DNA from: Pocillopora verrucosa
Taxonomy: Eukaryota > Cnidaria > Anthozoa > Scleractinia > Pocilloporidae
Direction of reading: 5' to 3'
Length of the DNA: 64,000 nt
NCBI RefSeq assembly: GCF_036669915.1
Contig: NC_089319.1
Span: forward strand, 21,732,065-21,796,064
Every line of letters begins with the position of its first letter. The stretch's first letter is position 1. Below the pieces are notes generated by a model, which worked only from the letters and a program-made list of their open reading frames with translations, was not told the origin of the DNA and ran no database searches. The translations under genes and the position numbers were made by a program. Positions 1 through 64,000 of the stretch are shown here, piece after piece.

Positions 1-174
1 TGTCCTTTCATTCATAATGTAGACAAAATATCGGGACCCAAGAGATCCATTAAGATCGCTGATAACTTTGCGTGTACCTCCGCCAATGTTATTTACTGCA
101 TAAATTGCACTTATTGCAATAAGTTATACATTGGCGAAACAGGAAGACGACTAGGTGACCGATTCCGACAGTAA
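1..174 (+). pseudogene. Penelope-like element, GIY-YIG endonuclease fragment
   Basis: The first reading frame is open from the window edge to a TAA at 172-174. It encodes the start of a GIY-YIG nuclease: VIYCINCTYC, then LYIGETGRRLGDRF. In Penelope-like retroelements this domain follows the reverse transcriptase and nicks the target DNA. The CxxC pair just before YIG is typical of these elements. The stop comes right after the Arg-containing helix, where intact proteins continue with a REH-type region, so this copy is truncated. Its upstream part lies outside the window. Confidence 0.8.
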
Positions 175-181
175 ATTGTTT

Positions 182-269
182 AACTTAGAAACAGTACACT
201 CCAAATACATTTTCTTGAAAAGTTTAGAATTACAAATGTACTTCAATTTCTGTCTGTACACGGCATGTC
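182..269. repeat. Dispersed intergenic repeat, copy 1
   Basis: About 85 bp starting TTAGAAACAGTACACTCCAA and ending near GTACACGGCATGTCC. Close copies lie at 9186-9270 and at the very end of the window (63926-64000). It marks a recurring duplication unit. No coding signal is seen. Confidence 0.75.
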
Positions 270-413
270 CAGATTAAATGAGATATACGGTATCTTTTTC
301 AAGCAGTTTGGTGTAATAAGTAAGTCGTAAATTTTGTCGTCTTTGAAAAATTTACTGGTGCTTATTAACTCCGAATTGCACTCGGAAACATGCTGGTACT
401 AATACATATATCT

Positions 414-430
414 TATTAGACGTTTTGGTG

Positions 431-461
<31 letters not shown>

Positions 462-545
462 ACCGTATTTTGACGAGCCCGTAGGGCTCATCAAAATACA
501 ACAAGTAAAAATACTCAGCGATACTACACACCAAAACGTCTAATA
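414..545. repeat. Foldback (palindromic) element
   Basis: A long inverted repeat of about 132 bp. The left arm begins TATTAGACGTTTTGGTGTGT and the right arm ends with its reverse complement. About 45 bp pair perfectly before small mismatches near the centre (GAGCCC GTA GGGCTC). It has the form of a small foldback or MITE, or a cruciform-forming sequence. No coding capacity. Confidence 0.85.
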
Positions 546-870
546 CGTTATTTATTATCTAACTGCTACCTGCTTAGTCTTTCTGCTCATTTCTCACGAG
601 GCGAAAAGCAAAGCGGATAGAGAAGCATAACGAGCACAATCAACTAGTTAAACAGTTTTTTTTTTATAATACAAAATAACCAACTGTCCAAATAACCGTA
701 CAATATCGCAGGATGTTTGTGCTCTATTCGCGCGTTATTTGTACTCTACTTTGTGCAGTTGGATAATAATAACCGGTAAGTGTAATATGTCAACAATCTC
801 TGACACCACCACAAGTCAATTAACACAAGGAAGGCTGAAAGACTGCCGGCATTTAGTTTTTAGAAGTTCT
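546..870. other. Downstream flank of the minus-strand pseudogene
   Basis: Non-coding. Positions 768-870 match the 3' flank of the related minus-strand gene at 9725-9823 (CCGGTAAGTGTAATAT, then TGCCGGCATTTAGTTTTTAG). The rest holds a short T-run and nothing recognisable. Confidence 0.5.
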
Positions 871-2467
871 CTACGTAAAGGGCATTTTGCAAGGGTGACT
901 TTTAGACTCATCAAAGCACCCATGCACAGCTTCCAAGAGATTTGCTGTCGTCCAAATAGCCAATGGAACCAGGTTGGTTATCTCATCCAAAATGTGTCTT
1001 TTCCATCTTTTGCGCCAGACAGCCATAACCGCGATGTTCTGAAGATGAGTCTCGATGGCCAGGGTTACGCCGGTGAAAAACCATTCAATAACCAGCGCAA
1101 CTAAGGTATGAATAACAAATTCCTGAAGCAGCCTCAACAATGAAATGTTTTGTAAGTAAATGAATTGCTATACGTACAACAGTCCGTTAACAGACACAAT
1201 GGCAGTTGATTCATACAACATGCTTATAATAACGATATCAGCCATTATTCTCTCCCGGCGAGGAGTGCGAAAACTTCCCCAAGGAGCTGATTTTCTTTTC
1301 AAGATCACATGACAAATATGATCTATGAAGACCATGGCGCTTCGTTCTAGAACTTCTACCGCGCCGTGGATTATTCCAAGAACAGCGATGAGTTTGAGGT
1401 TGTCAAGTTCCGCCTGCATTACCCGAAACATGACTAATGATCCAAAATACAACGGCACTAACAAGACGTATAAGTATCCTGGATGAACAATTTTCTTCAG
1501 GCGTTGAGTGCAAAATCGTAAGATTACCTTATACATAGCTCCAAAGACAGGTGAGAAGAGTGCAATAAGGAGTTTTCCACGTTCAGTTTGTTTGTTGTAC
1601 ATTGGATAAATAAACGATGCTGCAAAGATGCCAATGAAGAAAGTAAAGCTGTAGGACGTTGTCAATTTTATAAATTAAGTCGCTCTCCTCAACAGGATCC
1701 TGAAGTGATTTGTCAGAAGATAAACTTTCCAACATATGCTACTTAGAGACATAATGTTGAGAGGAATCTTCTGAGTCACAGAAAGCTGGGAATGAGATAT
1801 TACAAAGACTTGAAGGACAACACGATGCACTGCATCCACACAGAACAGGACAAAAGCAACAATAATGAGTTTTCTTTTCACACCCCTTAACTGATACGGT
1901 CGAAAAAGAAAAAGCATTTCTACAAAGAACCACACATAAAGAAAGGCATCACCTATCACTTGAGACAATGTTCTGATCCACTGTATTTTAACTGGGATTG
2001 TCTCCTTCGGGTGAAATTGGCAGTTGCGTGTCGTTTCGTAAGAGACGTAAGCGATCATGACGTAAGAAAGGCCGTGGATGACAGCGAATAAAAGTGAAAT
2101 CAATGCGCCGATGTACATTGATTGTGCGAAGAACGGATGGTCTGAATCGCTTCCATGCCATTTCGTCATTTTCATCTTGCTGCTCGTCTCCATCTTCATC
2201 TGGTGAGCTCGCGTTAATGAGCCGATATCTAACTCGAGAATTACCGATTGACCTGAGATCATATTCGTCGTCTGATGGCGGTGAATATTCCTGGTAAATA
2301 GGTTTATCAACGGGCTGACAATTCCACTCTCGACCCTCACTGCTTAAGCTTTCGTTACATCCGAAGATCTCCACCTCAGGCTCATGAGGGTCGTAATGCT
2401 CTGCCACGCTGCGTGTGAAGCTGAATGAAACACGAGCAAAAACTTCAATCAGGAAACTGTTATTCAT
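871..2467 (-). pseudogene. Multi-pass membrane protein, subfamily 1, broken copy
   Basis: A full-length relative of the intact genes at 5501 and 16172, read on the minus strand from an ATG at 2465-2467 (MNNSFLIEVF) to KMPFT and a TAG at 871-873. Three lesions disrupt it. An 8-bp deletion after SVLRT (about 2120) shifts the frame. A TTA-to-TAA nonsense change follows RRAT (about 1675). A TAG follows NGLLYV (about 1166). All hydrophobic segments and the conserved basic loop remain recognisable, so the loss looks recent. The upstream leader is conserved at 2468-2650. Confidence 0.9.
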
Positions 2468-2650
2468 TGTCCGCTATAGAGTCTTCGAGTGAACACTCGA
2501 AATCTTCGATACCGAATGAACATGTTTCGAATAAGCTGCAGGTTTTTTATTATAATGTTTTGAAAGTGAAAATGCTAACAAAGCAAAAACAATCAGCATG
2601 TTAGCGAAAGTATTGATTACTCCACTTGTCTGGTGAAAGTTGAAGAATAA
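2468..2650 (-). promoter_or_regulatory. Conserved subfamily-1 upstream leader
   Basis: Shared with the upstream sequence of all subfamily-1 copies. Reading toward the gene it contains TCAATACTTTCGCTAACATG, a GTTTTTGCTTTGTTAGCA stretch, a CTTATTCGAAACATGTTCAT stretch, and then the start codon. No clear TATA box can be assigned. The promoter or 5' UTR role is inferred from position and conservation. Confidence 0.5.
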
Positions 2651-3134
2651 AGATGTTGACGATCAACGTTATTAGTTGCATATATTTCTATCGTTTGAAT
2701 TTTAAACAAATCCTTATAAAGAGGTAGTCGGAATGAATACTTCAGGTCGTAGACATATAATGAACATGTTATGAATAAGCTCTAGTTTTATTTTATGTTT
2801 TGAAGTGCCAGCAAAACACTAGTCATCCAGCCCTGCCAAGGAATAAAGGTATAAATGCCTCATTTGCATTTCACGGAAACAGGCCAAGCGTCGACCAGAA
2901 GAATCCACCACCATATACTACTGCGTGAAAATTCAAGAGATAAGATGACAACGACTAGTCAGTAATCAATACTTTCGTTTTTCCAGAGATTGTCAGATGT
3001 AATCTAAGCCATGGACACTACTTGGTAATGTATCAGGCGGGACATACTATTTTGCTTTCTCTGATTTTAGGCGCATTGTTCTTTAATATCCATGATTGAG
3101 TGTAAGTCTGAAAGTAAATTACTACACCTCATTG
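2651..3134. other. Conserved intergenic block with octamer motif
   Basis: No gene. It contains TATAAATGCCTCATTTGCAT near 2850, which combines a TATA-like string with a perfect ATTTGCAT octamer (the POU-factor consensus). Related copies lie near 13440, 24990, 48080 and 58935. The block ends CTACACCTCATTG, where a MITE is inserted. Confidence 0.5.
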
Positions 3135-3824
3135 GCCCGATTTATACTAGAGACGGATCATCCGTCTAGACGGATCATCCGTCATACGGATAATCCGTCC
3201 AAGTATAAATCCGAAGACGAATTTTGACGAATAATCTGTCTAGATATAAATCGTTCGCGAGTTTCACGACGGGTGTCTCGGTGTTGAGCCGAGTGGAAGC
3301 CTGGCGAGACCTTAAATATGGCGGCTCTCGTAGCCTTGTTGATGAAATCGAGAAGAACAGCATTGGATATGGCGGTATATCAGAGAAGAATATCCTCTGT
3401 CAAGCGCATGTTTGAGCCGGAAAATGGCTTAATGAACTTCAATGTCCAAGTCAACTTCTTGTTTGCTTTCTCCTTCTTTTTTGTGATTGCTTTCAAGGGC
3501 ACGATTACTTTACCGTACGCCATCTTGAAATAGGCATCCCAGGAAACCTTCCAAAACTATAGAAACCAGTCTCTCTCATATGGAAACTTCTTCAAAAACC
3601 GTCTTCGTTTTCCGTCTAGATAAAAAATTTAGAGACAGATGATCCGTCTAAGACGAGCTATCCGTCTGTTAGCACGTCTTGAAGACGTGCTGACAGACGG
3701 ATCAGCCTGAGACGAATTTTGCTCCATAATTCGTCTTAGTACCGGATTTATATTTAGACGAGTTATCCGTCTGAGACGGATGATTCGTCTCTGACGGATA
3801 ACTCGTCTCTAGTATAAATTCGGC
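3135..3824. mobile_element. 690-bp non-autonomous DNA transposon (MITE)
   Basis: The ends are inverted repeats: GCCCGATTTATACTAGAGAC on the left, and the reverse complement of the right end reads GCCGAATTTATACTAGAGAC. The sub-terminal regions are full of repeated GACGGATNATCCGTC-type palindromes. CATTG flanks the element on both sides (3130-3134 and 3825-3829). The paralogous block at 13719 reads straight through CCTCATTGAACAAAT without it, giving an empty site. The short ORFs inside match no transposase, so it was probably mobilised in trans. Confidence 0.88.
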
Positions 3825-3829
3825 CATTG

Positions 3830-5329
3830 AACAAATAAAATATCACTCACTTCTTCGCCGATTTTGAGTTAAGGATTTTGTTCTTTAAGGCAAACATTTC
3901 ACCAAAAACCTCTTCCGTAATATTTAGTCGCGAAAAATACTGATTTCTTTGGTAAAGAGATAATTGTGGTATATGACGGAACTTCACTTCCTCTTTGCAC
4001 AATGCTTACGTATGCAAATCGTTTTCCATTTATACACGATGATTGAAACGGCTCGAAAGTATTTGTCAGATGAACTCTCAATTCTCTTGTGTAATTTGTT
4101 GGCGCAAACGCCGTATCAAAAATAAGCTTTCGGTTAATAATTTGAAGAATATTAATGAAGGAACTTGTGTGATTCAACAAAAAATTGTCAGAGCTGAAAG
4201 TTTGATAAAGTAAATAGTAGACAGTTAGGAGAATTGTTGCTGGAATCTTGCGGGAAGAGTGAGAAAGCTTCCGTTGCATTTCAGGGAAACAACTTCTGAA
4301 GTTTCTAGATTTCACTGCGTCAGTGATGTTCAGTAAACATTTACGAAGTAAGTCAAATTACGACGATCGACCAACTTAAACTGAAGCTTCCCAATGTCCA
4401 TTTATTATTTTTAAATAAGCTGCCATAAGTTTTTTCCAATGATGACCGCTCCCTTACGTTCCGTGTCGAATAAATTGTTTTATTCTTCCTGATTTCGGGT
4501 GCATTGTGCATCGATGTCCAATACTGATTAATTACAACGCATAGAGCCTATTAAGGCCCCCCCTCCCCAATCACAATTCTTTCGATTTTGTTCAAAAAGT
4601 AATCACTTGATATGTCAAAGTATCATTTCATAGGCTTTCATAATTTCATTACTAAATAATTTCTGCGTTTACCTATACTTTTCTAATCTTCCACGGCAAT
4701 GAAACAGTTCCATGCCATTACTTTACAAGCAGTTAGTTATTTTGCTTAAGCCTCGAGCTTGGTCCGTAAATCCGAGCAGAAAAAAATTGGTCCATAGGTT
4801 TAAGTACGGACCTCTAACTCGGTTGATAAGAGCCCTTTAATTAGCTTCAAAATATTAACCGAAAGCCTTTTTTTGACACAGCGTTTCTGTTAAGGAAGTA
4901 TTTTTATCCATACAAAAGAGTCACGGTCATTTGATATCATTTGGCTTTCGAACTTATTTGGCAAAAACTTCTAACCGTTTTCAATCGTGGAGAAATGGGG
5001 ATCTATTTGAAGCTAATTTCCGTTATGATGAAAGTAATTGGAAAAGACGTGACGTAGACCTGTTTCCTAGGTTCTTCATTTGTTCAATATGGTGCAGTAT
5101 TTTCACTTTCAGAGCTAAAATCAGTGATGAATATTTAAAAAAAACTATGAGCTAAACCTCGGAGAAAACAAACTACGTCACGGCTGATATGGCAATGAGT
5201 ACAGAGACTATTACTGAAATTAAGTCTGACTACCTCTTTATAAGCATTTGTTTAGATTTAAACGATAGAAATATATAAATTAATGACGTTAATTGTCAAC
5301 ATTTTTTCCCTTCAACATTCAGTAAACAA
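3830..5329. other. Intergenic sequence, upstream of an intact gene
   Basis: No convincing gene. About 3830-4400 resembles 13730-13850 and 48360-49030. About 4640-5329 resembles 15240-15999 upstream of the other intact subfamily-1 gene, so the intact genes were duplicated with more than 1 kb of upstream sequence. A C-run lies at 4557-4568. Confidence 0.45.
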
Positions 5330-5500
5330 GTGGAATAGTCAATACTTTCGCTAACATGCAGATGGCCGGAGTATCGTTTCTCCTTTGTTAGCATTTCCGC
5401 TTTCTAAACATTAAATTGAAAAACCTGGAGCTTGTTCGAAACATGTTCATTTGTTATCGAAGGTCTCAAGTGTTAACTCAAAGACTCTCTAACGCGGATA
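5330..5500 (+). promoter_or_regulatory. Conserved subfamily-1 upstream leader
   Basis: Aligns with 16000-16171, 11429-11600 and 2468-2650: GTCAATACTTTCGCTAACAT, a CTTTGTTAGCATTTCC region, CTGGAGCTTGTTCGAAACAT, then CTCTCTAACGCGGATA directly before the ATG. Its conservation immediately upstream of intact genes supports a promoter or 5' UTR role. Confidence 0.55.
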
Positions 5501-7099
5501 ATGACCAACAGTTTGCTGATTGAAGTTTTTGCCCGTGTTTTATTCAGCTTCACACAAGGTGTGACAGAGCATTACGACCCTGACGAGCCTGAAGTGGAGA
5601 TCTTTGGATATAATGATAGCTTAAGCAGGGAAGGTCGAGAGTGGAATTGTCAGCCCGTTGACAAACCTATTTATCAGGAATATTCACCGCCATCGGACGA
5701 TGATCTCTTGTCAGTAGGGAACTCTCGAGTTAGATATCGGGTCATCAACGCAAGCTCACCAGACGGGAGCGAAGACGAACAGCAAAATGAAGATGATGAA
5801 ATGGCTTGGAAGCGATTCAGACCATCCGTTCTTCGCACAGTTTGTCAATCAATGTACATGGCCGCGTTAATTTCACTTCTAGCTGCTGTTATCCTCGGCC
5901 TTTTTTATATCACGATCTCTTACGTCTCGTCCGAACCGATGCAGTACTGGAAACTTCACCCGATGGAGACAATCCCAATTAAAATACAGTGGATCAGAAC
6001 ATTGTCTGACGTGATATGTGTTGCCTTTGTTTACATGTGGTTCTTTGTAGGAATGCTTTTTCTTTTTCGACCGTATCAGTTAAAGGGCGTGAAAAGAAAA
6101 CTCATTCTTGTTGCTTTTGTCTTCTATTGTATGGATACCGTGTATCGTGTTGTCCTTCAAGTCTTTGGAATATCTCATTCCCAGCTTTCTGTGATTCAGA
6201 AGATTCCTCTCTATGTTATATTTCTAATAAGCATATGTTGCCAAGTTTATCTTCTGACAAATCACTTCCGGAACCTGTCGAGTAGAGCGACTTTATTTAT
6301 TCAATTGATAACACCCTCCTGCTTCAGTCTCTTCACTGGCATCTTATTAAAATCGTTTATTTATCCAATGTACAACAAACAAACTGAACATGAAAAACTC
6401 CTTATTGCACTCTTCTCACCTCTCTTTGTAGTTGTCTTGAAGGTAATCTTACGACTTTGTGCTCAACGCTTGAAGAAAATAGTTCATCCAGGATACTCGT
6501 ACACCTTGCTAGCGCCAATGTATTTCGGATCAGCGATCATGTTTCGAGCAATGCAGGCAGAACTTGATAACCTCAGTTTCATCGCTGTTCTTGGAATAAT
6601 CCACGGCGCGGTAGAAGTTTTAGAACGAAGCACCGTGGTCTTCATTGATCATATTTGTCATGTAATCTTGAAAAGGAGATCAGCTCCTTGGGGAAGTTTT
6701 CGCACTCCTCGCCGTGAGAGACTAATGGCTGATATTGCTGTTTTAAGCATGTTATGTGAATCAACTGCTATTGTATCTGTTAACGGCGTCTTGTACTTGT
6801 ATCAGTTCACTTACATGCAAAACATTCCACTTTTAAAGTTGCTTCAGGAGTTTGTTATTCATACCGTAGTTGCGCTGGTGATTGAATGGTTTTTCACCGG
6901 CGTATCCTTGGCCATCGAGACTCGCTTTCAGAATATAGCAGTTATGGCTGTTTGGCGCAAAAGATGGAAAAGACACATTTTTGTTGCAATGGCTAATCTG
7001 TGTCCAATGGCTCTCTGGAAGACAGCAACTTTCTTGGAAGTTGTGCAAGGGCGCTTTGATGAGTGTAAAGGTCATCCGTGCGAAATGCCTTCCACATAG
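5501..7099 (+). CDS. Uncharacterised multi-pass membrane protein, subfamily 1
   Basis: Intact single-exon gene of 532 aa. I do not recognise the family. Residues 1-114 are hydrophilic and acidic, with a conserved start (SLLIEVFARVLFSFT) and an EDEQQNEDDE patch. Hydrophobic segments follow near 118-142, 171-190, 201-224, 235-253, 268-290, 300-319, 332-350, 358-384, 409-436, 448-473 and 493-515, so roughly ten are membrane-spanning. Between the later segments lies a basic loop, SAPWGSFRTPRRERLMADI (394-412). A basic WRKRWKRH stretch (485-492) and the tail GHPCEMPST follow. The start is set by alignment with the paralogues and by the conserved leader ending at the ATG. No signal peptide or enzyme motif is seen. 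A receptor, channel or transporter role would be a guess. Confidence 0.88.
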   Translation: MTNSLLIEVFARVLFSFTQGVTEHYDPDEPEVEIFGYNDSLSREGREWNCQPVDKPIYQEYSPPSDDDLLSVGNSRVRYRVINASSPDGSEDEQQNEDDEMAWKRFRPSVLRTVCQSMYMAALISLLAAVILGLFYITISYVSSEPMQYWKLHPMETIPIKIQWIRTLSDVICVAFVYMWFFVGMLFLFRPYQLKGVKRKLILVAFVFYCMDTVYRVVLQVFGISHSQLSVIQKIPLYVIFLISICCQVYLLTNHFRNLSSRATLFIQLITPSCFSLFTGILLKSFIYPMYNKQTEHEKLLIALFSPLFVVVLKVILRLCAQRLKKIVHPGYSYTLLAPMYFGSAIMFRAMQAELDNLSFIAVLGIIHGAVEVLERSTVVFIDHICHVILKRRSAPWGSFRTPRRERLMADIAVLSMLCESTAIVSVNGVLYLYQFTYMQNIPLLKLLQEFVIHTVVALVIEWFFTGVSLAIETRFQNIAVMAVWRKRWKRHIFVAMANLCPMALWKTATFLEVVQGRFDECKGHPCEMPST

Positions 7100-9185
7100 A
7101 GAACTTTTAAAAAACTAAATGCCGGCAGTCTTTAAGCCTTCCTTGGGTTAATGGGCGTGTATTGATCAAGATCTCTGACATGTTGCATCTAGCGAAATGT
7201 GGCAACGAGGAGAAAAAAATCGACCCGCTCAGCTAGTGGAAGGCAAGAAGTCTTTCATTCTTTTTATAATCCGAGGTCTATTTGCGACAAGCGACAACGG
7301 AAAACTTTTAGACAGTCCTTGGCACAATAAAAAAAAGAGCTTGTACGGACGCCATTGTTTTCCGTTTACGGGGCGTTCGCTCATGCACGCGCCTTTCTTC
7401 TTAATAAAAAATGGCAAGAGTTAATACTTAATTCTGATATGCATATAGATACTGGAATTGTAGTAAATTTATCATTCTAAACCTTCCAAGAAAGTGAATT
7501 TGGAGTGCGCTATATGTAGATAAAATCGTGTACAACGGATATGAGACATCAGAGATTGGCTCGATATGAATTTATTTGTAGAGTAAGTTGTAAGTACTTT
7601 CGAAAGTTGCGCGATCATCTTTAACCACTTATTTCAACACATCCTTTCAGATGCTTTAAAGATGACAGGATTTCATTTGTTTGGTAATGGTTTCTAGTTT
7701 TCTACGGCAATTAAATAGTTCGATACCTTTACCCAAGGAGCATTCAGTTCTTTTGTGTAACTGTTAAGTAGTAAAAACCCGAAGGCAAAAACCCGAATCG
7801 AAAGTGAACTTTCGATCATTTGCTTCTCTGTGAGGTTCTGTTGACTCGAGAGACTGTCAGTTTTATTCATGAATACAGTTTGCTATGATCCGCAGAACTT
7901 GGAAGAGTTTAGTGACGTGATAGTTTCTTCTTCTGCTTTTCATACATGCACTGTATAGAGAGGCTGGTAAGGGGCAGACTTTATCTAGAACGAATCATCT
8001 ACGTTAAATCTAGTTCCTGACAATTCAGAGATGCAGAAACATCGAGATATGAACGGATATGTTTTTGGTCACCACTTATTTTCCAAGAGTTCATGTCATA
8101 GTTGTTAAATTTTAAACCTGCCTGTTTTCATTAAAATTCAGACTTTAAATACAGACCGCCATACTATTCAATTACAGACAGAAACAGTTAATTATTTGTT
8201 TCATGAGTTGGTTCGTGTCATAAACTGTGCTTCCAAGAATAAAATGACTGAGGTACCACAAACATAACGGTTAATAATAACCTCTATTGTACCAATTAAC
8301 CAATAGCTATTAAATAAAGGTGTGAACTGCACTCTCTAGGGGTATAGAGGCTTGATAACTCAATATAAAGGCTAATGAAACACACGAAAAGTTGTCAAAT
8401 CACCCAGGCTAGTCTCGAGAGAAAACTTTTGTTCCGTTTACCAAACATTGTTAACCGATCGAAATGTTATATTAATACCATATAAACCTGGAGTATTGTA
8501 ATAACTTAAACTGAGAAGAGTAAATCAGTTCTTAGTTGCCTTAATTTTGTTGATTGTACAATTCCATAGTTACAGAACGAGTTTTTGCAATGTAATTGTT
8601 GATTTCGTGGATGTTCAAACGTTTACGTCCCCAATGTAAATCTCTTTCAATATACAACAACCATTGCTTTTCTGACATTAACAAAGTAATAAGGAATATT
8701 GTTATGCACTAGAGTAACTATGAAAACTCTGATTGATTGAGAGAATTCAGTCAGTATATATAGGCGTGTGAAGTTGACATGATAACCCAATATCTGCAGC
8801 AGATATTGGGTTACTATGTTGAGGACGGGAAAATGTTTGGCTCTCGGTAATGATCTCAAGTCAAATATTCCCCCTTCTGGCTCTTCCACCCAGTCATTAA
8901 GTTAATAAGAGTAGAAGATGAGACACTATAGTCAATATTGCAGCCTCGTTTCTTAACCCTCACCCCACCCCTTAGGATGAAGTATGGGACTTTTCAGTTG
9001 CGCCCCAGAAGTTGTACCTAAAGGGCAAAAGTTTACCAACACTGCATCTAACTAAGTCTGGCGAATAGCTTGAAACTTCAGAACAGATTGGATTAAGTCT
9101 ATTTTGGCCAGAATATTGAAGGTCACTACTAATGACAGCAAATCGTAGTAAAATTATACTCTATCCTAAAAATCTGAAGCAATTT
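7100..9185. other. Intergenic sequence, mixed 3' flank and repeat blocks
   Basis: No gene. 7100-7250 is the subfamily-1 3' flank shared with 17777-17930 and 56961-57120. 7990-8220 is shared with 17970-18180. 8230-8960 matches the 3' flank of subfamily-2 genes (compare 62720-63560), although no subfamily-2 coding sequence remains here. ORFs in this stretch have no recognisable product. Confidence 0.45.
8784..8812. repeat. Palindromic hairpin in recurring intergenic block
   Basis: Perfect 14-bp arms (AACCCAATATCTGC and its complement) around one base. The same structure recurs, longer, at 63201-63241, degraded near 20219-20257, and with one arm lost near 12820-12845. Confidence 0.75.
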
Positions 9186-9270
9186 TAGAAACAGTACACT
9201 CCAAATACACTGTCTTAAAAAGTTTAGAATTATAAATGTACTTCAATTTCGATATGTACACGGTATGCCC
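9186..9270. repeat. Dispersed intergenic repeat, copy 2
   Basis: Close copy of 182-269 and 63926-64000, starting TTAGAAACAGTACACTCCAA. No coding signal. Between here and 9725 only short unsupported ORFs are seen. Confidence 0.75.
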
Positions 9271-9823
9271 GTATAAAAGGAGGTATGAGGTGTCTTTGTA
9301 ACCGACAAGAAAGGTAATTTTTATTGAAAGCTTCGTGCCAAGACCCTCGCTGGTACGTCAATAATAACTTGCTCGCTCTCTAAAAGATCTTTGAAGTCCA
9401 ATGTGGCAAATATACCTTGGATACAGAAAGGACTGAAATATTTCTTCGTCCCACAACCAGAGCGGGTTAACTTTGTTGTCCTTAATGTCACTTTTCGTTA
9501 CTAATAATGTACCTGAAAAATTTATGCGCTTCTGCTCGTCTAAAACGAGTGCATTCTCATGTGCCCGGAGTGCAAAGCTGTAATACGAGTGCACATTATA
9601 AATAGCGCGCGCACGCTTAAAAAATTCCGTGTTTTAAGCACTTGTAAATTTAATTTGTTGTCTTTGAAAAACTTTTTCGTTCCTATTCACACCAAATTGC
9701 ACTCGGAATTATCTTATTACTAATACTAACCGGTAAGTGTAATATCTCAGCAATCTCTAAACCACAAGTCAATAAACACATGGAAGGCCGAAGGACTGCC
9801 GGCATTTAGTTTTTAGAGGTTCT

Positions 9824-11428
9824 CTATGTAAAGGGCATTTTGCAAGGCTGACCTTTAAACTCGTCAAAGCGCCCATCCACAACTTTCAAGAGACTGGCTG
9901 TCGTCCAAATGGTGATTGGAACCAGGTTAGTTATCGCAACCAAAATGTGTCTTTTCCATCTTTTGCGCCAAACAGCCATAACTGCTATATTCTGAAAGCG
10001 AGTCTCGATGGCCAACGATACGCCGGTGAAAAACCATTCAATAGCCAGCGGAACAGAGGTATAAACTGCAAATTCCTGAAGTAGCTTCAACAATGAAATG
10101 TTTTGTAAGTAAATGAATCGGTATACGTACAACAATCCGTTAACACACACAATAGCAGTTGATTCGTACAACATGCTTATGATAAAGATATCAGCCATTA
10201 GTCTCTCACGGCGAGGAGTGCGAAAACTTCCCCAAGGAGCTAATTTTCTCTTCCAGATCACATGACAGATATGATCTATGAAGACCATGGCGCTTCGTTC
10301 CAGGACCTCTACCACTCCGTGGATTATTCCAAGAACAGCGATGAGTGTGAGGTTGTCAAGTTCTGCCTGCATTACTCGAAACCCGACCGCTGATCCAAAA
10401 TACAACGGCACTAACAAGATGTACGAGTATCCCGGATGAGTAATTCTCTTCAAGCGTTGAGTGCTAAGTCGTAAAATCACCTTAAAGATAACTCCAAAGA
10501 GAGGTGAGAAGAGTGCAATAAGGAGTTTTCCATGTTCAGTTTGTTTGTTGTTCATTGGATAAATAAACAATGCTGCAAAGATGCCAATAAAGAAAGTAAA
10601 GCAGTAGGATGTTGCCAAGTTTATGAATAAACTCACTCTACTCGACAGGCTCCGGAAGTGATCTGTTAGAAGATAAACTTGACAAAATACGCTAATTAAG
10701 AATATAACGTTGAGAGGAATCTTCTGAAAAACAGAAGGCTGGGAATGAGATATTCCAAAGACTTGAAGGACAACACGATACACTGTATCCACACAGAAAA
10801 GGACAAAGGCAACAAAAATGAGTTTTCTTTTCACACCCTTTAACTGATAGGGTCGAAAAAGAAAAAGCATCTCTACAAAGAACCACATGTAAAGAAAGGC
10901 AACACCTACCACGTCAGACAATGTTCTGATCCACTGTATTTTAACTGGGATTGTCTCCTTCGGGTGAAATTGGCAGTTCCGCATCGTTTCATAAGAGACG
11001 TAAGTGATCATGACGTAAGAAAGGCCAATGATGACAGGTGTTAAAAGCGAAATTAATGCGCCGATGTACATCGATTGACAAACTGTGCGAAGAACGGATG
11101 GTCTGAGTCGCTTCCAAGCCATTTCATCATCTTCATTTTGCTGTTCGTCTTCGCTCCCTTCTGGTGAGCTTGCGTTGATGATACGATATCTAACTCGAGA
11201 ATTACCGACTGACAAGAGATCATAATCGTCGTCCGATAGCGGTGAATATTCCTGATATATAGGTTTATCAACGGGCTGATAATTCCACTCTCGGCCCTAA
11301 CTGCTTAAGCTACCGTCGTAACCAAAGATCTCCACTTCAGGCTCATCAGGGTCGTAATGCTCCGTCACGCCGCGTGTGAAGCTGAATAAAACACGAGCAA
11401 AAACTTCAATCAGCCAACTGTTATTCAT
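9824..11428 (-). pseudogene. Multi-pass membrane protein, subfamily 1, one nonsense codon
   Basis: Aligns end to end with the intact 534-aa gene at 16172. The ATG is at 11426-11428 (MNNSWLIEVF) and the stop at 9824-9826 after KMPFT. The only lesion I see is a TAG at 11297-11299, codon 44, where relatives have GAG in SLSSEGREW. The remaining 490 codons are open and keep every hydrophobic segment and the conserved basic loop. It could be a very young pseudogene, an allele with a functional sister, a readthrough gene, a sequencing error, or a 463-aa protein starting at MSVGNSRVRY (11215). The last would lack the conserved N-terminal helix. Confidence 0.85.
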
Positions 11429-11600
11429 GGTCTGCGCTACAGAGTCTCGAGTGAACACTTTAGATCTTCGAAACCAAATGAACATGTTTCGAATAAGCTC
11501 CAGGCTTTTTTTTTTATGATTTTTTGAAAGTGAGAGTGCTCACAAAGCAGAAACAATACTCCGGCCATCTGCATGTTGGCGAAAGTATTGACTACTCCGC
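11429..11600 (-). promoter_or_regulatory. Conserved subfamily-1 upstream leader
   Basis: Same leader as upstream of 5501 and 16172, in reverse. It includes the GAACATGTTTCGAATAAGCTC stretch, and GCAGAAACAATACTCCGGCC near 11550. Confidence 0.55.
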
Positions 11601-11984
11601 TTGTTCAATTAAAATTTGAGAAAAAGATGTTGAAGATTAACGTTATCAATTATATATATTTCTATCGTTTGAATTTCAAACAAATCCTTATAAAGAGGTA
11701 GTCAGAATGAATACTTCAGCTCGTTGACATCTAATGAACATCTTATCAATAATCTCCAGTTTGTTTTATAGTATGATGTTTTGAATGTTTTGATATTTCG
11801 TTTTCTGCTAAAAATAGCTGAGAGTAATGAGTTAAATGAGTTTCTCTGTAGGGTAACAACATTTATTTAAAAGATCAATCTAAATGATAAAATTAATTCT
11901 AATGTAAAGTAGACTTTAGAAAGATCAATCAAAATGAGAAAATTAATTCTAATGTATAGTATACTTTAAAAAGATCAAAGATTT
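11601..11984. other. Intergenic; remnant of subfamily-2 leader with a short tandem duplication
   Basis: From about 11790 (TTTTCTGCTAAAAATAGCTG) it matches the leader upstream of the subfamily-2 genes. 11867-11975 holds two imperfect copies of an approximately 54-bp unit with AAATTAATTCTAATGTA. It runs into the coding remnant at 11985. Confidence 0.5.
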
Positions 11985-12336
11985 GATATTGGCATAACAA
12001 GCATGTGGTATAAGTCAATCGGCCTCGTGTCTGTTCTTGCATCAGCTTATGTAGGTGAAAAACGAATCCTTTGCAAATTTGCGTAAATCGTTTGCCATCC
12101 GAACATCAATTTTATTGGTGATTGAGTGGTTTTTCACAAGTGTATCTCTTGCGATAGATGCACACCATCAGAACGTGGCCGTCATGGCTGTTTGGCGGAA
12201 AAGATGGAGAAGAGATATACTTGCAGCAATTGTTAATGCAGTTCCCTTAGTATTGTGGTCCAGTGGGTGTATCATAGAAATTTAACACGGGAGGTTCAGT
12301 GAAACTAAGCATCTTTGCAAAATGCCCTTTTCTTGA
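11985..12336 (+). pseudogene. Subfamily-2 membrane protein, C-terminal remnant
   Basis: The last ~110 codons of a subfamily-2 gene follow a leader remnant, and everything between is deleted. Preserved parts are the ESIGLVSV region (out of frame), NESFANL, VIEWFFTSVSLAI, VAVMAVWRKRWRR and, after an in-frame TAA (GAAATTTAACACGG where relatives read GAAATTTTACACGG, so also a 1-bp deletion), the tail KMPFS and TGA at 12334-12336. Not functional as it stands. Confidence 0.85.
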
Positions 12337-13042
12337 GAGTGCGCAATAGTTGAGGAATGTGGACTAAATTAAAGTTCCCTTGGTCTTTGAGCTATATTTA
12401 CCTGGATTTGATTAATAGGAGCTCAAACTGAGTGGAAAATGGATAGTTTCACGAAATTTATCTCGAGACATGACTTAGTTATTCTTTCGACGAATTGTGA
12501 ACAGATCGAAATGTTATATCAATACTAAATAAGCCTGGGGTATCTTTAATACTTAAACTGAGAAGAAGAAACCAGCTCTTAGTTGCTTGAGTTTCGTTGA
12601 GTATAAAATTCCATAGCAAGAGAATAAGTATTTTCTAAGTAATTATTGATTTTGTGGAGGTTCAAACGTTTATATCGCCGATGTCAATCTCTGTTAATGT
12701 ACAACAACCATTGCTTTTCTGACTTTAACGAAATGAGGAGGAATATGATTATACATTAGAGTAACTATAAACACTCTGATTGAGAGAATTTAGTCAGTAT
12801 ACATAGGTGTGTAAAGTTGACATGAGCAGATATTGGGTTATCATGTTTTGTTCAAAGTCTGCCTACTTTCCTAGTCCGTTGTCGGTGAAGTGAAGATTCT
12901 TTTCGATCTAAAACTTTGAAGCAGGGGTTTGGTTCACTGCGTGGAATTCTCTCATGAGTGCATCAGAAATTACATGCAAGTGTGAGGTTCAATAAAGGGG
13001 GTAAGTTTTTTAAGAAAATGTGGTGCTGTGTCGGTGGGAGAG
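12337..13042. other. Subfamily-2 3' flank and intergenic block
   Basis: No gene. It matches 62537-63240 downstream of the intact gene, including a half-deleted version of the hairpin (CATGAGCAGATATTGGGTTA near 12820). 12880-13020 matches 63690-63800. Confidence 0.5.
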
Positions 13043-13112
13043 TATAGCAGGTAATTTAATGTTAACAATTCAACTGAGTTGAAAACGTAAATTGGCCACC
13101 GTAAAGGGTAAA
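13043..13112 (-). mobile_element. Penelope-like terminal-repeat fragment
   Basis: Reverse complement of part of 20810-20862: GTTGAAAACGTAAATT, then GCCACCGTAAAGGGTAAAA. The match stops just before the hammerhead sequence present at 20770-20803. It is a short truncated relic. Confidence 0.65.
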
Positions 13113-14310
13113 AGATTGGTCATTGGTGGTTTATTATGATGTTTTGAAAGTGAAAATGCTAACAAAGCAGAAACAATCTGCATGTTAGCGAAAGTATTGA
13201 CTACTCCACTTGTCCAGTGAAAGTTGAAGAATAAAGATGTTGACGATCAACATTATTAATTGCATGTATTTCTATCGTTTGAAATTTACACAAATCCTTA
13301 TAAAGAGGCAGTCAGAATGAATACTTCAGCTCGTAGACATATTATGAACATGTTATGAATAAGCTCCAGTTTTTTTTAGTATGATGTTTTGAAAATGCCA
13401 GCAAAACAAAAATCGTCCAGCCCTGTCAAGGAATCTGGTATAAATGCCTCATTTGCATTTCACGGAAACAGGCCAAGTGTCGACCAGAAGAATCCACCAC
13501 CATACTATTGCGTGAAAATTCAAAAGATAAGATGACAACGACTAGTCAGTAATCAACACTGTCGTTTTTCCAGAGATTATCAGATGTAATCTTAGCCATG
13601 GACACTACTTGGTGATGTATCAGGCGGGACATACTATTTTGCTTTCTCTGATTTTAGGCGCATTGTTATTTAATATCCATGATTGAGTGTAGGTCTGAAA
13701 GTAAATTACTACACCTCATTGAACAAATAGAATTTCATTCACTTCTTCGCCGATTTTAAGTTAAGAATTTTGTTCTTTAAGGCAAACATTTCACCAAAGA
13801 CCTCTTCTGTAACATTTAGTCGCGAAAAATACTAATTTCTTTGGCAAGATTCTGGGCTCGATCTGTGGATGACAACGAAAATCGGGTAAATTGTCCTAAG
13901 CGTCTTACAGTAATTCCGACTATGATACATGTACTTGGCTGAAATTCTCTCTCAGACGAATTCAGATATTATGCACATCAGCTTCAGTTTCCTGATGTTT
14001 AATCAAGCCTAAACCATCATATCATATTCAGTGTTCGATCAGTTTACAACAACAAAAGTAAATCGGGATGATTGCGATCAAGAGACTTGTAATAAACTCT
14101 CAAATGATTGGAATAGTTTTTAACATTAACTTCAGTACTCCGCTTTTAAACCAGACACAGCAGAGAACGTGTTTAGAGTGTTTTCAAACGTTGTCAATCG
14201 AGAAATGTGTTCCTTGTTTATTCGTTCTCAATCGCTTCGCAAATAGACAGCACCCATATCGCTGATTGCTTTCCAGATATCATTATACCCATGTTTGTTT
14301 AGAAATATTC

Positions 14311-14311
<1 letters not shown>
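13113..14311. other. Intergenic; orphan leader and octamer block without the MITE
   Basis: No gene. 13137-13240 is an orphan copy of the reversed subfamily-1 leader. 13410-13740 is the octamer block (TATAAATGCCTCATTTGCAT). At 13719-13735 it reads through the exact site where the MITE sits at 3135. Beyond 13850 nothing is recognisable. Confidence 0.5.

Positions 14312-14352
<41 letters not shown>
14312..14352. repeat. (TA)n microsatellite
   Basis: About 20 uninterrupted TA dinucleotides. Confidence 0.95.
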
Positions 14353-14358
<6 letters not shown>

Positions 14359-14529
14359 GGCGAGCTTCAGAGCGCGTGCAGTATTTTAGCATTTAAGCGT
14401 TCTTTGTTCGTTTTGATCCTACACAATCAGACGCTAATAAAAGTGTGTGAAACAAAGGGTGTGAAATACTTTACGTTTCGCAACAAAACACTGAATATTA
14501 CTAAGTGACGGCTGAAACAATTATTATTT

Positions 14530-14815
14530 AGGTCACGTTGCCCTATTTTTTCGTAAATTCTGGCATCTTTTGCCAATACTTATTTTGTACAGTTCCTACA
14601 TACACTGTTCGCTTCTATAGACAGCTTTTGAGGTCTTCCCGATCGAGGTAACTTTGTCACGAAATCGGTGAGACGCAACTTTCAAATGATGAGCGTAGTA
14701 AAACCTGGTAACCCGTCGCGTTTCAACGCTTTCAGTATTTCAGCCAGGTGGAGACCTTGCTTGTGGAGGATCTTGATTTTTTTTGTAGAATAATTCGAAA
14801 CTTTGGCCACGATGA
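14530..14815 (-). pseudogene. Tc1/mariner-like transposase N-terminal relic
   Basis: On the minus strand, KIKILHKQGLHLAEILKALK resembles the first helix-turn-helix of Tc1 transposases. After one in-frame TGA it continues KLRLTDFVTKLPRSGRPQKL, with the PRSGRP linker typical of the paired-like DNA-binding region. A further TAA follows CRNCTK. No catalytic DDE region is seen nearby, so this is a broken N-terminal fragment. Confidence 0.8.
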
Positions 14816-14989
14816 CTACCAAAAGTAGAGTACGTAAATGATCCCAAACGCATCGACACAATTGATACACTGAGTGTTGCCATGGTCGCAAACAACATAG
14901 GTCGCGCGAAGGACTCAAATCGTAGCGGGAAATTCCATGGGAGTTTTACATAGAGCAGTACCAAAACACAAATTCAACCAAATCTTTTT

Positions 14990-15240
14990 GAAAGAATGAA
15001 GAATTGCAACGAATTATCGCCCCGAATATTCGCCGCATAGAACGAATTTTCGCTCGAAATTTCGAGTCGCATTAACGCCATCAAGGATTATGTCGCCGAC
15101 AGTTCGAGCCGTTCAAAACAATACATGCCTCGAAAATTCGCGGAAATGTCGTCGAAGTTTCGTTTCAGTCAAGAATTCTTCGAAAAGCTAGGAATTTCGT
15201 CGAATTTCGTCGACAGGTGTTTGCATTACTTTTGCACAAT
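14990..15240. other. CpG-rich TCG/CGAA-rich insertion of unknown nature
   Basis: A stretch unusually rich in TTCG, TCGAA and CGTCG in an AT-rich region, absent from the paralogous upstream sequence at about 4560-4640. No ORF or clear terminal repeats are seen. Possibly a degraded mobile element. Confidence 0.35.
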
Positions 15241-15999
15241 ACTGTAGGCTTTCATAATGTCAGGACTTGATAGGACTTCCTTGATAAATAATATAATATG
15301 TCTGCGTTTGCTTATACTTTTCTATTCTTCCACGGCAATTGAACAGGTCTATGCCATTACTTTACAAGCAGTTAGATATTTTGCTTAAGCCTCGAGCTTG
15401 GTCTGAAAATCCGAGCAGAAAAAAATTGGTCCATAGCTTTAGGTACGGATCTCCCACTCGGTTGATAAGAGCTCTTTAATTAGCTTCAAAATATTAACCG
15501 AAAGGCTATTTTTGACACGGCGTTTCTGCTAAGGAAGTTTTTTATCCATACAAAAGAGTCACGGTCATTTGATATCATTTGGCTTTCGAGCCTATTTGGC
15601 AAAAACTTTCCAACCGTTTTCAATCGTGGACAAATGGGAATCTATTTGAAGCGAGATTCCATGATGATGAAAGAAATTAGAAAAAATATTTTTACGAGAC
15701 TGATACTAAAGGAACGTATCTTGAAGTCATTGAAGAAGTGTTTGTCTTAAGGATAACCCTCTCAGCTTAAAATTGACGTAGAACTGATTCCTTGGTACTT
15801 CATTTGTTAAATAAGTTCAGAGCTACAGTCAGTAATGGATATTAAAAAACAATGGGGCTAAACCTCGGAAAAACAAAATATCACGTCACGCCTGATATAG
15901 CAACTGATATATTATATTTTGTTTAAAATTCAAACTATAGAATTATATAAATTAATGATATTAACCATGAAAAATTTTTTCTTCAATTTTCAGTAAAAA
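15241..15999. other. Upstream sequence of intact gene, paralogous to 4640-5329
   Basis: No gene. Shares blocks such as CTCGAGCTTGGTC and GGTTGATAAGAGC with the upstream region of the gene at 5501, with small indels. Confidence 0.45.
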
Positions 16000-16171
16000 A
16001 GTGGAATAGTCAATACTTTCGTTGACATGCAGATGGCCGGAGTATTGTTTCTCCTTTGTTGGCATTTCCACTTTCAAAACATTATAATAAAAAACCTGGA
16101 GCTTATTTGAAACATGTTCATTCGGTTTCGAAGATCTCAAGTGTTAACTCGAAGACTCTCTAACGCGGATA
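16000..16171 (+). promoter_or_regulatory. Conserved subfamily-1 upstream leader
   Basis: Nearly identical to 5330-5500, ending GACTCTCTAACGCGGATA directly at the start codon. Promoter/5' UTR role inferred from conservation. Confidence 0.55.
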
Positions 16172-17776
16172 ATGACTAACAGTTTGCTGATTGAAGTTTT
16201 TGCCCGTGTTTTATTCAGCTTCACACGCGGCGTGACAGAGCATTACGACCCTGATGAGCCTGAAGTGGAGATCTTTGGATATAATGATAGCTTAAGCAGT
16301 GAGGGTCGAGAGTGGAATTGTCAGCCCGTTGATAAACCTATTTATCAGGAATATTCACCGCCATCGGACGACGATTATGATCTCTTGTCAGTGGGGAACT
16401 GTCGAGTTAGATATCGGATCATCAACGCAAGCTCACCAGAAGGGAGCGAAGACGAACAGCAAAATGAAGATGATGAAATGGCCTGGAAGCGACTCAGACC
16501 ATCCGTTCTTCGCACAGTTTGTCAATCAATGTACATTGGCGCATTGATTTCACTTCTAGCCGCTGTTATCCTCGGCCTTTTTTATATCATGATCTCTTAC
16601 GTCTCGTCCGAACCGGTGAAGAACTGGCAATTACACCCGAAGGAGACAATCCCAGTTAAAATGCAGTGGATCAGAATATTGTCATACCAAACATGTGTTG
16701 CCTTTCTTTACATGTGGTTCTTTGTAGGAATGCTTTCTCTTTTTCGACCGTACCAGTTAAAGGGCGTGAAAAGAAAACTCATTCTTGTTGCTTTTGTCTT
16801 TTTCTGTGTGGATGCAGTGTATAGTGTTGTCCTTCAAGTCTTTGGAATATCTCATTCCAAACTTTCTGTGATTCAGAAGATTCCTCTCTATGTTATATTT
16901 CTAATAAGCATATGTTGTCAAGTTTATCTTCTAACAAATCACTTCCGGAACCTGTCGAGTAGAGCGACTTTATTTATTCAATTGATAACACCCTCCTGCT
17001 TCAATCTCTTTATTGGCATCGTTATAAAATCGTTTATTTATCCAGTTTACAAGAAAAAAAATGAACATGGAAAACTCCTTATTGCACTCTTCTCACCTCT
17101 CTTTGTAGTTGTCTTTAAGGTAATCTTAAGACTTTGTGCTCAACGCTTGAAGAAAATTGTTCATCCGGGCTACTCGTACACCTTGCTAGTGCAGTTGTAT
17201 TTTGGATCAGCGATCATGTTTCGAGTAATGCAGGCAGAACTTGATAACCTCAAATTTATCGCTGTTCTTGGAATAATCCACGGGGCGGTAGAAGTTCTGG
17301 AACGAAGCACCGTGGTCTTTATTGATCATATTTGTCATGTAATCTTGAAAAGACAATTAGCTCCTTGGGGAAGTTTACGCACTCCTCGCCGTGAGAGACT
17401 AATGGCTGATATTGCCATTTTAAGCATGTTATGTGAATCAACTGCTATTGTATCTGTTAACGGCGTCTTGTATTTGTATCAGTTCACTTACTCCCAAAAC
17501 ATTCCACTTTTAAAGCTTCTTCAGGAATTTGTTATTCATACCGCAGTTGCGCTGGTGATTGAATGGTTTTTCACTGGCGTATCCTTGGCCATCGAGACTC
17601 GCTTTCAGAATATAGCAGTTATGGCTGTTTGGCGCAAAAGATGGAAAAGACACATTTTTGTTGCAATGGCTAATCTGTTTATAATCGCTCTCTGGAAGAC
17701 AGCAACTTTCTTGGAAGATATTCATGGGCGCTTTGATGAGTGTAAAGGTCATCCGTGCGAAATGCCTTTCAAATAG
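16172..17776 (+). CDS. Uncharacterised multi-pass membrane protein, subfamily 1
   Basis: Intact single-exon gene of 534 aa, clearly the closest intact relative of the gene at 5501; the two differ by scattered substitutions and two residues (YD) in the acidic region. It has the same plan: MTNSLLIEVFARVLFSFTRG, an acidic EDEQQNEDDE patch, about ten hydrophobic segments, the conserved loop (here APWGSLRTPRRERLMADI), a WRKRWKRH basic stretch and the tail HPCEMPFK. The TM5-6 region is locally divergent (VYKKKNEHGK instead of MYNKQTEHEK), as is the segment after TLSD (ILSYQTC). Both full-length ORF and leader are preserved, so it is probably expressed. No known domain is seen. Confidence 0.88.
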   Translation: MTNSLLIEVFARVLFSFTRGVTEHYDPDEPEVEIFGYNDSLSSEGREWNCQPVDKPIYQEYSPPSDDDYDLLSVGNCRVRYRIINASSPEGSEDEQQNEDDEMAWKRLRPSVLRTVCQSMYIGALISLLAAVILGLFYIMISYVSSEPVKNWQLHPKETIPVKMQWIRILSYQTCVAFLYMWFFVGMLSLFRPYQLKGVKRKLILVAFVFFCVDAVYSVVLQVFGISHSKLSVIQKIPLYVIFLISICCQVYLLTNHFRNLSSRATLFIQLITPSCFNLFIGIVIKSFIYPVYKKKNEHGKLLIALFSPLFVVVFKVILRLCAQRLKKIVHPGYSYTLLVQLYFGSAIMFRVMQAELDNLKFIAVLGIIHGAVEVLERSTVVFIDHICHVILKRQLAPWGSLRTPRRERLMADIAILSMLCESTAIVSVNGVLYLYQFTYSQNIPLLKLLQEFVIHTAVALVIEWFFTGVSLAIETRFQNIAVMAVWRKRWKRHIFVAMANLFIIALWKTATFLEDIHGRFDECKGHPCEMPFK

Positions 17777-18693
17777 AGAACCTCTAAAAACTAAATGCCG
17801 GCAGTCTTTAAGCCTTCCTTGGGTTAATGGGCGTGTATTGATCAAGATTGTTCACATGTTACATTTACCGAAATGTGGCAACGAGGAGAACAAAATCGAC
17901 CCGCTCAGCTTGTGGAAGGCAAGCGGTCTTTCAGTCTTTTCTTAATCCGAGGTCTATATGCGACAGGCGACGACAGATATGCAGAAACATCGAAATATGA
18001 ATGGATATATGTCTTTGGTCACTATTTATTTTTCCAAGAGTCAATGTCATAGTTGTTAAATTTTAAACCTGCCTGTGTTCATTAAAATTCAGACTTTAAA
18101 TACAGACCGCCATACTATTCAATTATAGACAAAAACATTTAATTCAGTTTGTTTCATGAGTTGGTTCGTGTCATAAGCTGTGCTTTCAAGGGAAGTGGCC
18201 TTAAGGGCTTTTGAGAATTGACCACGTGTTTAAAAAAGTAAGCAAAATGATTCTCTTCCAGTGTATGCAAGTGTGCACCTTCATATAATTCTAAGCGCTA
18301 CTTCCCTCACAGACTATTTGTCGCTATGCAGTTTGTGGCTTTTGGTGTGTGTCGTTTGACAGGATTAGAACGACCGAAACCACTTTCAACCACCCTGAGG
18401 CCGTTAGGATTAAGAAAAAAGAGTGGCCCTTGTATCAAAACTTTTCCCTTCTCACTCGACGGAGCATAAAAGGCAGAAAAAAATGGATATGAACTGCATT
18501 GAGTTCGCTGAAAACGTTGAGTATATAAAAATTTACTCAGGCTGGAGTTTGCCACATAAGCACTTTCACTATGAATGTATTTTCACTTTTCAGGTATAAA
18601 TTTACTTAGAAGATATCAGCTTTTAGGAAAGATTGCATTTTATATCCCAATTTTAAACTCTTCACTTAAAGTCGGTCATTTGACGGATGAGTT
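17777..18693. other. Subfamily-1 3' flank, then leader of a subfamily-2 pseudogene
   Basis: No gene. Almost identical to 56961-57875 over the whole stretch, which shows a segmental duplication covering the gene end, flank and following pseudogene. It includes AACATGTTACATTTACCGAA-type sequence and a GGTATAAATTTAC element near 18595. Confidence 0.55.
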
Positions 18694-19223
18694 ATGAGTA
18701 GAAGAACACTGATAGAGGTGGTTGGTGACATTGTGTTCAATTTCACACGAGGCGTAACAGCCATTCTGGCTCTCGTCGCGACTTTTTCTGTATATTTCCA
18801 GCTTACGTCAAACAAAACAAGGAAGGTAAACTTCTGATCGCTATTTTAGCTCCGCTTGTTGGAATTGTTCTGAAAGTAATTTCATGAATTTCCGTTCGGA
18901 AATTTACACATCCGGGATATTCGGATGTGTTACTAGCGGCAGTGTATTTTGGTTGAGCTGTTATGTTTCGAGTATTGCATGCCGACTTGGACAGTTTACA
19001 ATCCATGGCTATTCTTGGAATAATTAACAGCGTTGCGGAAGTACTGCAAAGAAGCATGATGGTTATCATTGATCACTTCTGCCACGTGGTCTAGAAAAGA
19101 AAATCAGCTCCTTAAGGAAGTTTTCGCACTCCTCGACGCGAGAAACTAATGGCTCATATTGCCATAATGAGCATGTTGTATGAGTCAATCGGCATCGTGT
19201 CTATCAATGGCGTTTTCTTCTTG
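18694..19223 (+). pseudogene. Subfamily-2-like membrane protein, internally deleted
   Basis: Starts with an ATG and MSRRTLIEVVGDIVFNFTRG, which matches the subfamily-2 N-terminus. It then jumps directly to the VATFSVY segment, deleting about 270 codons. Frameshifts and stops follow, but HPGYS, VLHADLDSLQSMAILGII, a decayed loop (stop after VV, then KRKSAP) and SMLYESIGIVSINGVFFL are readable before homology ends. The copy at 57876-58212 shares the same large deletion, so it predates the duplication. Confidence 0.85.
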
Positions 19224-20625
19224 GGGTTTTTTAGCTTCTATTGTATTGATTAACCAATATGTAACGGAAAACAAGTTGTGACTATTTGAAAACGCAGCAT
19301 TATTCAGGCATTTTCTGACATTTTCTGAAAAAGAAAATCTGGAGTTTTCCCGTCGTTATCGAGCCGGCGCATTGGAGTATTCGTTCCATTATCGAGCAGT
19401 TTTCCTTCACAGTCAACTCTACGAAAACAACTGTTTTCCTGGTGTTAAGAGCGCGGTTAAAAGACGGGAAAACGGTTTGTATTTTGTTGTTTACTGGTGT
19501 TTTCCAGCAACAAAACATTGTTTTCACAGAAGTTTTACGTCGAATGCAATACGTTTTCTTCCATTTTCTAGGACAGTGAACGCCTGAAAACGCTTGAAAA
19601 CCAAGTGTTCACCAACGTTCACGGGCCGGTTAACATAATGAAATAAGATGTTTTTTAGCGTTTGTGGCTGTTTGCGTTGAGAAAACGCGTTGTTATCGGC
19701 GATTCACCACTCGAATGCGGTTATTCCCACGCATTTTCTCGTATTTGCCATTCGATTATCGTGCGGAAAATTTTATGAATTCCTATATTCATCTGTGTTT
19801 TACACTGTTAACCATTTGGACATCTATAAATACATTTATTTTTCTAGCTCCTTATAATTTTCTTGGCTCCAGGCTCCCTTGCCTTGGAAATATTTCGAAG
19901 AGGTTCCATCAATCACTCAATCCACTGCGCAAATCAAATGATTCATTGAACTGCTTGGAGTAATTTCCTCTCTTATATGACGCAAGTAATAAAAGCCTTT
20001 ACATGAAATTTTTTTTCAAGCCATTTTATTACCAATTAACTAAAGTAGTATTCGCCTAGTTACATCAGTTCTTTATGAAACAATTTTTACAAAATATTCA
20101 CAACAAAGAAAACCTCGAAATCTAATATTCAACAAAAAGATAAAAAAGTAACAGCAAAAAAAAAAAACTATACTCTTACAACAATATCTACAGAACAAAA
20201 AGCGTGCGAAGTTGACATCATGACCCAGTATCTGCAGCAGATAATGGGTTACTATGTTGAGTTCAAAGTCTACCTAGTCTCCAAGCCCCTCGTCCGTGAA
20301 ATGTTCTAAAACTTTGGCAAACTCATAATTATAAAGAAGTACCTTCCTCGGCAGATTGTTTCAAAAAATATATAATAAAACAATTACTTAATTAATAATA
20401 TTAAGGACAGGAAAATGTTTGGCTCGCGGTCATGATCTCGAGTCAAATATTCTCCTGTCTGGCTCCTCCACTCAGTCATTAAGTACATAAAATTGGAAGA
20501 TGAGACATTATAGTCAATAGTGCATCCTCTTTTCTTAACCCTCACCCCACCCCTCAGGATGAAGTATGGGACGTTTCAGTTGCGCGCCAGCAGTTGTACT
20601 TAAAGGGCAATAGTTTACCACTGGT
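19224..20625. other. Unique insertion and repeat block
   Basis: No gene supported. 19290-19760 is rich in GAAAAC and GTTTTC words in both orientations, possibly an eroded inverted-repeat element. 20190-20600 is another copy of the hairpin-bearing intergenic block (compare 63180-63600 and 8770-9010). An A-run lies at 20155-20166. Confidence 0.4.
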
Positions 20626-20862
20626 AAAAGTTAAGATTATCCCCACGGAATCAACGAGCGCTTTTCATTCAACTAATTTATTCCTGTTTTCTCGTCACCA
20701 TATTCCCACCAATGGCGTAGCTCCACTTTCTGCATATAAATCCACACACAACCCACAATTCCTCTAATCGCTCTGACGAAGGGCTAACGCTCGAAACGTC
20801 AGCTTTTTTACCCTTTACGGTGGCTAATTTACGTTTTCAACCCAGTTGTTAACACTAAATTA
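20626..20862 (+). mobile_element. Penelope-like element terminal repeat
   Basis: A short solo segment with a hammerhead ribozyme, followed by a CCCTTTACGGTGGCTAATTT tail that also occurs at 13043-13112. Such structured terminal repeats are known from Penelope-like retroelements. It abuts the gene fragment at 20862-21207. No reverse transcriptase is attached. Confidence 0.65.
20770..20803 (+). ncRNA. Type I hammerhead ribozyme
   Basis: All core elements are present in order: stem I GCT (20770-20772); CTGACGA (20773-20779); stem II GGGC/GCTC closed by TAAC (20781-20792); GAAA (20793-20796); a minimal helix III in ACGT; cleavage triplet GTC ending at 20800; and the returning stem I strand AGC (20801-20803). 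A tiny self-complementary helix III is known for Penelope hammerheads, which may act as dimers. No core base looks mutated. Confidence 0.85.
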
Positions 20863-21207
20863 CCTGTTGTACGAAGAATGGATGATCTGGATCGCTTCCG
20901 AGCCATTTCATCATCCCCATCTTGCTGTTTGTCTTCGTCTTCATCTGGTGAAATCGTATTGGTGACCCGATATCTAAATCGAGAATTCCCAACTAACGAG
21001 AGATCGTAACCTTCGTCCGATGGCGGTGAATATTCCTGATAAATAGGTTTATCAACGGGCTGACAATACCCCTCTCCACTCTCACTGCTTAAGCTAACGT
21101 TACATCCCAAGATATCCACTTCAGGCTCATCAGGGTCGTAATGCTCTGTCACACCGCGTGTGAAGTAAAACACGGGCCAAAACTTCAATCAGCAAACTGT
21201 CATTCAT
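20862..21207 (-). pseudogene. Subfamily-1 membrane protein, N-terminal fragment
   Basis: The N-terminal ~115 codons only. The ATG is at 21205-21207 (MNDSLLIEVLARVL). A 5-bp deletion at TTTTACTTCACAC (relatives TTTTATTCAGCTTCACAC) shifts the frame, after which GVTEHYDPDEPEVDILG and the acidic DEDEDKQQDGDDE region are readable. Homology ends at SILRT where the Penelope repeat begins. On the 5' side the sequence passes within a few bases into gypsy reverse transcriptase, so the leader is gone. Confidence 0.85.
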
Positions 21208-21214
21208 TGCCCGG

Positions 21215-23480
21215 GTTACAAGGTGTGTTCCACATCCGAGACAAATTCATAGTCTTTGGCATAGACAACACAGAATATGACAGAGCCCTTGAAAACCTCT
21301 CCAACGATTCCGAGAATGTGGTCGCACCTTCAACCCAAAGAAATGCAAATTTCGTATACCTCAGATTGAATTTTTCGGATTTGTGTTTTCAAAAAATGGA
21401 ATGAAGCCATCACCAAGCAAAGTGGGAGCTCTGAAACAAATGGACATGCTCAAGAACGCATCAGAGGTGCGCTCTCTCCTGGGTATGGCTCAGTACTCAG
21501 CAAGGTTTATTCCCAACTTCGCAGAGATAACCACACTCCTGCGCAAGCTCACCCACCAAGGGGTAAAATGGCGTTGGTTCAGCACAGAGCAAGCAGCATT
21601 TGATAAACTAAAGGACACACTATCCAGTAACACTGTCCTCGGATACTATGAAGCAGGCTTGGAGACAAGGCTCCTTGTGGACGCCGGCCCTAATGGTCTT
21701 GGATTAGTTCTCCTACAAAGGAAAACAGAAGGGTGGAAAGCAGTTGAGTGTGCTAGCCGAAGCCTGACAAAGGTCGAGAAACGGTATTCTCAAATCGACT
21801 GCGAAGCCCTTGCCATCCGTTGGGCCTGCGAACGCTGCTACCTGTACCTTATTGGGAGTTCATTCACCATTGAAATTGATCACCAGCCCCTGATACCACT
21901 CTTTAACAATTTCCATAGTAGACCTCCTATGAGAATTGAACGCTGGCTCTTGAACCTGCAGCAGTTTGACTTTGAATTGAAATACTGCCTCGGAAGCAAG
22001 AACGCAGCTGACTTCCTTTCAAGGCACATAATCCCTCTCACTAAGAGTGAAGAACGCGCGAGAACATGTTGTGCACCGTATCATCGAGGGCACAGCATCC
22101 CAAGCCATCTCACTCGTTGAAGTTCAAGATGCAACGAAGAGAGACCAAGAGCTCAGCAAGTTTATTCCACTCATCCAGGTAAGCAATTGCAACGCTTGTA
22201 AGGCTGATCCAGACCTTAGGGAGTACGTGCAGGTGTTCCAAGAGCTCAGCCATCTTGAAGGTGTTGTAACCCACGGTCACCAGATTGTCATCCCTAAGAG
22301 TTTGCAGGAGCGTATCATTAACATATGCCATGAAGGACACCTGGGAATCGTTAAGACTAAACAACTTTTACGCTTAAGAGTGTGATTCCCAGGAATCGAC
22401 AAGAGTGTGGAAAGGAAAGTAGCTAGTTGCATACCGTGCCAAGCGGGCATCAATACTTCACAACGGGACCCTCTAAAGATGTCCCCCACACCAAATAGGC
22501 CTAGCCTTGGCTGGAAGCTTCAGCAGACTTCTGCGGACCTTTTTCCTCTGGGGAAATGGTTTTGGTTGTCCTAGACGCCTATTCAAAGTACCCCGTGGTA
22601 GAGATTATTTCTAGTACCGCAGCAGGGAAAACCTTTCCATCACTGGAACGAATATTCGCAACCCACGGGATACCAGAGGTTTTGAAAACCGAAATAGACC
22701 TCCGTTTCAAGGCTAAGCTTTCCATGAGTTCGCCATGGAAAAAGGTTTCCACCACAGGAAAATAAGTCCTTTGTGGCCGGAGGCTAATGGCAAGGTCGCA
22801 AGAATCACACACAGCTAAGGGAAAGATTGGAGGAGAGAGGTATATGTGTTTGTAGCCAACTATAGGGTTACACCTCACCCAAGCACATGGAAAAGCCCTC
22901 ACGAGTTATGCATGTAACGAACAGTGAGGACCAAGCTCCCCACCATTCCAAAAGTTAATCCTGATGCTGAAGCCATGCAGAAGGACCAACAAGTGAAGGC
23001 ACGAATGAAGGCCTACGCCGACCTCAAACGTTAAACAAAACCGCACAACCTGAACGTCGGCGACCACACTCTCGTAAAGCAAAGTATTCAAAACAAGGCA
23101 AGCCCTCGTTTTGAACCTGTCCCGTACACAATCCTAAAAGATAAAGGATCCATGATCACTGCTAAGAGAACAACTGATCAGGAGCTAGTCACCTGTAACA
23201 GCTCCTTTTTCAAGAAACTGCCAAATCCACCGGAGGAAGTCATCCATGAATCCAGTCCAGTACCTCTGGTGGAACTACAAGCCACGCTTGAATTTGATGG
23301 ACCAGAAACCATTGAGCACACACAAATGCCAGCTAATCAAGAGGAGATTAACCCAGTTACATCGAATGAAACACCCCTAGTGAAAGACAACCACCTGCCT
23401 ACAACAGTGGAACAACCATCTCATCATCACACGCCCTCTTCTCTCGAAGTGGAAGACAAATCAGGAGACCGAAGTGGATG
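21215..23480 (+). mobile_element. Ty3/gypsy retrotransposon relic (RT end, RNase H, integrase)
   Basis: Domains in order: the end of the RT palm (FIVFGIDNTEYDRALENL, then KFRIPQ-like and FGFVFSKNGMKPSPSK), open from 21383; RNase H (LLVDAGPNGLGLVLL, YSQIDCEALAIRWACER); an integrase zinc-binding region (HEGHLGIVKTKQLL, CIPCQAG) with a stop between; the first catalytic Asp region of integrase (VVLDAYSKYPVVE, 22556 on); and a proline/glutamate-rich C-terminal stretch to 23480. Several frameshifts and stops inactivate it. Gag, protease and the start of RT are absent. A sister copy with different deletions lies at 43225-45870. Confidence 0.88.
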
Positions 23481-24700
23481 AAGGACTATGTTAACTTTTC
23501 TGTGTTTTTAACGTGTATTTTACCGCGCTTTGTGAGAAATGTGCCACTACTGGACAGATAAAAGATATCAGATTATGTATAGTAAACGTGTTACTCATGA
23601 CGTGAAAATGGAGTTCTGTCCGCCGTAGCACGATTATGACGAGAGTGAGTGGAAAAATTTTGGATCAAATATTGCTTGAGGTGCGGATGAGTAGCACCAA
23701 ACATTTTGATTTTAGCAGTTCTTTAACGGCAGGCTGTGTTACAAGATTCATGATTTGTTGAGTGTGCCGATTATATTTTTCTTTATTGGCTTGCTCGGTG
23801 CTATCTCTAGATGAATGTCAGATTAAAATTAATTATGGACGATTTTGTGTATGTTTTCGATCCTTGGAGAAAGTGATCTTGTGGGGTCGTTTGTGTTTGG
23901 CTAAGGACGAATTCAGATACCATCGTTAGCATGTTTATTTGATTTTGTTATCTGGAATGAATGATTTACGGAGGTAAGTTAATATGATGTGATCTACTAA
24001 CGTCGAAAATGAATCAAGTCGAAGGAACAGTTTTGGTCTCGGTCCGCAATTTTGTCAACAAATAAACACATACCGCTTAAAAAGATGATAATACGGACCA
24101 CGTGGAAAGCTGTCAATTGTTTCTCAAATGTTGCGCATGTTATATATTCAACAGTGACATCTCGTTTACATATACATTTTCATCTACTTTTATTACGTTG
24201 GTGAAATCTGTACAAGCATCACACCAACCAACTCGCACGCGAAGTGAGAAGACTATATGAAGGCTTGAAATTATATTACGATCGATTTTCATCAGGGAAT
24301 GGGCCAGGAATGTTCCAAAATAGTGCAAATAATTGTGAAAGCTGATCGCGGAAAAGCGATTGCGTGACGCTCGGTGAGTTGGAAGATGACATGTTATCAC
24401 ATATTAAACGAAAAAAATCTTTAGATTCTCAGTCTGCATTTTGTACCCACTCTGCAGTCTGAAGTAGGTTAATTCGACATTTTCGTTCCGCGTTAATACT
24501 CTTCTTCCCTTTCATAAGAATGTAGACATCACTTACAATGTTTCAAGTAAACCACCCACCCCCCCAAAAAATAACTCTTGCGTGCGTAGCATGCTTCTGT
24601 TTATAATAAGATCACATGTAAGAACCAAGTCTCGTGTTTACGGAAATTGAAGCTGTTTTGTGGAATAGATCAAGCCTGTTTTCTGCCGTGGACATTGTAC
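23481..24700. other. Gypsy 3' flank / duplicated block, no gene
   Basis: Matches 46150-47398 with few changes, so both gypsy relics carry the same downstream DNA. It may contain LTR sequence, but I cannot define ends. 24225-24500 is a segment that recurs at 46910-47200, 58235-58460 and 60385-60657. Short ORFs on the minus strand are shared among copies but look non-coding. Confidence 0.45.
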
Positions 24701-24904
24701 CAACAAAGCAGAAATAATCTGCATGTTAGCGAAAATGTTGACTACTCCACTTGTGAAAGTAAGTGTGCCAACAAAGCAGGAACAATCTGCAAGTTAGCGA
24801 AAGTATTGACTACTCCACTTTTGAAAGTAAGAGTGCCAAAAAAGCAGAAACAATCTGCATGTTAGCGGAAATGTTGACTACGCGTCTTGTTCACTGAAAA
24901 TTTG
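24701..24904. repeat. Three tandem 68-bp copies of the reversed subfamily-1 leader core
   Basis: Copies start at 24701, 24769 and 24837. Each contains CAACAAAGCAG, TCTGCATGTTAGCG (one copy AAGTTAGCG) and TTGACTACTCCACTT or a variant. A single copy of the same sequence lies upstream of each subfamily-1 gene. Confidence 0.85.
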
Positions 24905-25736
24905 AGAAAAAGAGATGTTGACGATCAACATTATTAATGATATGTATTTCTATCGAAGCAAAAACCCATCCAGCTCTGTCAAGGATCTGGTGTAAATGCC
25001 TCATTTGCATCACAGGGAAACAGGCCAAGTGTCGGCCTGAAGAATCCACCACTATACTGTACAGCGTGAAAATTCAAGAGACAAGATGAAACCGATTAGT
25101 CAGTAATAAAATCTGATGTTTTTTCTAGAGACTGTCAGATATAATTTCACCAATGGACACTGCACTCGGTACAGGCGGGACGTATTCTTTTGTTTTGTCT
25201 GATATTTGGCGCATTGTTCTTTAATATCCATGATTGAGTGTAGCTCTGAAAGTAAATTACTACACCTCATTCAACACTGAGAATATCAATCATTTCTTCG
25301 CCAATTTTGAGCTAAGAACTTGTTCTTTAAGGCAGACATTTCACCCAGGAACTCTTCTGTAACAATCAGTCTCGAAAAATACTGATTTCTTTGGCACTTT
25401 GTCGTTACACGGTGCTTATTTATGCAAATTGTTTTCCATTTGTTCACGATGATTGAAACGGCTCGACAGAATTTGTCAGATGAGCTCTAAATTCTTTTAT
25501 GTGGGTTATAACGCAAACACCGCATCGAAAATAAGCTTTCAGTAAATAATTTGAACCCATATGGGGAATGTTTGGAAAGGCAAGATCATGGAATGATGTG
25601 AGCATTTAAGTATATTTGATTGATATAATCATTTGTCCTGACATACGTATTATGTCTAAGAAGAATTTTGGATGGTCTGATTCAGCTCCCGCCGTGAGAT
25701 GAATTAGTTAGCGAAGTATACAATAAATGATCCTTA
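24905..25736. other. Octamer block and downstream intergenic sequence
   Basis: No gene. Contains CTCATTTGCAT near 25000. It continues to 25736 as a close copy of 58850-59677, and the transposon at 25741 interrupts it. Confidence 0.5.
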
Positions 25737-25740
25737 TTAA

Positions 25741-26616
25741 GAGGACATCCGTGCAAAAATCGAACAAAAATTAGATTTTTATGGCAAGGGTCAAAAATTC
25801 AAATTGTCTCAATTTCTGCACACAAGTAGACCCTAGTAAGACAAGAAACGCTGTGTATTTTTTTTTCATCAAATACGTTTTTATTTTCGGGAAAAACGAA
25901 CTTTTCGCTTTCACCCTCTAGAATCGATGGATCGGGTCATAACAGGTCGAGAATTGAACACTTTCGCTCGCTTCGCATTTCAAAGATATAACATCAAGGG
26001 AAATCTAACCAACGTTAGCTCTTTCATAGACTCTTCGTCTTTTATAAAATGTTAGTTATGTAGGAATTGGTTGCTTAGAAGCTTTTGGCCATGCGAAAAA
26101 GCAATGTGCTCTCTTCCGTTACAAAAAAATGTCGGTGAAGAAAACCTCTTTTTTCACCATGTGCCATTATCCAGAATTCCACAAAATTACGTATGTAAAT
26201 TGCTGAAGGAATGATCTTCAAAATGACGTTAATTTTTCTTTGGGCAAATGTTTTCTCGCGACGCAGGTAACTCTTCTAAGTAGCTCACGGAAGACATAAA
26301 ATTACGCAATATGTTGATTGCGTGACCAAAAAGTTAAGGAGCATTTCTGCCTTCGAAATGACTTCAGATCGAACAGTAGAACTTTTTCAGAAACAAATGA
26401 CATAGCTATAACCAGTTTTGTTAAATTACTTTGCCTTTTATCACTTGAAGTTTGTTTCTGCACAGATATTCTGCCATCGTTCTGTCCAATACGATTATGC
26501 ACCAGTGCCAGTAACGGTATACGATTAAAAACTTTGCTGTTCTCTTGCATACGAATCTTAAGTTTCTGTCCATTGTTTAACTTTCTCTATGCGCTTACCC
26601 GTGCCTTTTAACTAGC
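25741..26616. repeat. Left terminal inverted repeat
   Basis: About 876 bp. It is the inverted counterpart of 30328-31188 with scattered mismatches and small indels, ending at CCTTTTAACTAGC. Longer than usual for a DNA transposon. Confidence 0.9.
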
Positions 26617-26999
26617 ACTCGATAAAAACCAACAGAGTTTTCAAAGGGAGGTTTTTGCACGAGTTAAGTGGACTAAGTAAGGGCTTGCATGACCCAATAA
26701 GCATAATTGCAGTTATAGTCGCTCGACGGTCATTATTTAATTTAAGCACAATTACGTAAAAAAGAAAAAACAAGTCTAAATATCCATTTGGTTCTGTTTT
26801 TGCCTTTATTTTTACCCAAGTTGATTTTTTCTGCTGGAGTGAAAACACTTTTTAATTACCGCAATGTCTGTTCGCTTTGTGACGTATAGGCAAGACAATT
26901 GAATTTACAAAACTTAATTAACCGCGAAAGAGTCAATATCGCTTGTCTCAACTGACTCAACAACTATCAGCAGCCGCAAGGACCATCAAATATTGTCAT

Positions 27000-29906
27000 T
27001 CATTCCCCATTTGCCTGACATTGGCAGTCCATGACAAGGCTTGTTAGAATATCGACATACGGCTTCTTCCTCTTAACGTTGACCTGGGAATTATCGAGTC
27101 CGAAAGAAGTACAAATGTCATTTAACACTTTGATTGAAAAGTTTGAAAGCTTAGAATTCTTAACTAGTTCACAAATGCTGTAATCGTTGTACAAGATTGG
27201 ATGTGCGTGCTGAATAGAAATTTCAGACATCACCTTTTTACTCATTGCTCATGAAGCTGGCTCTCCTTTTCCGCTCTGATTTGCTCAGCGTCATCGCTCT
27301 GGTTGACCTCTTGGTGCTCGAGACTTGGCTTTGAGGCCAGACGAGAAAAAACTAGAAGTTTGCCTGCTTGTAAGAAACTCAGAGCAGTCAAATAGCTGCT
27401 CGCCGTTTTCGTCTTTCTCAGACCTCATTAATCTTGAGACACTTGCAGCATCTGCCTTTTGTCCCGTTTGTTCTCCAGTTTCAAACTTGGCTATCAAGTA
27501 GTCCTTTTGCTTATCAGTGAAACGAGTATTGCGAGAACAACTCTGCTTTAGGGCCCATCCCATTTCAAGAGAAGCTACAGACGATGACGGGTGGATTCCG
27601 TGTCCAGCAGTTGCGGCACAGCACTCGGTCCTTTCTCCAGTCTAGAGGCATACCCTAGCACGGCGCGGTCATAAAGAGTTTCATATTCAAGAACATATTT
27701 GTGTCTCCCACATTCGAGATGCTTCTGTAATGGCGAATGGCGTTGATAGGACTTAATGCAACCCTCTTCCGAGCAGAAAAAATATTTCAGTTGTGGAATC
27801 GCGCGATTCTTCACTTGAATCATCGGTACCTTCATCAGTGTTGTCTTGGTGCTTTTGAGATGTTTTAGCAAACTCAGATCGTCTCGGTTTGATAGGAACA
27901 AAATTAGCTTTTATGTTTTCGCTTGCTGCACTGCATTCCAGTGTTTGTGGACTTTGTCCTGGTCAGGAACATGAAACTTGCTCCAAGGAATGAATTTGCC
28001 TCTTCTAATTTCGTAGCCGGATCTCCATAGTCTCACACCTTCCTCGCCATATTGAACGTTGTTGACAAAGCTCACAACATCCCATTTCACTCATCGCCAG
28101 AAATCAAGGACATTTCGAGCCCGCTAACAATTATCAGCGATATATCGTATTACACTCCGGAACAATAGAATATCAAGAGAATTCAATATGCCGGCGATCA
28201 CGGCTCGATCTGAAAAGAAGAGTGTTTCGTACCACGACTCATACAATTTGAGCACCGCAGATCTTCTATTTGATGAAAAGAAAAAGAAAAGAAGACCTGC
28301 AAGTAAATCTTTGGGACTTTTCGAGGCTAATATGAGGCGGAATTTAAGCTGTTTTAATTTCTATAATTCCTAAAGTATAGTAATTTTTATTTGAATGTTA
28401 AAATATTTTAAATCAGCGCTCGATTAAGCGCAATTTTTAGTTCAAAAACGGCGATTTTTTGAAGGTTTGAAAAAAGACTTAGAAAAAATTCAACTTCTTG
28501 AAAACATAGCGAATAGTCCCAAAGGTAATCTATTGTTTGCGCTATTGTTTTCTTTTAACAAAGGACTGTATGCATAATGAAGTATGGGGCTGTGCGGAAA
28601 CTTTGCCAAGAACTGTATGGCGACCTTGGTCAATAATCAATGACAAAAGAACTGGCTCGGGAAGTAAGTGGTTTTTATTTATCGAATAGCAGAATCAGTA
28701 CTGAATATGTCTCGATCGAGAGCAGACGGGACCATGAGCTCCTGATTATTATATTTTAGAAATTTTACAAATTTCCATACAGTTTCTTATATCATTTGGA
28801 CGCCATTATGGACGAAATACGCAAGCGCGGCCGCCATCTTGTCCAATATTTCTGCCGATGCTGGCTTTTTGATGGAAAACAAAGGAGGTCTGCACAACAC
28901 TGCTTTTACTCCAGGGACACCTCCTAATGATTCTATTACCTCCTGCATTTGAGATACCGATTTTATATCGTGGCCTGAATTCAAATGGATGGCCATATGG
29001 GATTTGATCGTTGTAGCTTTCCGATCGCAATATCCCTTCACTCCTCGAGGATCTGAAAATCTATTCTGCGTAGGAAGAGATTGTTTAGCTCTGCTACTTT
29101 GCTGGCTGTAACCAGGGTTAAAGCGCAGTGGTAATACCCGGCGTTGTCTTGTCCAAGATAAATGGATTGCAAATGAGGCATGACATCCTTCAGTCGACGA
29201 AAGACGTCGTTAAGTATGGCAAGAACTGCAGAACTGTCCTGGTTACACGTCTCAAATAAGTGTTCAAATGTCATCATCTCAATCTTGCCATCATTCCCTT
29301 TCTCGTCGCAACCGTGATATGCCATGGCAGATCTCTTTTACCAAACCAATCTGTTTGGCTCTCCCTAACTTTCTTTGGTAGATATTTCATTGCCTGGTCT
29401 AAGACCAGTAAGGCAGAAGTTTCATCCAGCCCATCGATGACGTCTAGTCTGGCCTCGTCCTGGTTTGTTGAACGTAGTAAATGCGATTTCCAGGAATTTA
29501 TGCATTGTTTGGACTGTAAAGTCACAAAGGCCAAATCTTCTTTCGTATCGGTTGTGCCTCCCACTTTCTGTACAGCTCTCTCGATTTCGAAAGAGATCAG
29601 GGCGGACATCCCTACAATCATCTGGAATTCTGTAGGTATTCTGGCTCCTTCGCCAAGCTCAGAACGGTGGAATGGACAAATTGTTAAGGCGTTTATATCC
29701 TTTGCACTCATGTAAAAAATACCTGCTCGGGCAAGGTTAAGTTCACGCTCGTTCTTAACTCCGGCAAAACATCAAGCACTTTTATGACCCTGTACATCTT
29801 TATTGCACGACACCAAGGGTACCACCTCAAATAATTTACTCCTGTCTTGTCGGTCGTACGAGCAAGCACCTCCAACTATAAACTTCAATGAGCAAGAAGC
29901 TTCCAT
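27000..29906 (-). pseudogene. Transposon-encoded C2H2/transposase-like protein, broken
   Basis: Read on the minus strand from an ATG at 29904-29906 (MEASCSLKFIVGG). A TGA at codon 45 (29772-29774) is the first lesion. Then come ICPFHRSELGEGARIPTEFQ, LPWHITVATRKG, a frameshift near 29280, EHLFETCNQDSSAVLAI, LQSIYLGQDNAGYYHC (a candidate catalytic Asp), a frameshift near 29045, and DPRGVKGYCDRKATTIKSHM. About 0.7 kb of unrelated sequence (about 28110-28790) interrupts before GKFIPWSKFHVPDQDK. A C2H2 finger (CSEEGCIKSYQRHSPLQKHL, 27770-27830) follows, then KQSCSRNTRFTDKQKDYLI (27291-27563) and a C-terminal SAP-like segment (27000-27245). Catalytic roles are inferred; I recall similar multicopy proteins from corals without a known function. 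Confidence 0.75.
28110..28790. other. Unrelated sequence interrupting the transposon gene
   Basis: Separates two parts of the transposon protein. 28545-28622 resembles the reversed left end of the small MITE at 48430-48567 (TATGGGGCTGTGCGGAAA and a TGCATAATG stretch), so a MITE-family insertion contributes. The 61-codon plus-strand ORF at 28188 has no support. Confidence 0.45.
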
Positions 29907-30327
29907 TTCATTTACAAGCGAGACTTCCGATTCAAAGGGGGCGGGAAATAATTCTTTTTCTTAGTTTCACGTAAGAAAAATCGAATGGAGGATTGTTTAT
30001 GAAGTTTTGTTAATTTAATTAATTGTCTCGCTTTTAAGTAGAAAATTCAACAAAAATCATAGTTTTACTCACGCAGAAAAAAAATAACACGAGTACAAAT
30101 TTAGGAAAACTCAGAGCTAAATGGATATCTAGACACATGATTTCTATTCCTCGTATTTGTGCCTCTTCAAATGACGTCGACCGACCCCACTCGTAAGTCC
30201 AAATTATTCTGTCACACGAGCACGAAGACTCGTACCGCAATTATGCAAATAAGGTCATACAAACCCTCACTTAACTCCTGCAAGGGCCTCTGTAAGGTAA
30301 CATTTTTTGGATTTTCATTTGCCATAG

Positions 30328-31188
30328 GCTAGTTAAAAGGTACGGGTTAGCAAGTCAAATAAGAGGCAGAAACTTAAGATTCGTATGCGAGAGAACAGGA
30401 AAGTTTTTTAATCGTATACCGTTGCTAGCACTGGTGCATAATCGTACTAGACAGAACGATGGCAGAATATCTCTGCAGAAACAAACTTCAAATGATAAAA
30501 GACAAAATAATTTAACAAAACTGGATATCAATTTGTTATTTGTTTCTGAAAACGTTCTCCTGTACGATTTTGAGTAATTTCAAATGCAGGAATGCTCCTT
30601 CGCTCTTTGGTCACGCAACAACATATGGCGTGATTTTATGTCTTCCGTGTGCTACTTTGAAGAGTTTCATGCGTCGCGAGAAAACATTTGCCCAAAGAAA
30701 CCTTTACGTCATCTTGAAGATCATTCCTTCGGAAATTTACGTAGTACGTAATTTTGTGGAATTCTGAATAATGGCACATGATGAAAAAAGAGGTTTTCTT
30801 CAGCGACATTTTTTTGTAACGGAAGAGAGCACATTGTTTTTTTGCATGGCTAAAAGCTTCTAAGCAACCAATTCCTACATAACTTACATTTTACAGAAGA
30901 CAAAGAGTCTATGAAAGAGTACACGTTGATAATATTTCCCTAGAAGTAATATCTTTGAAATACGAAGCGAGCGAAAGTGTTCAATTTTCGACCTTTATGA
31001 CCCGATCCATCGATTCTAGAGGGTGAAAGCGAAAAGTTCGTTTTTCTCGAAAATAAAAACATATTTAAAAATACACAGCCTTTCTTGTCTTACTAATGTC
31101 TACTTGTGTGCAAAAATTGAGAAAATTTGAATTTTTGACCCTTGGCATAAAAATTTAACTTCTGTTTGATTTTTGCACGGATGTCCTC
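30328..31188. repeat. Right terminal inverted repeat
   Basis: About 861 bp, inverted copy of 25741-26616, ending TTTTTGCACGGATGTCCTC immediately before TTAA. Confidence 0.9.
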
Positions 31189-31192
31189 TTAA

Positions 31193-32341
31193 CTAATTTT
31201 CAGTTTCGAATGAGTCTGAAAATTTATGGTCATTCTCTGGGTTACGTAAGTCTGATTTTATTGTAATTGCAATCTAATCAATAATTAACTTCTGCTATCA
31301 ATTAATCTTAAGTAACCTATACCTGTGAGGAAAAGTGACTTTGACCTCAAGTTTTACACTATGTCTTACTTATTTTGTGTTTTAAAATTTACTTTTTAGG
31401 AAAGTCCTGGGTTTCAATGATGAATTTTTTTTCCTGAGAAGCCCATTTTATACAATTTAAAATGACATATTGTAGGTGTTATTCCTGTAAAAGTTTGTTG
31501 AGATATGAATTAAAAACTGAATGTGGACAAATTTTTGCTAATTTTTTTGGAATGACATGTGCACATAAAAATTCATAAAAAATTCATTATTTATTCTTTT
31601 TCTTTCAGATTTTCAGGAAATGTTGCTGACATGTTAATAATTAACTTCTGCAGAAGCCCATTTTATACACTTTAAAATGACATATTGTAGGTGTTATTCC
31701 TGTAAATATTTGTTGAGATATGAATTAAAATCAATGTGGACAAATTTTTGCGTTTTTGTAACTGATGTTGTTGGGTTAAGCAAAAGACCTCGCAAACGAA
31801 CCTTGACTCTTAGTTGAGAATTAAGCTAAGTTGAAGAATGCCTTCCAGTTACATCTGTGTGAAAGCATCCGTCAAAATATAGATATTTCCTTTTCTGCTA
31901 AAAATAGCTGAGAATAATGAGTCAAATGAGTTTCAGTGATTTTCCTTTGCAGTATAACAACATTTACCAGTTGTGAGCAAAAAATGCGCATTGGGATGAA
32001 CTGGGTATACCTTTTGACTTTAATTTGTATATCAATCGCTCTTCGGCATAATTTATGTTCTTTGATATTAAGTCAGAGATTAAGGATATGTCGCCCACGA
32101 TACCAAATATTTACTCCCGAGGCAAAAGTTCAGATAATATCGAAAGTCCAAAGCACTATCGAAAGTTTCCACATTGATGCGCATTTATGTCCAATTTTTA
32201 GGAATTACATCATACACATTAGAGAGATCAATTAGAACTGGAAAGTAATGGGAAAATATCAATGTTGAAATTGAAGTAGAAAGTCAGTTGAAGCCTTCCT
32301 GTTGTATCTCAACGTTCGTTGTAAAAGTAAATCATTCCAAA
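31193..32341 (+). promoter_or_regulatory. Upstream region and leader of subfamily-2 gene
   Basis: 31193-31260 continues the block broken by the transposon. 31440-31740 contains two copies of an AGCCCATTTTATACA...TTGTAGGTGTTATTCCTGT segment and is not seen elsewhere. 31860-32341 is the leader conserved before the genes at 50105 and 60920 (TTTTCTGCTAAAAATAGCTG to TAAATCATTCCAAA before the ATG). A TTTCCTTTGCAG string at 31938-31949 could be a splice acceptor, but the paralogue near 49745 has lost its AG. The promoter role is inferred. Confidence 0.5.
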
Positions 32342-33958
32342 ATGAGTAGCAGTACATTGATAGAGGTTTTTGGTCACATCGTGTTTAGTTTCACGCGAGG
32401 CGTCACAGAGCATTACAATCCTGAAGCACTTGAATTTACAGCGGAATCCTTTGGCTACGATCCATTGGAAAGCACCGGTCGAGAATGGTATTATCATCCT
32501 GTAGACGAGTTTATATTTCAAGAATACAGCGATAGAAGGGACACAACTCTTTCTTATCTTCCTTCGTCAAGTCTCAATGTGAGATGTACAGACGCGTGCG
32601 CACCAGAGGAAAATGAGGAGACGTTAGGTGGCCAACAGGATGAAGATCAATCAATGGCTTGGAAGCGGCTCAGACCATCTATTTTATTCACAGTGGGGAA
32701 AGCAATGTATATTGGAGCACTTATTTCACTGTTAACGTCTACTGGCATAGGCTCATTATTCATGTCGGTCATTTATCTGTCGTATAAAACTGAACTCAAC
32801 TGTCAGTTTCACTCTAAAGAGTCTATTCCAGTACAAGTTCAATGGATCATTTCAATATCTGGTATCCTCTCCTGTGCTTTTCTATACATGTGGTTCTTCG
32901 TAAGCATTGTTTTGTTATTTCGCCCATTTCAGCTGATCGGGGTGAAGAAAAAGCTTGTCCTAGCAACGTTTCTATTGTATGGCTTGGACACACTTTTTCG
33001 TGTTGTTCTACAAGCGTTACAAATAAATCAGTCAAAGGCTTTCACAAAGCAAAAGATCCCTCTCCATCTTTTGTTTCTTATGAACATATGCGTGCAAGTT
33101 TATCTTTTAATGAAGCATTTTTTGAGTGGACACTCGAGAAGACAACGGGCAACATTTTTCTTTCAAATGATTCTTCCGACCTGTTTTAGCGACATTCTTG
33201 GTTTCGTCTCAGCTTTTTCTTTATATCCAGCGTACGTCAAACAAAACAAGGAAGGTAAACTTCTGATCGCTATTTTCGCTCCGCTTGTTGGAGTGGTTCT
33301 GAAAGTAATTTCAAGGATTTCCGTTCAGCGATTGTGGAAATTTACACATCCGGGATATTCCTATGTGTTACTGACGCCGGTGTATTTTGGCTCAGCTGTT
33401 ATGTTTCGAGTATTGCAAGCCGACCTAGACAGTTTACAATCCATGGCTACTCTTGGAATAATTCACGGCGTTGCAGAAGTATTAGAAAGAAGCATCATGG
33501 TTATCATTGATCACTTCTGCCACGTGGTTTGGAAAAGAAAATCAGCTCCTTGGGGAAGTTTTCGCACTCCTCGCCGTGAGAGACTAATGGCTGATATTGC
33601 CATTATGAGCATGTTGTACGAGTCAATTGGTATCGTGTCTGTTAATGGCGTTTTCTTCTTTTATCAACTTGTTTACGTGGAAAACGAATCCTTTGCAAAT
33701 TTGTTTAAATCGTTTGCCATCCAAACATCAATTTTACTCGTGATTGAGTGGTTTTTCACCAGCGTATCTCTTGCGTTAGAAACTCATTATCAGAACATGG
33801 CTGTCATGGCTGTTTGGCGGAAAAGATGGAAAAGACATATACTTGTAGCAATTGTTAATGCAGTTCCCTTAGCATTGTGGTCCAGCGGGTATATCATAGA
33901 GAATTTACACGGACGGTTCAGTGAAACTAACCATCCTTGCAAAATGCCGTTTTCTTGA
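32342..33958 (+). CDS. Uncharacterised multi-pass membrane protein, subfamily 2
   Basis: Intact single-exon gene of 538 aa. I start at MSSSTLIEVFGHIVFSFTRG because it aligns with the N-terminus of subfamily 1. An in-frame ATG 18 codons earlier (32288) would give 556 aa, but those codons lie within leader sequence. The plan matches subfamily 1: an acidic N-terminal ~115 residues (GREWYYHPVDEFIFQEY, then an EENEETLGGQQDEDQ patch), about ten hydrophobic segments, KRKSAPWGSFRTPRRERLMA, VIEWFFTSVSLALE, AVWRKRWKRHIL and the tail NHPCKMPFS. It differs from the gene at 60920 at roughly two dozen residues. Downstream lies an AATAAA at 34224-34229. Family and function are not recognised. Confidence 0.88.
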   Translation: MSSSTLIEVFGHIVFSFTRGVTEHYNPEALEFTAESFGYDPLESTGREWYYHPVDEFIFQEYSDRRDTTLSYLPSSSLNVRCTDACAPEENEETLGGQQDEDQSMAWKRLRPSILFTVGKAMYIGALISLLTSTGIGSLFMSVIYLSYKTELNCQFHSKESIPVQVQWIISISGILSCAFLYMWFFVSIVLLFRPFQLIGVKKKLVLATFLLYGLDTLFRVVLQALQINQSKAFTKQKIPLHLLFLMNICVQVYLLMKHFLSGHSRRQRATFFFQMILPTCFSDILGFVSAFSLYPAYVKQNKEGKLLIAIFAPLVGVVLKVISRISVQRLWKFTHPGYSYVLLTPVYFGSAVMFRVLQADLDSLQSMATLGIIHGVAEVLERSIMVIIDHFCHVVWKRKSAPWGSFRTPRRERLMADIAIMSMLYESIGIVSVNGVFFFYQLVYVENESFANLFKSFAIQTSILLVIEWFFTSVSLALETHYQNMAVMAVWRKRWKRHILVAIVNAVPLALWSSGYIIENLHGRFSETNHPCKMPFS

Positions 33959-34347
33959 GAGTGCGCAATAGTTGCGGAATGTAGACTAAATCAGAGTTCC
34001 CTTCGTCTTTAAGTAATATTTGTGTCGATTTGATAACTACGAGCTCAAATTGGGTGTAAAATGGAAAGGTTCACGCAATTTATCTCGAGACATGTCTATG
34101 TTATTCTTTCAAAGAATTATATAAGTATTTGTTATTTCCTAGAACAAAATGACTGAGGTACCACACATATAACGTTTAATCAGAATCATAACTTCTATTG
34201 TATCGATTTATCAATAGCTATTAAATAAAGGCATGAACCGCACTCTCTAGGGGTATAGAGGCTTGATAACTTACTATAAAGGCTAATGAAACACGCAAAG
34301 AGTTTTCGAATCACTTTTGTTCCGTTTACCAAACATCGAGTACCGAT
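33959..34347 (+). terminator. Subfamily-2 3' flank with poly(A) signal
   Basis: Conserved after all subfamily-2 copies, with AATAAA at 34224-34229 about 270 bp past the stop. It matches 62537-62925 until 34347, where Penelope-derived sequence begins. The role as cleavage/polyadenylation region is inferred. Confidence 0.5.
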
Positions 34348-35221
34348 TAATCTGTCCAGCTGTTTTAGTAGAATCCATTCATGCAAAAATTCAGGATGCC
34401 AATTCTAAGCTTTTTAAAAATTTGTACCAAATTAAGGCCCAAAAATTCGACCAACTTATCGGCCCTCAAATTACTAGCGACTCATCGCCTGAAAACCTCA
34501 AAACTGTAGTTACCATTCCATAAAATTTACTACTTTCCGATTCAGAAAAATCAGTTCTCAGCAAGGGCTTAAATTTTGTTCCCATATCCAAAAAGACCGA
34601 CAAATTTTCAGTTAAGCAAGACGTTGAAAAATTCCTTCGCCGCGTTCAATTGAAAGCCTCTTTTCATGACAAAGCGGATGATTCTGACACTTCGAACAAA
34701 GATACTTTCGAAACACTCCAGATTCGAAAGTTTAAATGGACTTCCCACGAGGGCCAGCTCTCATCTTTAGATTTTTTCATCAAAAAATGTCGCCACGATA
34801 TCAACAAACTTAAATTCAATCGTGACACCAAATTTTCCATTCTTTCTTCGGAAGAGTGGTCGGGTCTAAAAAGTCTAAAAAAACGCAAAGAAATAGTCAT
34901 TAAGGCGGCCGACAAAGGCGGCGCAGTTGTTATTTGACGGGCCGACCTCTGCCAAAAAAGAAGCGCAGCGGCAACTTTCTGACATCTCCTTTTATGCTAA
35001 AGTCGACAAAGATCTCACTTTATTTAACCAAACCATTGTCAAAAATACCATTAACGCTCTTACAGCTAAACAAGAATTGCTGGCCACTGCTAAAAATCTC
35101 ATCATTACCACTCCTAGAACTTCGTGTATTTACTTTTTACCTAAAATCCACAAACCTAACAACCCAGGTCGACCCATCGTTTCTGCCTGCAGTTGTCCCA
35201 CCGAACTTATTTCCAGCTATA
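34348..35221 (+). mobile_element. Penelope-like element, N-terminal RT fragment
   Basis: Plus-strand coding remnants in order: KLFKNLYQIKAQKFDQLI; SVLSKGLNFVP; KWTSHEGQLSSLDFFIKKCR; IVIKAADKGGAVVI with a TGA after it; and, after a frameshift, IYFLPKIHKPNNPGRPIVSA. ADKGGAVV and LPKIHK...GRPIVS are hallmarks of the region leading into the Penelope reverse transcriptase. Homology stops at TELISSY, just where the oppositely oriented element at 35222 begins. Several stops and frameshifts inactivate it. Confidence 0.85.
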
Positions 35222-35279
35222 GTTTGATGCTACACTGGTTTGCAGATTTAATGAATGTAACCGAAGAAGTTACAATTCA

Positions 35280-35332
35280 TAGACCCATGGTTTCGACACT
35301 TCTGTCTGGTGCCTTCATCAGGGGTGATCTAA
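35280..35332 (-). ncRNA. Hammerhead ribozyme-like motif, probably decayed
   Basis: On the minus strand: stem I TAGA-(TCA bulge)-CCC; CTGATGA; stem II GGCAC/GTGTC; GAAA; then ACCAT in place of an expected ACGT-H; and the returning stem I strand GGG-TCTA. Both stem I strands pair. The short helix III region departs from the ACGT form seen at 20770-20803, so activity is doubtful. An alternative pairing ACC/GGT with a GTC site is possible but would lose stem I. Confidence 0.6.
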
Positions 35333-35562
35333 ACGCTGCAATAAGAGGTCCTTTATATGATCACTAATTAGCGGCCTTTTTTCTGACGAGGTGTAAATAG
35401 GCACCAGGAAGCAAACCGCCATCGTCACGAGTTAAAGGAGCGTGGGCGGAGTTAATATGCCAAGCCTCCAAACAAAGGCGCTGGTGGTAACGCCGATTAG
35501 TGGTGATAATTTTAGAATTATCCCACCCAATTGTATGGTTGGTTAGGCAAGTATGCTCCGAT

Positions 35563-36181
35563 CACAAATTCTTTTTTAAACAAAATTGGTATTATTCCAT
35601 CCCCGGCGTGTTCCTTTTGTGGCGAAATGAACGAATCCTTGGAGCACTTTTTTATTTCTTGTCGTTACACTAAGGATTTCTGGGCTGAGGTAATAAAGTG
35701 GTTCGATAATCAAGGCGTAAAGATAAAAAACCTCTCTGAAAAAGATATAATGTTTGGTATTTTAAGGTGCGAAGACGAATTATTAATCAATCATATTTTA
35801 ATAATTGCCAAACAGTTTTTATATTCTTGCCGACAGAACAAATCTCTTCCTTCAATTAAAGTATTAAACCTCAAAATTAAAACGATCCACCAACTCGAGA
35901 CAATGATCGCAAAATCAAATAATAAGCTAAAAGCTAATAATATGAAATGGGACAAGTACAAAAATTATTAGATAATATAGAATCTCATGTTTGTTGCTGC
36001 ACTGTACTAGAATTATATTTAGAAGCCGAGGAGAGCTAAGAGGAACTGTGGATTGTGTATGTAGATATATGATGTACCGTGTCTGTGTTTATGTGAATTA
36101 TGTTTGTTTATGAAAAATGTATGTAACTTTGAATTAATAAAAATTAATAAAATACAAAAAAAAAAAAAAAAAAAAAAAAAG
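35563..36181 (+). mobile_element. 5'-truncated LINE 3' end inserted in the Penelope element
   Basis: Open coding from 35563 to TAG at 35969-35971 gives the C-terminal part of a LINE ORF2, with a zinc-binding region of the RVT type: CSFCGEMNESLEHFFISC. A 3' UTR follows, then an A-run of about 25 (36156-36180). GTATGCTCCGAT occurs at both edges (35551-35562 and 36182-36193) as a 12-bp target-site duplication. Removing the insert and one duplicate restores the Penelope reading frame, which confirms the boundaries. Confidence 0.93.
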
Positions 36182-37639
36182 GTATGCTCCGATAAAGCTG
36201 AATTTTCCTTTTTGCAAAGAAAAATCGCTTTTTGGTGCTCTTTTAACCGTGTACCAAACTGGCGTTTGGTCTGTCCGATGTATTCGTTGTCACAGTCATT
36301 GCAAGGAATAGAATAAATGGCGTCGGTTCGTTGTTCTTTCGTGACAGGATCCTTAGGTTTGGCGAAAATATGCCCCAAAGTCTGAAAAGGTTTTTGAGCA
36401 ACTTTAACGTTGTGGCTATTCAAAATTCTCTTGATGGGTTCAGTAACACCCTGTATGTAAGGAATAACAGCAAAACCAGTCGCTGGTTCCCTTTCATCAA
36501 GAGCGTTACTATTTGTAAAATAAAGTTTTTGTGTAGCCATTTGCCTTTAGGACATTGGAAACATATTTCCTCTCCTCAGCCGTCGAATCGAGTGAAGATG
36601 GTAGACAGTCAGCCCTCCTAAGTAAAGTTTTGGCTACAGACTTTTTATGGCAAATAGGGTGGTGAGAATCGAAAGCGAGGTATTTGTCGGTGTGGGTAAG
36701 TTTACGGTAGACACTTGTCTCTAAATTACCCTGAACCCCTCTGGACACATTTAAATCAAGAAAGGGCAAATGTCTATCCTTTTCACGCTCAAGGGTGAAT
36801 TGGATCGACGGCTCTACTGAATTCAAATGCGACAAGAGGCGCTCCGCTTCATTTCCGGATACCGCAGAAATAACATCATCGACATATCGTTTCCAGAAAA
36901 AGGGTTTAACCGGTGAAGTGGCTAAGGCCCTTTGTTCCACGTCTTCCATTACCATGTTGGCAATGACAGCAGAGACAGGCGAACCCATCGCTGTACCAAA
37001 AACTTGTTGATAGTATTTGCCGTTATATGTAAATTGCGTAGTTTTGAGGCAAAAAGACAGCAGATGAATAATATCCTCCACAGGCAAAGAAGTTCTTTGT
37101 CCTTGGGAACCATCTTCTCTGAGTCTTTCCTCCGCAACCTTAACGGCAAGATCAACTGGGATTTTGGTGAAGAGCGAAACAACGTCGAAAGATACTAACT
37201 CTTCACAAGCGTCAAGAGTTTTGTCTCTTATGAAATCCGCAAATTCGCAGGAATTTTTGACAGTGTAATCAGTATTCCCAACAGCAGGCGACAAAATTCT
37301 CGCAAGATAGCCAGAAATTGCATAAGTCGGAGAATTAACAAAAGAGACAATGGGTCTCAGAGGAATTCCCGGTTTATGAATTTTAGGTAAGCCATAAAAA
37401 CGTGGACATAAGCCGTCACTACTGTATAACATTTTGTACGTAGAGTCACTAATTCTACCAGCTTTTTTCAAATCAAGCAACATTTTGTTTAACTTTCTTT
37501 GAGTTTTACTGGTGGGATCAGAGTTTAAGACAGCATACGTACTCTTGTCATTAAGCAGAGTCAAAGCTTTGTCGTCATATTGGAATGTAGGTTGTGTCAC
37601 CCCATTGCCTTGTCGCCCCAGGTTATGTCGCCCCAACAA

Positions 37640-38790
37640 CATACAGGTCCAACAACTCTCTTTGGGTTTGGTTATCCACGGGTACTTTAAGCACTCACAC
37701 TGGCATAATGTTTTCCTCGGTGTAGGTTTTCAAGGACAGTCTAGTTTTGTGCAGGGGAAGCCTGATAAATTTCTGCTGGTAGAGGTCAAAATTTCTGCTG
37801 GTAGAGGTCAAAATTTCTGCTGGTAGAGGTCAAACGCGATGATCAACACAGCCGAACCTGTGTCCAGTTCCATCTTGAGTGGTTTACCATCAACATCCAA
37901 ATCAATCCAGATAATATCATTGCTCTGTTTCCTCACACTGTGTACCGTGAAGGCGGCTAAGATGTCTTCTTAAGCATCAACATCAACTTCAACAGCGTGT
38001 ACCTCGGGGGTTTTGGTTGCTTTCTTAGGCTCGCATTGCTGTTTGGAACGACAAACCCGCTGAATATGGCCCTGTTTTCCATAGTGGTGGCAAATCTGGT
38101 CCTTGTAAAGGCAATTGTGTCATATGTGTGTTCCCACCACAGCGGTAGCAATGGGGGGTGGTCGCCGGTTTCTTTAGTGTCTGTTTGTTTATGTTCAGTC
38201 AACTTATCAACGCGAGGGACTGGGTTGGAGTTGCGCTCACTTCTGAAGCATCGCGGATGGCAGTTTCCATTGCTACAATAATCTTCACAGCTTTGGAATA
38301 CTTCATTTTGGCTTCTGACAGTAATCGCTTTTGGATCTGCATATTTCGGAGTCCACAGACCAGCCTATCTCGTAGCCCTTCGTTCAGATACCTGCCAAAA
38401 TTAGTGTGTCGCAATCTTCCTTAGCTCGGCCACATAAGACAAAATGCTTTCTCTTTCATGTTGGTTTTTCTTGTAGAAACGAAATCTTTCTGCAATTTCC
38501 AAGGGCTTTGGGCTCAAATGCTTCAGGAGAGTGGTAACTATTGAAAGTTGAAAGGACTTTGACGCTTGCTTCTCAGGTGCAAGATCCCTCAGCAGAGTGT
38601 AAGTTTTCCTGGCCGATCAAGCTCAACAAAATTGGCACTTTATGGTCATTATCGATGTCATCCGCCAAGAAAAACTGTTCTACTCGCTCCACACAAGTTT
38701 CCCAGCCCACTTTTGTGTCATCACACTCTCTATCTTCCCAAACGTGGTCATAATTTCTTGAATTTTACCTCGTCACTACTGTCATGTCTT
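37640..38790 (-). mobile_element. Ty3/gypsy gag and protease relic
   Basis: Minus strand. Gag capsid-like: EIAERFRFYKKNQHERESIL, LNEGLRDRLVCGLRNMQIQK (38199-38414). Then a zinc-knuckle remnant, CHHYGKQGHIQRVC, with the second Cys replaced by Tyr. An aspartic protease start, KMELDTGSAVLII, lies at about 37850. Multiple stops and frameshifts. The protease end is expanded by a 22-bp triplication. Pol downstream is missing; the Penelope element abuts at about 37630. Confidence 0.85.
37768..37833. repeat. Three tandem 22-bp repeats
   Basis: Three identical copies of AATTTCTGCTGGTAGAGGTC plus AA, at 37768, 37790 and 37812, inside the protease region of the gypsy relic. 22 is not a multiple of 3, so the expansion shifts the frame. 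Confidence 0.95.
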
Positions 38791-38862
38791 TGATTCGAAC
38801 GGACACGTTTTAGAATAGTACATAACTGCGCATGTTCAAAGTGTATTGGTCGCTGGCCAAAA

Positions 38863-40233
38863 AACACCACACTTATCTTCGTTCATCAAATCTTAACTGT
38901 GAGATTTATAGACGCGTGCGCATCAGAGAAAAATGAGGAAAAGCTAGGCGGCTTATCAGATGAAGATCGAGCAATGGCTTGGAAGCAGCTCAGACCATCC
39001 ACTCTTTCTGCAATGTGGAAAGCAATGTGTACTGGTGCTTTGATTTCACTGCTGACTGTTACTGTTATCGGCGTACTATATATAATTATAAGCTACGTCT
39101 GCTATCAGACTATAGACAACTGCCAATTTCATGACACGGAGACAATTCCTGAGAAAGTACAATGGATCAGAACATTGTCTGATGTCACAGGTTGTGTTTT
39201 CCTGCACTTGTAGTTCTATGGAGGTGTGCTCTTACTTTTTCGACCATATCAGGTAATGGGGTTAAACGGGAAACTGTTCCTTGTAGCTTTTCTTCTGTTT
39301 TCTAAACTTTCTGTGTTACAAAATATTCCGCTGAACGGTTTGTTCCTCCCCAGTATACGTTGGAAAAATTATCTCTCAACAAATGCATTTCGTACTCTAA
39401 CAAAAATGCGGTATTTGGTTCTAAAAATTATCCATCGCCAAGCTGTTTCTCTTTCATAATGGGCATCTTCGTACCATCTTACATTTACCTAGTGTACGGC
39501 AAGCAAGATGCGAAAGGAAAGCTTCTTATGGCAATCTTCTCGCCTCTCATCGGGGTCGTTCTTGAGGTGATCTCTCCACTATGCGTCCAGCGGTTATGGT
39601 GCATAACTCATCCAGGATATTCGTTCGTCTTGTGAGCGCTGTTGTAATTTGGATCAGCGTTTACATTTCGAGCGTTGCAAGCAGACCTTGAGAACATCAA
39701 GTCTTTTGCTATTCTTGGGATGGTCTATGGTGCTGCAGAAGTCATAAAGAGAAGCACTATGGTTTTCATCGATCACATTTTCCATGTAATTTTACGAAGA
39801 AAATCAACCCCTTGGGGAATTTTTCTCACTCCTCGGCGGGAGAGACTAATGAACGATATCGCTATTTTAAGCATGCTTTATGAATCAACTGCTATCGTGT
39901 CTGTTAACGGCGTCCTGTACTTGTATCAGGTCACTTACTTACAAAATATTTCACTTTTAAAGCTGCTGTAGGAATTTGCAATTCATACCTCAGTCACTGG
40001 TTATTAAATGGTTTATCACCGGCGTATCCTTAGTAATCGAGACATTATAAGAATATGGCAGTTATAGCCGTTTTAAGAAGAAAATGGAGAAAAGACACGT
40101 TTTGGTGACACGTTTTGGTGGCGATGACAAATCTGGTTCCATTGGCCTTCTCGACGACACCGCACCTCTTGGATATTGTACATGGGCGCTCCGATGAGTC
40201 TAAAGGTCACAGTGCAAAATGCGCCTCACTTAG
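38863..40233 (+). pseudogene. Membrane-protein family member with mixed subfamily features
   Basis: Lacks the first ~60 codons; homology starts in the acidic region (FIDACASEKNEEKLGGLSDE), which is subfamily-2-like. The middle shows TIDNCQFHDTETIPEKVQWI and RTLSDV as in subfamily 1, then stops (after VFLHL, after AVSLS, after GYSFVL, after LLKLL) and frameshifts. CVQRLWCITHPGYS is subfamily-2-like. VFIDHIFHVILRRKSTPWGI and the end DIVHGRSDESKGHSAKCAS are subfamily-1-like. It is either an old recombinant or a third lineage. Adjacent 5' sequence is the gypsy gag relic. Confidence 0.85.
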
Positions 40234-41212
40234 AGACTTGCATTTGGAAATCAGGTGGCTGGCAACAATTAAGCCTTCTCAAGTCTTCCCATTGCAAATT
40301 TGAATTAATTACAATTATCATGGGCCAGTTGAGTATGACGTGGACTGCACCTCACACCAGTATTGCGCTCATATGGGGCCGATTAGCACCTTTCAAGGTG
40401 CATATTCGCACGCATATTATTCGAAAGCAAGTTTCAGGAGTTCGATGGCGTTTCTTGGAAAGTCACTGAATAAGATTATTACGCACTCGTGTAATTGAGG
40501 GCACCGTTGCTTGCTGGCAGAGCTCCTCTATTACCTTATTTTCATGATGTCACTTTTCAAACTTACTAGAGAATAATTTCAATCATTTAAGTTGCATTCC
40601 TTTAAAAAAGACAAACAAAAACATAACATTTGGATATCATCAAGAACTTCAAGTTGTAAAAATCCTTAGCTTTAAAGGTCACGAAATTAAATAAAAAAGA
40701 ACTAACACTTGACTTAAATTTGTTCTGTTAGTCTCCAACTCCATTTATCATGCGATCGTTTATCTCAAACTATAGTGATGCTGAGAAGTAAATCTGTCTT
40801 TTTAAATTTCTGTCAAATATGCCTCTCTCTGGGTATGGTTAATTATTTCAGTCACATAATTACGCGGATGTTCGAGACACTTTGGGGGCAATGAGAGTCA
40901 AATTATAGAGTCAAATACTTGTTCGGATCGAAATCGCTATGTAAATTTCAAGGTGCCTTTTTGCATATAGTCAATGAAGTAGTCCGAACAGTGTTGAAAT
41001 AAAAAGTACCGTTGCTACTCCGGTGTAAATTCTATAGTTTTCTTAAGTAGTAGTTATCGCATCTACGTTTTGTCTATGGAGATTGAAAGGTACTTCTCAG
41101 TAGAGCGATCTCCGTCAACATGAAATGTTATTGACTGCTTTTTGGGAGCACAAATTATCATTATATGGTAAATTATCAGGTTTTGTTCACGTGATTAAGC
41201 TAACAAATATTT
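40234..41212. other. Intergenic, no recognisable gene
   Basis: No ORF with support and no match to the other repeated blocks was noticed until about 41210. Confidence 0.4.
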
Positions 41213-41261
41213 CAGTCAGTTCAGTGAAACTAACCATCCTTGCAAAATGCCGTTTTCTTGA
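41213..41261 (+). pseudogene. Subfamily-2 C-terminal tail remnant
   Basis: Only the last ~14 codons remain: FSETNHPCKMPFS and TGA at 41259-41261. The usual subfamily-2 3' flank follows, to about 41590, including an AATAAA near 41452. It marks a deleted gene copy. Confidence 0.8.
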
Positions 41262-41702
41262 GAGTGCGCAATAAGTGAGGAATGTGGAAAAAATCAGAGT
41301 TTAATCAGAGTTTGTCTCTGAGCAATATTTACCTGGATCTGATAGATAAGAGCTCAAACTAGGTGGAAAATGGCCAGGTTCACGTAATTTATCTTGAGAC
41401 ATGACTTTGTTATTCTTTCAAAGAATTGTACAAGTGTTTGTCATTTCCTAGAATAAAATGATTGAGGTACCACTCACATAATGTTTAATAATAACTTCTA
41501 TTGTATCGATTAACCAATAGTTATTAAATGAAGGTATGAACTGCACTTTATAAGGGTATAGAGGCTTGATAACTCAGTTTAAAGGCTATAATAATAAAAA
41601 AATTCGGATCAACGTGCGCTGTCATTGGTTGAAAGAGCGTGCTCTATGAGAGTATAGAGCATAGAGCTGAGCTAAAGCTGTCACGCCATCTGCCAAATTG
41701 TA

Positions 41703-42401
41703 CTATGTTCGACCTTTTCCGGGACTTCTTTTTAGCTTTTTCCGATAATTGAAAGTGAAATTTCGGAACAAGCGAGCCGGCAAGTAGCAACAGAAGAACG
41801 AAGCAAAGGGATATTGACTTGAAGGATATATTGACAAAGGACTTGAAGGAAAATATGTAATGTAAAGAAATGCAACACCTATCACGTCAGACAGTGTTCT
41901 GATCCACTGTATTTTGACCAGGATTGTCTCCGCCGGGTGAAATTGGCAGTTGTGTGTCGTTTCGTAGGAGACGTAAGCCATCGTGACGTAAAAAAGGCTA
42001 ATGATGGTAGGTGTTAAAAGTGAAATTAATGCGCCGATGTACATTGATAGACAAACTGTACAAAGAACGGATGGTCTGAATCGCTTCCAAGCCATGTCGT
42101 CATCTTCATTTTGCCGATCGTCTCCATCTTCATCTGGTGAGCTCGCGCCGATGACCAGATATCTAACTCGAGGATTACCAACTGACAAGAGATCATAATA
42201 GTCGTCCGATGGTGGTGAATATTCCTGACAAATGGGTTTATCAACGGGATAACAATTCCACTCTCGACCCTCACCGCTCAAGCTATCGTTATATCCAAAG
42301 GTCTCCGCTTCAGGCTCATCAGGGTCGTAATGCTCCGTCACGCCGTGGGTGAAGCTGAATAAAATACGAGCAAAAACTTCAATCAGCAGACTGTTATTCA
42401 T
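41703..42401 (-). pseudogene. Subfamily-1 membrane protein truncated after second segment, with novel tail
   Basis: Starts at an ATG (42399-42401) with MNNSLLIEVFARILFSFTHG, and runs without frameshift through the acidic domain, TM1 and the start of TM2 (VIGVAFLYI). At about 41858 homology ends, and the frame continues for about 50 codons in unrelated DNA (ITYFPSSPLSIYPSSQYPFA, ending PGKGRT). Total 232 aa. The leader upstream is intact, so a short protein could be made. It would have one or two membrane segments and lack the conserved basic loop. I treat it as a truncated copy. Confidence 0.75.
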
Positions 42402-42560
42402 TGTCCGCGCTACAGAGTCTTCGAGTGCACACTTGAGATCTTCGATAACAAATGAACATGTTTCGAATAAGCTCCAGGCTTTTTCATTTGATGTTTTGAA
42501 AGTGAAAGTGCCAACAAAGCAGAAACAATCTGCATGTTAGGGAAAGTGTTGACTACACTT
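42402..42560 (-). promoter_or_regulatory. Conserved subfamily-1 upstream leader
   Basis: Same leader as the intact genes, reversed: GAACATGTTTCGAATAAGCTC, then CAACAAAGCAGAAACAATCT and GCATGTTAGGG. Confidence 0.55.
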
Positions 42561-43224
42561 ATTCACTGAAAATTTGAGAAAAAGATGTTGACGATCAACA
42601 TTATTAATTTTATATGCTTCTATTGCTTTAATTTTAAAGAACTCCTCATAGGGAGGTAGTCAGAATGAATATTTCAGCTCGTCGACATGTAATGAACATG
42701 TTTCGAATAAGCTCCACTAAGATGTGAAATATTGACTGGGACGATATTTATCTTTCCTATACTTTAACGAATTCTTTCACGACAGTTTAAATTGAACGTC
42801 ATCTTATTTACTAGCTTTATAGCATTTACATAACAGTTAAATGTAGATGACATGGGTATACATGAAAGAATGCGTGCATAGACAAGTTCACTAACCCTTC
42901 TGAATGCCGTTTTCTTGAGAAAGCGCCATAGTTGAGGAATGTGGACTAAATTAGAGTTCCTTTCGTCTTTGAGTGGAAAATGGACAGGTTCACGCAATTT
43001 ATCTCGAGAAATGATTTTGTTATTCTTTCAAACAATTGTACAAGTGTCTCCTTTGGCAGATTGTTTCAAAAAATGTGTAATCGAACAATTACTTAACTAA
43101 TTTTTCACATAATATTAAGGACGGGAATATGTTTGGCTCTCGGTCATGATCTCGAGTCAAATATTGTCCCGTCTGGCTCTTCCACTCAGTCATTAAGTAA
43201 ATTGGAAGATGAGACATTACAAAA
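42561..43224. other. Intergenic with a residual subfamily-2 tail
   Basis: 42896-42920 keeps ATGCCGTTTTCTTGAGA, the end of a subfamily-2 gene, followed by its 3' flank (to about 43040). 43050-43230 is the intergenic block seen at 63320-63500. No gene. Confidence 0.5.
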
Positions 43225-45870
43225 TGAAGGCGAATCGGTCGCATAATATCACGTTCGCTTACGGCTTCAAGTAACAAAGTGTAGTTTCGCGGATCCCAAT
43301 GACGTCATCCAAAGCAAAATTCTGCAAACTATGCGTGATAAAAAACTCCTCCGGGAAGCAATGGTGAAAAGGTATACATTACAGCAGTTATTGGAACATG
43401 CTGAAAATAAAGAAGACATTGACTGCTAAGCCCAGCATATGGAAGAAACATCCCTTTCTGCATCCCCTGCACGAAATCAGGTCAACAGAGTGCATCAGAA
43501 GAAACAGAAACCCAGGGGCAAACTAAAACCTAAAGCAACACATGATGACAAGAAGAGCAATCTCTACCAATTTTGTGGGTTGGACCACAAAGGACCCCGA
43601 TCACAGTGCCCAGTTTCTGAGAAAACTTGTGGTTCTTGCTCGAAGAAAAGTCATTTTGCCTGAATGTGTAAAGGTAAGAAGAAACCAAAGGATTCATAGC
43701 TCAGTCAGCAATCTTCAGCTAAGTATGTTAACTAACCCTAAGGAATAAGAAGAATCATCAGACTCTGATTTTGCATTTCAGCTCCCAGCAGACAAGCCAA
43801 AAACACTCAACCACGCCAAGGTTCAGGTTCGCATTAATGGGGTGAAGGGAAAAATGGAAGCAGACTCCTGCTCCACAGAAAACATTATAGATGAGCATAA
43901 ATTTGAGAAGGTTCAATCCGTCGTCGTAGAGAAGATATTTTTGCAACCCACCCATACCCAGTTATACGTATTTGCTCAAAAGGAACCTATTCCCCTCGTT
44001 GCTTGTTTCGAGGCAGAAATTGAAGGTGTTAGCACTGGGAAGAAAGCTATGGCCCGTTTCCTTGTTGTTAGGGGAATTACCAAGTCTCCACCCCTCTTGA
44101 GTCTGGATACTAGAGTAAAGCTAGGTCAATTGCATGTGGTGAATGCCACCAAAGAAGAAGCTCAAAAGCCCGCAGAAATTTGTACTGGTAACTCTCCCAC
44201 AGACCTTGTAGTGTTAACAATGATGTCAGAGTATCATGACATATTCTATGGCCTTTGAAAGCACAGGCACATCAAAGCAAAGTTGATTGTAGATGAAAGT
44301 ATCCAGCTTGTCGCACACAAACAGAGACAAATCCCTTACAATTTAGCTCAAAAAGCTACATAGGAGGAACTGAGATTAAGGGAACAAGGAATCATTGAGC
44401 AGTACCCAACAACCAACTTACCACTTGGTGTACAAATCCTGTGATAGCCCCTAAACCGCACAATCCTTAGGCCATTCGTTTTTGTTCAGACATGAGGGTA
44501 CCAAACACTGCAATTCTGCGCCCTGTTACAGAAGCACTTCCTGTGGAGGTGGAGGACATAAAGTCCAAACTCGAGGGTGCCACTGTCTTCAGTTTCCTAG
44601 ACATGAATGAGGGCTACCATCAGCTTGAGCTCGATGAACGCAGCAGGCACATGACCACCTTTTATGGAACGGAGTGTAAGATGAGGTATACAAGGCTGAA
44701 TTACGGAACAATCTCCTCACAAAACATTTTTGCCAAAGCAATGGACGACACCATCTCAGGGCTGCAAGGTGTGCTCCACATCCGAAACGATTTCATAGTC
44801 TTTGGCATAGACAACACAGAACATGACAGAGCCCTTGAAAACCTCCTCCAACGATTCCGAGAATGTGGTCTCACCTTCAACCCAAATAAATGCAAATTTC
44901 GTATACCTTAGATTGAATTCTTCGGATTTGTGTTTTCATAGAATGGAATGAAGCCATCACCAAGCAAAGTGGAAGCTCTGAAACAAATGGGCACATCCAA
45001 GAACGCATCAGATGTGAGCTCTCTCTACACTATCCAGTGACACTGTCCTCGGATACTATGAAGCAGGCTTGGAAACAAGGCTCCTTGTGGACGCCGACCC
45101 CAATGGTCTTGGATTAGTTCTCCTACAAAGGAAACCAGAAGGGTGGAAAGCAGTCGAGTATGCCAGCCGAAGCCTGACAGAGGCTGAGAAACGGTATTCT
45201 CAAATCGACTGCGAAGCCCTTGCCATCCGTTGGGCCTGCGAACGCTACTACTTGTACCTTTTTGGAAGTTTATTCACCATTGAAACTTATCACCAGCAGG
45301 CCCTCGTTTTGAACCCGTCCCGTTCACAATCCTAGAAGATAAAGGATCCAGGATCACTGCTAAGAGAACAACTGATCAGAAGCTAGTCACCCGTAACAGC
45401 TCCTTCTTCAAGAAACTGCCAAATCCACTAGAGGAAGTCATCCATGAATCCAGTCCAGTACCTCCGGTGGAAATACAAGCCCCGCTTGAATTTGATGGAC
45501 CAGAAACCATTGAGCACACACAAATGCCAGCTAATCAAGAAGAGTTTAACCCAGTTACACCAAGTGAAACCACCCTAGTGAAAGACAACCACCTGCCTAC
45601 GACAGTGGAACAACCATCCCATCGTCACATGTCCTCCTCTCTCGAAGTGGAAGACAAATTAGGAGACCGAAGTGGACCAAGGACTACGTTCTGGACTAAG
45701 AACCTTGCTATGATAATGAGTTGAACTTTGTAACCTAGTTTTCTCATAGCATCTTCATAGCACTGAATATTTTGGCTATTTACTGTTGCTGTTTTTGTCA
45801 CCTCGTTCTGGTGAATTTTTATTTAATTTTTCTTTCGTAATCATCTAGTTTGTATCTGCCAGGGGAGAAT
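43225..45870 (+). mobile_element. Ty3/gypsy retrotransposon relic (gag to C-terminus, internally deleted)
   Basis: In order: a gag end (DPNDVIQSKILQTMRDKKLL) with zinc knuckles (CGLDHKGPRSQC; CGSCSKKSHFA, then a stop); a protease region with DSCSTEN where DTG/DSG is expected; RT (GATVFSFLDMNEGYHQLELD, VLHIRNDFIVFG, with Asn-Asp where the catalytic Asp pair is expected); a stop at KFRIP; then a deletion that joins to RNase H (LLVDADPNGLGLVLL). A second deletion removes the integrase and joins to the C-terminal region (EFDGPETIEHTQMPANQE). It ends at a polypurine tract (AGGGGAGAA, 45861-45869) just before TGTAATGTCC, the probable 3' LTR start at 45871. Confidence 0.88.
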
Positions 45871-47398
45871 TGTAATGTCCAGGATAGGTCAGCGGTTATT
45901 TTTTTCAGTGATCCGGGCATTTGTTTTTCTTTGAGAGTTTGAGTTATTCTTTTTTAATAAAAAAATAATAACATCTATGTTAGCGTACAGAGAGTGGTAT
46001 ATTGCTTGCACCAATCAGATCGCCCCATAAGGGTATGTATCTCGCACCAATCAGAGCGTCGTTTTGTTCTTTGGTTTGAGAAGTGCTCAAATTTCAACGA
46101 AGTAATGAGGGATTCGGAGAGAGCGGTTCGTAAAATGGAATCATCTTTTAATATGAGAAATGTTAGCTTTTCTGTGTTTTTAACGTGTATTTTACCGCGC
46201 TTTATGAGAAATGCGACACTACTGGACAGATGAAAGATATCACATTACCTATAGTAAACGTGTTACTCATGCCGTGAAAATGGTGGATAGTTGTTCGAGA
46301 GAAAATGGAGTTCTGTGCACCGTAGCACGATTATGACGAGAATGAGTGGAAAATTTTGAATAATATATTGCTTGAGGTGTGGATGAGTAGCACCAAACAT
46401 TTTTTTTAGCAGTTCTTTAACGGCAGGCTGTGTTACAAGATTTATGATTTGTTGAGTGTGCCGATTATATTTTTCTGGATTGGCTTACTCGGTGCTATCC
46501 CTAGATGAATGTCTGATTAAACATAATTATGGACGATTTTGTGTATGTTTTCGATGCTTGGAGAAAGTGATCTTGCGGAGTCGTTTGTGTTTGGCTAAGG
46601 ACGAATTCAAATACCATCGTTAGCATGTTTATCTGATTTTGTTATCTGGAATGAATGATTTACGGAGGTAAGATGATATGATGTGATCTACTAACGTCGA
46701 AAATATATCAAGTCGAAGGAACAGTATTGGTCTCGGTCCGCAATGTTGTCAACAAATAAACACATACCGCTTAAAAATATGATAATACAGACCACGTGGG
46801 AAGCTGTCAATTGTTTCTCAAATGTTGCGCATGTTATATATTCAACAGTGACATCTCGTTTACATGTACATTTTCATCTACTTTTATTACGTTGGTGAAA
46901 TCTGTACAAGCATCACACCAATCAACTCGCGCGCAAAGTGAGAAGACTGTATGAAGACTTGAAATTATATTACGATCGATTTTCATCCAGAAATGGGCCA
47001 GGAATATTCCAAAATAGTGCAAATAATCGTGAAAGCTGATCGCGGAAAAGCGATTGCGTGACGCTCGGTGAGTTGGAAGATGACATGTTATCACACACCA
47101 GACGAAAAAACTCTTTAGATTTTCAGTCTGCATTTTGTACCCACTCTGCAGTCTGCAGTGGGTTAATTCGATATTTTCGTTCTTTTCCGCGTTAATACTC
47201 TTCTTTCCTTTTATAAGAATGTAGACATCACTTACAATGTTTCAAGTAAACCACCAACCCCCCAAAAAATAACTCTTGCATGCATAACATGCCTGTGTTC
47301 ATAATAAGATCACATGTAAGAACCAAGTCTCGTGTTTACGGAAATTGAAGCTGTTATGTGGAATAGATTAAGCCTGTTTTCTGCCGTGGACATTGTAC
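45871..47398. other. Probable 3' LTR start and shared downstream block
   Basis: TGTAATGTCCAGG follows the polypurine tract as an LTR 5' edge would; the other edge is not identifiable. 46150-47398 duplicates 23490-24700. No gene. Confidence 0.45.
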
Positions 47399-47900
47399 GA
47401 ACAAAGCAGAAACAATCTGCATGTTAGCGAAAGTATTGACTACTCCACTTGTGAAAGTGAAAGTGCTAGTAAAGTAGAAATAATCTATCTGCATGTTAGC
47501 GAAAATATTGACTACTCCACTTTTATAAAATAATTCAAATAGTACGCGCGCTCTGATTGGCCATAAAACCATTTTACATGAACGTATGTAAACACGGTTT
47601 TCGTTCCTCTTTCATTACTTATTTTATAAAAGAAATGTAAAATGGTTTCCGTGTTTACATAGCCTGATGTAAACACTTGGGAGGTTGGGAGAACACTCGA
47701 TAAGCTGGAAACCACTCCGCTTCGCGTCGTGGTTTCCTACGCTTGTCTCGTGTTTTCCCAACCTCCCAAGTGTTTACATCAGGCTATGTAAACACGGAAA
47801 CCATTTTACATTTCTTCAGTGAAAGTAAAAGTGCCAAGAAAGCAAAAAAAATCTGCATGTTAGCGGAAATATTGACTACGCGTCTTGTTCACTGAAAATT
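47399..47900. repeat. Reversed leader repeats (68-bp type) interrupted by an insertion
   Basis: Two copies (47399 on; about 47466 on) precede, and one (about 47824 on) follows, a foldback insertion at about 47520-47814. Compare three uninterrupted copies at 24701-24904 and 58643-58846. Confidence 0.75.
47520..47814. mobile_element. Composite foldback element
   Basis: A left part with TTTTATAAAATAA at its start and TTATTTTATAAAA near 47621-47630 flanks GTACGCGCGCTCTGATTGG. It is followed by a large inverted repeat at 47632-47814: arms of about 65 bp starting GAAATGTAAAATGGTTTCCG, around a centre that itself folds (GGAAACCAC/GTGGTTTCC at 47708-47738). It splits the 68-bp repeat between CTACTCCACT and AGTGAAAGT. 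Confidence 0.8.
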
Positions 47901-49129
47901 TGGGAAAAAGGGATGTCGACGATCAACATTATTAATTATTTATATTTCTATCGTTTGAAATTTAGACAAATCCCTACAAAGAGGTTGTCAGAATGAATAC
48001 TTCAGCTCCTTAACATCTAATAAAAACCTTAACATGCTATTGAAGCAAAAACCATCCAGCTCTGTCAAGGATCTGGTGTAAATGCCTCATTTGCATTACA
48101 CGGAAACAGGCCAAGTGTCGGCCAGAAGAATCCACCACTATACTGTACAGCGTGAAAATTCAAGTGACAAGATGACAAAGATTAGTCAGTAATAAAATCT
48201 GTTGTTTTTCTAGAGATTGTCAGATGTAATTTCACCAATGGACACTGCACTCGGTATTTTATCAGGCGGGAGGTATTCTTTTGTTTTGTCTGATATTAGG
48301 CGCATTGTTCTTTAATATCCATGACTGAGTGTAGTTCTGAAAGTAAATTACTACACCTTATTGAACACTGAGAATATCAATCACTTCATCGCCAATTTTA
48401 AGTTAAGAACTTTTCTTTAAGGCAAACATAGTAGAATTTCCGCACAGCCCCATACTACATTATGCATTCAGTTCTTGGATAGAGAAAACAATGACAAAAA
48501 CAATACATTTCAACTGGGAAAAAAGATTTGTTTTACAATAATATGGAGCTGTGCGGAAATTTTACCAGCAAACATTTCACCAAGGACCTCTTCTTTGGCA
48601 CTTTGTCGTTGCACGGTGCTTATTTATGCAAATTGTTTTCCATTTGTCCACAATGATTGAAACGGCTGAAAGAATTTTTCAGATGATCTCTTAACTCTTT
48701 TGTGTGAGTTGTAGCGCAAGCACTGTATCGAAAATAAGCTTTCGTTAAATAATTTGAATAATATTAATGAAGGAACTTGTTTGATTCAACCGGCAAAAAA
48801 TTGTCAGGGCTGAAAACTTGTAAGTAATTATAAATAGCACATAGTTAAGAGAAGTGTTGCTGGAATCTAGGGACGGAGTGAAAACGCCTCCATTGCATTT
48901 CAGGGAAACAACTTCTGAAGTTTCTAGATTTCACTGCTTCAGTAATGTTCAGTGAACATTTACGAAGTAAGTCCGCAGTCAAATAACGACGATCGGCCAA
49001 CATAAACTGAAGCTTCCCAATGTCCATCTATTATTTCTAGATAAGCTGCAATAAGATTTTTCAATCATGGTCGCTCTCCGGTGATGTGTCGAGATAAACT
49101 ATTTACTAAAGTATCGGAACAACTCTATA
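47901..49129. other. Octamer block and downstream intergenic sequence
   Basis: No gene. Parallel to 24905-25600 and 58847-59560, including CTCATTTGCAT near 48088. A small MITE is inserted at 48430. 48770-49030 matches 4150-4400. Confidence 0.5.
48430..48567. mobile_element. 138-bp MITE with 8-bp target duplication
   Basis: The terminal inverted repeats are AGTAGAATTTCCGCACAGC and TGGTAAAATTTCCGCACAGC (right end reversed). GCAAACAT lies at both edges (48422-48429 and 48568-48575). Paralogous sites near 3890 and 13790 read GGCAAACATTTCACC without the insert. An 8-bp duplication suits hAT-type mobilisation. A related partial copy lies at 28545-28622. Confidence 0.88.
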
Positions 49130-49366
49130 AAAAATCCCAAACGTCAATTCTAGTAGTGATTGAGTGGTTTTCACAAGCGTGTCTCTTGCGATCGAGACTC
49201 ATCGATTATCAGAACATGGCTGTTTGGAGAGAAAGATGGAAGAGACACACTCCTGTGCGTTGAAAGGCTGTGGACCAATATTCCATGCAGTGTCATTGGC
49301 ACTATGGTTGAGTGCATACTTTGTGAAAGTTTTTCATGTTCGCTTCGGTGATAATACTCAACCTTA
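49130..49366 (+). pseudogene. Membrane-protein family, C-terminal remnant
   Basis: Retains QTSILVVIEWF, a 1-bp deletion in the TTTTTCAC run, then (other frame) VSLAIETH and, after another shift, MAVWRERWKRH, then HGRF-like VFHVRFGDNTQP. About 75 codons of a subfamily-2-type end. Everything upstream is lost. Confidence 0.8.
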
Positions 49367-50104
49367 AAATGATTGCAATTAAAATAAAATAAGATCTGCG
49401 TAACCCAGACAATAGCCATTAATTTTCAGATTCATTGGAAACTGAAAATTAGTTAATAAAGATCATTCATATTGAATATGATTGCTCGCAAACGACCTCG
49501 CAAACGAATGAATCCGAAAATTTATGGCTATTGTCTGGGTTACACATGTCTGATTTTATTGTAATTGCAATCTACTCAATAAGCAAACGACCTCGCAAAC
49601 GAACCTTAATCTCTTAGTTGAGAATTAAGCTAATGTTGAAGAATGCCCTCCAGCTACATCTGTGTGAAAGCACCCGTTAAAATCTTGATATTTCTTTCTC
49701 TGCTAAAAATAGTAGAGAATAACGAGTTAAATGAGTTTCAGTGATTTTCCTTTGTGGTGTAACAACATTTACCAGTTGTCTGCAAAAACTGTGCATTGGG
49801 ATGAAAACTGGGCAAGCCTTTTGACTTTAATTTGTATATCAATCTCTCTTCTAAGCCCACGATACAGAACATTTATTCCCGAGGAAAACGTTGAGAAAAT
49901 ATGGAAAGGTCAAAACATTATCGAAAGTTTCCATATTCATGCGTATTTATATCCAATTTTTAGGAATGACATCATACACTCTAGAAAGATCAATCAAAAT
50001 TAGAAAATAAACAGGAAAATATCAATGTTGAAATTGAAATCGAGAGTCAGTTGAAACCTTCCTGTTGTATCTCAACGTTCGTTGTAAAAGTAAATCATTC
50101 CAAA
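49367..50104 (+). promoter_or_regulatory. Upstream region and leader of subfamily-2 gene
   Basis: Matches 31193-31260 and 31780-32341, but lacks about 45 bp present in the other two leaders (between TATATCAATC and CCCACGATAC). It ends TAAATCATTCCAAA before the ATG. Promoter role inferred. Confidence 0.5.
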
Positions 50105-51721
50105 ATGAGTAGCAGAACATTGATAGAGGTTTTGGGTCACATCGTGTTTAGTTTTACACGAGGAGTCACCGAGCATTACAATCCTGAAGGACCTGAATTT
50201 ACAGCGGAATCCTTTGGCTACGATCCATTGGAAAGCACCGGTCGAGAATGGTATTATCATCCTGTAGACGAGTTTATATTTCAAGAATACAGCGATAGAA
50301 GGGACACAACTCGTTCTTATCTTCCTTCATCAAGTCTTAGTGTGAGATGTATAGATGCGTGCGCACCAGAAGAAAATAAGGAGACGTTAGGTGGCCAACA
50401 AGATGAAGATCAGTCAATGGCTTGGAAGCGGCTCAGACCATCTGCTTTCTTCACAGCGGGGAAAGCAATGTATATTGGAGCACTTATTTCACTGATAACG
50501 TCTTCTGTCATTGGCTCATTATTCATGTCGGTCATTTATCTGTCGTACAAAACTTTTTTCAACTGTCAGTTTCACTCTAAAGAGTCAATTCCAGTACAAG
50601 TTCAATGGATCAGTTCAGTATCTGGTATCCTCTCCTGTGCTTTTCTATACATGTGGTTCTTCGTAAGCGTGGTTTTGTTATTTCGCCCATTTCAGCTGAT
50701 CGGGGTGAAGAGAAAGCTCGTTCTAGCAACTTTTCTATTGTATGGCTTGGACACACTTTATCGTGTTGTTCTACAAGCGTTACAAATAAATCAGTCAAAG
50801 GCCTTCACAAAGCAAAAGATCCCTCTCCATCTTTTGTTTCTTATGAGCATATGCGTGCAAGTTTATCTTTTAATGAAGCATTTTTTGAGTGTATACTCGA
50901 GAAGACAACGGGCAACATTTTTCTTTCAAATGATTCTACCGACCTGTTTTAGCGGCATTCTGGGTTTCGTCGCAACTTTTTCCGTATACCCAGCTTACGT
51001 TAAACAAAACAAGGAAGGTAAACTTCTGATCGCTATTTTCGCTCCGCTTGTTGGAGTTGTTCTGAAAGTAATTTCAAGGATTTCCTTTCAGCGATTGTGG
51101 AAATTTACACATCCGGGATATTCCTATGTGTTACTGGCGCCAGTGTATTTTGGCTCAGCTATTATGTTTCGAGTATTGCAAGCCGACTTAGACAGTTTAA
51201 AATCCATGACTACTCTTGGAATAATTCACGGCGTTGCAGAAGTTCTAGAAAGAAGCATGATGGTTATCATTGATCACTTCTGCTACGTGCTCTGGAAAAG
51301 AAAATCAGCTCCTTGGGGAAGTTTTCGCACTCCTCGACGCGAGAGGCTAATGGCTGATATTGCCATTATGAGCATGTTGTATGAGTCAATTGGCCTCGTG
51401 TCTGTTAATGGCGTTTTCTTCTTGTATCAACTTATTTACGTGGAAAACGAATCCTTTGCAAATTTGCTTAAATCGTTTGCCATCCAAACATCAATTTTAC
51501 TGGTGATTGAGTGGTTTTTCACCAGCGTATCTCTTGCGATAGAAACTCATTATCAGAACATGGCCGTCATGGCTGTTTGGCGGAAAAGATGGAAAAGACA
51601 TATACTTGTAGCAACTGTTAATGCAGTTCTCTTAGCATTTTGGTCCAGCGGGTGTATCATAGAAATTTTACACGGGCGGTTCAGTGAAACTAACCATCCT
51701 TGCAAAATGCCGTTTTCTTGA
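50105..51721 (+). CDS. Uncharacterised multi-pass membrane protein, subfamily 2
   Basis: Intact single-exon gene, 538 aa from MSSRTLIEVLGHIVFSFTRG; an in-frame upstream ATG at 50051 lies in leader sequence. It keeps the acidic N-terminal domain, about ten hydrophobic segments, SAPWGSFRTPRRERLMADI, VIEWFFTSVSLAIE, WRKRWKRHIL and NHPCKMPFS. Compared with the genes at 32342 and 60920, substitutions cluster in the TM1 region and the last hydrophobic segment. A LINE has inserted about 190 bp after the stop, separating the gene from its usual AATAAA (now at 55687-55692). A new AATAAA at 51905-51910, where relatives have AACAAA, could substitute. Confidence 0.88.
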   Translation: MSSRTLIEVLGHIVFSFTRGVTEHYNPEGPEFTAESFGYDPLESTGREWYYHPVDEFIFQEYSDRRDTTRSYLPSSSLSVRCIDACAPEENKETLGGQQDEDQSMAWKRLRPSAFFTAGKAMYIGALISLITSSVIGSLFMSVIYLSYKTFFNCQFHSKESIPVQVQWISSVSGILSCAFLYMWFFVSVVLLFRPFQLIGVKRKLVLATFLLYGLDTLYRVVLQALQINQSKAFTKQKIPLHLLFLMSICVQVYLLMKHFLSVYSRRQRATFFFQMILPTCFSGILGFVATFSVYPAYVKQNKEGKLLIAIFAPLVGVVLKVISRISFQRLWKFTHPGYSYVLLAPVYFGSAIMFRVLQADLDSLKSMTTLGIIHGVAEVLERSMMVIIDHFCYVLWKRKSAPWGSFRTPRRERLMADIAIMSMLYESIGLVSVNGVFFLYQLIYVENESFANLLKSFAIQTSILLVIEWFFTSVSLAIETHYQNMAVMAVWRKRWKRHILVATVNAVLLAFWSSGCIIEILHGRFSETNHPCKMPFS

Positions 51722-51910
51722 GAGTGCGCCATAGTTGAGGAATGTGGAATAACTAAGAGTTTCCTTCGCCTTTGAGCATATTTATCTGGATTTTATAAGT
51801 AAGAGCTCAAATTTGGTGGAAAATGGACAGGTTCACGCAATTTATCTCGAGACATGACTTTTTTATTCTTTCAAAGAATTATATAAGTGTTTGTTATTTC
51901 GCAGAATAAA
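51722..51910 (+). terminator. Shortened 3' flank before the LINE
   Basis: Subfamily-2 3' flank up to AATAAA (51905-51910), directly followed by the LINE insertion point. The flank resumes at 55612. Confidence 0.5.
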
Positions 51911-51925
51911 ATGATGTATGCGCCC

Positions 51926-54900
51926 AAGATGGCTGCAACGTGTTACTTTGTTCTCATCATATTAGGTTTTTTTATTTGTTTTCCTACTCTCTTTCGATCA
52001 TCATTTATCAATTTTTCGGTTTATGAGAGTCCTCTTACTTTATTGCTGAGATGTCATGGTCCTCCTCGCGCAGTTAGATTGGTGGATGGAAGAAACAAAC
52101 TTAGGCGCTCGATTTGTACTTGGTGCAAACGTGGTCACTTGACGCTTGGTCTGCCTACAAAATTTGACCTTACTATCTTCGTGGACGTTGAATCTAATCC
52201 TGGTCCAACATCCCCTCGGATGGTGGGGATACATAAAGAACAAAACGCCTATCTGGGATATGAGTTCTCTGCGTTTTCGACTGCAACGAAATCGATGAAT
52301 TGGCTTAATCACAATTTACAACACACTTCTCCATTAGTGCCTTTTGTTCGTCGTACTCAGAGCTTCTGCTACAACTGGAATCTCCCATGTAGTTTACTTC
52401 CTCTGGGCAAAAATTGTCAAAGAAAGTTTAGAGGTTGCAGAGCGGGAAAAATAGTTCAAGAAAAGCGGCGACGCTTTAATTATATTCGAGCTTTGGTCTC
52501 ACCCCAAGGCTGTCGATTAAATTCTTCACGATTTACATGCATGATGAAGACTCCTGTTGGATCGAATCTTAGAAATTTAATTGAACTTACTCCTAACCCG
52601 ATTAAAAGCTACACACCAAGGGCTCGCTTCGTGAATTTTTGCTTGCTAAATGCTCGTTCAATTAACAACAAGACTACTATCATCAAGGACTTTGTCGTCG
52701 AAAATAATATTGATCTTCTTGGCTTGACAGAAACATGGCTTCAATCAGATGCTGACAATGAATTAATTATTCGTGATTTATGTCCTTCAGGTTATTCATT
52801 TCATCATGTTCCTAGACCTGGTTCTACTCGTGGAGGAGGAGTTGGCTTGTTATTTCGATCATCTTTCAACTTAAAGTTGCAGCCGCTCAAGAAGTTTTTG
52901 TCCTTTGAATATATGGATTTGTTATTGTCAAGTACAGTCGGTTTAAAACTCAGAGTTATTATTGTTTATCGCCCACCTCCCTCGACCTTGAATGGTTTAA
53001 CACCCTCATTGTTCCTTGATGAGTTTTCTACGTTCCTGGAGCACTATATCGCTGATCCTGGTGGAATATTATTAGTTGGTGATTTTAATATACATGTTGA
53101 CACCTGTTCTTCCCAACACTCAACTGAATTTCTTCAATTGTTGGATTCTTTCAATCTTACTCAACATACACATGGCTCAACGCATAAAGATCGACACACC
53201 TTAGATCTTGTAATTACAAGATCTGATGATAGTATTGTTTCAAATTTAACAATTGGTTCTCCTTTTGTCATCTCTGATCATGCTGCTGTTCACTTCCAGC
53301 TCTCGCTTAATAAGCCGCCGCTCGACAAGAAGATTATTTCATTCAGAAAGCTTCGATCTATTGATTTTGATAATTTCTGTGCTGATGTTATGAATTCGAG
53401 CCTTCCTGATCTTTTTGCCTCGTCATCGTCATCCTTGGATTATTTGATTGATCAATATAACAGAGTCCTTACTACCATACTTGAGACTCATGCTCCACTG
53501 CAAAAAAAGTTAGTTACTTTGCGTCCCGCTGCACCTTGGTATTCTGAGGAGATAAATAATTTAAAGAGATCCCGTAGAAAACTTGAACGACGCTGGCGAA
53601 TGACAAAACTTCCTTCTGATCGTAAGTTGTTTATTGAGGGATGTGATGCTGTCAACAACTTAATTCGTGATTCCAAGAAGAATTATTTCGCATCATTAAT
53701 CAATGAGAATCAGTCAAATTACAAACAGCTTTTTAAGATAATTGATAAACTACTACAAAGGAAAACAGATATTCAATATCCCCCCTGCAAATCGCCCACT
53801 GATCTTGCTAACAAGTTTATTAAGTACTTCACTACAAAGATAGATAGAATACGGGGTCATATAACGACTGCTGCTTTCCCTCATCGAGATACAGTTGCTG
53901 TTGTTGACAACGCCTGTCCATATTCTTTTGATATTTTCAAAATGGTAACAGCGGATGAAGTTCATACATGTATCATGAATCTGGCTGCTAAGTCATGTGC
54001 TCTTGATCCTCTTCCTGGTTATGTTACAAGAAATGCACTTAGTGTTCTGTTGCCTTTCATTTCCAAAATCATAAATATCTCACTGGAATCTGGTCAGATG
54101 CCTTCGCAACTCAAGGTTGCAATGTTACGCCCGCTCCTCAAGAAATCTTCTTTGGATCATACTCAATTCTGCAATTATCGTCCGGTATCGAATCTTTCAT
54201 TTATTAGCAAAGCAATTGAAAAATTGGTAGCTAATCAACTTATCTCCTACATTAACGATTATGAGTTAAATGAGACATTCCAGTCGGCGTACAAGAAATA
54301 TCACAGTGCTGAAACTGCACTTATTCGTGTTCACAATGATATTCTTTCTGCCATTGATAATCGTCGAATCGTAATTTTGCTGTTGTTAGACCTTTCCGCT
54401 GCCTTCGATACAGTCGATCATACCATCCTCCTCTCTCGTTTACGTGTACGGTTTGGGATAGCTGGGAAGCCTCTATTATGGTTGCAATCTTATTTATCGA
54501 ATCGCACGCAATATGTCTCCGTTGATGGTGGTACTTCGACGAAACATGACCTTAAATGTGGAGTGCCACAAGGATCTGTCTTGGGACCCATTTTGTATTT
54601 GCTTTATACTTCACCGCTTTCAGATATCGTAAAGAAATTTAACCTGAGCTATCATTTTTATGCTGACGACTCACAGCTTTACTTGTCTTTCCAACCAACC
54701 GTAGTGGGTGATAGGGATCTAGCGGTTTCTAGCATCGAGAGCTGTGTGGATGAAATCAGTCATTGGATGATGGTTAATCGTCTTAAATTAAATAAAGACA
54801 AAACTGAATTATTGGTAATTTCCGCTAAACATCTTCCAAGACCACTCCTTCACGAAATTTCAGTTGCTGGTGAGACTATTCCTTCCGTGCAAAAGGCGAG

Positions 54901-55513
54901 GAATATCGGCACTATGTTCGACAGCCATTTTTGCTTTAAGGATCATATTACTGACATTTGTAAATCTTCATTTTATCATTTGCGAAATATTAGCTATATC
55001 AGGAAATATCTTTCAGCGACCACTACTGAATTGCTGGTTCATATGTTTGTATCTTCGAAGCTGGATTACTGTAATTCCCTTTTGTATGGCCTACCAGCCT
55101 ACGCTATAAAAAGGCTACAACACGTCCAGAATGCCGCGGCGCGCCTCGTCACACTTACAAAAAAGCATGATCACATTACGCCTGTTCTTTTCAATCTTCA
55201 TTGGCTTCCCGTTAACCAACGTATTATTTTTAAGATTTTACTTATAACCTACAAGGCACTTAACAACCTGGCACCGTCGTACATTTGTGATCTGCTTACA
55301 TCTTACACCCCATCGCGTCAACTACGCTCTTCATTCAAGCACCTTCTGGTTTCTCCATCCTATAACTTGAAAACATATGGCGCAAGATCCTTTTCTGTAG
55401 CAGCACCATCATTATGGAATGCTTTGCCAAGTGAAATTAGAAATGCTCAGTCTGTGTCTGTTTTTAAACGTAGATTAAAAACTTTACTCTTTAGAAAAGC
55501 CTTTTATAATTAA
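51926..55513 (+). CDS. LINE protein: 2A-like site, endonuclease, reverse transcriptase
   Basis: An open frame of 1195 aa from an ATG in strong context (AAGATGG). The frame is open back to 51887, but those codons come from host flank. The N-terminus begins with a hydrophobic stretch (CYFVLIILGFFICF), then a basic region with CTWCKRGH. A 2A-like motif DVESNPGP (52184-52207) would separate about 94 residues from the rest. Next is an APE-type endonuclease (LLNARSINNK, LGLTETWLQ, RGGGVGLLF, LLVGDFNIH, SDHAAV), then the RT (NYRPVSNLSFISKAIEKLVA, LLDLSAAFDTVDH, GVPQGSVLGPILY, FYADDSQLY catalytic) and a C-terminal region (LPVNQRIIFKI). No stop, frameshift or missing catalytic residue was noticed, so it may be competent. 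Confidence 0.92.
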   Translation, partial: KMAATCYFVLIILGFFICFPTLFRSSFINFSVYESPLTLLLRCHGPPRAVRLVDGRNKLRRSICTWCKRGHLTLGLPTKFDLTIFVDVESNPGPTSPRMVGIHKEQNAYLGYEFSAFSTATKSMNWLNHNLQHTSPLVPFVRRTQSFCYNWNLPCSLLPLGKNCQRKFRGCRAGKIVQEKRRRFNYIRALVSPQGCRLNSSRFTCMMKTPVGSNLRNLIELTPNPIKSYTPRARFVNFCLLNARSINNKTTIIKDFVVENNIDLLGLTETWLQSDADNELIIRDLCPSGYSFHHVPRPGSTRGGGVGLLFRSSFNLKLQPLKKFLSFEYMDLLLSSTVGLKLRVIIVYRPPPSTLNGLTPSLFLDEFSTFLEHYIADPGGILLVGDFNIHVDTCSSQHSTEFLQLLDSFNLTQHTHGSTHKDRHTLDLVITRSDDSIVSNLTIGSPFVISDHAAVHFQLSLNKPPLDKKIISFRKLRSIDFDNFCADVMNSSLPDLFASSSSSLDYLIDQYNRVLTTILETHAPLQKKLVTLRPAAPWYSEEINNLKRSRRKLERRWRMTKLPSDRKLFIEGCDAVNNLIRDSKKNYFASLINENQSNYKQLFKIIDKLLQRKTDIQYPPCKSPTDLANKFIKYFTTKIDRIRGHITTAAFPHRDTVAVVDNACPYSFDIFKMVTADEVHTCIMNLAAKSCALDPLPGYVTRNALSVLLPFISKIINISLESGQMPSQLKVAMLRPLLKKSSLDHTQFCNYRPVSNLSFISKAIEKLVANQLISYINDYELNETFQSAYKKYHSAETALIRVHNDILSAIDNRRIVILLLLDLSAAFDTVDHTILLSRLRVRFGIAGKPLLWLQSYLSNRTQYVSVDGGTSTKHDLKCGVPQGSVLGPILYLLYTSPLSDIVKKFNLSYHFYADDSQLYLSFQPTVVGDRDLAVSSIESCVDEISHWMMVNRLKLNKDKTELLVISAKHLPRPLLHEISVAGETIPSVQKARNIGTMFDSHFCFKDHITDICKSSFYHLRNISYIRKYLSATTTELLVHMFVSSKLDYCNSLLYGLPAYAIKRLQHVQNAAARLVTLTKKHDHITPVLFNLHWLPVNQRIIFKILLITYKALNNLAPSYICDLLTSYTPSRQLRSSFKHLLVSPSYNLKTYGARSFSVAAPSLWNALPSEIRNAQSVSVFKRRLKTLLFRKAFYN
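52184..52207 (+). other. 2A-like ribosome-skipping motif
   Basis: Encodes DVESNPGP, matching the D-x-E-x-N-P-G-P consensus of 2A peptides. Translation would skip the Gly-Pro bond and release the N-terminal part from the endonuclease-RT protein. 2A sequences are known from APE-type LINEs of other invertebrates. Confidence 0.8.
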
Positions 55514-55611
55514 TATTAGCTGTCTTAAGTGTTAATGTTTAAGTTTTTTTCTTGTAGGCGCCTTTGAACAGTAGGATACTGGCGCGGTATAAATCTTTTA
55601 TTATTATTATT

Positions 55612-55882
55612 ATGACTGAGGTACCACACACATAATGGTTAATCAGAATCATAACTTCTATTGTATCGATTGAGTAATAACTATTAAATAAAGCTTTGAA
55701 CTGCACCCTCTAGGGGTATAGAGTCTTTATAACTTACTATAGAGGCTAATGAAATACGCAAAGAGTTTTCAAATCACTCAGCCTAGTCTCGAGACAGCTT
55801 TTGTTCCGTTTACCAAACATCGTCAACCGATCGAAATGTTTCATCAGTACCATATAAGCCTGAATATTGTTAATAATTAAAC
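55612..55882. other. Resumed subfamily-2 3' flank
   Basis: Continuation of the flank interrupted by the LINE, with AATAAA at 55687-55692. It breaks at about 55883 into a subfamily-1 gene fragment. Confidence 0.5.
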
Positions 55883-56960
55883 AGATATCGGATCATCAAC
55901 GCAAGCTCGCCAGAAGGGAACGAAAACGAACAGCAAAATGAAAATGATGAAATGGCCTGGAAGCGACTCAGACCATCCGTTCTTCGCACAGTTTGTCAAT
56001 CAATGTAAATCGGCGCATTGATTTCATTTCTAGCCGCTGTTATCCTCGGCCTTTTTTATATCATGATCTCTTACTGTGATTCAGAAGATTCCTCTCTATG
56101 TTATATTTCTAATAAGCATATGTTGGAAAATTTATCTTCTAACAAATCACTTCCGGAACCTGTCGAGTAGAGCGACTTTATTTATTAAATTGATAACACC
56201 CTCCTGCTTCAGTCTCTTCACTGGCATCTTTATAAAATCGTTTATTTATCCAATGTACAACAAACAAACTGACCTCTCACCTCTCTTTGTAGTTGTCTTT
56301 AAGGTAATCTTACGACTTTGTGCTCAACGCTTGAAGAAAATTGTTCATCCAGGATACTCGTACACCCTACTAGCGCCGTTGTATTTTGGATCAGCGATCA
56401 TGTTTCGAATAATTCAGGCAGAACTTGATAACCTCAAATTTATCGCTGTTCTTGGAATAATCCACGGCGCGGTAGAAGTTCTAGAACGAAGCACCGTAGT
56501 CTTTATTGATCATATTTGTCATGTAATCTTGAAAAGGAGATCAGCTCCTTGGGGAAGTTTTCGCACTCCTCGCCGTGAGAGACTAATGGCTGATATTGCC
56601 ATTTTAAGCATGTTATGTGAATCAACTGCTATTGTGTCTGTTAACGGCGTCTTGTATTTGTATCAGTTCACTCACATGCAAAACATTCCACTTTTAAAGC
56701 TGCTTCAGGAATTTGTTATTCATACCGCAGTTGCGCTGGTGATTGAATGGTTTTTCACTGGCGTATCCTTGGCCATCGAGACTCGCTTTCAGAATATAGC
56801 AGTTATGGCTGTTTGGCGCAAAAGATGGAAAAGACACATTTTTGTTGCAATGGCTAATCTGTTTCTAATCGCTCTCTGGAAGACAGAAACTTTCTTGGAA
56901 GATGTTCATGGGCGCTTTGATGAATGTAAAGGTCATCCGTGCGAAATGCCTTTCAAATAG
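55883..56960 (+). pseudogene. Subfamily-1 membrane protein, 5'-truncated and internally deleted
   Basis: Begins inside the acidic domain (ATATCGGATCATCAACGCAA). It has a TAA in place of Tyr in the QSMY motif, then a deletion from TM1 (FYIMISY) to the IQKIPLYVIF segment, removing TM2 and TM3. From 56076 the frame is open for 294 codons to the TAG at 56958-56960, with an 11-codon in-frame deletion (KQTDLSPLF) and the conserved loop SAPWGSFRTPRRERLMADI intact. The tail is HPCEMPFK, as in the gene at 16172, its closest relative. Confidence 0.85.
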
Positions 56961-57875
56961 AGAACCTCTAAAAACTAAATGCCGGCAGTCTTTAAGCCTT
57001 CCTTGGGTTAATGGGCGTATGTTGATCAAGATTGTTCACATGTTACATTTACCGAAATGTGACAACGAGGAGAACAAAATCGACCCGCTCAGCTTGTGGA
57101 AGGCAAGCGGTCTTTCAGTCTTTTCATAATCCGAGGTCAATTTGCGACAGGCGACGACAGATATGCAGAAACATCGAGATATGAATGGATATATGTCTTT
57201 GGTCACTATTTATTTTTCCAAGAGTCAATGTCATAGTTGTTAAATTTTAAACCTGCCTGTGTTCATTAAAATTCAGACTTTAAATACAGACCGCCATACT
57301 ATTCAATTATAGACAAAAACATTTAATTATTTGTTTCATGAGTTGGTTCGTGTCATAAGCTGTGCTTTCAAGGGAAGTGGCCTTAAGGGCTTTTGAGAAT
57401 TGACCACGTGTTTAAAAAAGTAAGCAAAATGATTCTCTTCCAGTGTATGCAAGTGTGCACCTTCATATAATTCTAAGCGCTATTTCCCTCACGGACCATT
57501 TGTCCTTATGCAGTGTGTGGCTTTTCGTGTGTGTCGTTTGACAGGATTAGAACGACCGAAACCACTTTCAACCACCCTGAGGCCGTTAGGATTAAGAAAA
57601 AAGAGTGGCCATTGTATCAAAACTTTTCCCTTCTCACTCGACTGAGCATAAAAGGCAGAAAAAAATGGATATGAACTGCATTGAGTTCGCTGAAAACGTT
57701 GAGTATATAAAAATGTACTCAGGCTGGAGTTTGCCACATAAGCACTTTCACTAAGAATGTATTTTCACTTTTCAGGTATAAATTTACTTAGAAGATATCA
57801 GCTTTTAGGAAAGATTGCATTTTATATCCCAATTTTAAACTCTTCACTTAAAGTCGGTCATTTGACGGATGAGTT
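56961..57875. other. Duplicate of 17777-18693
   Basis: No gene. Near-identical 3' flank and following leader, part of a segmental duplication that includes the flanking pseudogenes. Confidence 0.55.
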
Positions 57876-58212
57876 ATGAGTAGAAGAACACTGATAGAGG
57901 TGTTTGGTGACATTGTGTTCAATTTCACACGAGGCGTAACAGAGCATTAACAACATTCTGGCTCTCGTCGCGACTTTTTCTGTATATTTCCAGCTTACGT
58001 CAAACAAAACAAGGAAGGTAAACTTCTGATCGTTATTTTAGCTCCGCTTGTTGGAATTGTTATGGAAGTAATTTCATGAATTTCCGTTCGGAAATTTACA
58101 CATCCGGGATATTCGTATGTGTTACTAGCGGCAGTGTATTTTGGTTGAGCTGTTATGTTTCGAGTATTGCATGCCGACTTGGACAGTTTACAATCCATGG
58201 CTACTCTTGGAT
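57876..58212 (+). pseudogene. Subfamily-2-like pseudogene, sister of 18694-19223
   Basis: MSRRTLIEVFGDIVFNFTRG VTEH followed by a stop, then the same internal junction into ILALVATFSVY. Homology continues to QSMATLG and is cut at about 58212, where the recurring segment also found at 24225-24500 begins. It keeps 10 bp (AGCATTAACA) that its sister has lost. Confidence 0.85.
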
Positions 58213-58642
58213 TGGAAAGAGGAAGGAATATTCCAATATATGGGTCAGGAATATACCAAAATAGTGCAAATAATTGTGAAAGCTGATCGCGGAAAAGCGA
58301 TTGCGTGACGCTCGGTGAGTTGGAAGATGACATGTTATCACACATCAAACGAAAAAAAATCTTTAGATTCTCAGTCTGCATTTTGTACCCACTCTGCAGT
58401 CTGAAGTAGGTTATTTCGACATTTTCGTTCCGCGTTAATACTCTTCTTCCCATTCATAAGAATGTAGACATCACTTACAATGTTTCAAGTAAACCACCCA
58501 CCCCCCCAAAAAATAACTCTTGCGTGCGTAGCATGCTTCTGTTTATAATAAGATCACATGTAAGAACCAAGTCTCGTGTTTACGGAAATTGAAGCTGTTT
58601 TGTGGAATAGATCAAGCCTGTTTTCTGCCGTGGACATTGTAC
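58213..58642. other. Recurring segment, no gene
   Basis: 58235-58642 matches 24295-24700 and 46980-47398. Confidence 0.5.
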
Positions 58643-58846
58643 CAACAAAGCAGAAATAATCTGCATGTTAGCGAAAATATTGACTACTCCACTTGTGAAA
58701 GTAAGTGTGCCAACAAAGCAGGAACAATCTGCAAGTTAGCGAAAGTATTGACTACTCCACTTTTGAAAGTAAGAATGCCAACAAAGCAGAAACAATCTGC
58801 ATGTTAGCGGAAATATTGACTACGCGTCTTGTTCACTGAAAATTTG
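58643..58846. repeat. Three tandem 68-bp copies of reversed leader core
   Basis: Copies start at 58643, 58711 and 58779, each with CAACAAAGCAG and a TTGACTAC... end. Nearly identical to 24701-24904. Confidence 0.85.
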
Positions 58847-60328
58847 AGAAAAAGAGATGTTGACGATCAACATTATTAATGATATGTATTTCTATCGAAG
58901 CAAAAACCATCCAGCTCTGTCAAGGATCTGGTGTAAATGCCTCATTTGCATCACAGGGAAACAGGCCAAGTGTCGGCCAGAAGAATCCACCACTATACTG
59001 TACAGCGTGAAAATTCAAGAGACAAGATGAAACCGATTAGTCAGTGATAAAATCTGATGTTTTTTCTCGAGACTGTCAGATATAATTTCACCAATGGACA
59101 CTGCACTCGGTACAGGCGGGAGGTATTCTTTTGTTTTGTCTGATATTAGGCGCATTGTTCTTTAATATCCATGATTGAGTGTAGCTCTGAAATTAAATTA
59201 CTACACCTCATTCAACACTGAGAATATCAATCATTTCTTCGCCAATTTTGAGCTAAGAATGTGTTCTTTAAGGCAGACATTTCACCCAGGAACTCTTCTG
59301 TAACAATCAGTCTCGAAAAATACTGATTTCTTTGGCACTTTGTCGTTACACGGTGCTTATTTATGCAAATTGTTTTCCAGTTGTTCACGATGATTGAAAC
59401 GGCTCGACAGAATTTGTCAGATGAGCTCTTAATTCTTTCATGTGGGTTGTAACGCAAACACCGCATCGAAAATAAGCTTTCAGTTAATAATTTGAACCCA
59501 TATGGGAAATGTTTGGAAAGGCAAGATCATGGAATGATGTGAGCATTTAAGTAAATTTGATCGATATAATTATTTGTCCTGACATACGTATTATATCTAT
59601 GAAGAATCTTGCATGGTCTGATTCAGCATCCGCCGTGAGATGAATTAGTTAGCGAAGTATACAATAAATGATCTTTATTAACTAATTTTCAGTTTCGAAT
59701 GAGTCTAAAAATTTATGGTTATTCTCTGGGTTACGCAAGGCTGATTTTATTGTAATTGCAATTTAATCAAACGACCTCGCAAACGAACCTTAACCCTTAG
59801 TCGAGAATTAAGCTAAGTTGAAGAATGCCCTCCAGCTACATCTGTGTGAAAGCATCCGTCAAAATATAGATATTTCCTTTTCTGCTAAAAATAGCTGAGA
59901 ATAATGAGTCAAATGAGTTTCAGTGATTTTCCTTTGCAGTATAACAACATTTACCAGTTGTGAGCAAAAAATGCGCATTGGGATGAACTGGGTATACCTT
60001 TTGACTTTAATTTGTATATCAATCGCTCTTCGGCATAATTTATGTTCTTTGATATTAAGTCAGAGATTAAGGATATGTCGCCCACGATACCAAATATTTA
60101 CTCCCGAGGCAAAAGTTCAGATAATATCGAAAGTCCAAAGCACTATCGAAAGTTTCCACATTCATGCGCATTTATGTCCAATTTTTAGGAATGACATCAT
60201 ACACATTAGAGAGATCAATTAGAATTGGAAAGTAACGGGGAAATATCAATATTGAAATTGGAATAGAAAGTCAGTTGAAACCTTCCTTTTGTATCTCAAC
60301 GTTCGTTGTAAAAGTAAATCATTCCAAA
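58847..60328 (+). promoter_or_regulatory. Octamer block, empty TTAA site and first leader copy
   Basis: 58847-59740 parallels 24905-25736 plus 31189-31245, with a single TTAA at 59678-59681 where the 5.4-kb transposon sits in the paralogue. 59820-60328 is a subfamily-2 leader nearly identical to 31850-32341. Its gene is cut off after 56 bp. Confidence 0.55.
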
Positions 60329-60384
60329 ATGAGTAGCAGTACATTGATAGAGGTTTTTGGTCACATCGTGTTTAGTTTCACGCG
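60329..60384 (+). pseudogene. Subfamily-2 gene, first 19 codons only
   Basis: ATG AGT AGC AGT and on through MSSSTLIEVFGHIVFSFTR, then an abrupt join to the recurring segment (60385-60657). The full leader and gene restart at 60658. Confidence 0.85.
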
Positions 60385-60657
60385 ATCAACTCGCGCGCAA
60401 AGTGAGAAGACTATATGAAGGCTTGAAATTATATTACAACCGAGGCGGATTTTCATCAAGAAATGGGCCAGGAATATTCCAAAATAGTGCAAATAATTGT
60501 GAAAGCTCATCGCGGAAAAGCGATTGAGTGACGCTCGGTGAGTTGGAAGATGACATGTTATCACACACCAAACGAAAAAACTCTTTAGATTCTCAGTCTG
60601 CATTTTGTACCCACTCCGCAGTCTGAAGTGGGTTAATTCGACATTTTCGTTCCGCGT
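60385..60657. repeat. Recurring segment between two leader copies
   Basis: Matches 24225-24500 and 46915-47195 (AACTCGCGCGCAAAGTGAGA, then AAATAGTGCAAATAATTG). It lies between two copies of the same leader. Confidence 0.75.
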
Positions 60658-60919
60658 TATAGGATATGTCGCCCACGATACCAAATATTTACTCCCGAGG
60701 CAAAAGTTCAGATAATATCGAAAGTCCAAAGCACTATCGAAAGTTTCCACATTCATGCGCATTTATGTCCAATTTTTAGGAATGACATCATACACATTAG
60801 AGAGATCAATTAGAATTGGAAAGTAACGGGGAAATATCAATATTGAAATTGGAATAGAAAGTCAGTTGAAACCTTCCTGTTGTATCTCAACGTTCGTTGT
60901 AAAAGTAAATCATTCCAAA
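60658..60919 (+). promoter_or_regulatory. Second leader copy, directly upstream of intact gene
   Basis: Essentially identical to 60068-60328, ending TAAATCATTCCAAA before the ATG. It lacks the more distal half of the leader, which remains only in the first copy. Role inferred. Confidence 0.55.
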
Positions 60920-62536
60920 ATGAGTAGCAGTACATTGATAGAAGTTTTTGGTCACATCGTGTTTAGTTTCACGCGAGGCGTCACAGAGCATTACAATCCT
61001 GAAGCACTTGAATTTACAGCGGAATCCTTTGGCTACGATCCATTGGAAAGCACCGGTCGAGAATGGTATTATCATCCTGTAGACGAGTTTATATTTCAAG
61101 AATACAGCGATAGAACGGACACAACTCTTTCTTATCTTCCTTCATCAAGTCTCAATGTGAGATGTACAGACGCGTGCGCACCAGAGGAAAATGAGGAGAC
61201 GTTAGGCGGCCAACAGGATGAAGATCAATCAATGGCTTGGAAGCGGCTCAGACCATCTACTTTATTCACAGTGGGGAAAGCAATGTATATTGGAGCACTT
61301 ATTTCACTGTTAACGTCTACTGGCATAGGCTCATTATTCATGTCGGTCATTTATCTGTCGTATAAAACTGAACTCAACTGTCAGTTTCACTCTAAAGAGT
61401 CTATTCCAGTACAAGTTCAATGGATCACTTCAATATCTGGTATCCTCTCCTGTGCTTTTCTATACATGTGGTTCTTCGTAAGCATGGTTTTGTTATTTCG
61501 CCCATTTCAGCTGATCGGGGTGAAGAAAAAGCTTGTCCTAGCAACGTTTCTATTGTATGGCTTGGACACACTTTTTCGTGTTGTTCTACAAGTGTTACAA
61601 ATAAATCAGTCAAAGGCTTTCACAAAGCAAAAGATCCCTCTCCATCTTTTGTTCCTTATGAACATATGCGTGCAAGTTTATCTTTTAATGAAGCATTTTT
61701 TGAGTGGGCACCCGAGAAGACAACGGGCAACATTTTTCTTTCAAATGATTCTTCCGACCTGTTTTAGCGACATTCTTGCTTTCGTCGCAACTTTTTCTAT
61801 ATACCCAGCGTACGTCAAGCAAAACAAGGAAGGTAAACTTCTGATCGCTATTTTCGCTCCGCTTGTTGGAGTTGTTCTGAAAGTAATTTCAAGGATTTCC
61901 GTTCAGCGGTTGTGGAAATTTACACATCCGGGATATTCCTATGTGTTACTGGCGCCGGTGTATTTTGGCTCAGCTGTTATGTTTCGAGTATTGCAAGCCG
62001 ACCTAGACAGTTTACAATCCATGGCTACTCTTGGAATAATTCACGGCGTTGCAGAAGTACTGGAAAGAAGCATCATGGTTATCATTGATCACTTCTGCCA
62101 CATGCTTTGGAAAAGAAAATCAGCTCCTTGGGGAAGTTTCCGCACTCCTCGCCGTGAGAGACTAATGGCTGATATTGCCATTATGAGCATGTTGTATGAG
62201 TCAATCGGCCTCGTGTCTGTTAATGGCGTTTTCTTCTTGTATCAACTTATTTATGTTAAAAACGAATCCTTTGCAAATTTGCTCATATCGTTTGCCATCC
62301 AAACATCAATTTTACTGGTGATTGAGTGGTTTTTCACCAGCGTATCTCTTGCGATAGAAACTCACTATCAGAACATGGCCGTCATGGCTGTTTGGCGGAA
62401 AAGATGGAAAAGACATATACTTGTAGCAATTGTTAATGCAGTTCCCTTAGCATTGTGGTCCAGCGGGTATATCATAGAAATTTTACACGGGCGGTTCAGT
62501 GAAACTAAGCATCCTTGCAAAATGCCGTTTTCTTGA
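60920..62536 (+). CDS. Uncharacterised multi-pass membrane protein, subfamily 2
   Basis: Intact single-exon gene, 538 aa from MSSSTLIEVFGHIVFSFTRG (in-frame upstream ATG at 60866 not favoured). It is the closest relative of the gene at 32342, at roughly 95 percent identity by eye, with differences scattered (IISIS/ITSIS, GHSRR/GHPRR, GFVSAFSLYP/AFVATFSIYP, NHPC/KHPC). All family landmarks are present: the acidic N-terminal domain, about ten hydrophobic segments, SAPWGSFRTPRRERLMADI, VIEWFFTSVSLAIE, WRKRWKRHIL and KHPCKMPFS. AATAAA lies at 62799-62804. The immediate leader is duplicated upstream. Confidence 0.88.
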   Translation: MSSSTLIEVFGHIVFSFTRGVTEHYNPEALEFTAESFGYDPLESTGREWYYHPVDEFIFQEYSDRTDTTLSYLPSSSLNVRCTDACAPEENEETLGGQQDEDQSMAWKRLRPSTLFTVGKAMYIGALISLLTSTGIGSLFMSVIYLSYKTELNCQFHSKESIPVQVQWITSISGILSCAFLYMWFFVSMVLLFRPFQLIGVKKKLVLATFLLYGLDTLFRVVLQVLQINQSKAFTKQKIPLHLLFLMNICVQVYLLMKHFLSGHPRRQRATFFFQMILPTCFSDILAFVATFSIYPAYVKQNKEGKLLIAIFAPLVGVVLKVISRISVQRLWKFTHPGYSYVLLAPVYFGSAVMFRVLQADLDSLQSMATLGIIHGVAEVLERSIMVIIDHFCHMLWKRKSAPWGSFRTPRRERLMADIAIMSMLYESIGLVSVNGVFFLYQLIYVKNESFANLLISFAIQTSILLVIEWFFTSVSLAIETHYQNMAVMAVWRKRWKRHILVAIVNAVPLALWSSGYIIEILHGRFSETKHPCKMPFS

Positions 62537-64000
62537 GAGTGCGCCATAGTTGAGGAATGTGGACTGAATCAGAGTTCCCTTCGTCTTTGAGCAATATTTA
62601 TGTGGATTTGATAAATAAGAGCTCAAACTGAGTGGAAAATGGACGGGTTCACGCGATTTATCTCGAGACATGACTGTTATTCTTTCAAAGAATTATACAA
62701 ATGTTTGTTATTTCCTAGAACAAAATCACTGAGGTACCACACACATAATGTTTAATCAGAATCATAACCTCTATTGTATCGATTGATCAATAGCTATTAA
62801 ATAAAGGTATGAGCTGCACTCTCTAGGGGTATAGAGGCTTGATAACTTACTATAAAGGCTAATGAAACACGCAAAGAGTTTTCAAATCACTTTTGTTCCG
62901 TTTACCAAACATCGAGTACCGGTACAAATGTTTCATCAACACCATATAAGCCTGAGTATTGTCGATACAGTTCTTACTTGCTTGATTTTTTTGGAGTGTA
63001 AAATTCCATAATTACTGAACGAGTTTTTGCAAAATAATTATTGATTTTGTGGACGTTCAAACGTTTATGTCACCAATATAAATCTCTGTTAATATACAAC
63101 AACCATTGCTTCTCTGACGTTAACAAAATGACTAGGAATATTATACATTAGAGTAACTATGATTGGTTGAGAGACAGTATACATAGGTGTGTGAAGTTGA
63201 CATGATAACCCAATATCTGCTGCAGATATTGGGTTATCATGTTGAGTATGCCCAGTTTCCAAGCCCCTCGTCCGTGAAATGTTCTCAAACTTTTGCAAAC
63301 TCATAGAGAAGTGTCTTCTTTAGCAGATTGTTTCAAAAAATGTATAATAAAACAATTACCCTATTAAGTTTTCACATAATATTAAGGACGGGAAAATGTT
63401 TGGCTCTCGCTCATGATCTCGAGTCAAATATTCTCCCATCTGGCTCTTCCACTCAGTCATTAAGTAAAAAAAATTGGAAGATGAGACATTATAGTCAATT
63501 GTGCGTCCTCTTTTCTCAATCCTCACCCCACCCCTCAGGATGAAGTAGGGGACTTTTCAGTTGCGCACCGGCAGTTGTATTTAAAGAGAAAAAGTTTACT
63601 AACACTGCATCTAACATTGTCTGGCGAATATTTTTAAAAACTTTAGAATAGATTGGTTTAAGTCTATTTTTGCCGGAATATTGAAGGTCGCTATTAAAAA
63701 TTCTTTTCGAGCCTAAAACTCTAAAGCAGAGGTTTGGTTCACTGCGTGGAATTCTTGCATGAGTGCATCAGAAATTATATTCAGGTGTGAAGTTCAGTAG
63801 ATTATTTTTAAGAATCTCATGAGATTCTTAAATTCTGTTTTTCCTATATCTACAAATCATCTCGTTAAGTACGTGACTGCTAAACAGTAAATTATATTAT
63901 TAAATTATATTAAATTATATTATACAATACATTCCAAATACACTGTCTTGAACGGTTTAGAATTACAGATGTATTTCAATTTCTGTATGTACACGGCATG
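62537..64000. other. Subfamily-2 3' flank and intergenic blocks to window end
   Basis: No gene. Poly(A) signal at 62799-62804. 63080-63600 is the hairpin-bearing intergenic block. 63690-63800 matches 12885-13000. 63926-64000 is the third copy of the repeat at 182-269. Confidence 0.5.
63201..63241. repeat. Perfect 41-bp palindromic hairpin
   Basis: Two 20-bp arms (CATGATAACCCAATATCTGC and its exact complement) around a single T. It is the most complete of four copies in the window. Confidence 0.9.

Follow-up and report, generated by a model that had tools for sequence, protein, structure and literature searches.

Chemical sensing and exchange link corals to their algae, their bacteria and their prey, and to our knowledge many of the proteins that take part are unidentified. 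Chemoreceptor genes of vertebrates and insects lie in tandem arrays that include pseudogenes and are under purifying selection overall; vertebrate odorant receptors are encoded by single exons, and the receptors of both groups are 7-TM proteins with Pfam models. The family described here resembles these arrays in its tandem arrangement, pseudogenes and purifying selection, and shares single exons with the vertebrate odorant receptors, but its members have about 11 helices and match none of the models.

In stony corals, tandem duplication is an important route of gene family growth, and 192 orthogroups are expanded (Noel et al. 2023, PMC10236652). In the portion of that paper considered here, most amplified families encode transmembrane receptors or proteins of adhesion and signalling; tandem duplication is common to them and to our family, but the ones named there, among them GPCRs and receptors of innate immunity, have recognised domains, whereas ours has none. 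Tandem amplification is ordinary in corals, and the unrecognised part is the family itself. A further parallel is provided by the coral 'dark' gene families (Stephens et al. 2026, PMC13044578), with which ours shares the lack of an ascribable function, mostly low AlphaFold confidence and lineage-specific bursts of duplication, although none of the five structures in that paper is described, in the sections considered, as a multi-pass membrane protein. With some 40 open genes under purifying selection and no counterpart in Pfam, NCBIfam or PDB sequences, the family would offer a concrete set of candidates and a case on which to test how functions can be assigned to coral 'dark' genes; if its fold proves to be a known one, the lesson would be merely that sequence libraries miss it.

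Organization and turnover of the array

The window (the whole 64,000-nucleotide stretch of Pocillopora verrucosa DNA that was analysed) was scanned with tblastn, which identifies five full-length stop-free copies, a sixth full-length copy interrupted by a single TAG, and ten pieces that are broken or partial. They lie on both strands and fall into two subfamilies, a and b, that are about 55% identical to each other, with open copies 89–96% identical within each; this agrees with the original prediction of five intact intron-less genes, one nonsense copy and at least ten broken ones. The open genes are single-exon and all on the plus strand: a2 (5501..7099; 532 aa), a4 (16172..17776; 534 aa), and b1 (32342..33958), b2 (50105..51721) and b3 (60920..62536), each of 538 aa, the start of b1 being the conserved first ATG at 32342 and not the TTG at 32288. 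The copy a3 (9824..11428, minus strand; tblastn) is full length with a TAG at codon 44.

The remaining a-subfamily pieces are a pseudogene at 871..2467 (minus strand; tblastn) in which a frameshift separates the N-terminal from the main part and two stops are internal, an N-terminal fragment at 20859..21173 (minus; tblastn), a copy with only about the N-terminal third at 41613..42401 (minus), and a pseudogene at 55826..56960 (plus) without the N-terminus and residues ~146–227, the C-terminal half of which is open. Those of the b-subfamily are all on the plus strand: a C-terminal fragment at 11998..12333 (tblastn), a fragment with several stops at 18786..19238, a b-type C-terminal fragment in two frames at 49138..49364 (tblastn), residues 1–24 followed by 292–376 at 57876..58223 (tblastn), and a duplicated b-gene start at 60329..60385, where 60070–60385 is 99% identical to 60661–60976. 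A diverged older copy (38860..40236, plus strand) is broken into three pieces.

Three duplicated units, all in the plus orientation, have non-coding parts that are 91–97% identical. Unit 1 (16862..34345) comprises the end of a4, a b fragment, spacer and b1, with extra sequence between the parts; unit 2 (46160..51914) comprises spacer and b2 and is about 91% identical to unit 1; and unit 3 (56070..62921) is a compact counterpart of unit 1, whose parts 16862–19019, 24299–25740, 31776–32398 and 32083–34345 match stretches of it at 95–97%.

The family is not confined to 871–62536, which had been proposed as the limits of the array. There are 35 near-full-length stop-free copies in the whole genome, open across at least 519 of 538 residues, together with six one-stop copies, and 28 of the 35 sit in two blocks of one chromosome (contig C8, 21.00–21.16 and 21.65–21.90 Mb; roughly 0.15 and 0.25 Mb long and lying in a 0.9-Mb span), so that the window holds part of a larger set. 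Genome-wide, 83 stretches match the family with E-values down to 0, which excludes chance; older branches are present elsewhere, the most distant sharing only about a quarter identity with the core nonetheless conserved. A weak matching piece is also seen at C5:9.45 Mb (E 4e-4). GFP-type genes point to an anthozoan source. The trees and the counts of selection and topology exclude L042 to L047, which are partial; L048 and L005 are one gene, and L051 to L053 lie outside the alignment.

Tandem birth-and-death, as originally proposed, is supported. Adjacent paralogues share duplicated flanks, clades are local to one block, and copies are lost through stops, frameshifts and truncation, with open, one-stop and many fragmentary copies coexisting. 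Copies diverge rather than homogenise, as judged from clade structure and from dS, which ranges from 0.06 to 1.7 among six window copies. The set grows as segments of one or two genes are duplicated in tandem, and it loses copies through nonsense, frameshift and truncation, the open copies meanwhile remaining under purifying selection. A possible conversion tract was noted between b1 and b3.

Protein architecture and searches for relatives

Hydropathy gives 11 hydrophobic segments per protein, in place of the 'about ten' originally counted. The N-terminus is acidic, as anticipated, with a net charge between −6 and −20 in all 23 sequences considered, counted over no more than the first 104 residues. 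At least 44 of 46 members have RTPR (absent from L049, the most divergent) and, within WRKRWKRH, the W...W..H pattern; the tail Cys is conserved in 43, and the exact SAPWGS... string characterises a clade.

In every one of the 46 sequences, lysine and arginine are richer in even than in odd loops, though the sequences are related and the loop limits were set after the charges were seen, and we infer a topology of 11 helices with the N-terminus inside and the C-terminus outside. Both the number of helices and the location of the C-terminus might be mistaken, because the Wimley-White sum is unfavourable (+6.2) for helix 8, where most of the charges lie, and near zero (−0.4) for helix 9. The acidic tail of about 100 residues would lie in the cytosol, beside a basic cytosolic face to which the RTPR..R..AD loop and the W...W..H stretch both belong. 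Only two cysteines are near-universal, Cys154 and Cys533 (43 of 46 each; 34 for the next), and, as both are predicted to be outside, their conservation suggests an extracellular disulfide that would join the C-terminal tail to the first of the outer loops. Cys154 is missing in the clade of a2, a4 and L025, and L025 has neither; no Cys533 is counted in L024 and L007, both of which were read only to before that point.

Within Pfam, NCBIfam, PDB sequences, viral contigs and prokaryote genomes, searches for relatives agree with the original view of an unrecognised family. Neither Pfam nor NCBIfam gave a match that reaches a displayed cut-off; Pfam cut-offs were displayed only for members scanned a second time, all of which missed them. 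An NCBIfam match of 13.5 bits against a cut-off of 62 and the other Pfam matches seen in one member each (best E from 0.06 to 7.6) were taken as chance. Two family profiles have no match among PDB sequences, hits at E 1.4 to 2.3 being likewise attributed to chance. Viral contigs and prokaryotes (one genome per species) gave pattern matches, none confirmed by tblastn, in a scan that needs short conserved peptides and would miss remote relatives. Among the open-licence PMC papers listed, the family is described in no title or abstract opening.

Several named families were considered. Membership of the Major facilitator superfamily (MFS_1, PF07690) is rejected: it also has many hydrophobic helices, but 12 rather than 11, and its partial match is weak and seen in only two of 23 members, which resemble each other (18.7 and 17.8 bits, where the cut-off is 33.4). 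A G-protein-coupled receptor would have seven helices where hydropathy gives 11 peaks, and there is no 7tm model among the Pfam matches listed. Helix number also speaks against an insect-type gustatory or odorant receptor, and the Pfam scans show no match to 7tm_6 or 7tm_7, the models of these receptors. No Pfam match is listed for TMEM16, TMC or OSCA-TMEM63 channels and scramblases (maximum E 10, 10, 0.5 and 1). Many transporters have internal repeats, in the Major facilitator superfamily a two-fold one of six helices; hhalign on four splits returned a probability of at most 0.3% for one here, with shallow profiles (Neff about 3–3.6). AlphaFold run with window sequences only gave a mean pLDDT of 36.8 with the N-terminus (10 rows) and 40.9 without it (18 rows), values too low for a meaningful comparison of folds.

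Conserved core, selection and candidate functions

The two halves of the protein differ in conservation. In 41 sequences (excluding L009 to L011, L049 and L050), mean column entropy is 0.82 bits in TM6–10 against 1.45 in TM1–5 (p=2e-9), and 1.44 in outer against 0.85 in inner loops (p=3e-6). Conservation has helical periodicity in TM8 (p below 0.0005) and weakly in TM6 (p=0.03, uncorrected), and is not significantly periodic in the other nine helices of these 41. Conserved charges lie in predicted helices 6–10 (K321, R325, R356, H375, E379, E382, R383, D390, E427 and E469) and helix 3 (D216 and R220), while helices 1–5 and the outer loops are variable. Variation in TM1–5 may reflect relaxed constraint rather than tuning, because there is no periodicity and there are almost no sites with excess replacement.

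Our favoured reading, held tentatively and drawn from sequence, is a diversified transporter or channel whose repertoire possibly serves chemical sensing. The conserved polar core of helices 6–10 would move or gate an ion or small solute and the variable outer half would set the substrate or ligand of each copy, so that many copies would give a repertoire, possibly a chemosensory one. It is more doubtful that all parts of a fuller version hold together, namely an unnamed 11-helix class whose N-terminus is inside and C-terminus outside, which has a disulfide on the outer side and charges in its helix core, and which gives corals a large set of channels or transporters that are chemosensory or specific to particular substrates.

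An unlikely alternative is a chemoreceptor-type membrane receptor, GPCR-like or insect-receptor-like, that was expanded for sensing and signals without moving a substrate. The tandem arrays of single-exon genes with their many pseudogenes suit it, as do outer loops that vary and a cytosolic face that is conserved, and the predicted N-inside, C-outside order resembles that of insect odorant receptors; however, there are 11 hydrophobic segments instead of seven, no receptor-family match in the Pfam scans, and many conserved charges within predicted helices. Of similarly low probability is a membrane enzyme or lipid handler resembling an acyltransferase, lipase or scramblase, whose active site would be the conserved His/Asp/Glu/Arg cluster. 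At least 44 of 46 sequences do retain H375, E382, R383, D390, E427 and S428, but no such family scores above cut-off in the Pfam scans (the lone E1-E2_ATPase match is in one member at E 7.6) and this explanation offers no reason for some 40 copies.

Selection bears on the rest. By a counting method on 41 sequences (without L009 to L011), with possible bias from gene conversion, omega is 0.40 overall and 0.41 in the N-terminal domain. Purifying selection is found at 213 of 535 sites and positive selection at one (p<0.05, uncorrected), in a site test restricted to sites with at least four changes and conservative, low in power and leaving room for episodic selection or allelic diversity; beyond that one nominal site, it found no diversifying selection on sites or domains. 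The dynamics had been called typical of receptor, immune or gamete-recognition families, and these values weaken the immune and gamete part but not chemosensory or transport roles. An immune, allorecognition or gamete-recognition family under diversifying selection would fit tandem birth-and-death with pseudogenes, and the coral-amplified, largely tandem-duplicated families in the part of PMC10236652 considered include innate-immunity-linked receptors, but short outer loops and the absence of any recognition domain above cut-off in the Pfam scans add to the selection values in making it improbable. Least probable is a mostly non-functional repeat that spread by duplication and then decayed, its open copies merely young: fragments are many and the six one-stop copies among the 41 have the same terminal-branch omega as the open ones (0.438 vs 0.437), so recent losses are common, but 35 frames remain open, the core is conserved between branches only about a quarter identical, and omega is below 1 on each of the 41 terminal branches, some with very few changes. 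Omega is 0.44 on the terminal branches of the 35 open copies and 0.36 on internal branches; purifying selection preserves the intact copies, which therefore probably do something.

Gene copies and duplication units within the window

Five open, full-length, single-exon genes of the family are present in the window, together with one full-length copy carrying a lone TAG at codon 44 and 10 broken pieces, with copies on both strands. There are two subfamilies, ~55% identical to each other, and open copies inside each are 89–96% identical. Subfamily a comprises the copies at 5501, 9824 (minus strand) and 16172 plus several broken ones; subfamily b has those at 32342, 50105 and 60920 along with fragments. 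This confirms the original prediction of intact, one-nonsense and broken copies of two subfamilies on two strands.

Segmental duplication units are visible when the window is compared with itself. Four stretches of 16862–34345 (unit 1, in the order a-gene end, b fragment, spacer, b gene) match 56070–62921 at 95–97%, and 46160–51914 is a third unit (~91%). Unit 1 owes its greater length to additional sequence between its parts, among it Gypsy-like RNaseH pieces near 21.3 kb. Units 2 and 3 are separated by a non-LTR retrotransposon at 51887–55513, which starts ~165 bases past the b gene at 50105 and has an open frame of 1208 residues with RVT_1 and Exo_endo_phos (reverse transcriptase and endonuclease) domains. 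The start of the b gene at 60920 is itself present twice, in the segments 60070–60385 and 60661–60976 (99% identical). Synonymous divergence between the b genes at 32342–33958 and 60920–62536 is very uneven: dS is 0.010 in alignment columns 111–250 and 0.139 in the part beginning at column 401, a contrast that gene conversion or exchange of a tract might have produced.

Other frames are also present. A 406-residue frame at 36512–37729 (minus strand), which we take to resemble a Penelope-type element, matches reverse transcriptase weakly (26.4 bits, cut-off 29.6), and one at 35516–35968 has a zf-RVT (reverse-transcriptase zinc-binding) domain (33.3 bits, cut-off 27.5). Several neighboring minus-strand frames at 27003–29771 are possibly one decayed gene or element; the two scanned had no Pfam match at E 0.001.

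Genomic distribution and library searches

The window corresponds to C8:21732065–21796064. Searching the 353-Mb assembly (52 contigs) with the protein of the b gene at 32342 identifies at least 83 matching stretches, of which at least 41 span 519 or more of its 538 residues (35 stop-free, six with one stop); these counts are lower bounds, since the search scores only the best candidates. The stop-free copies are located on contigs C8 (28; eight at 21.00–21.16 Mb and 20 at 21.65–21.90 Mb), C14 (four), C3, C4 and C12 (one each), and one of the 35, L024, may not be intact because it passes into other sequence ahead of the tail. A diverged member used as query reveals an additional, older clade on C5, C6, C9 and C13. 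The most divergent member seen, a lone 503-residue frame with a shorter N-terminus at C9:22.6 Mb (L049:880–2391), is 26% identical to that clade, and as query recovers the same sets plus a few weak pieces; no close copy of it was found in the genome search, and among the members seen it may come closest to an unexpanded relative. Five older members are open (two each on C5 and C9, one on C6), bringing the open family genes seen to some 40. The open members read have unbroken frames of ~503–549 residues (a few listed frames are longer), including the divergent L049 and L050, and the single-exon coding structure therefore looks old within the family, though introns may lie beyond the coding region.

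The family had been described as unrecognized, and this is borne out for Pfam, NCBIfam, PDB sequences, viral contigs and prokaryote genomes. No Pfam match exceeded its displayed cut-off for the five window proteins, a 23-member set or 15 single scans (13 of these proteins drawn from that set). The best match, MFS_1, was rejected, being found with two similar members only and at 18.7 bits against a cut-off of 33.4; besides it, the 23-member set gave nothing better than E 0.06 (cut-offs displayed for 17 of the 23). Six proteins came near no NCBIfam cut-off, profiles of 23 and 12 members matched no PDB sequence at E up to 10, and viral contigs and prokaryote genomes yielded no confirmed relative. 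Titles and abstract starts in the literature searched contain no description of the family, which may well also be present in other animals as unnamed predictions.

Predicted topology and possible function

Alignment-averaged hydropathy gives 11 hydrophobic segments, against the 'about ten' originally predicted. Even-numbered loops contain more K+R than odd-numbered loops in all 46 sequences (mean 26.1 versus 12.0), in a count that groups the basic stretch ahead of helix 1 with the even loops, excludes the acidic first 104 residues, and uses loop limits set after the charges had been seen. By the positive-inside rule, the N-terminus would lie inside; a chain of 11 helices would then have its C-terminus outside. 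Transfer energy is unfavorable for helix 8 and near zero for helix 9, and the 11-helix topology is therefore a model. Two AlphaFold runs, on window sequences only, gave no usable model.

There are several features of the conservation pattern. First, only two cysteines are near-universal: Cys154 in the first outer loop and Cys533 in the tail. Either one occurs in 43 of 46 sequences (the next in 34), and together they may form a disulfide. Cys154 is absent from one clade (the copies at 5501 and 16172, and L025); Cys533 is truly replaced in L025, while L007 and L024 are read only to a point ahead of it. Across these few events, the pattern is the one that loss of a disulfide would be expected to give. 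Second, charged residues are conserved in predicted helices 3 (D216, R220), 6 (K321, R325), 7 (R356), 8 (H375, E379, E382, R383, D390), 9 (E427) and 10 (E469). Third, helix 8 shows helical periodicity of conservation (p below 0.0005), helix 6 shows it weakly (p = 0.03, uncorrected), and the remaining nine do not. Finally, among 41 sequences variability is higher in helices 1–5 than in helices 6–10 (1.45 versus 0.82 bits, p = 2e-9); the same holds for outer relative to inner loops (1.44 versus 0.85, p = 3e-6).

Beyond the observed sequences, array, selection and conservation pattern, we tentatively propose that these proteins are transporters or channels, in which helices 6–10 joined by helix 3 would form a conserved charged core, the polar core would be the pathway, and the variable outer half, in many copies, would constitute a repertoire. 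A receptor without transport is a weaker candidate, and a membrane enzyme or lipid-handling protein is equally doubtful.

Selection and comparison with other coral families

Parsimony counting in 41 sequences gives an overall omega of 0.40; among regions, helix 8 is lowest (0.23) and helix 5 highest (0.62), and the acidic N-terminal domain has 0.41. With tests restricted to sites having at least four changes, one of 535 sites is positive and 213 are negative (p<0.05, uncorrected). The dynamics of the array had been compared to those of immune or gamete-recognition families, and a recognition function is improbable given that the expected signal is missing, though counting methods detect episodic selection poorly and may be blurred by gene conversion. 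Pairwise omega among the six window copies is 0.19–0.45, and that of internal branches 0.36. Terminal branches have the same omega (0.44) in the 35 open and six one-stop copies (p = 1.0), and the stops are therefore probably recent. A decaying or neutral repeat is more improbable still, as the pattern looks like that of a maintained family.

Tandem duplication is an important mechanism amplifying coral gene families, mostly receptors, adhesion and signaling proteins, according to PMC10236652, and PMC13044578 describes 'dark' families of corals whose AlphaFold models are poor; the genomic behavior of this family is thus ordinary for corals. What is new here is a large family without a name in the libraries searched. 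GFP-type genes are not strictly confined to cnidarians; GFP-family exons have 74 matching stretches in this genome, all above cut-off, and none in 14 control genomes, suggesting that the DNA is cnidarian and most probably anthozoan. Two large clusters of these exons lie on contig C1 (0.67–0.88 Mb and 28.36–28.79 Mb).
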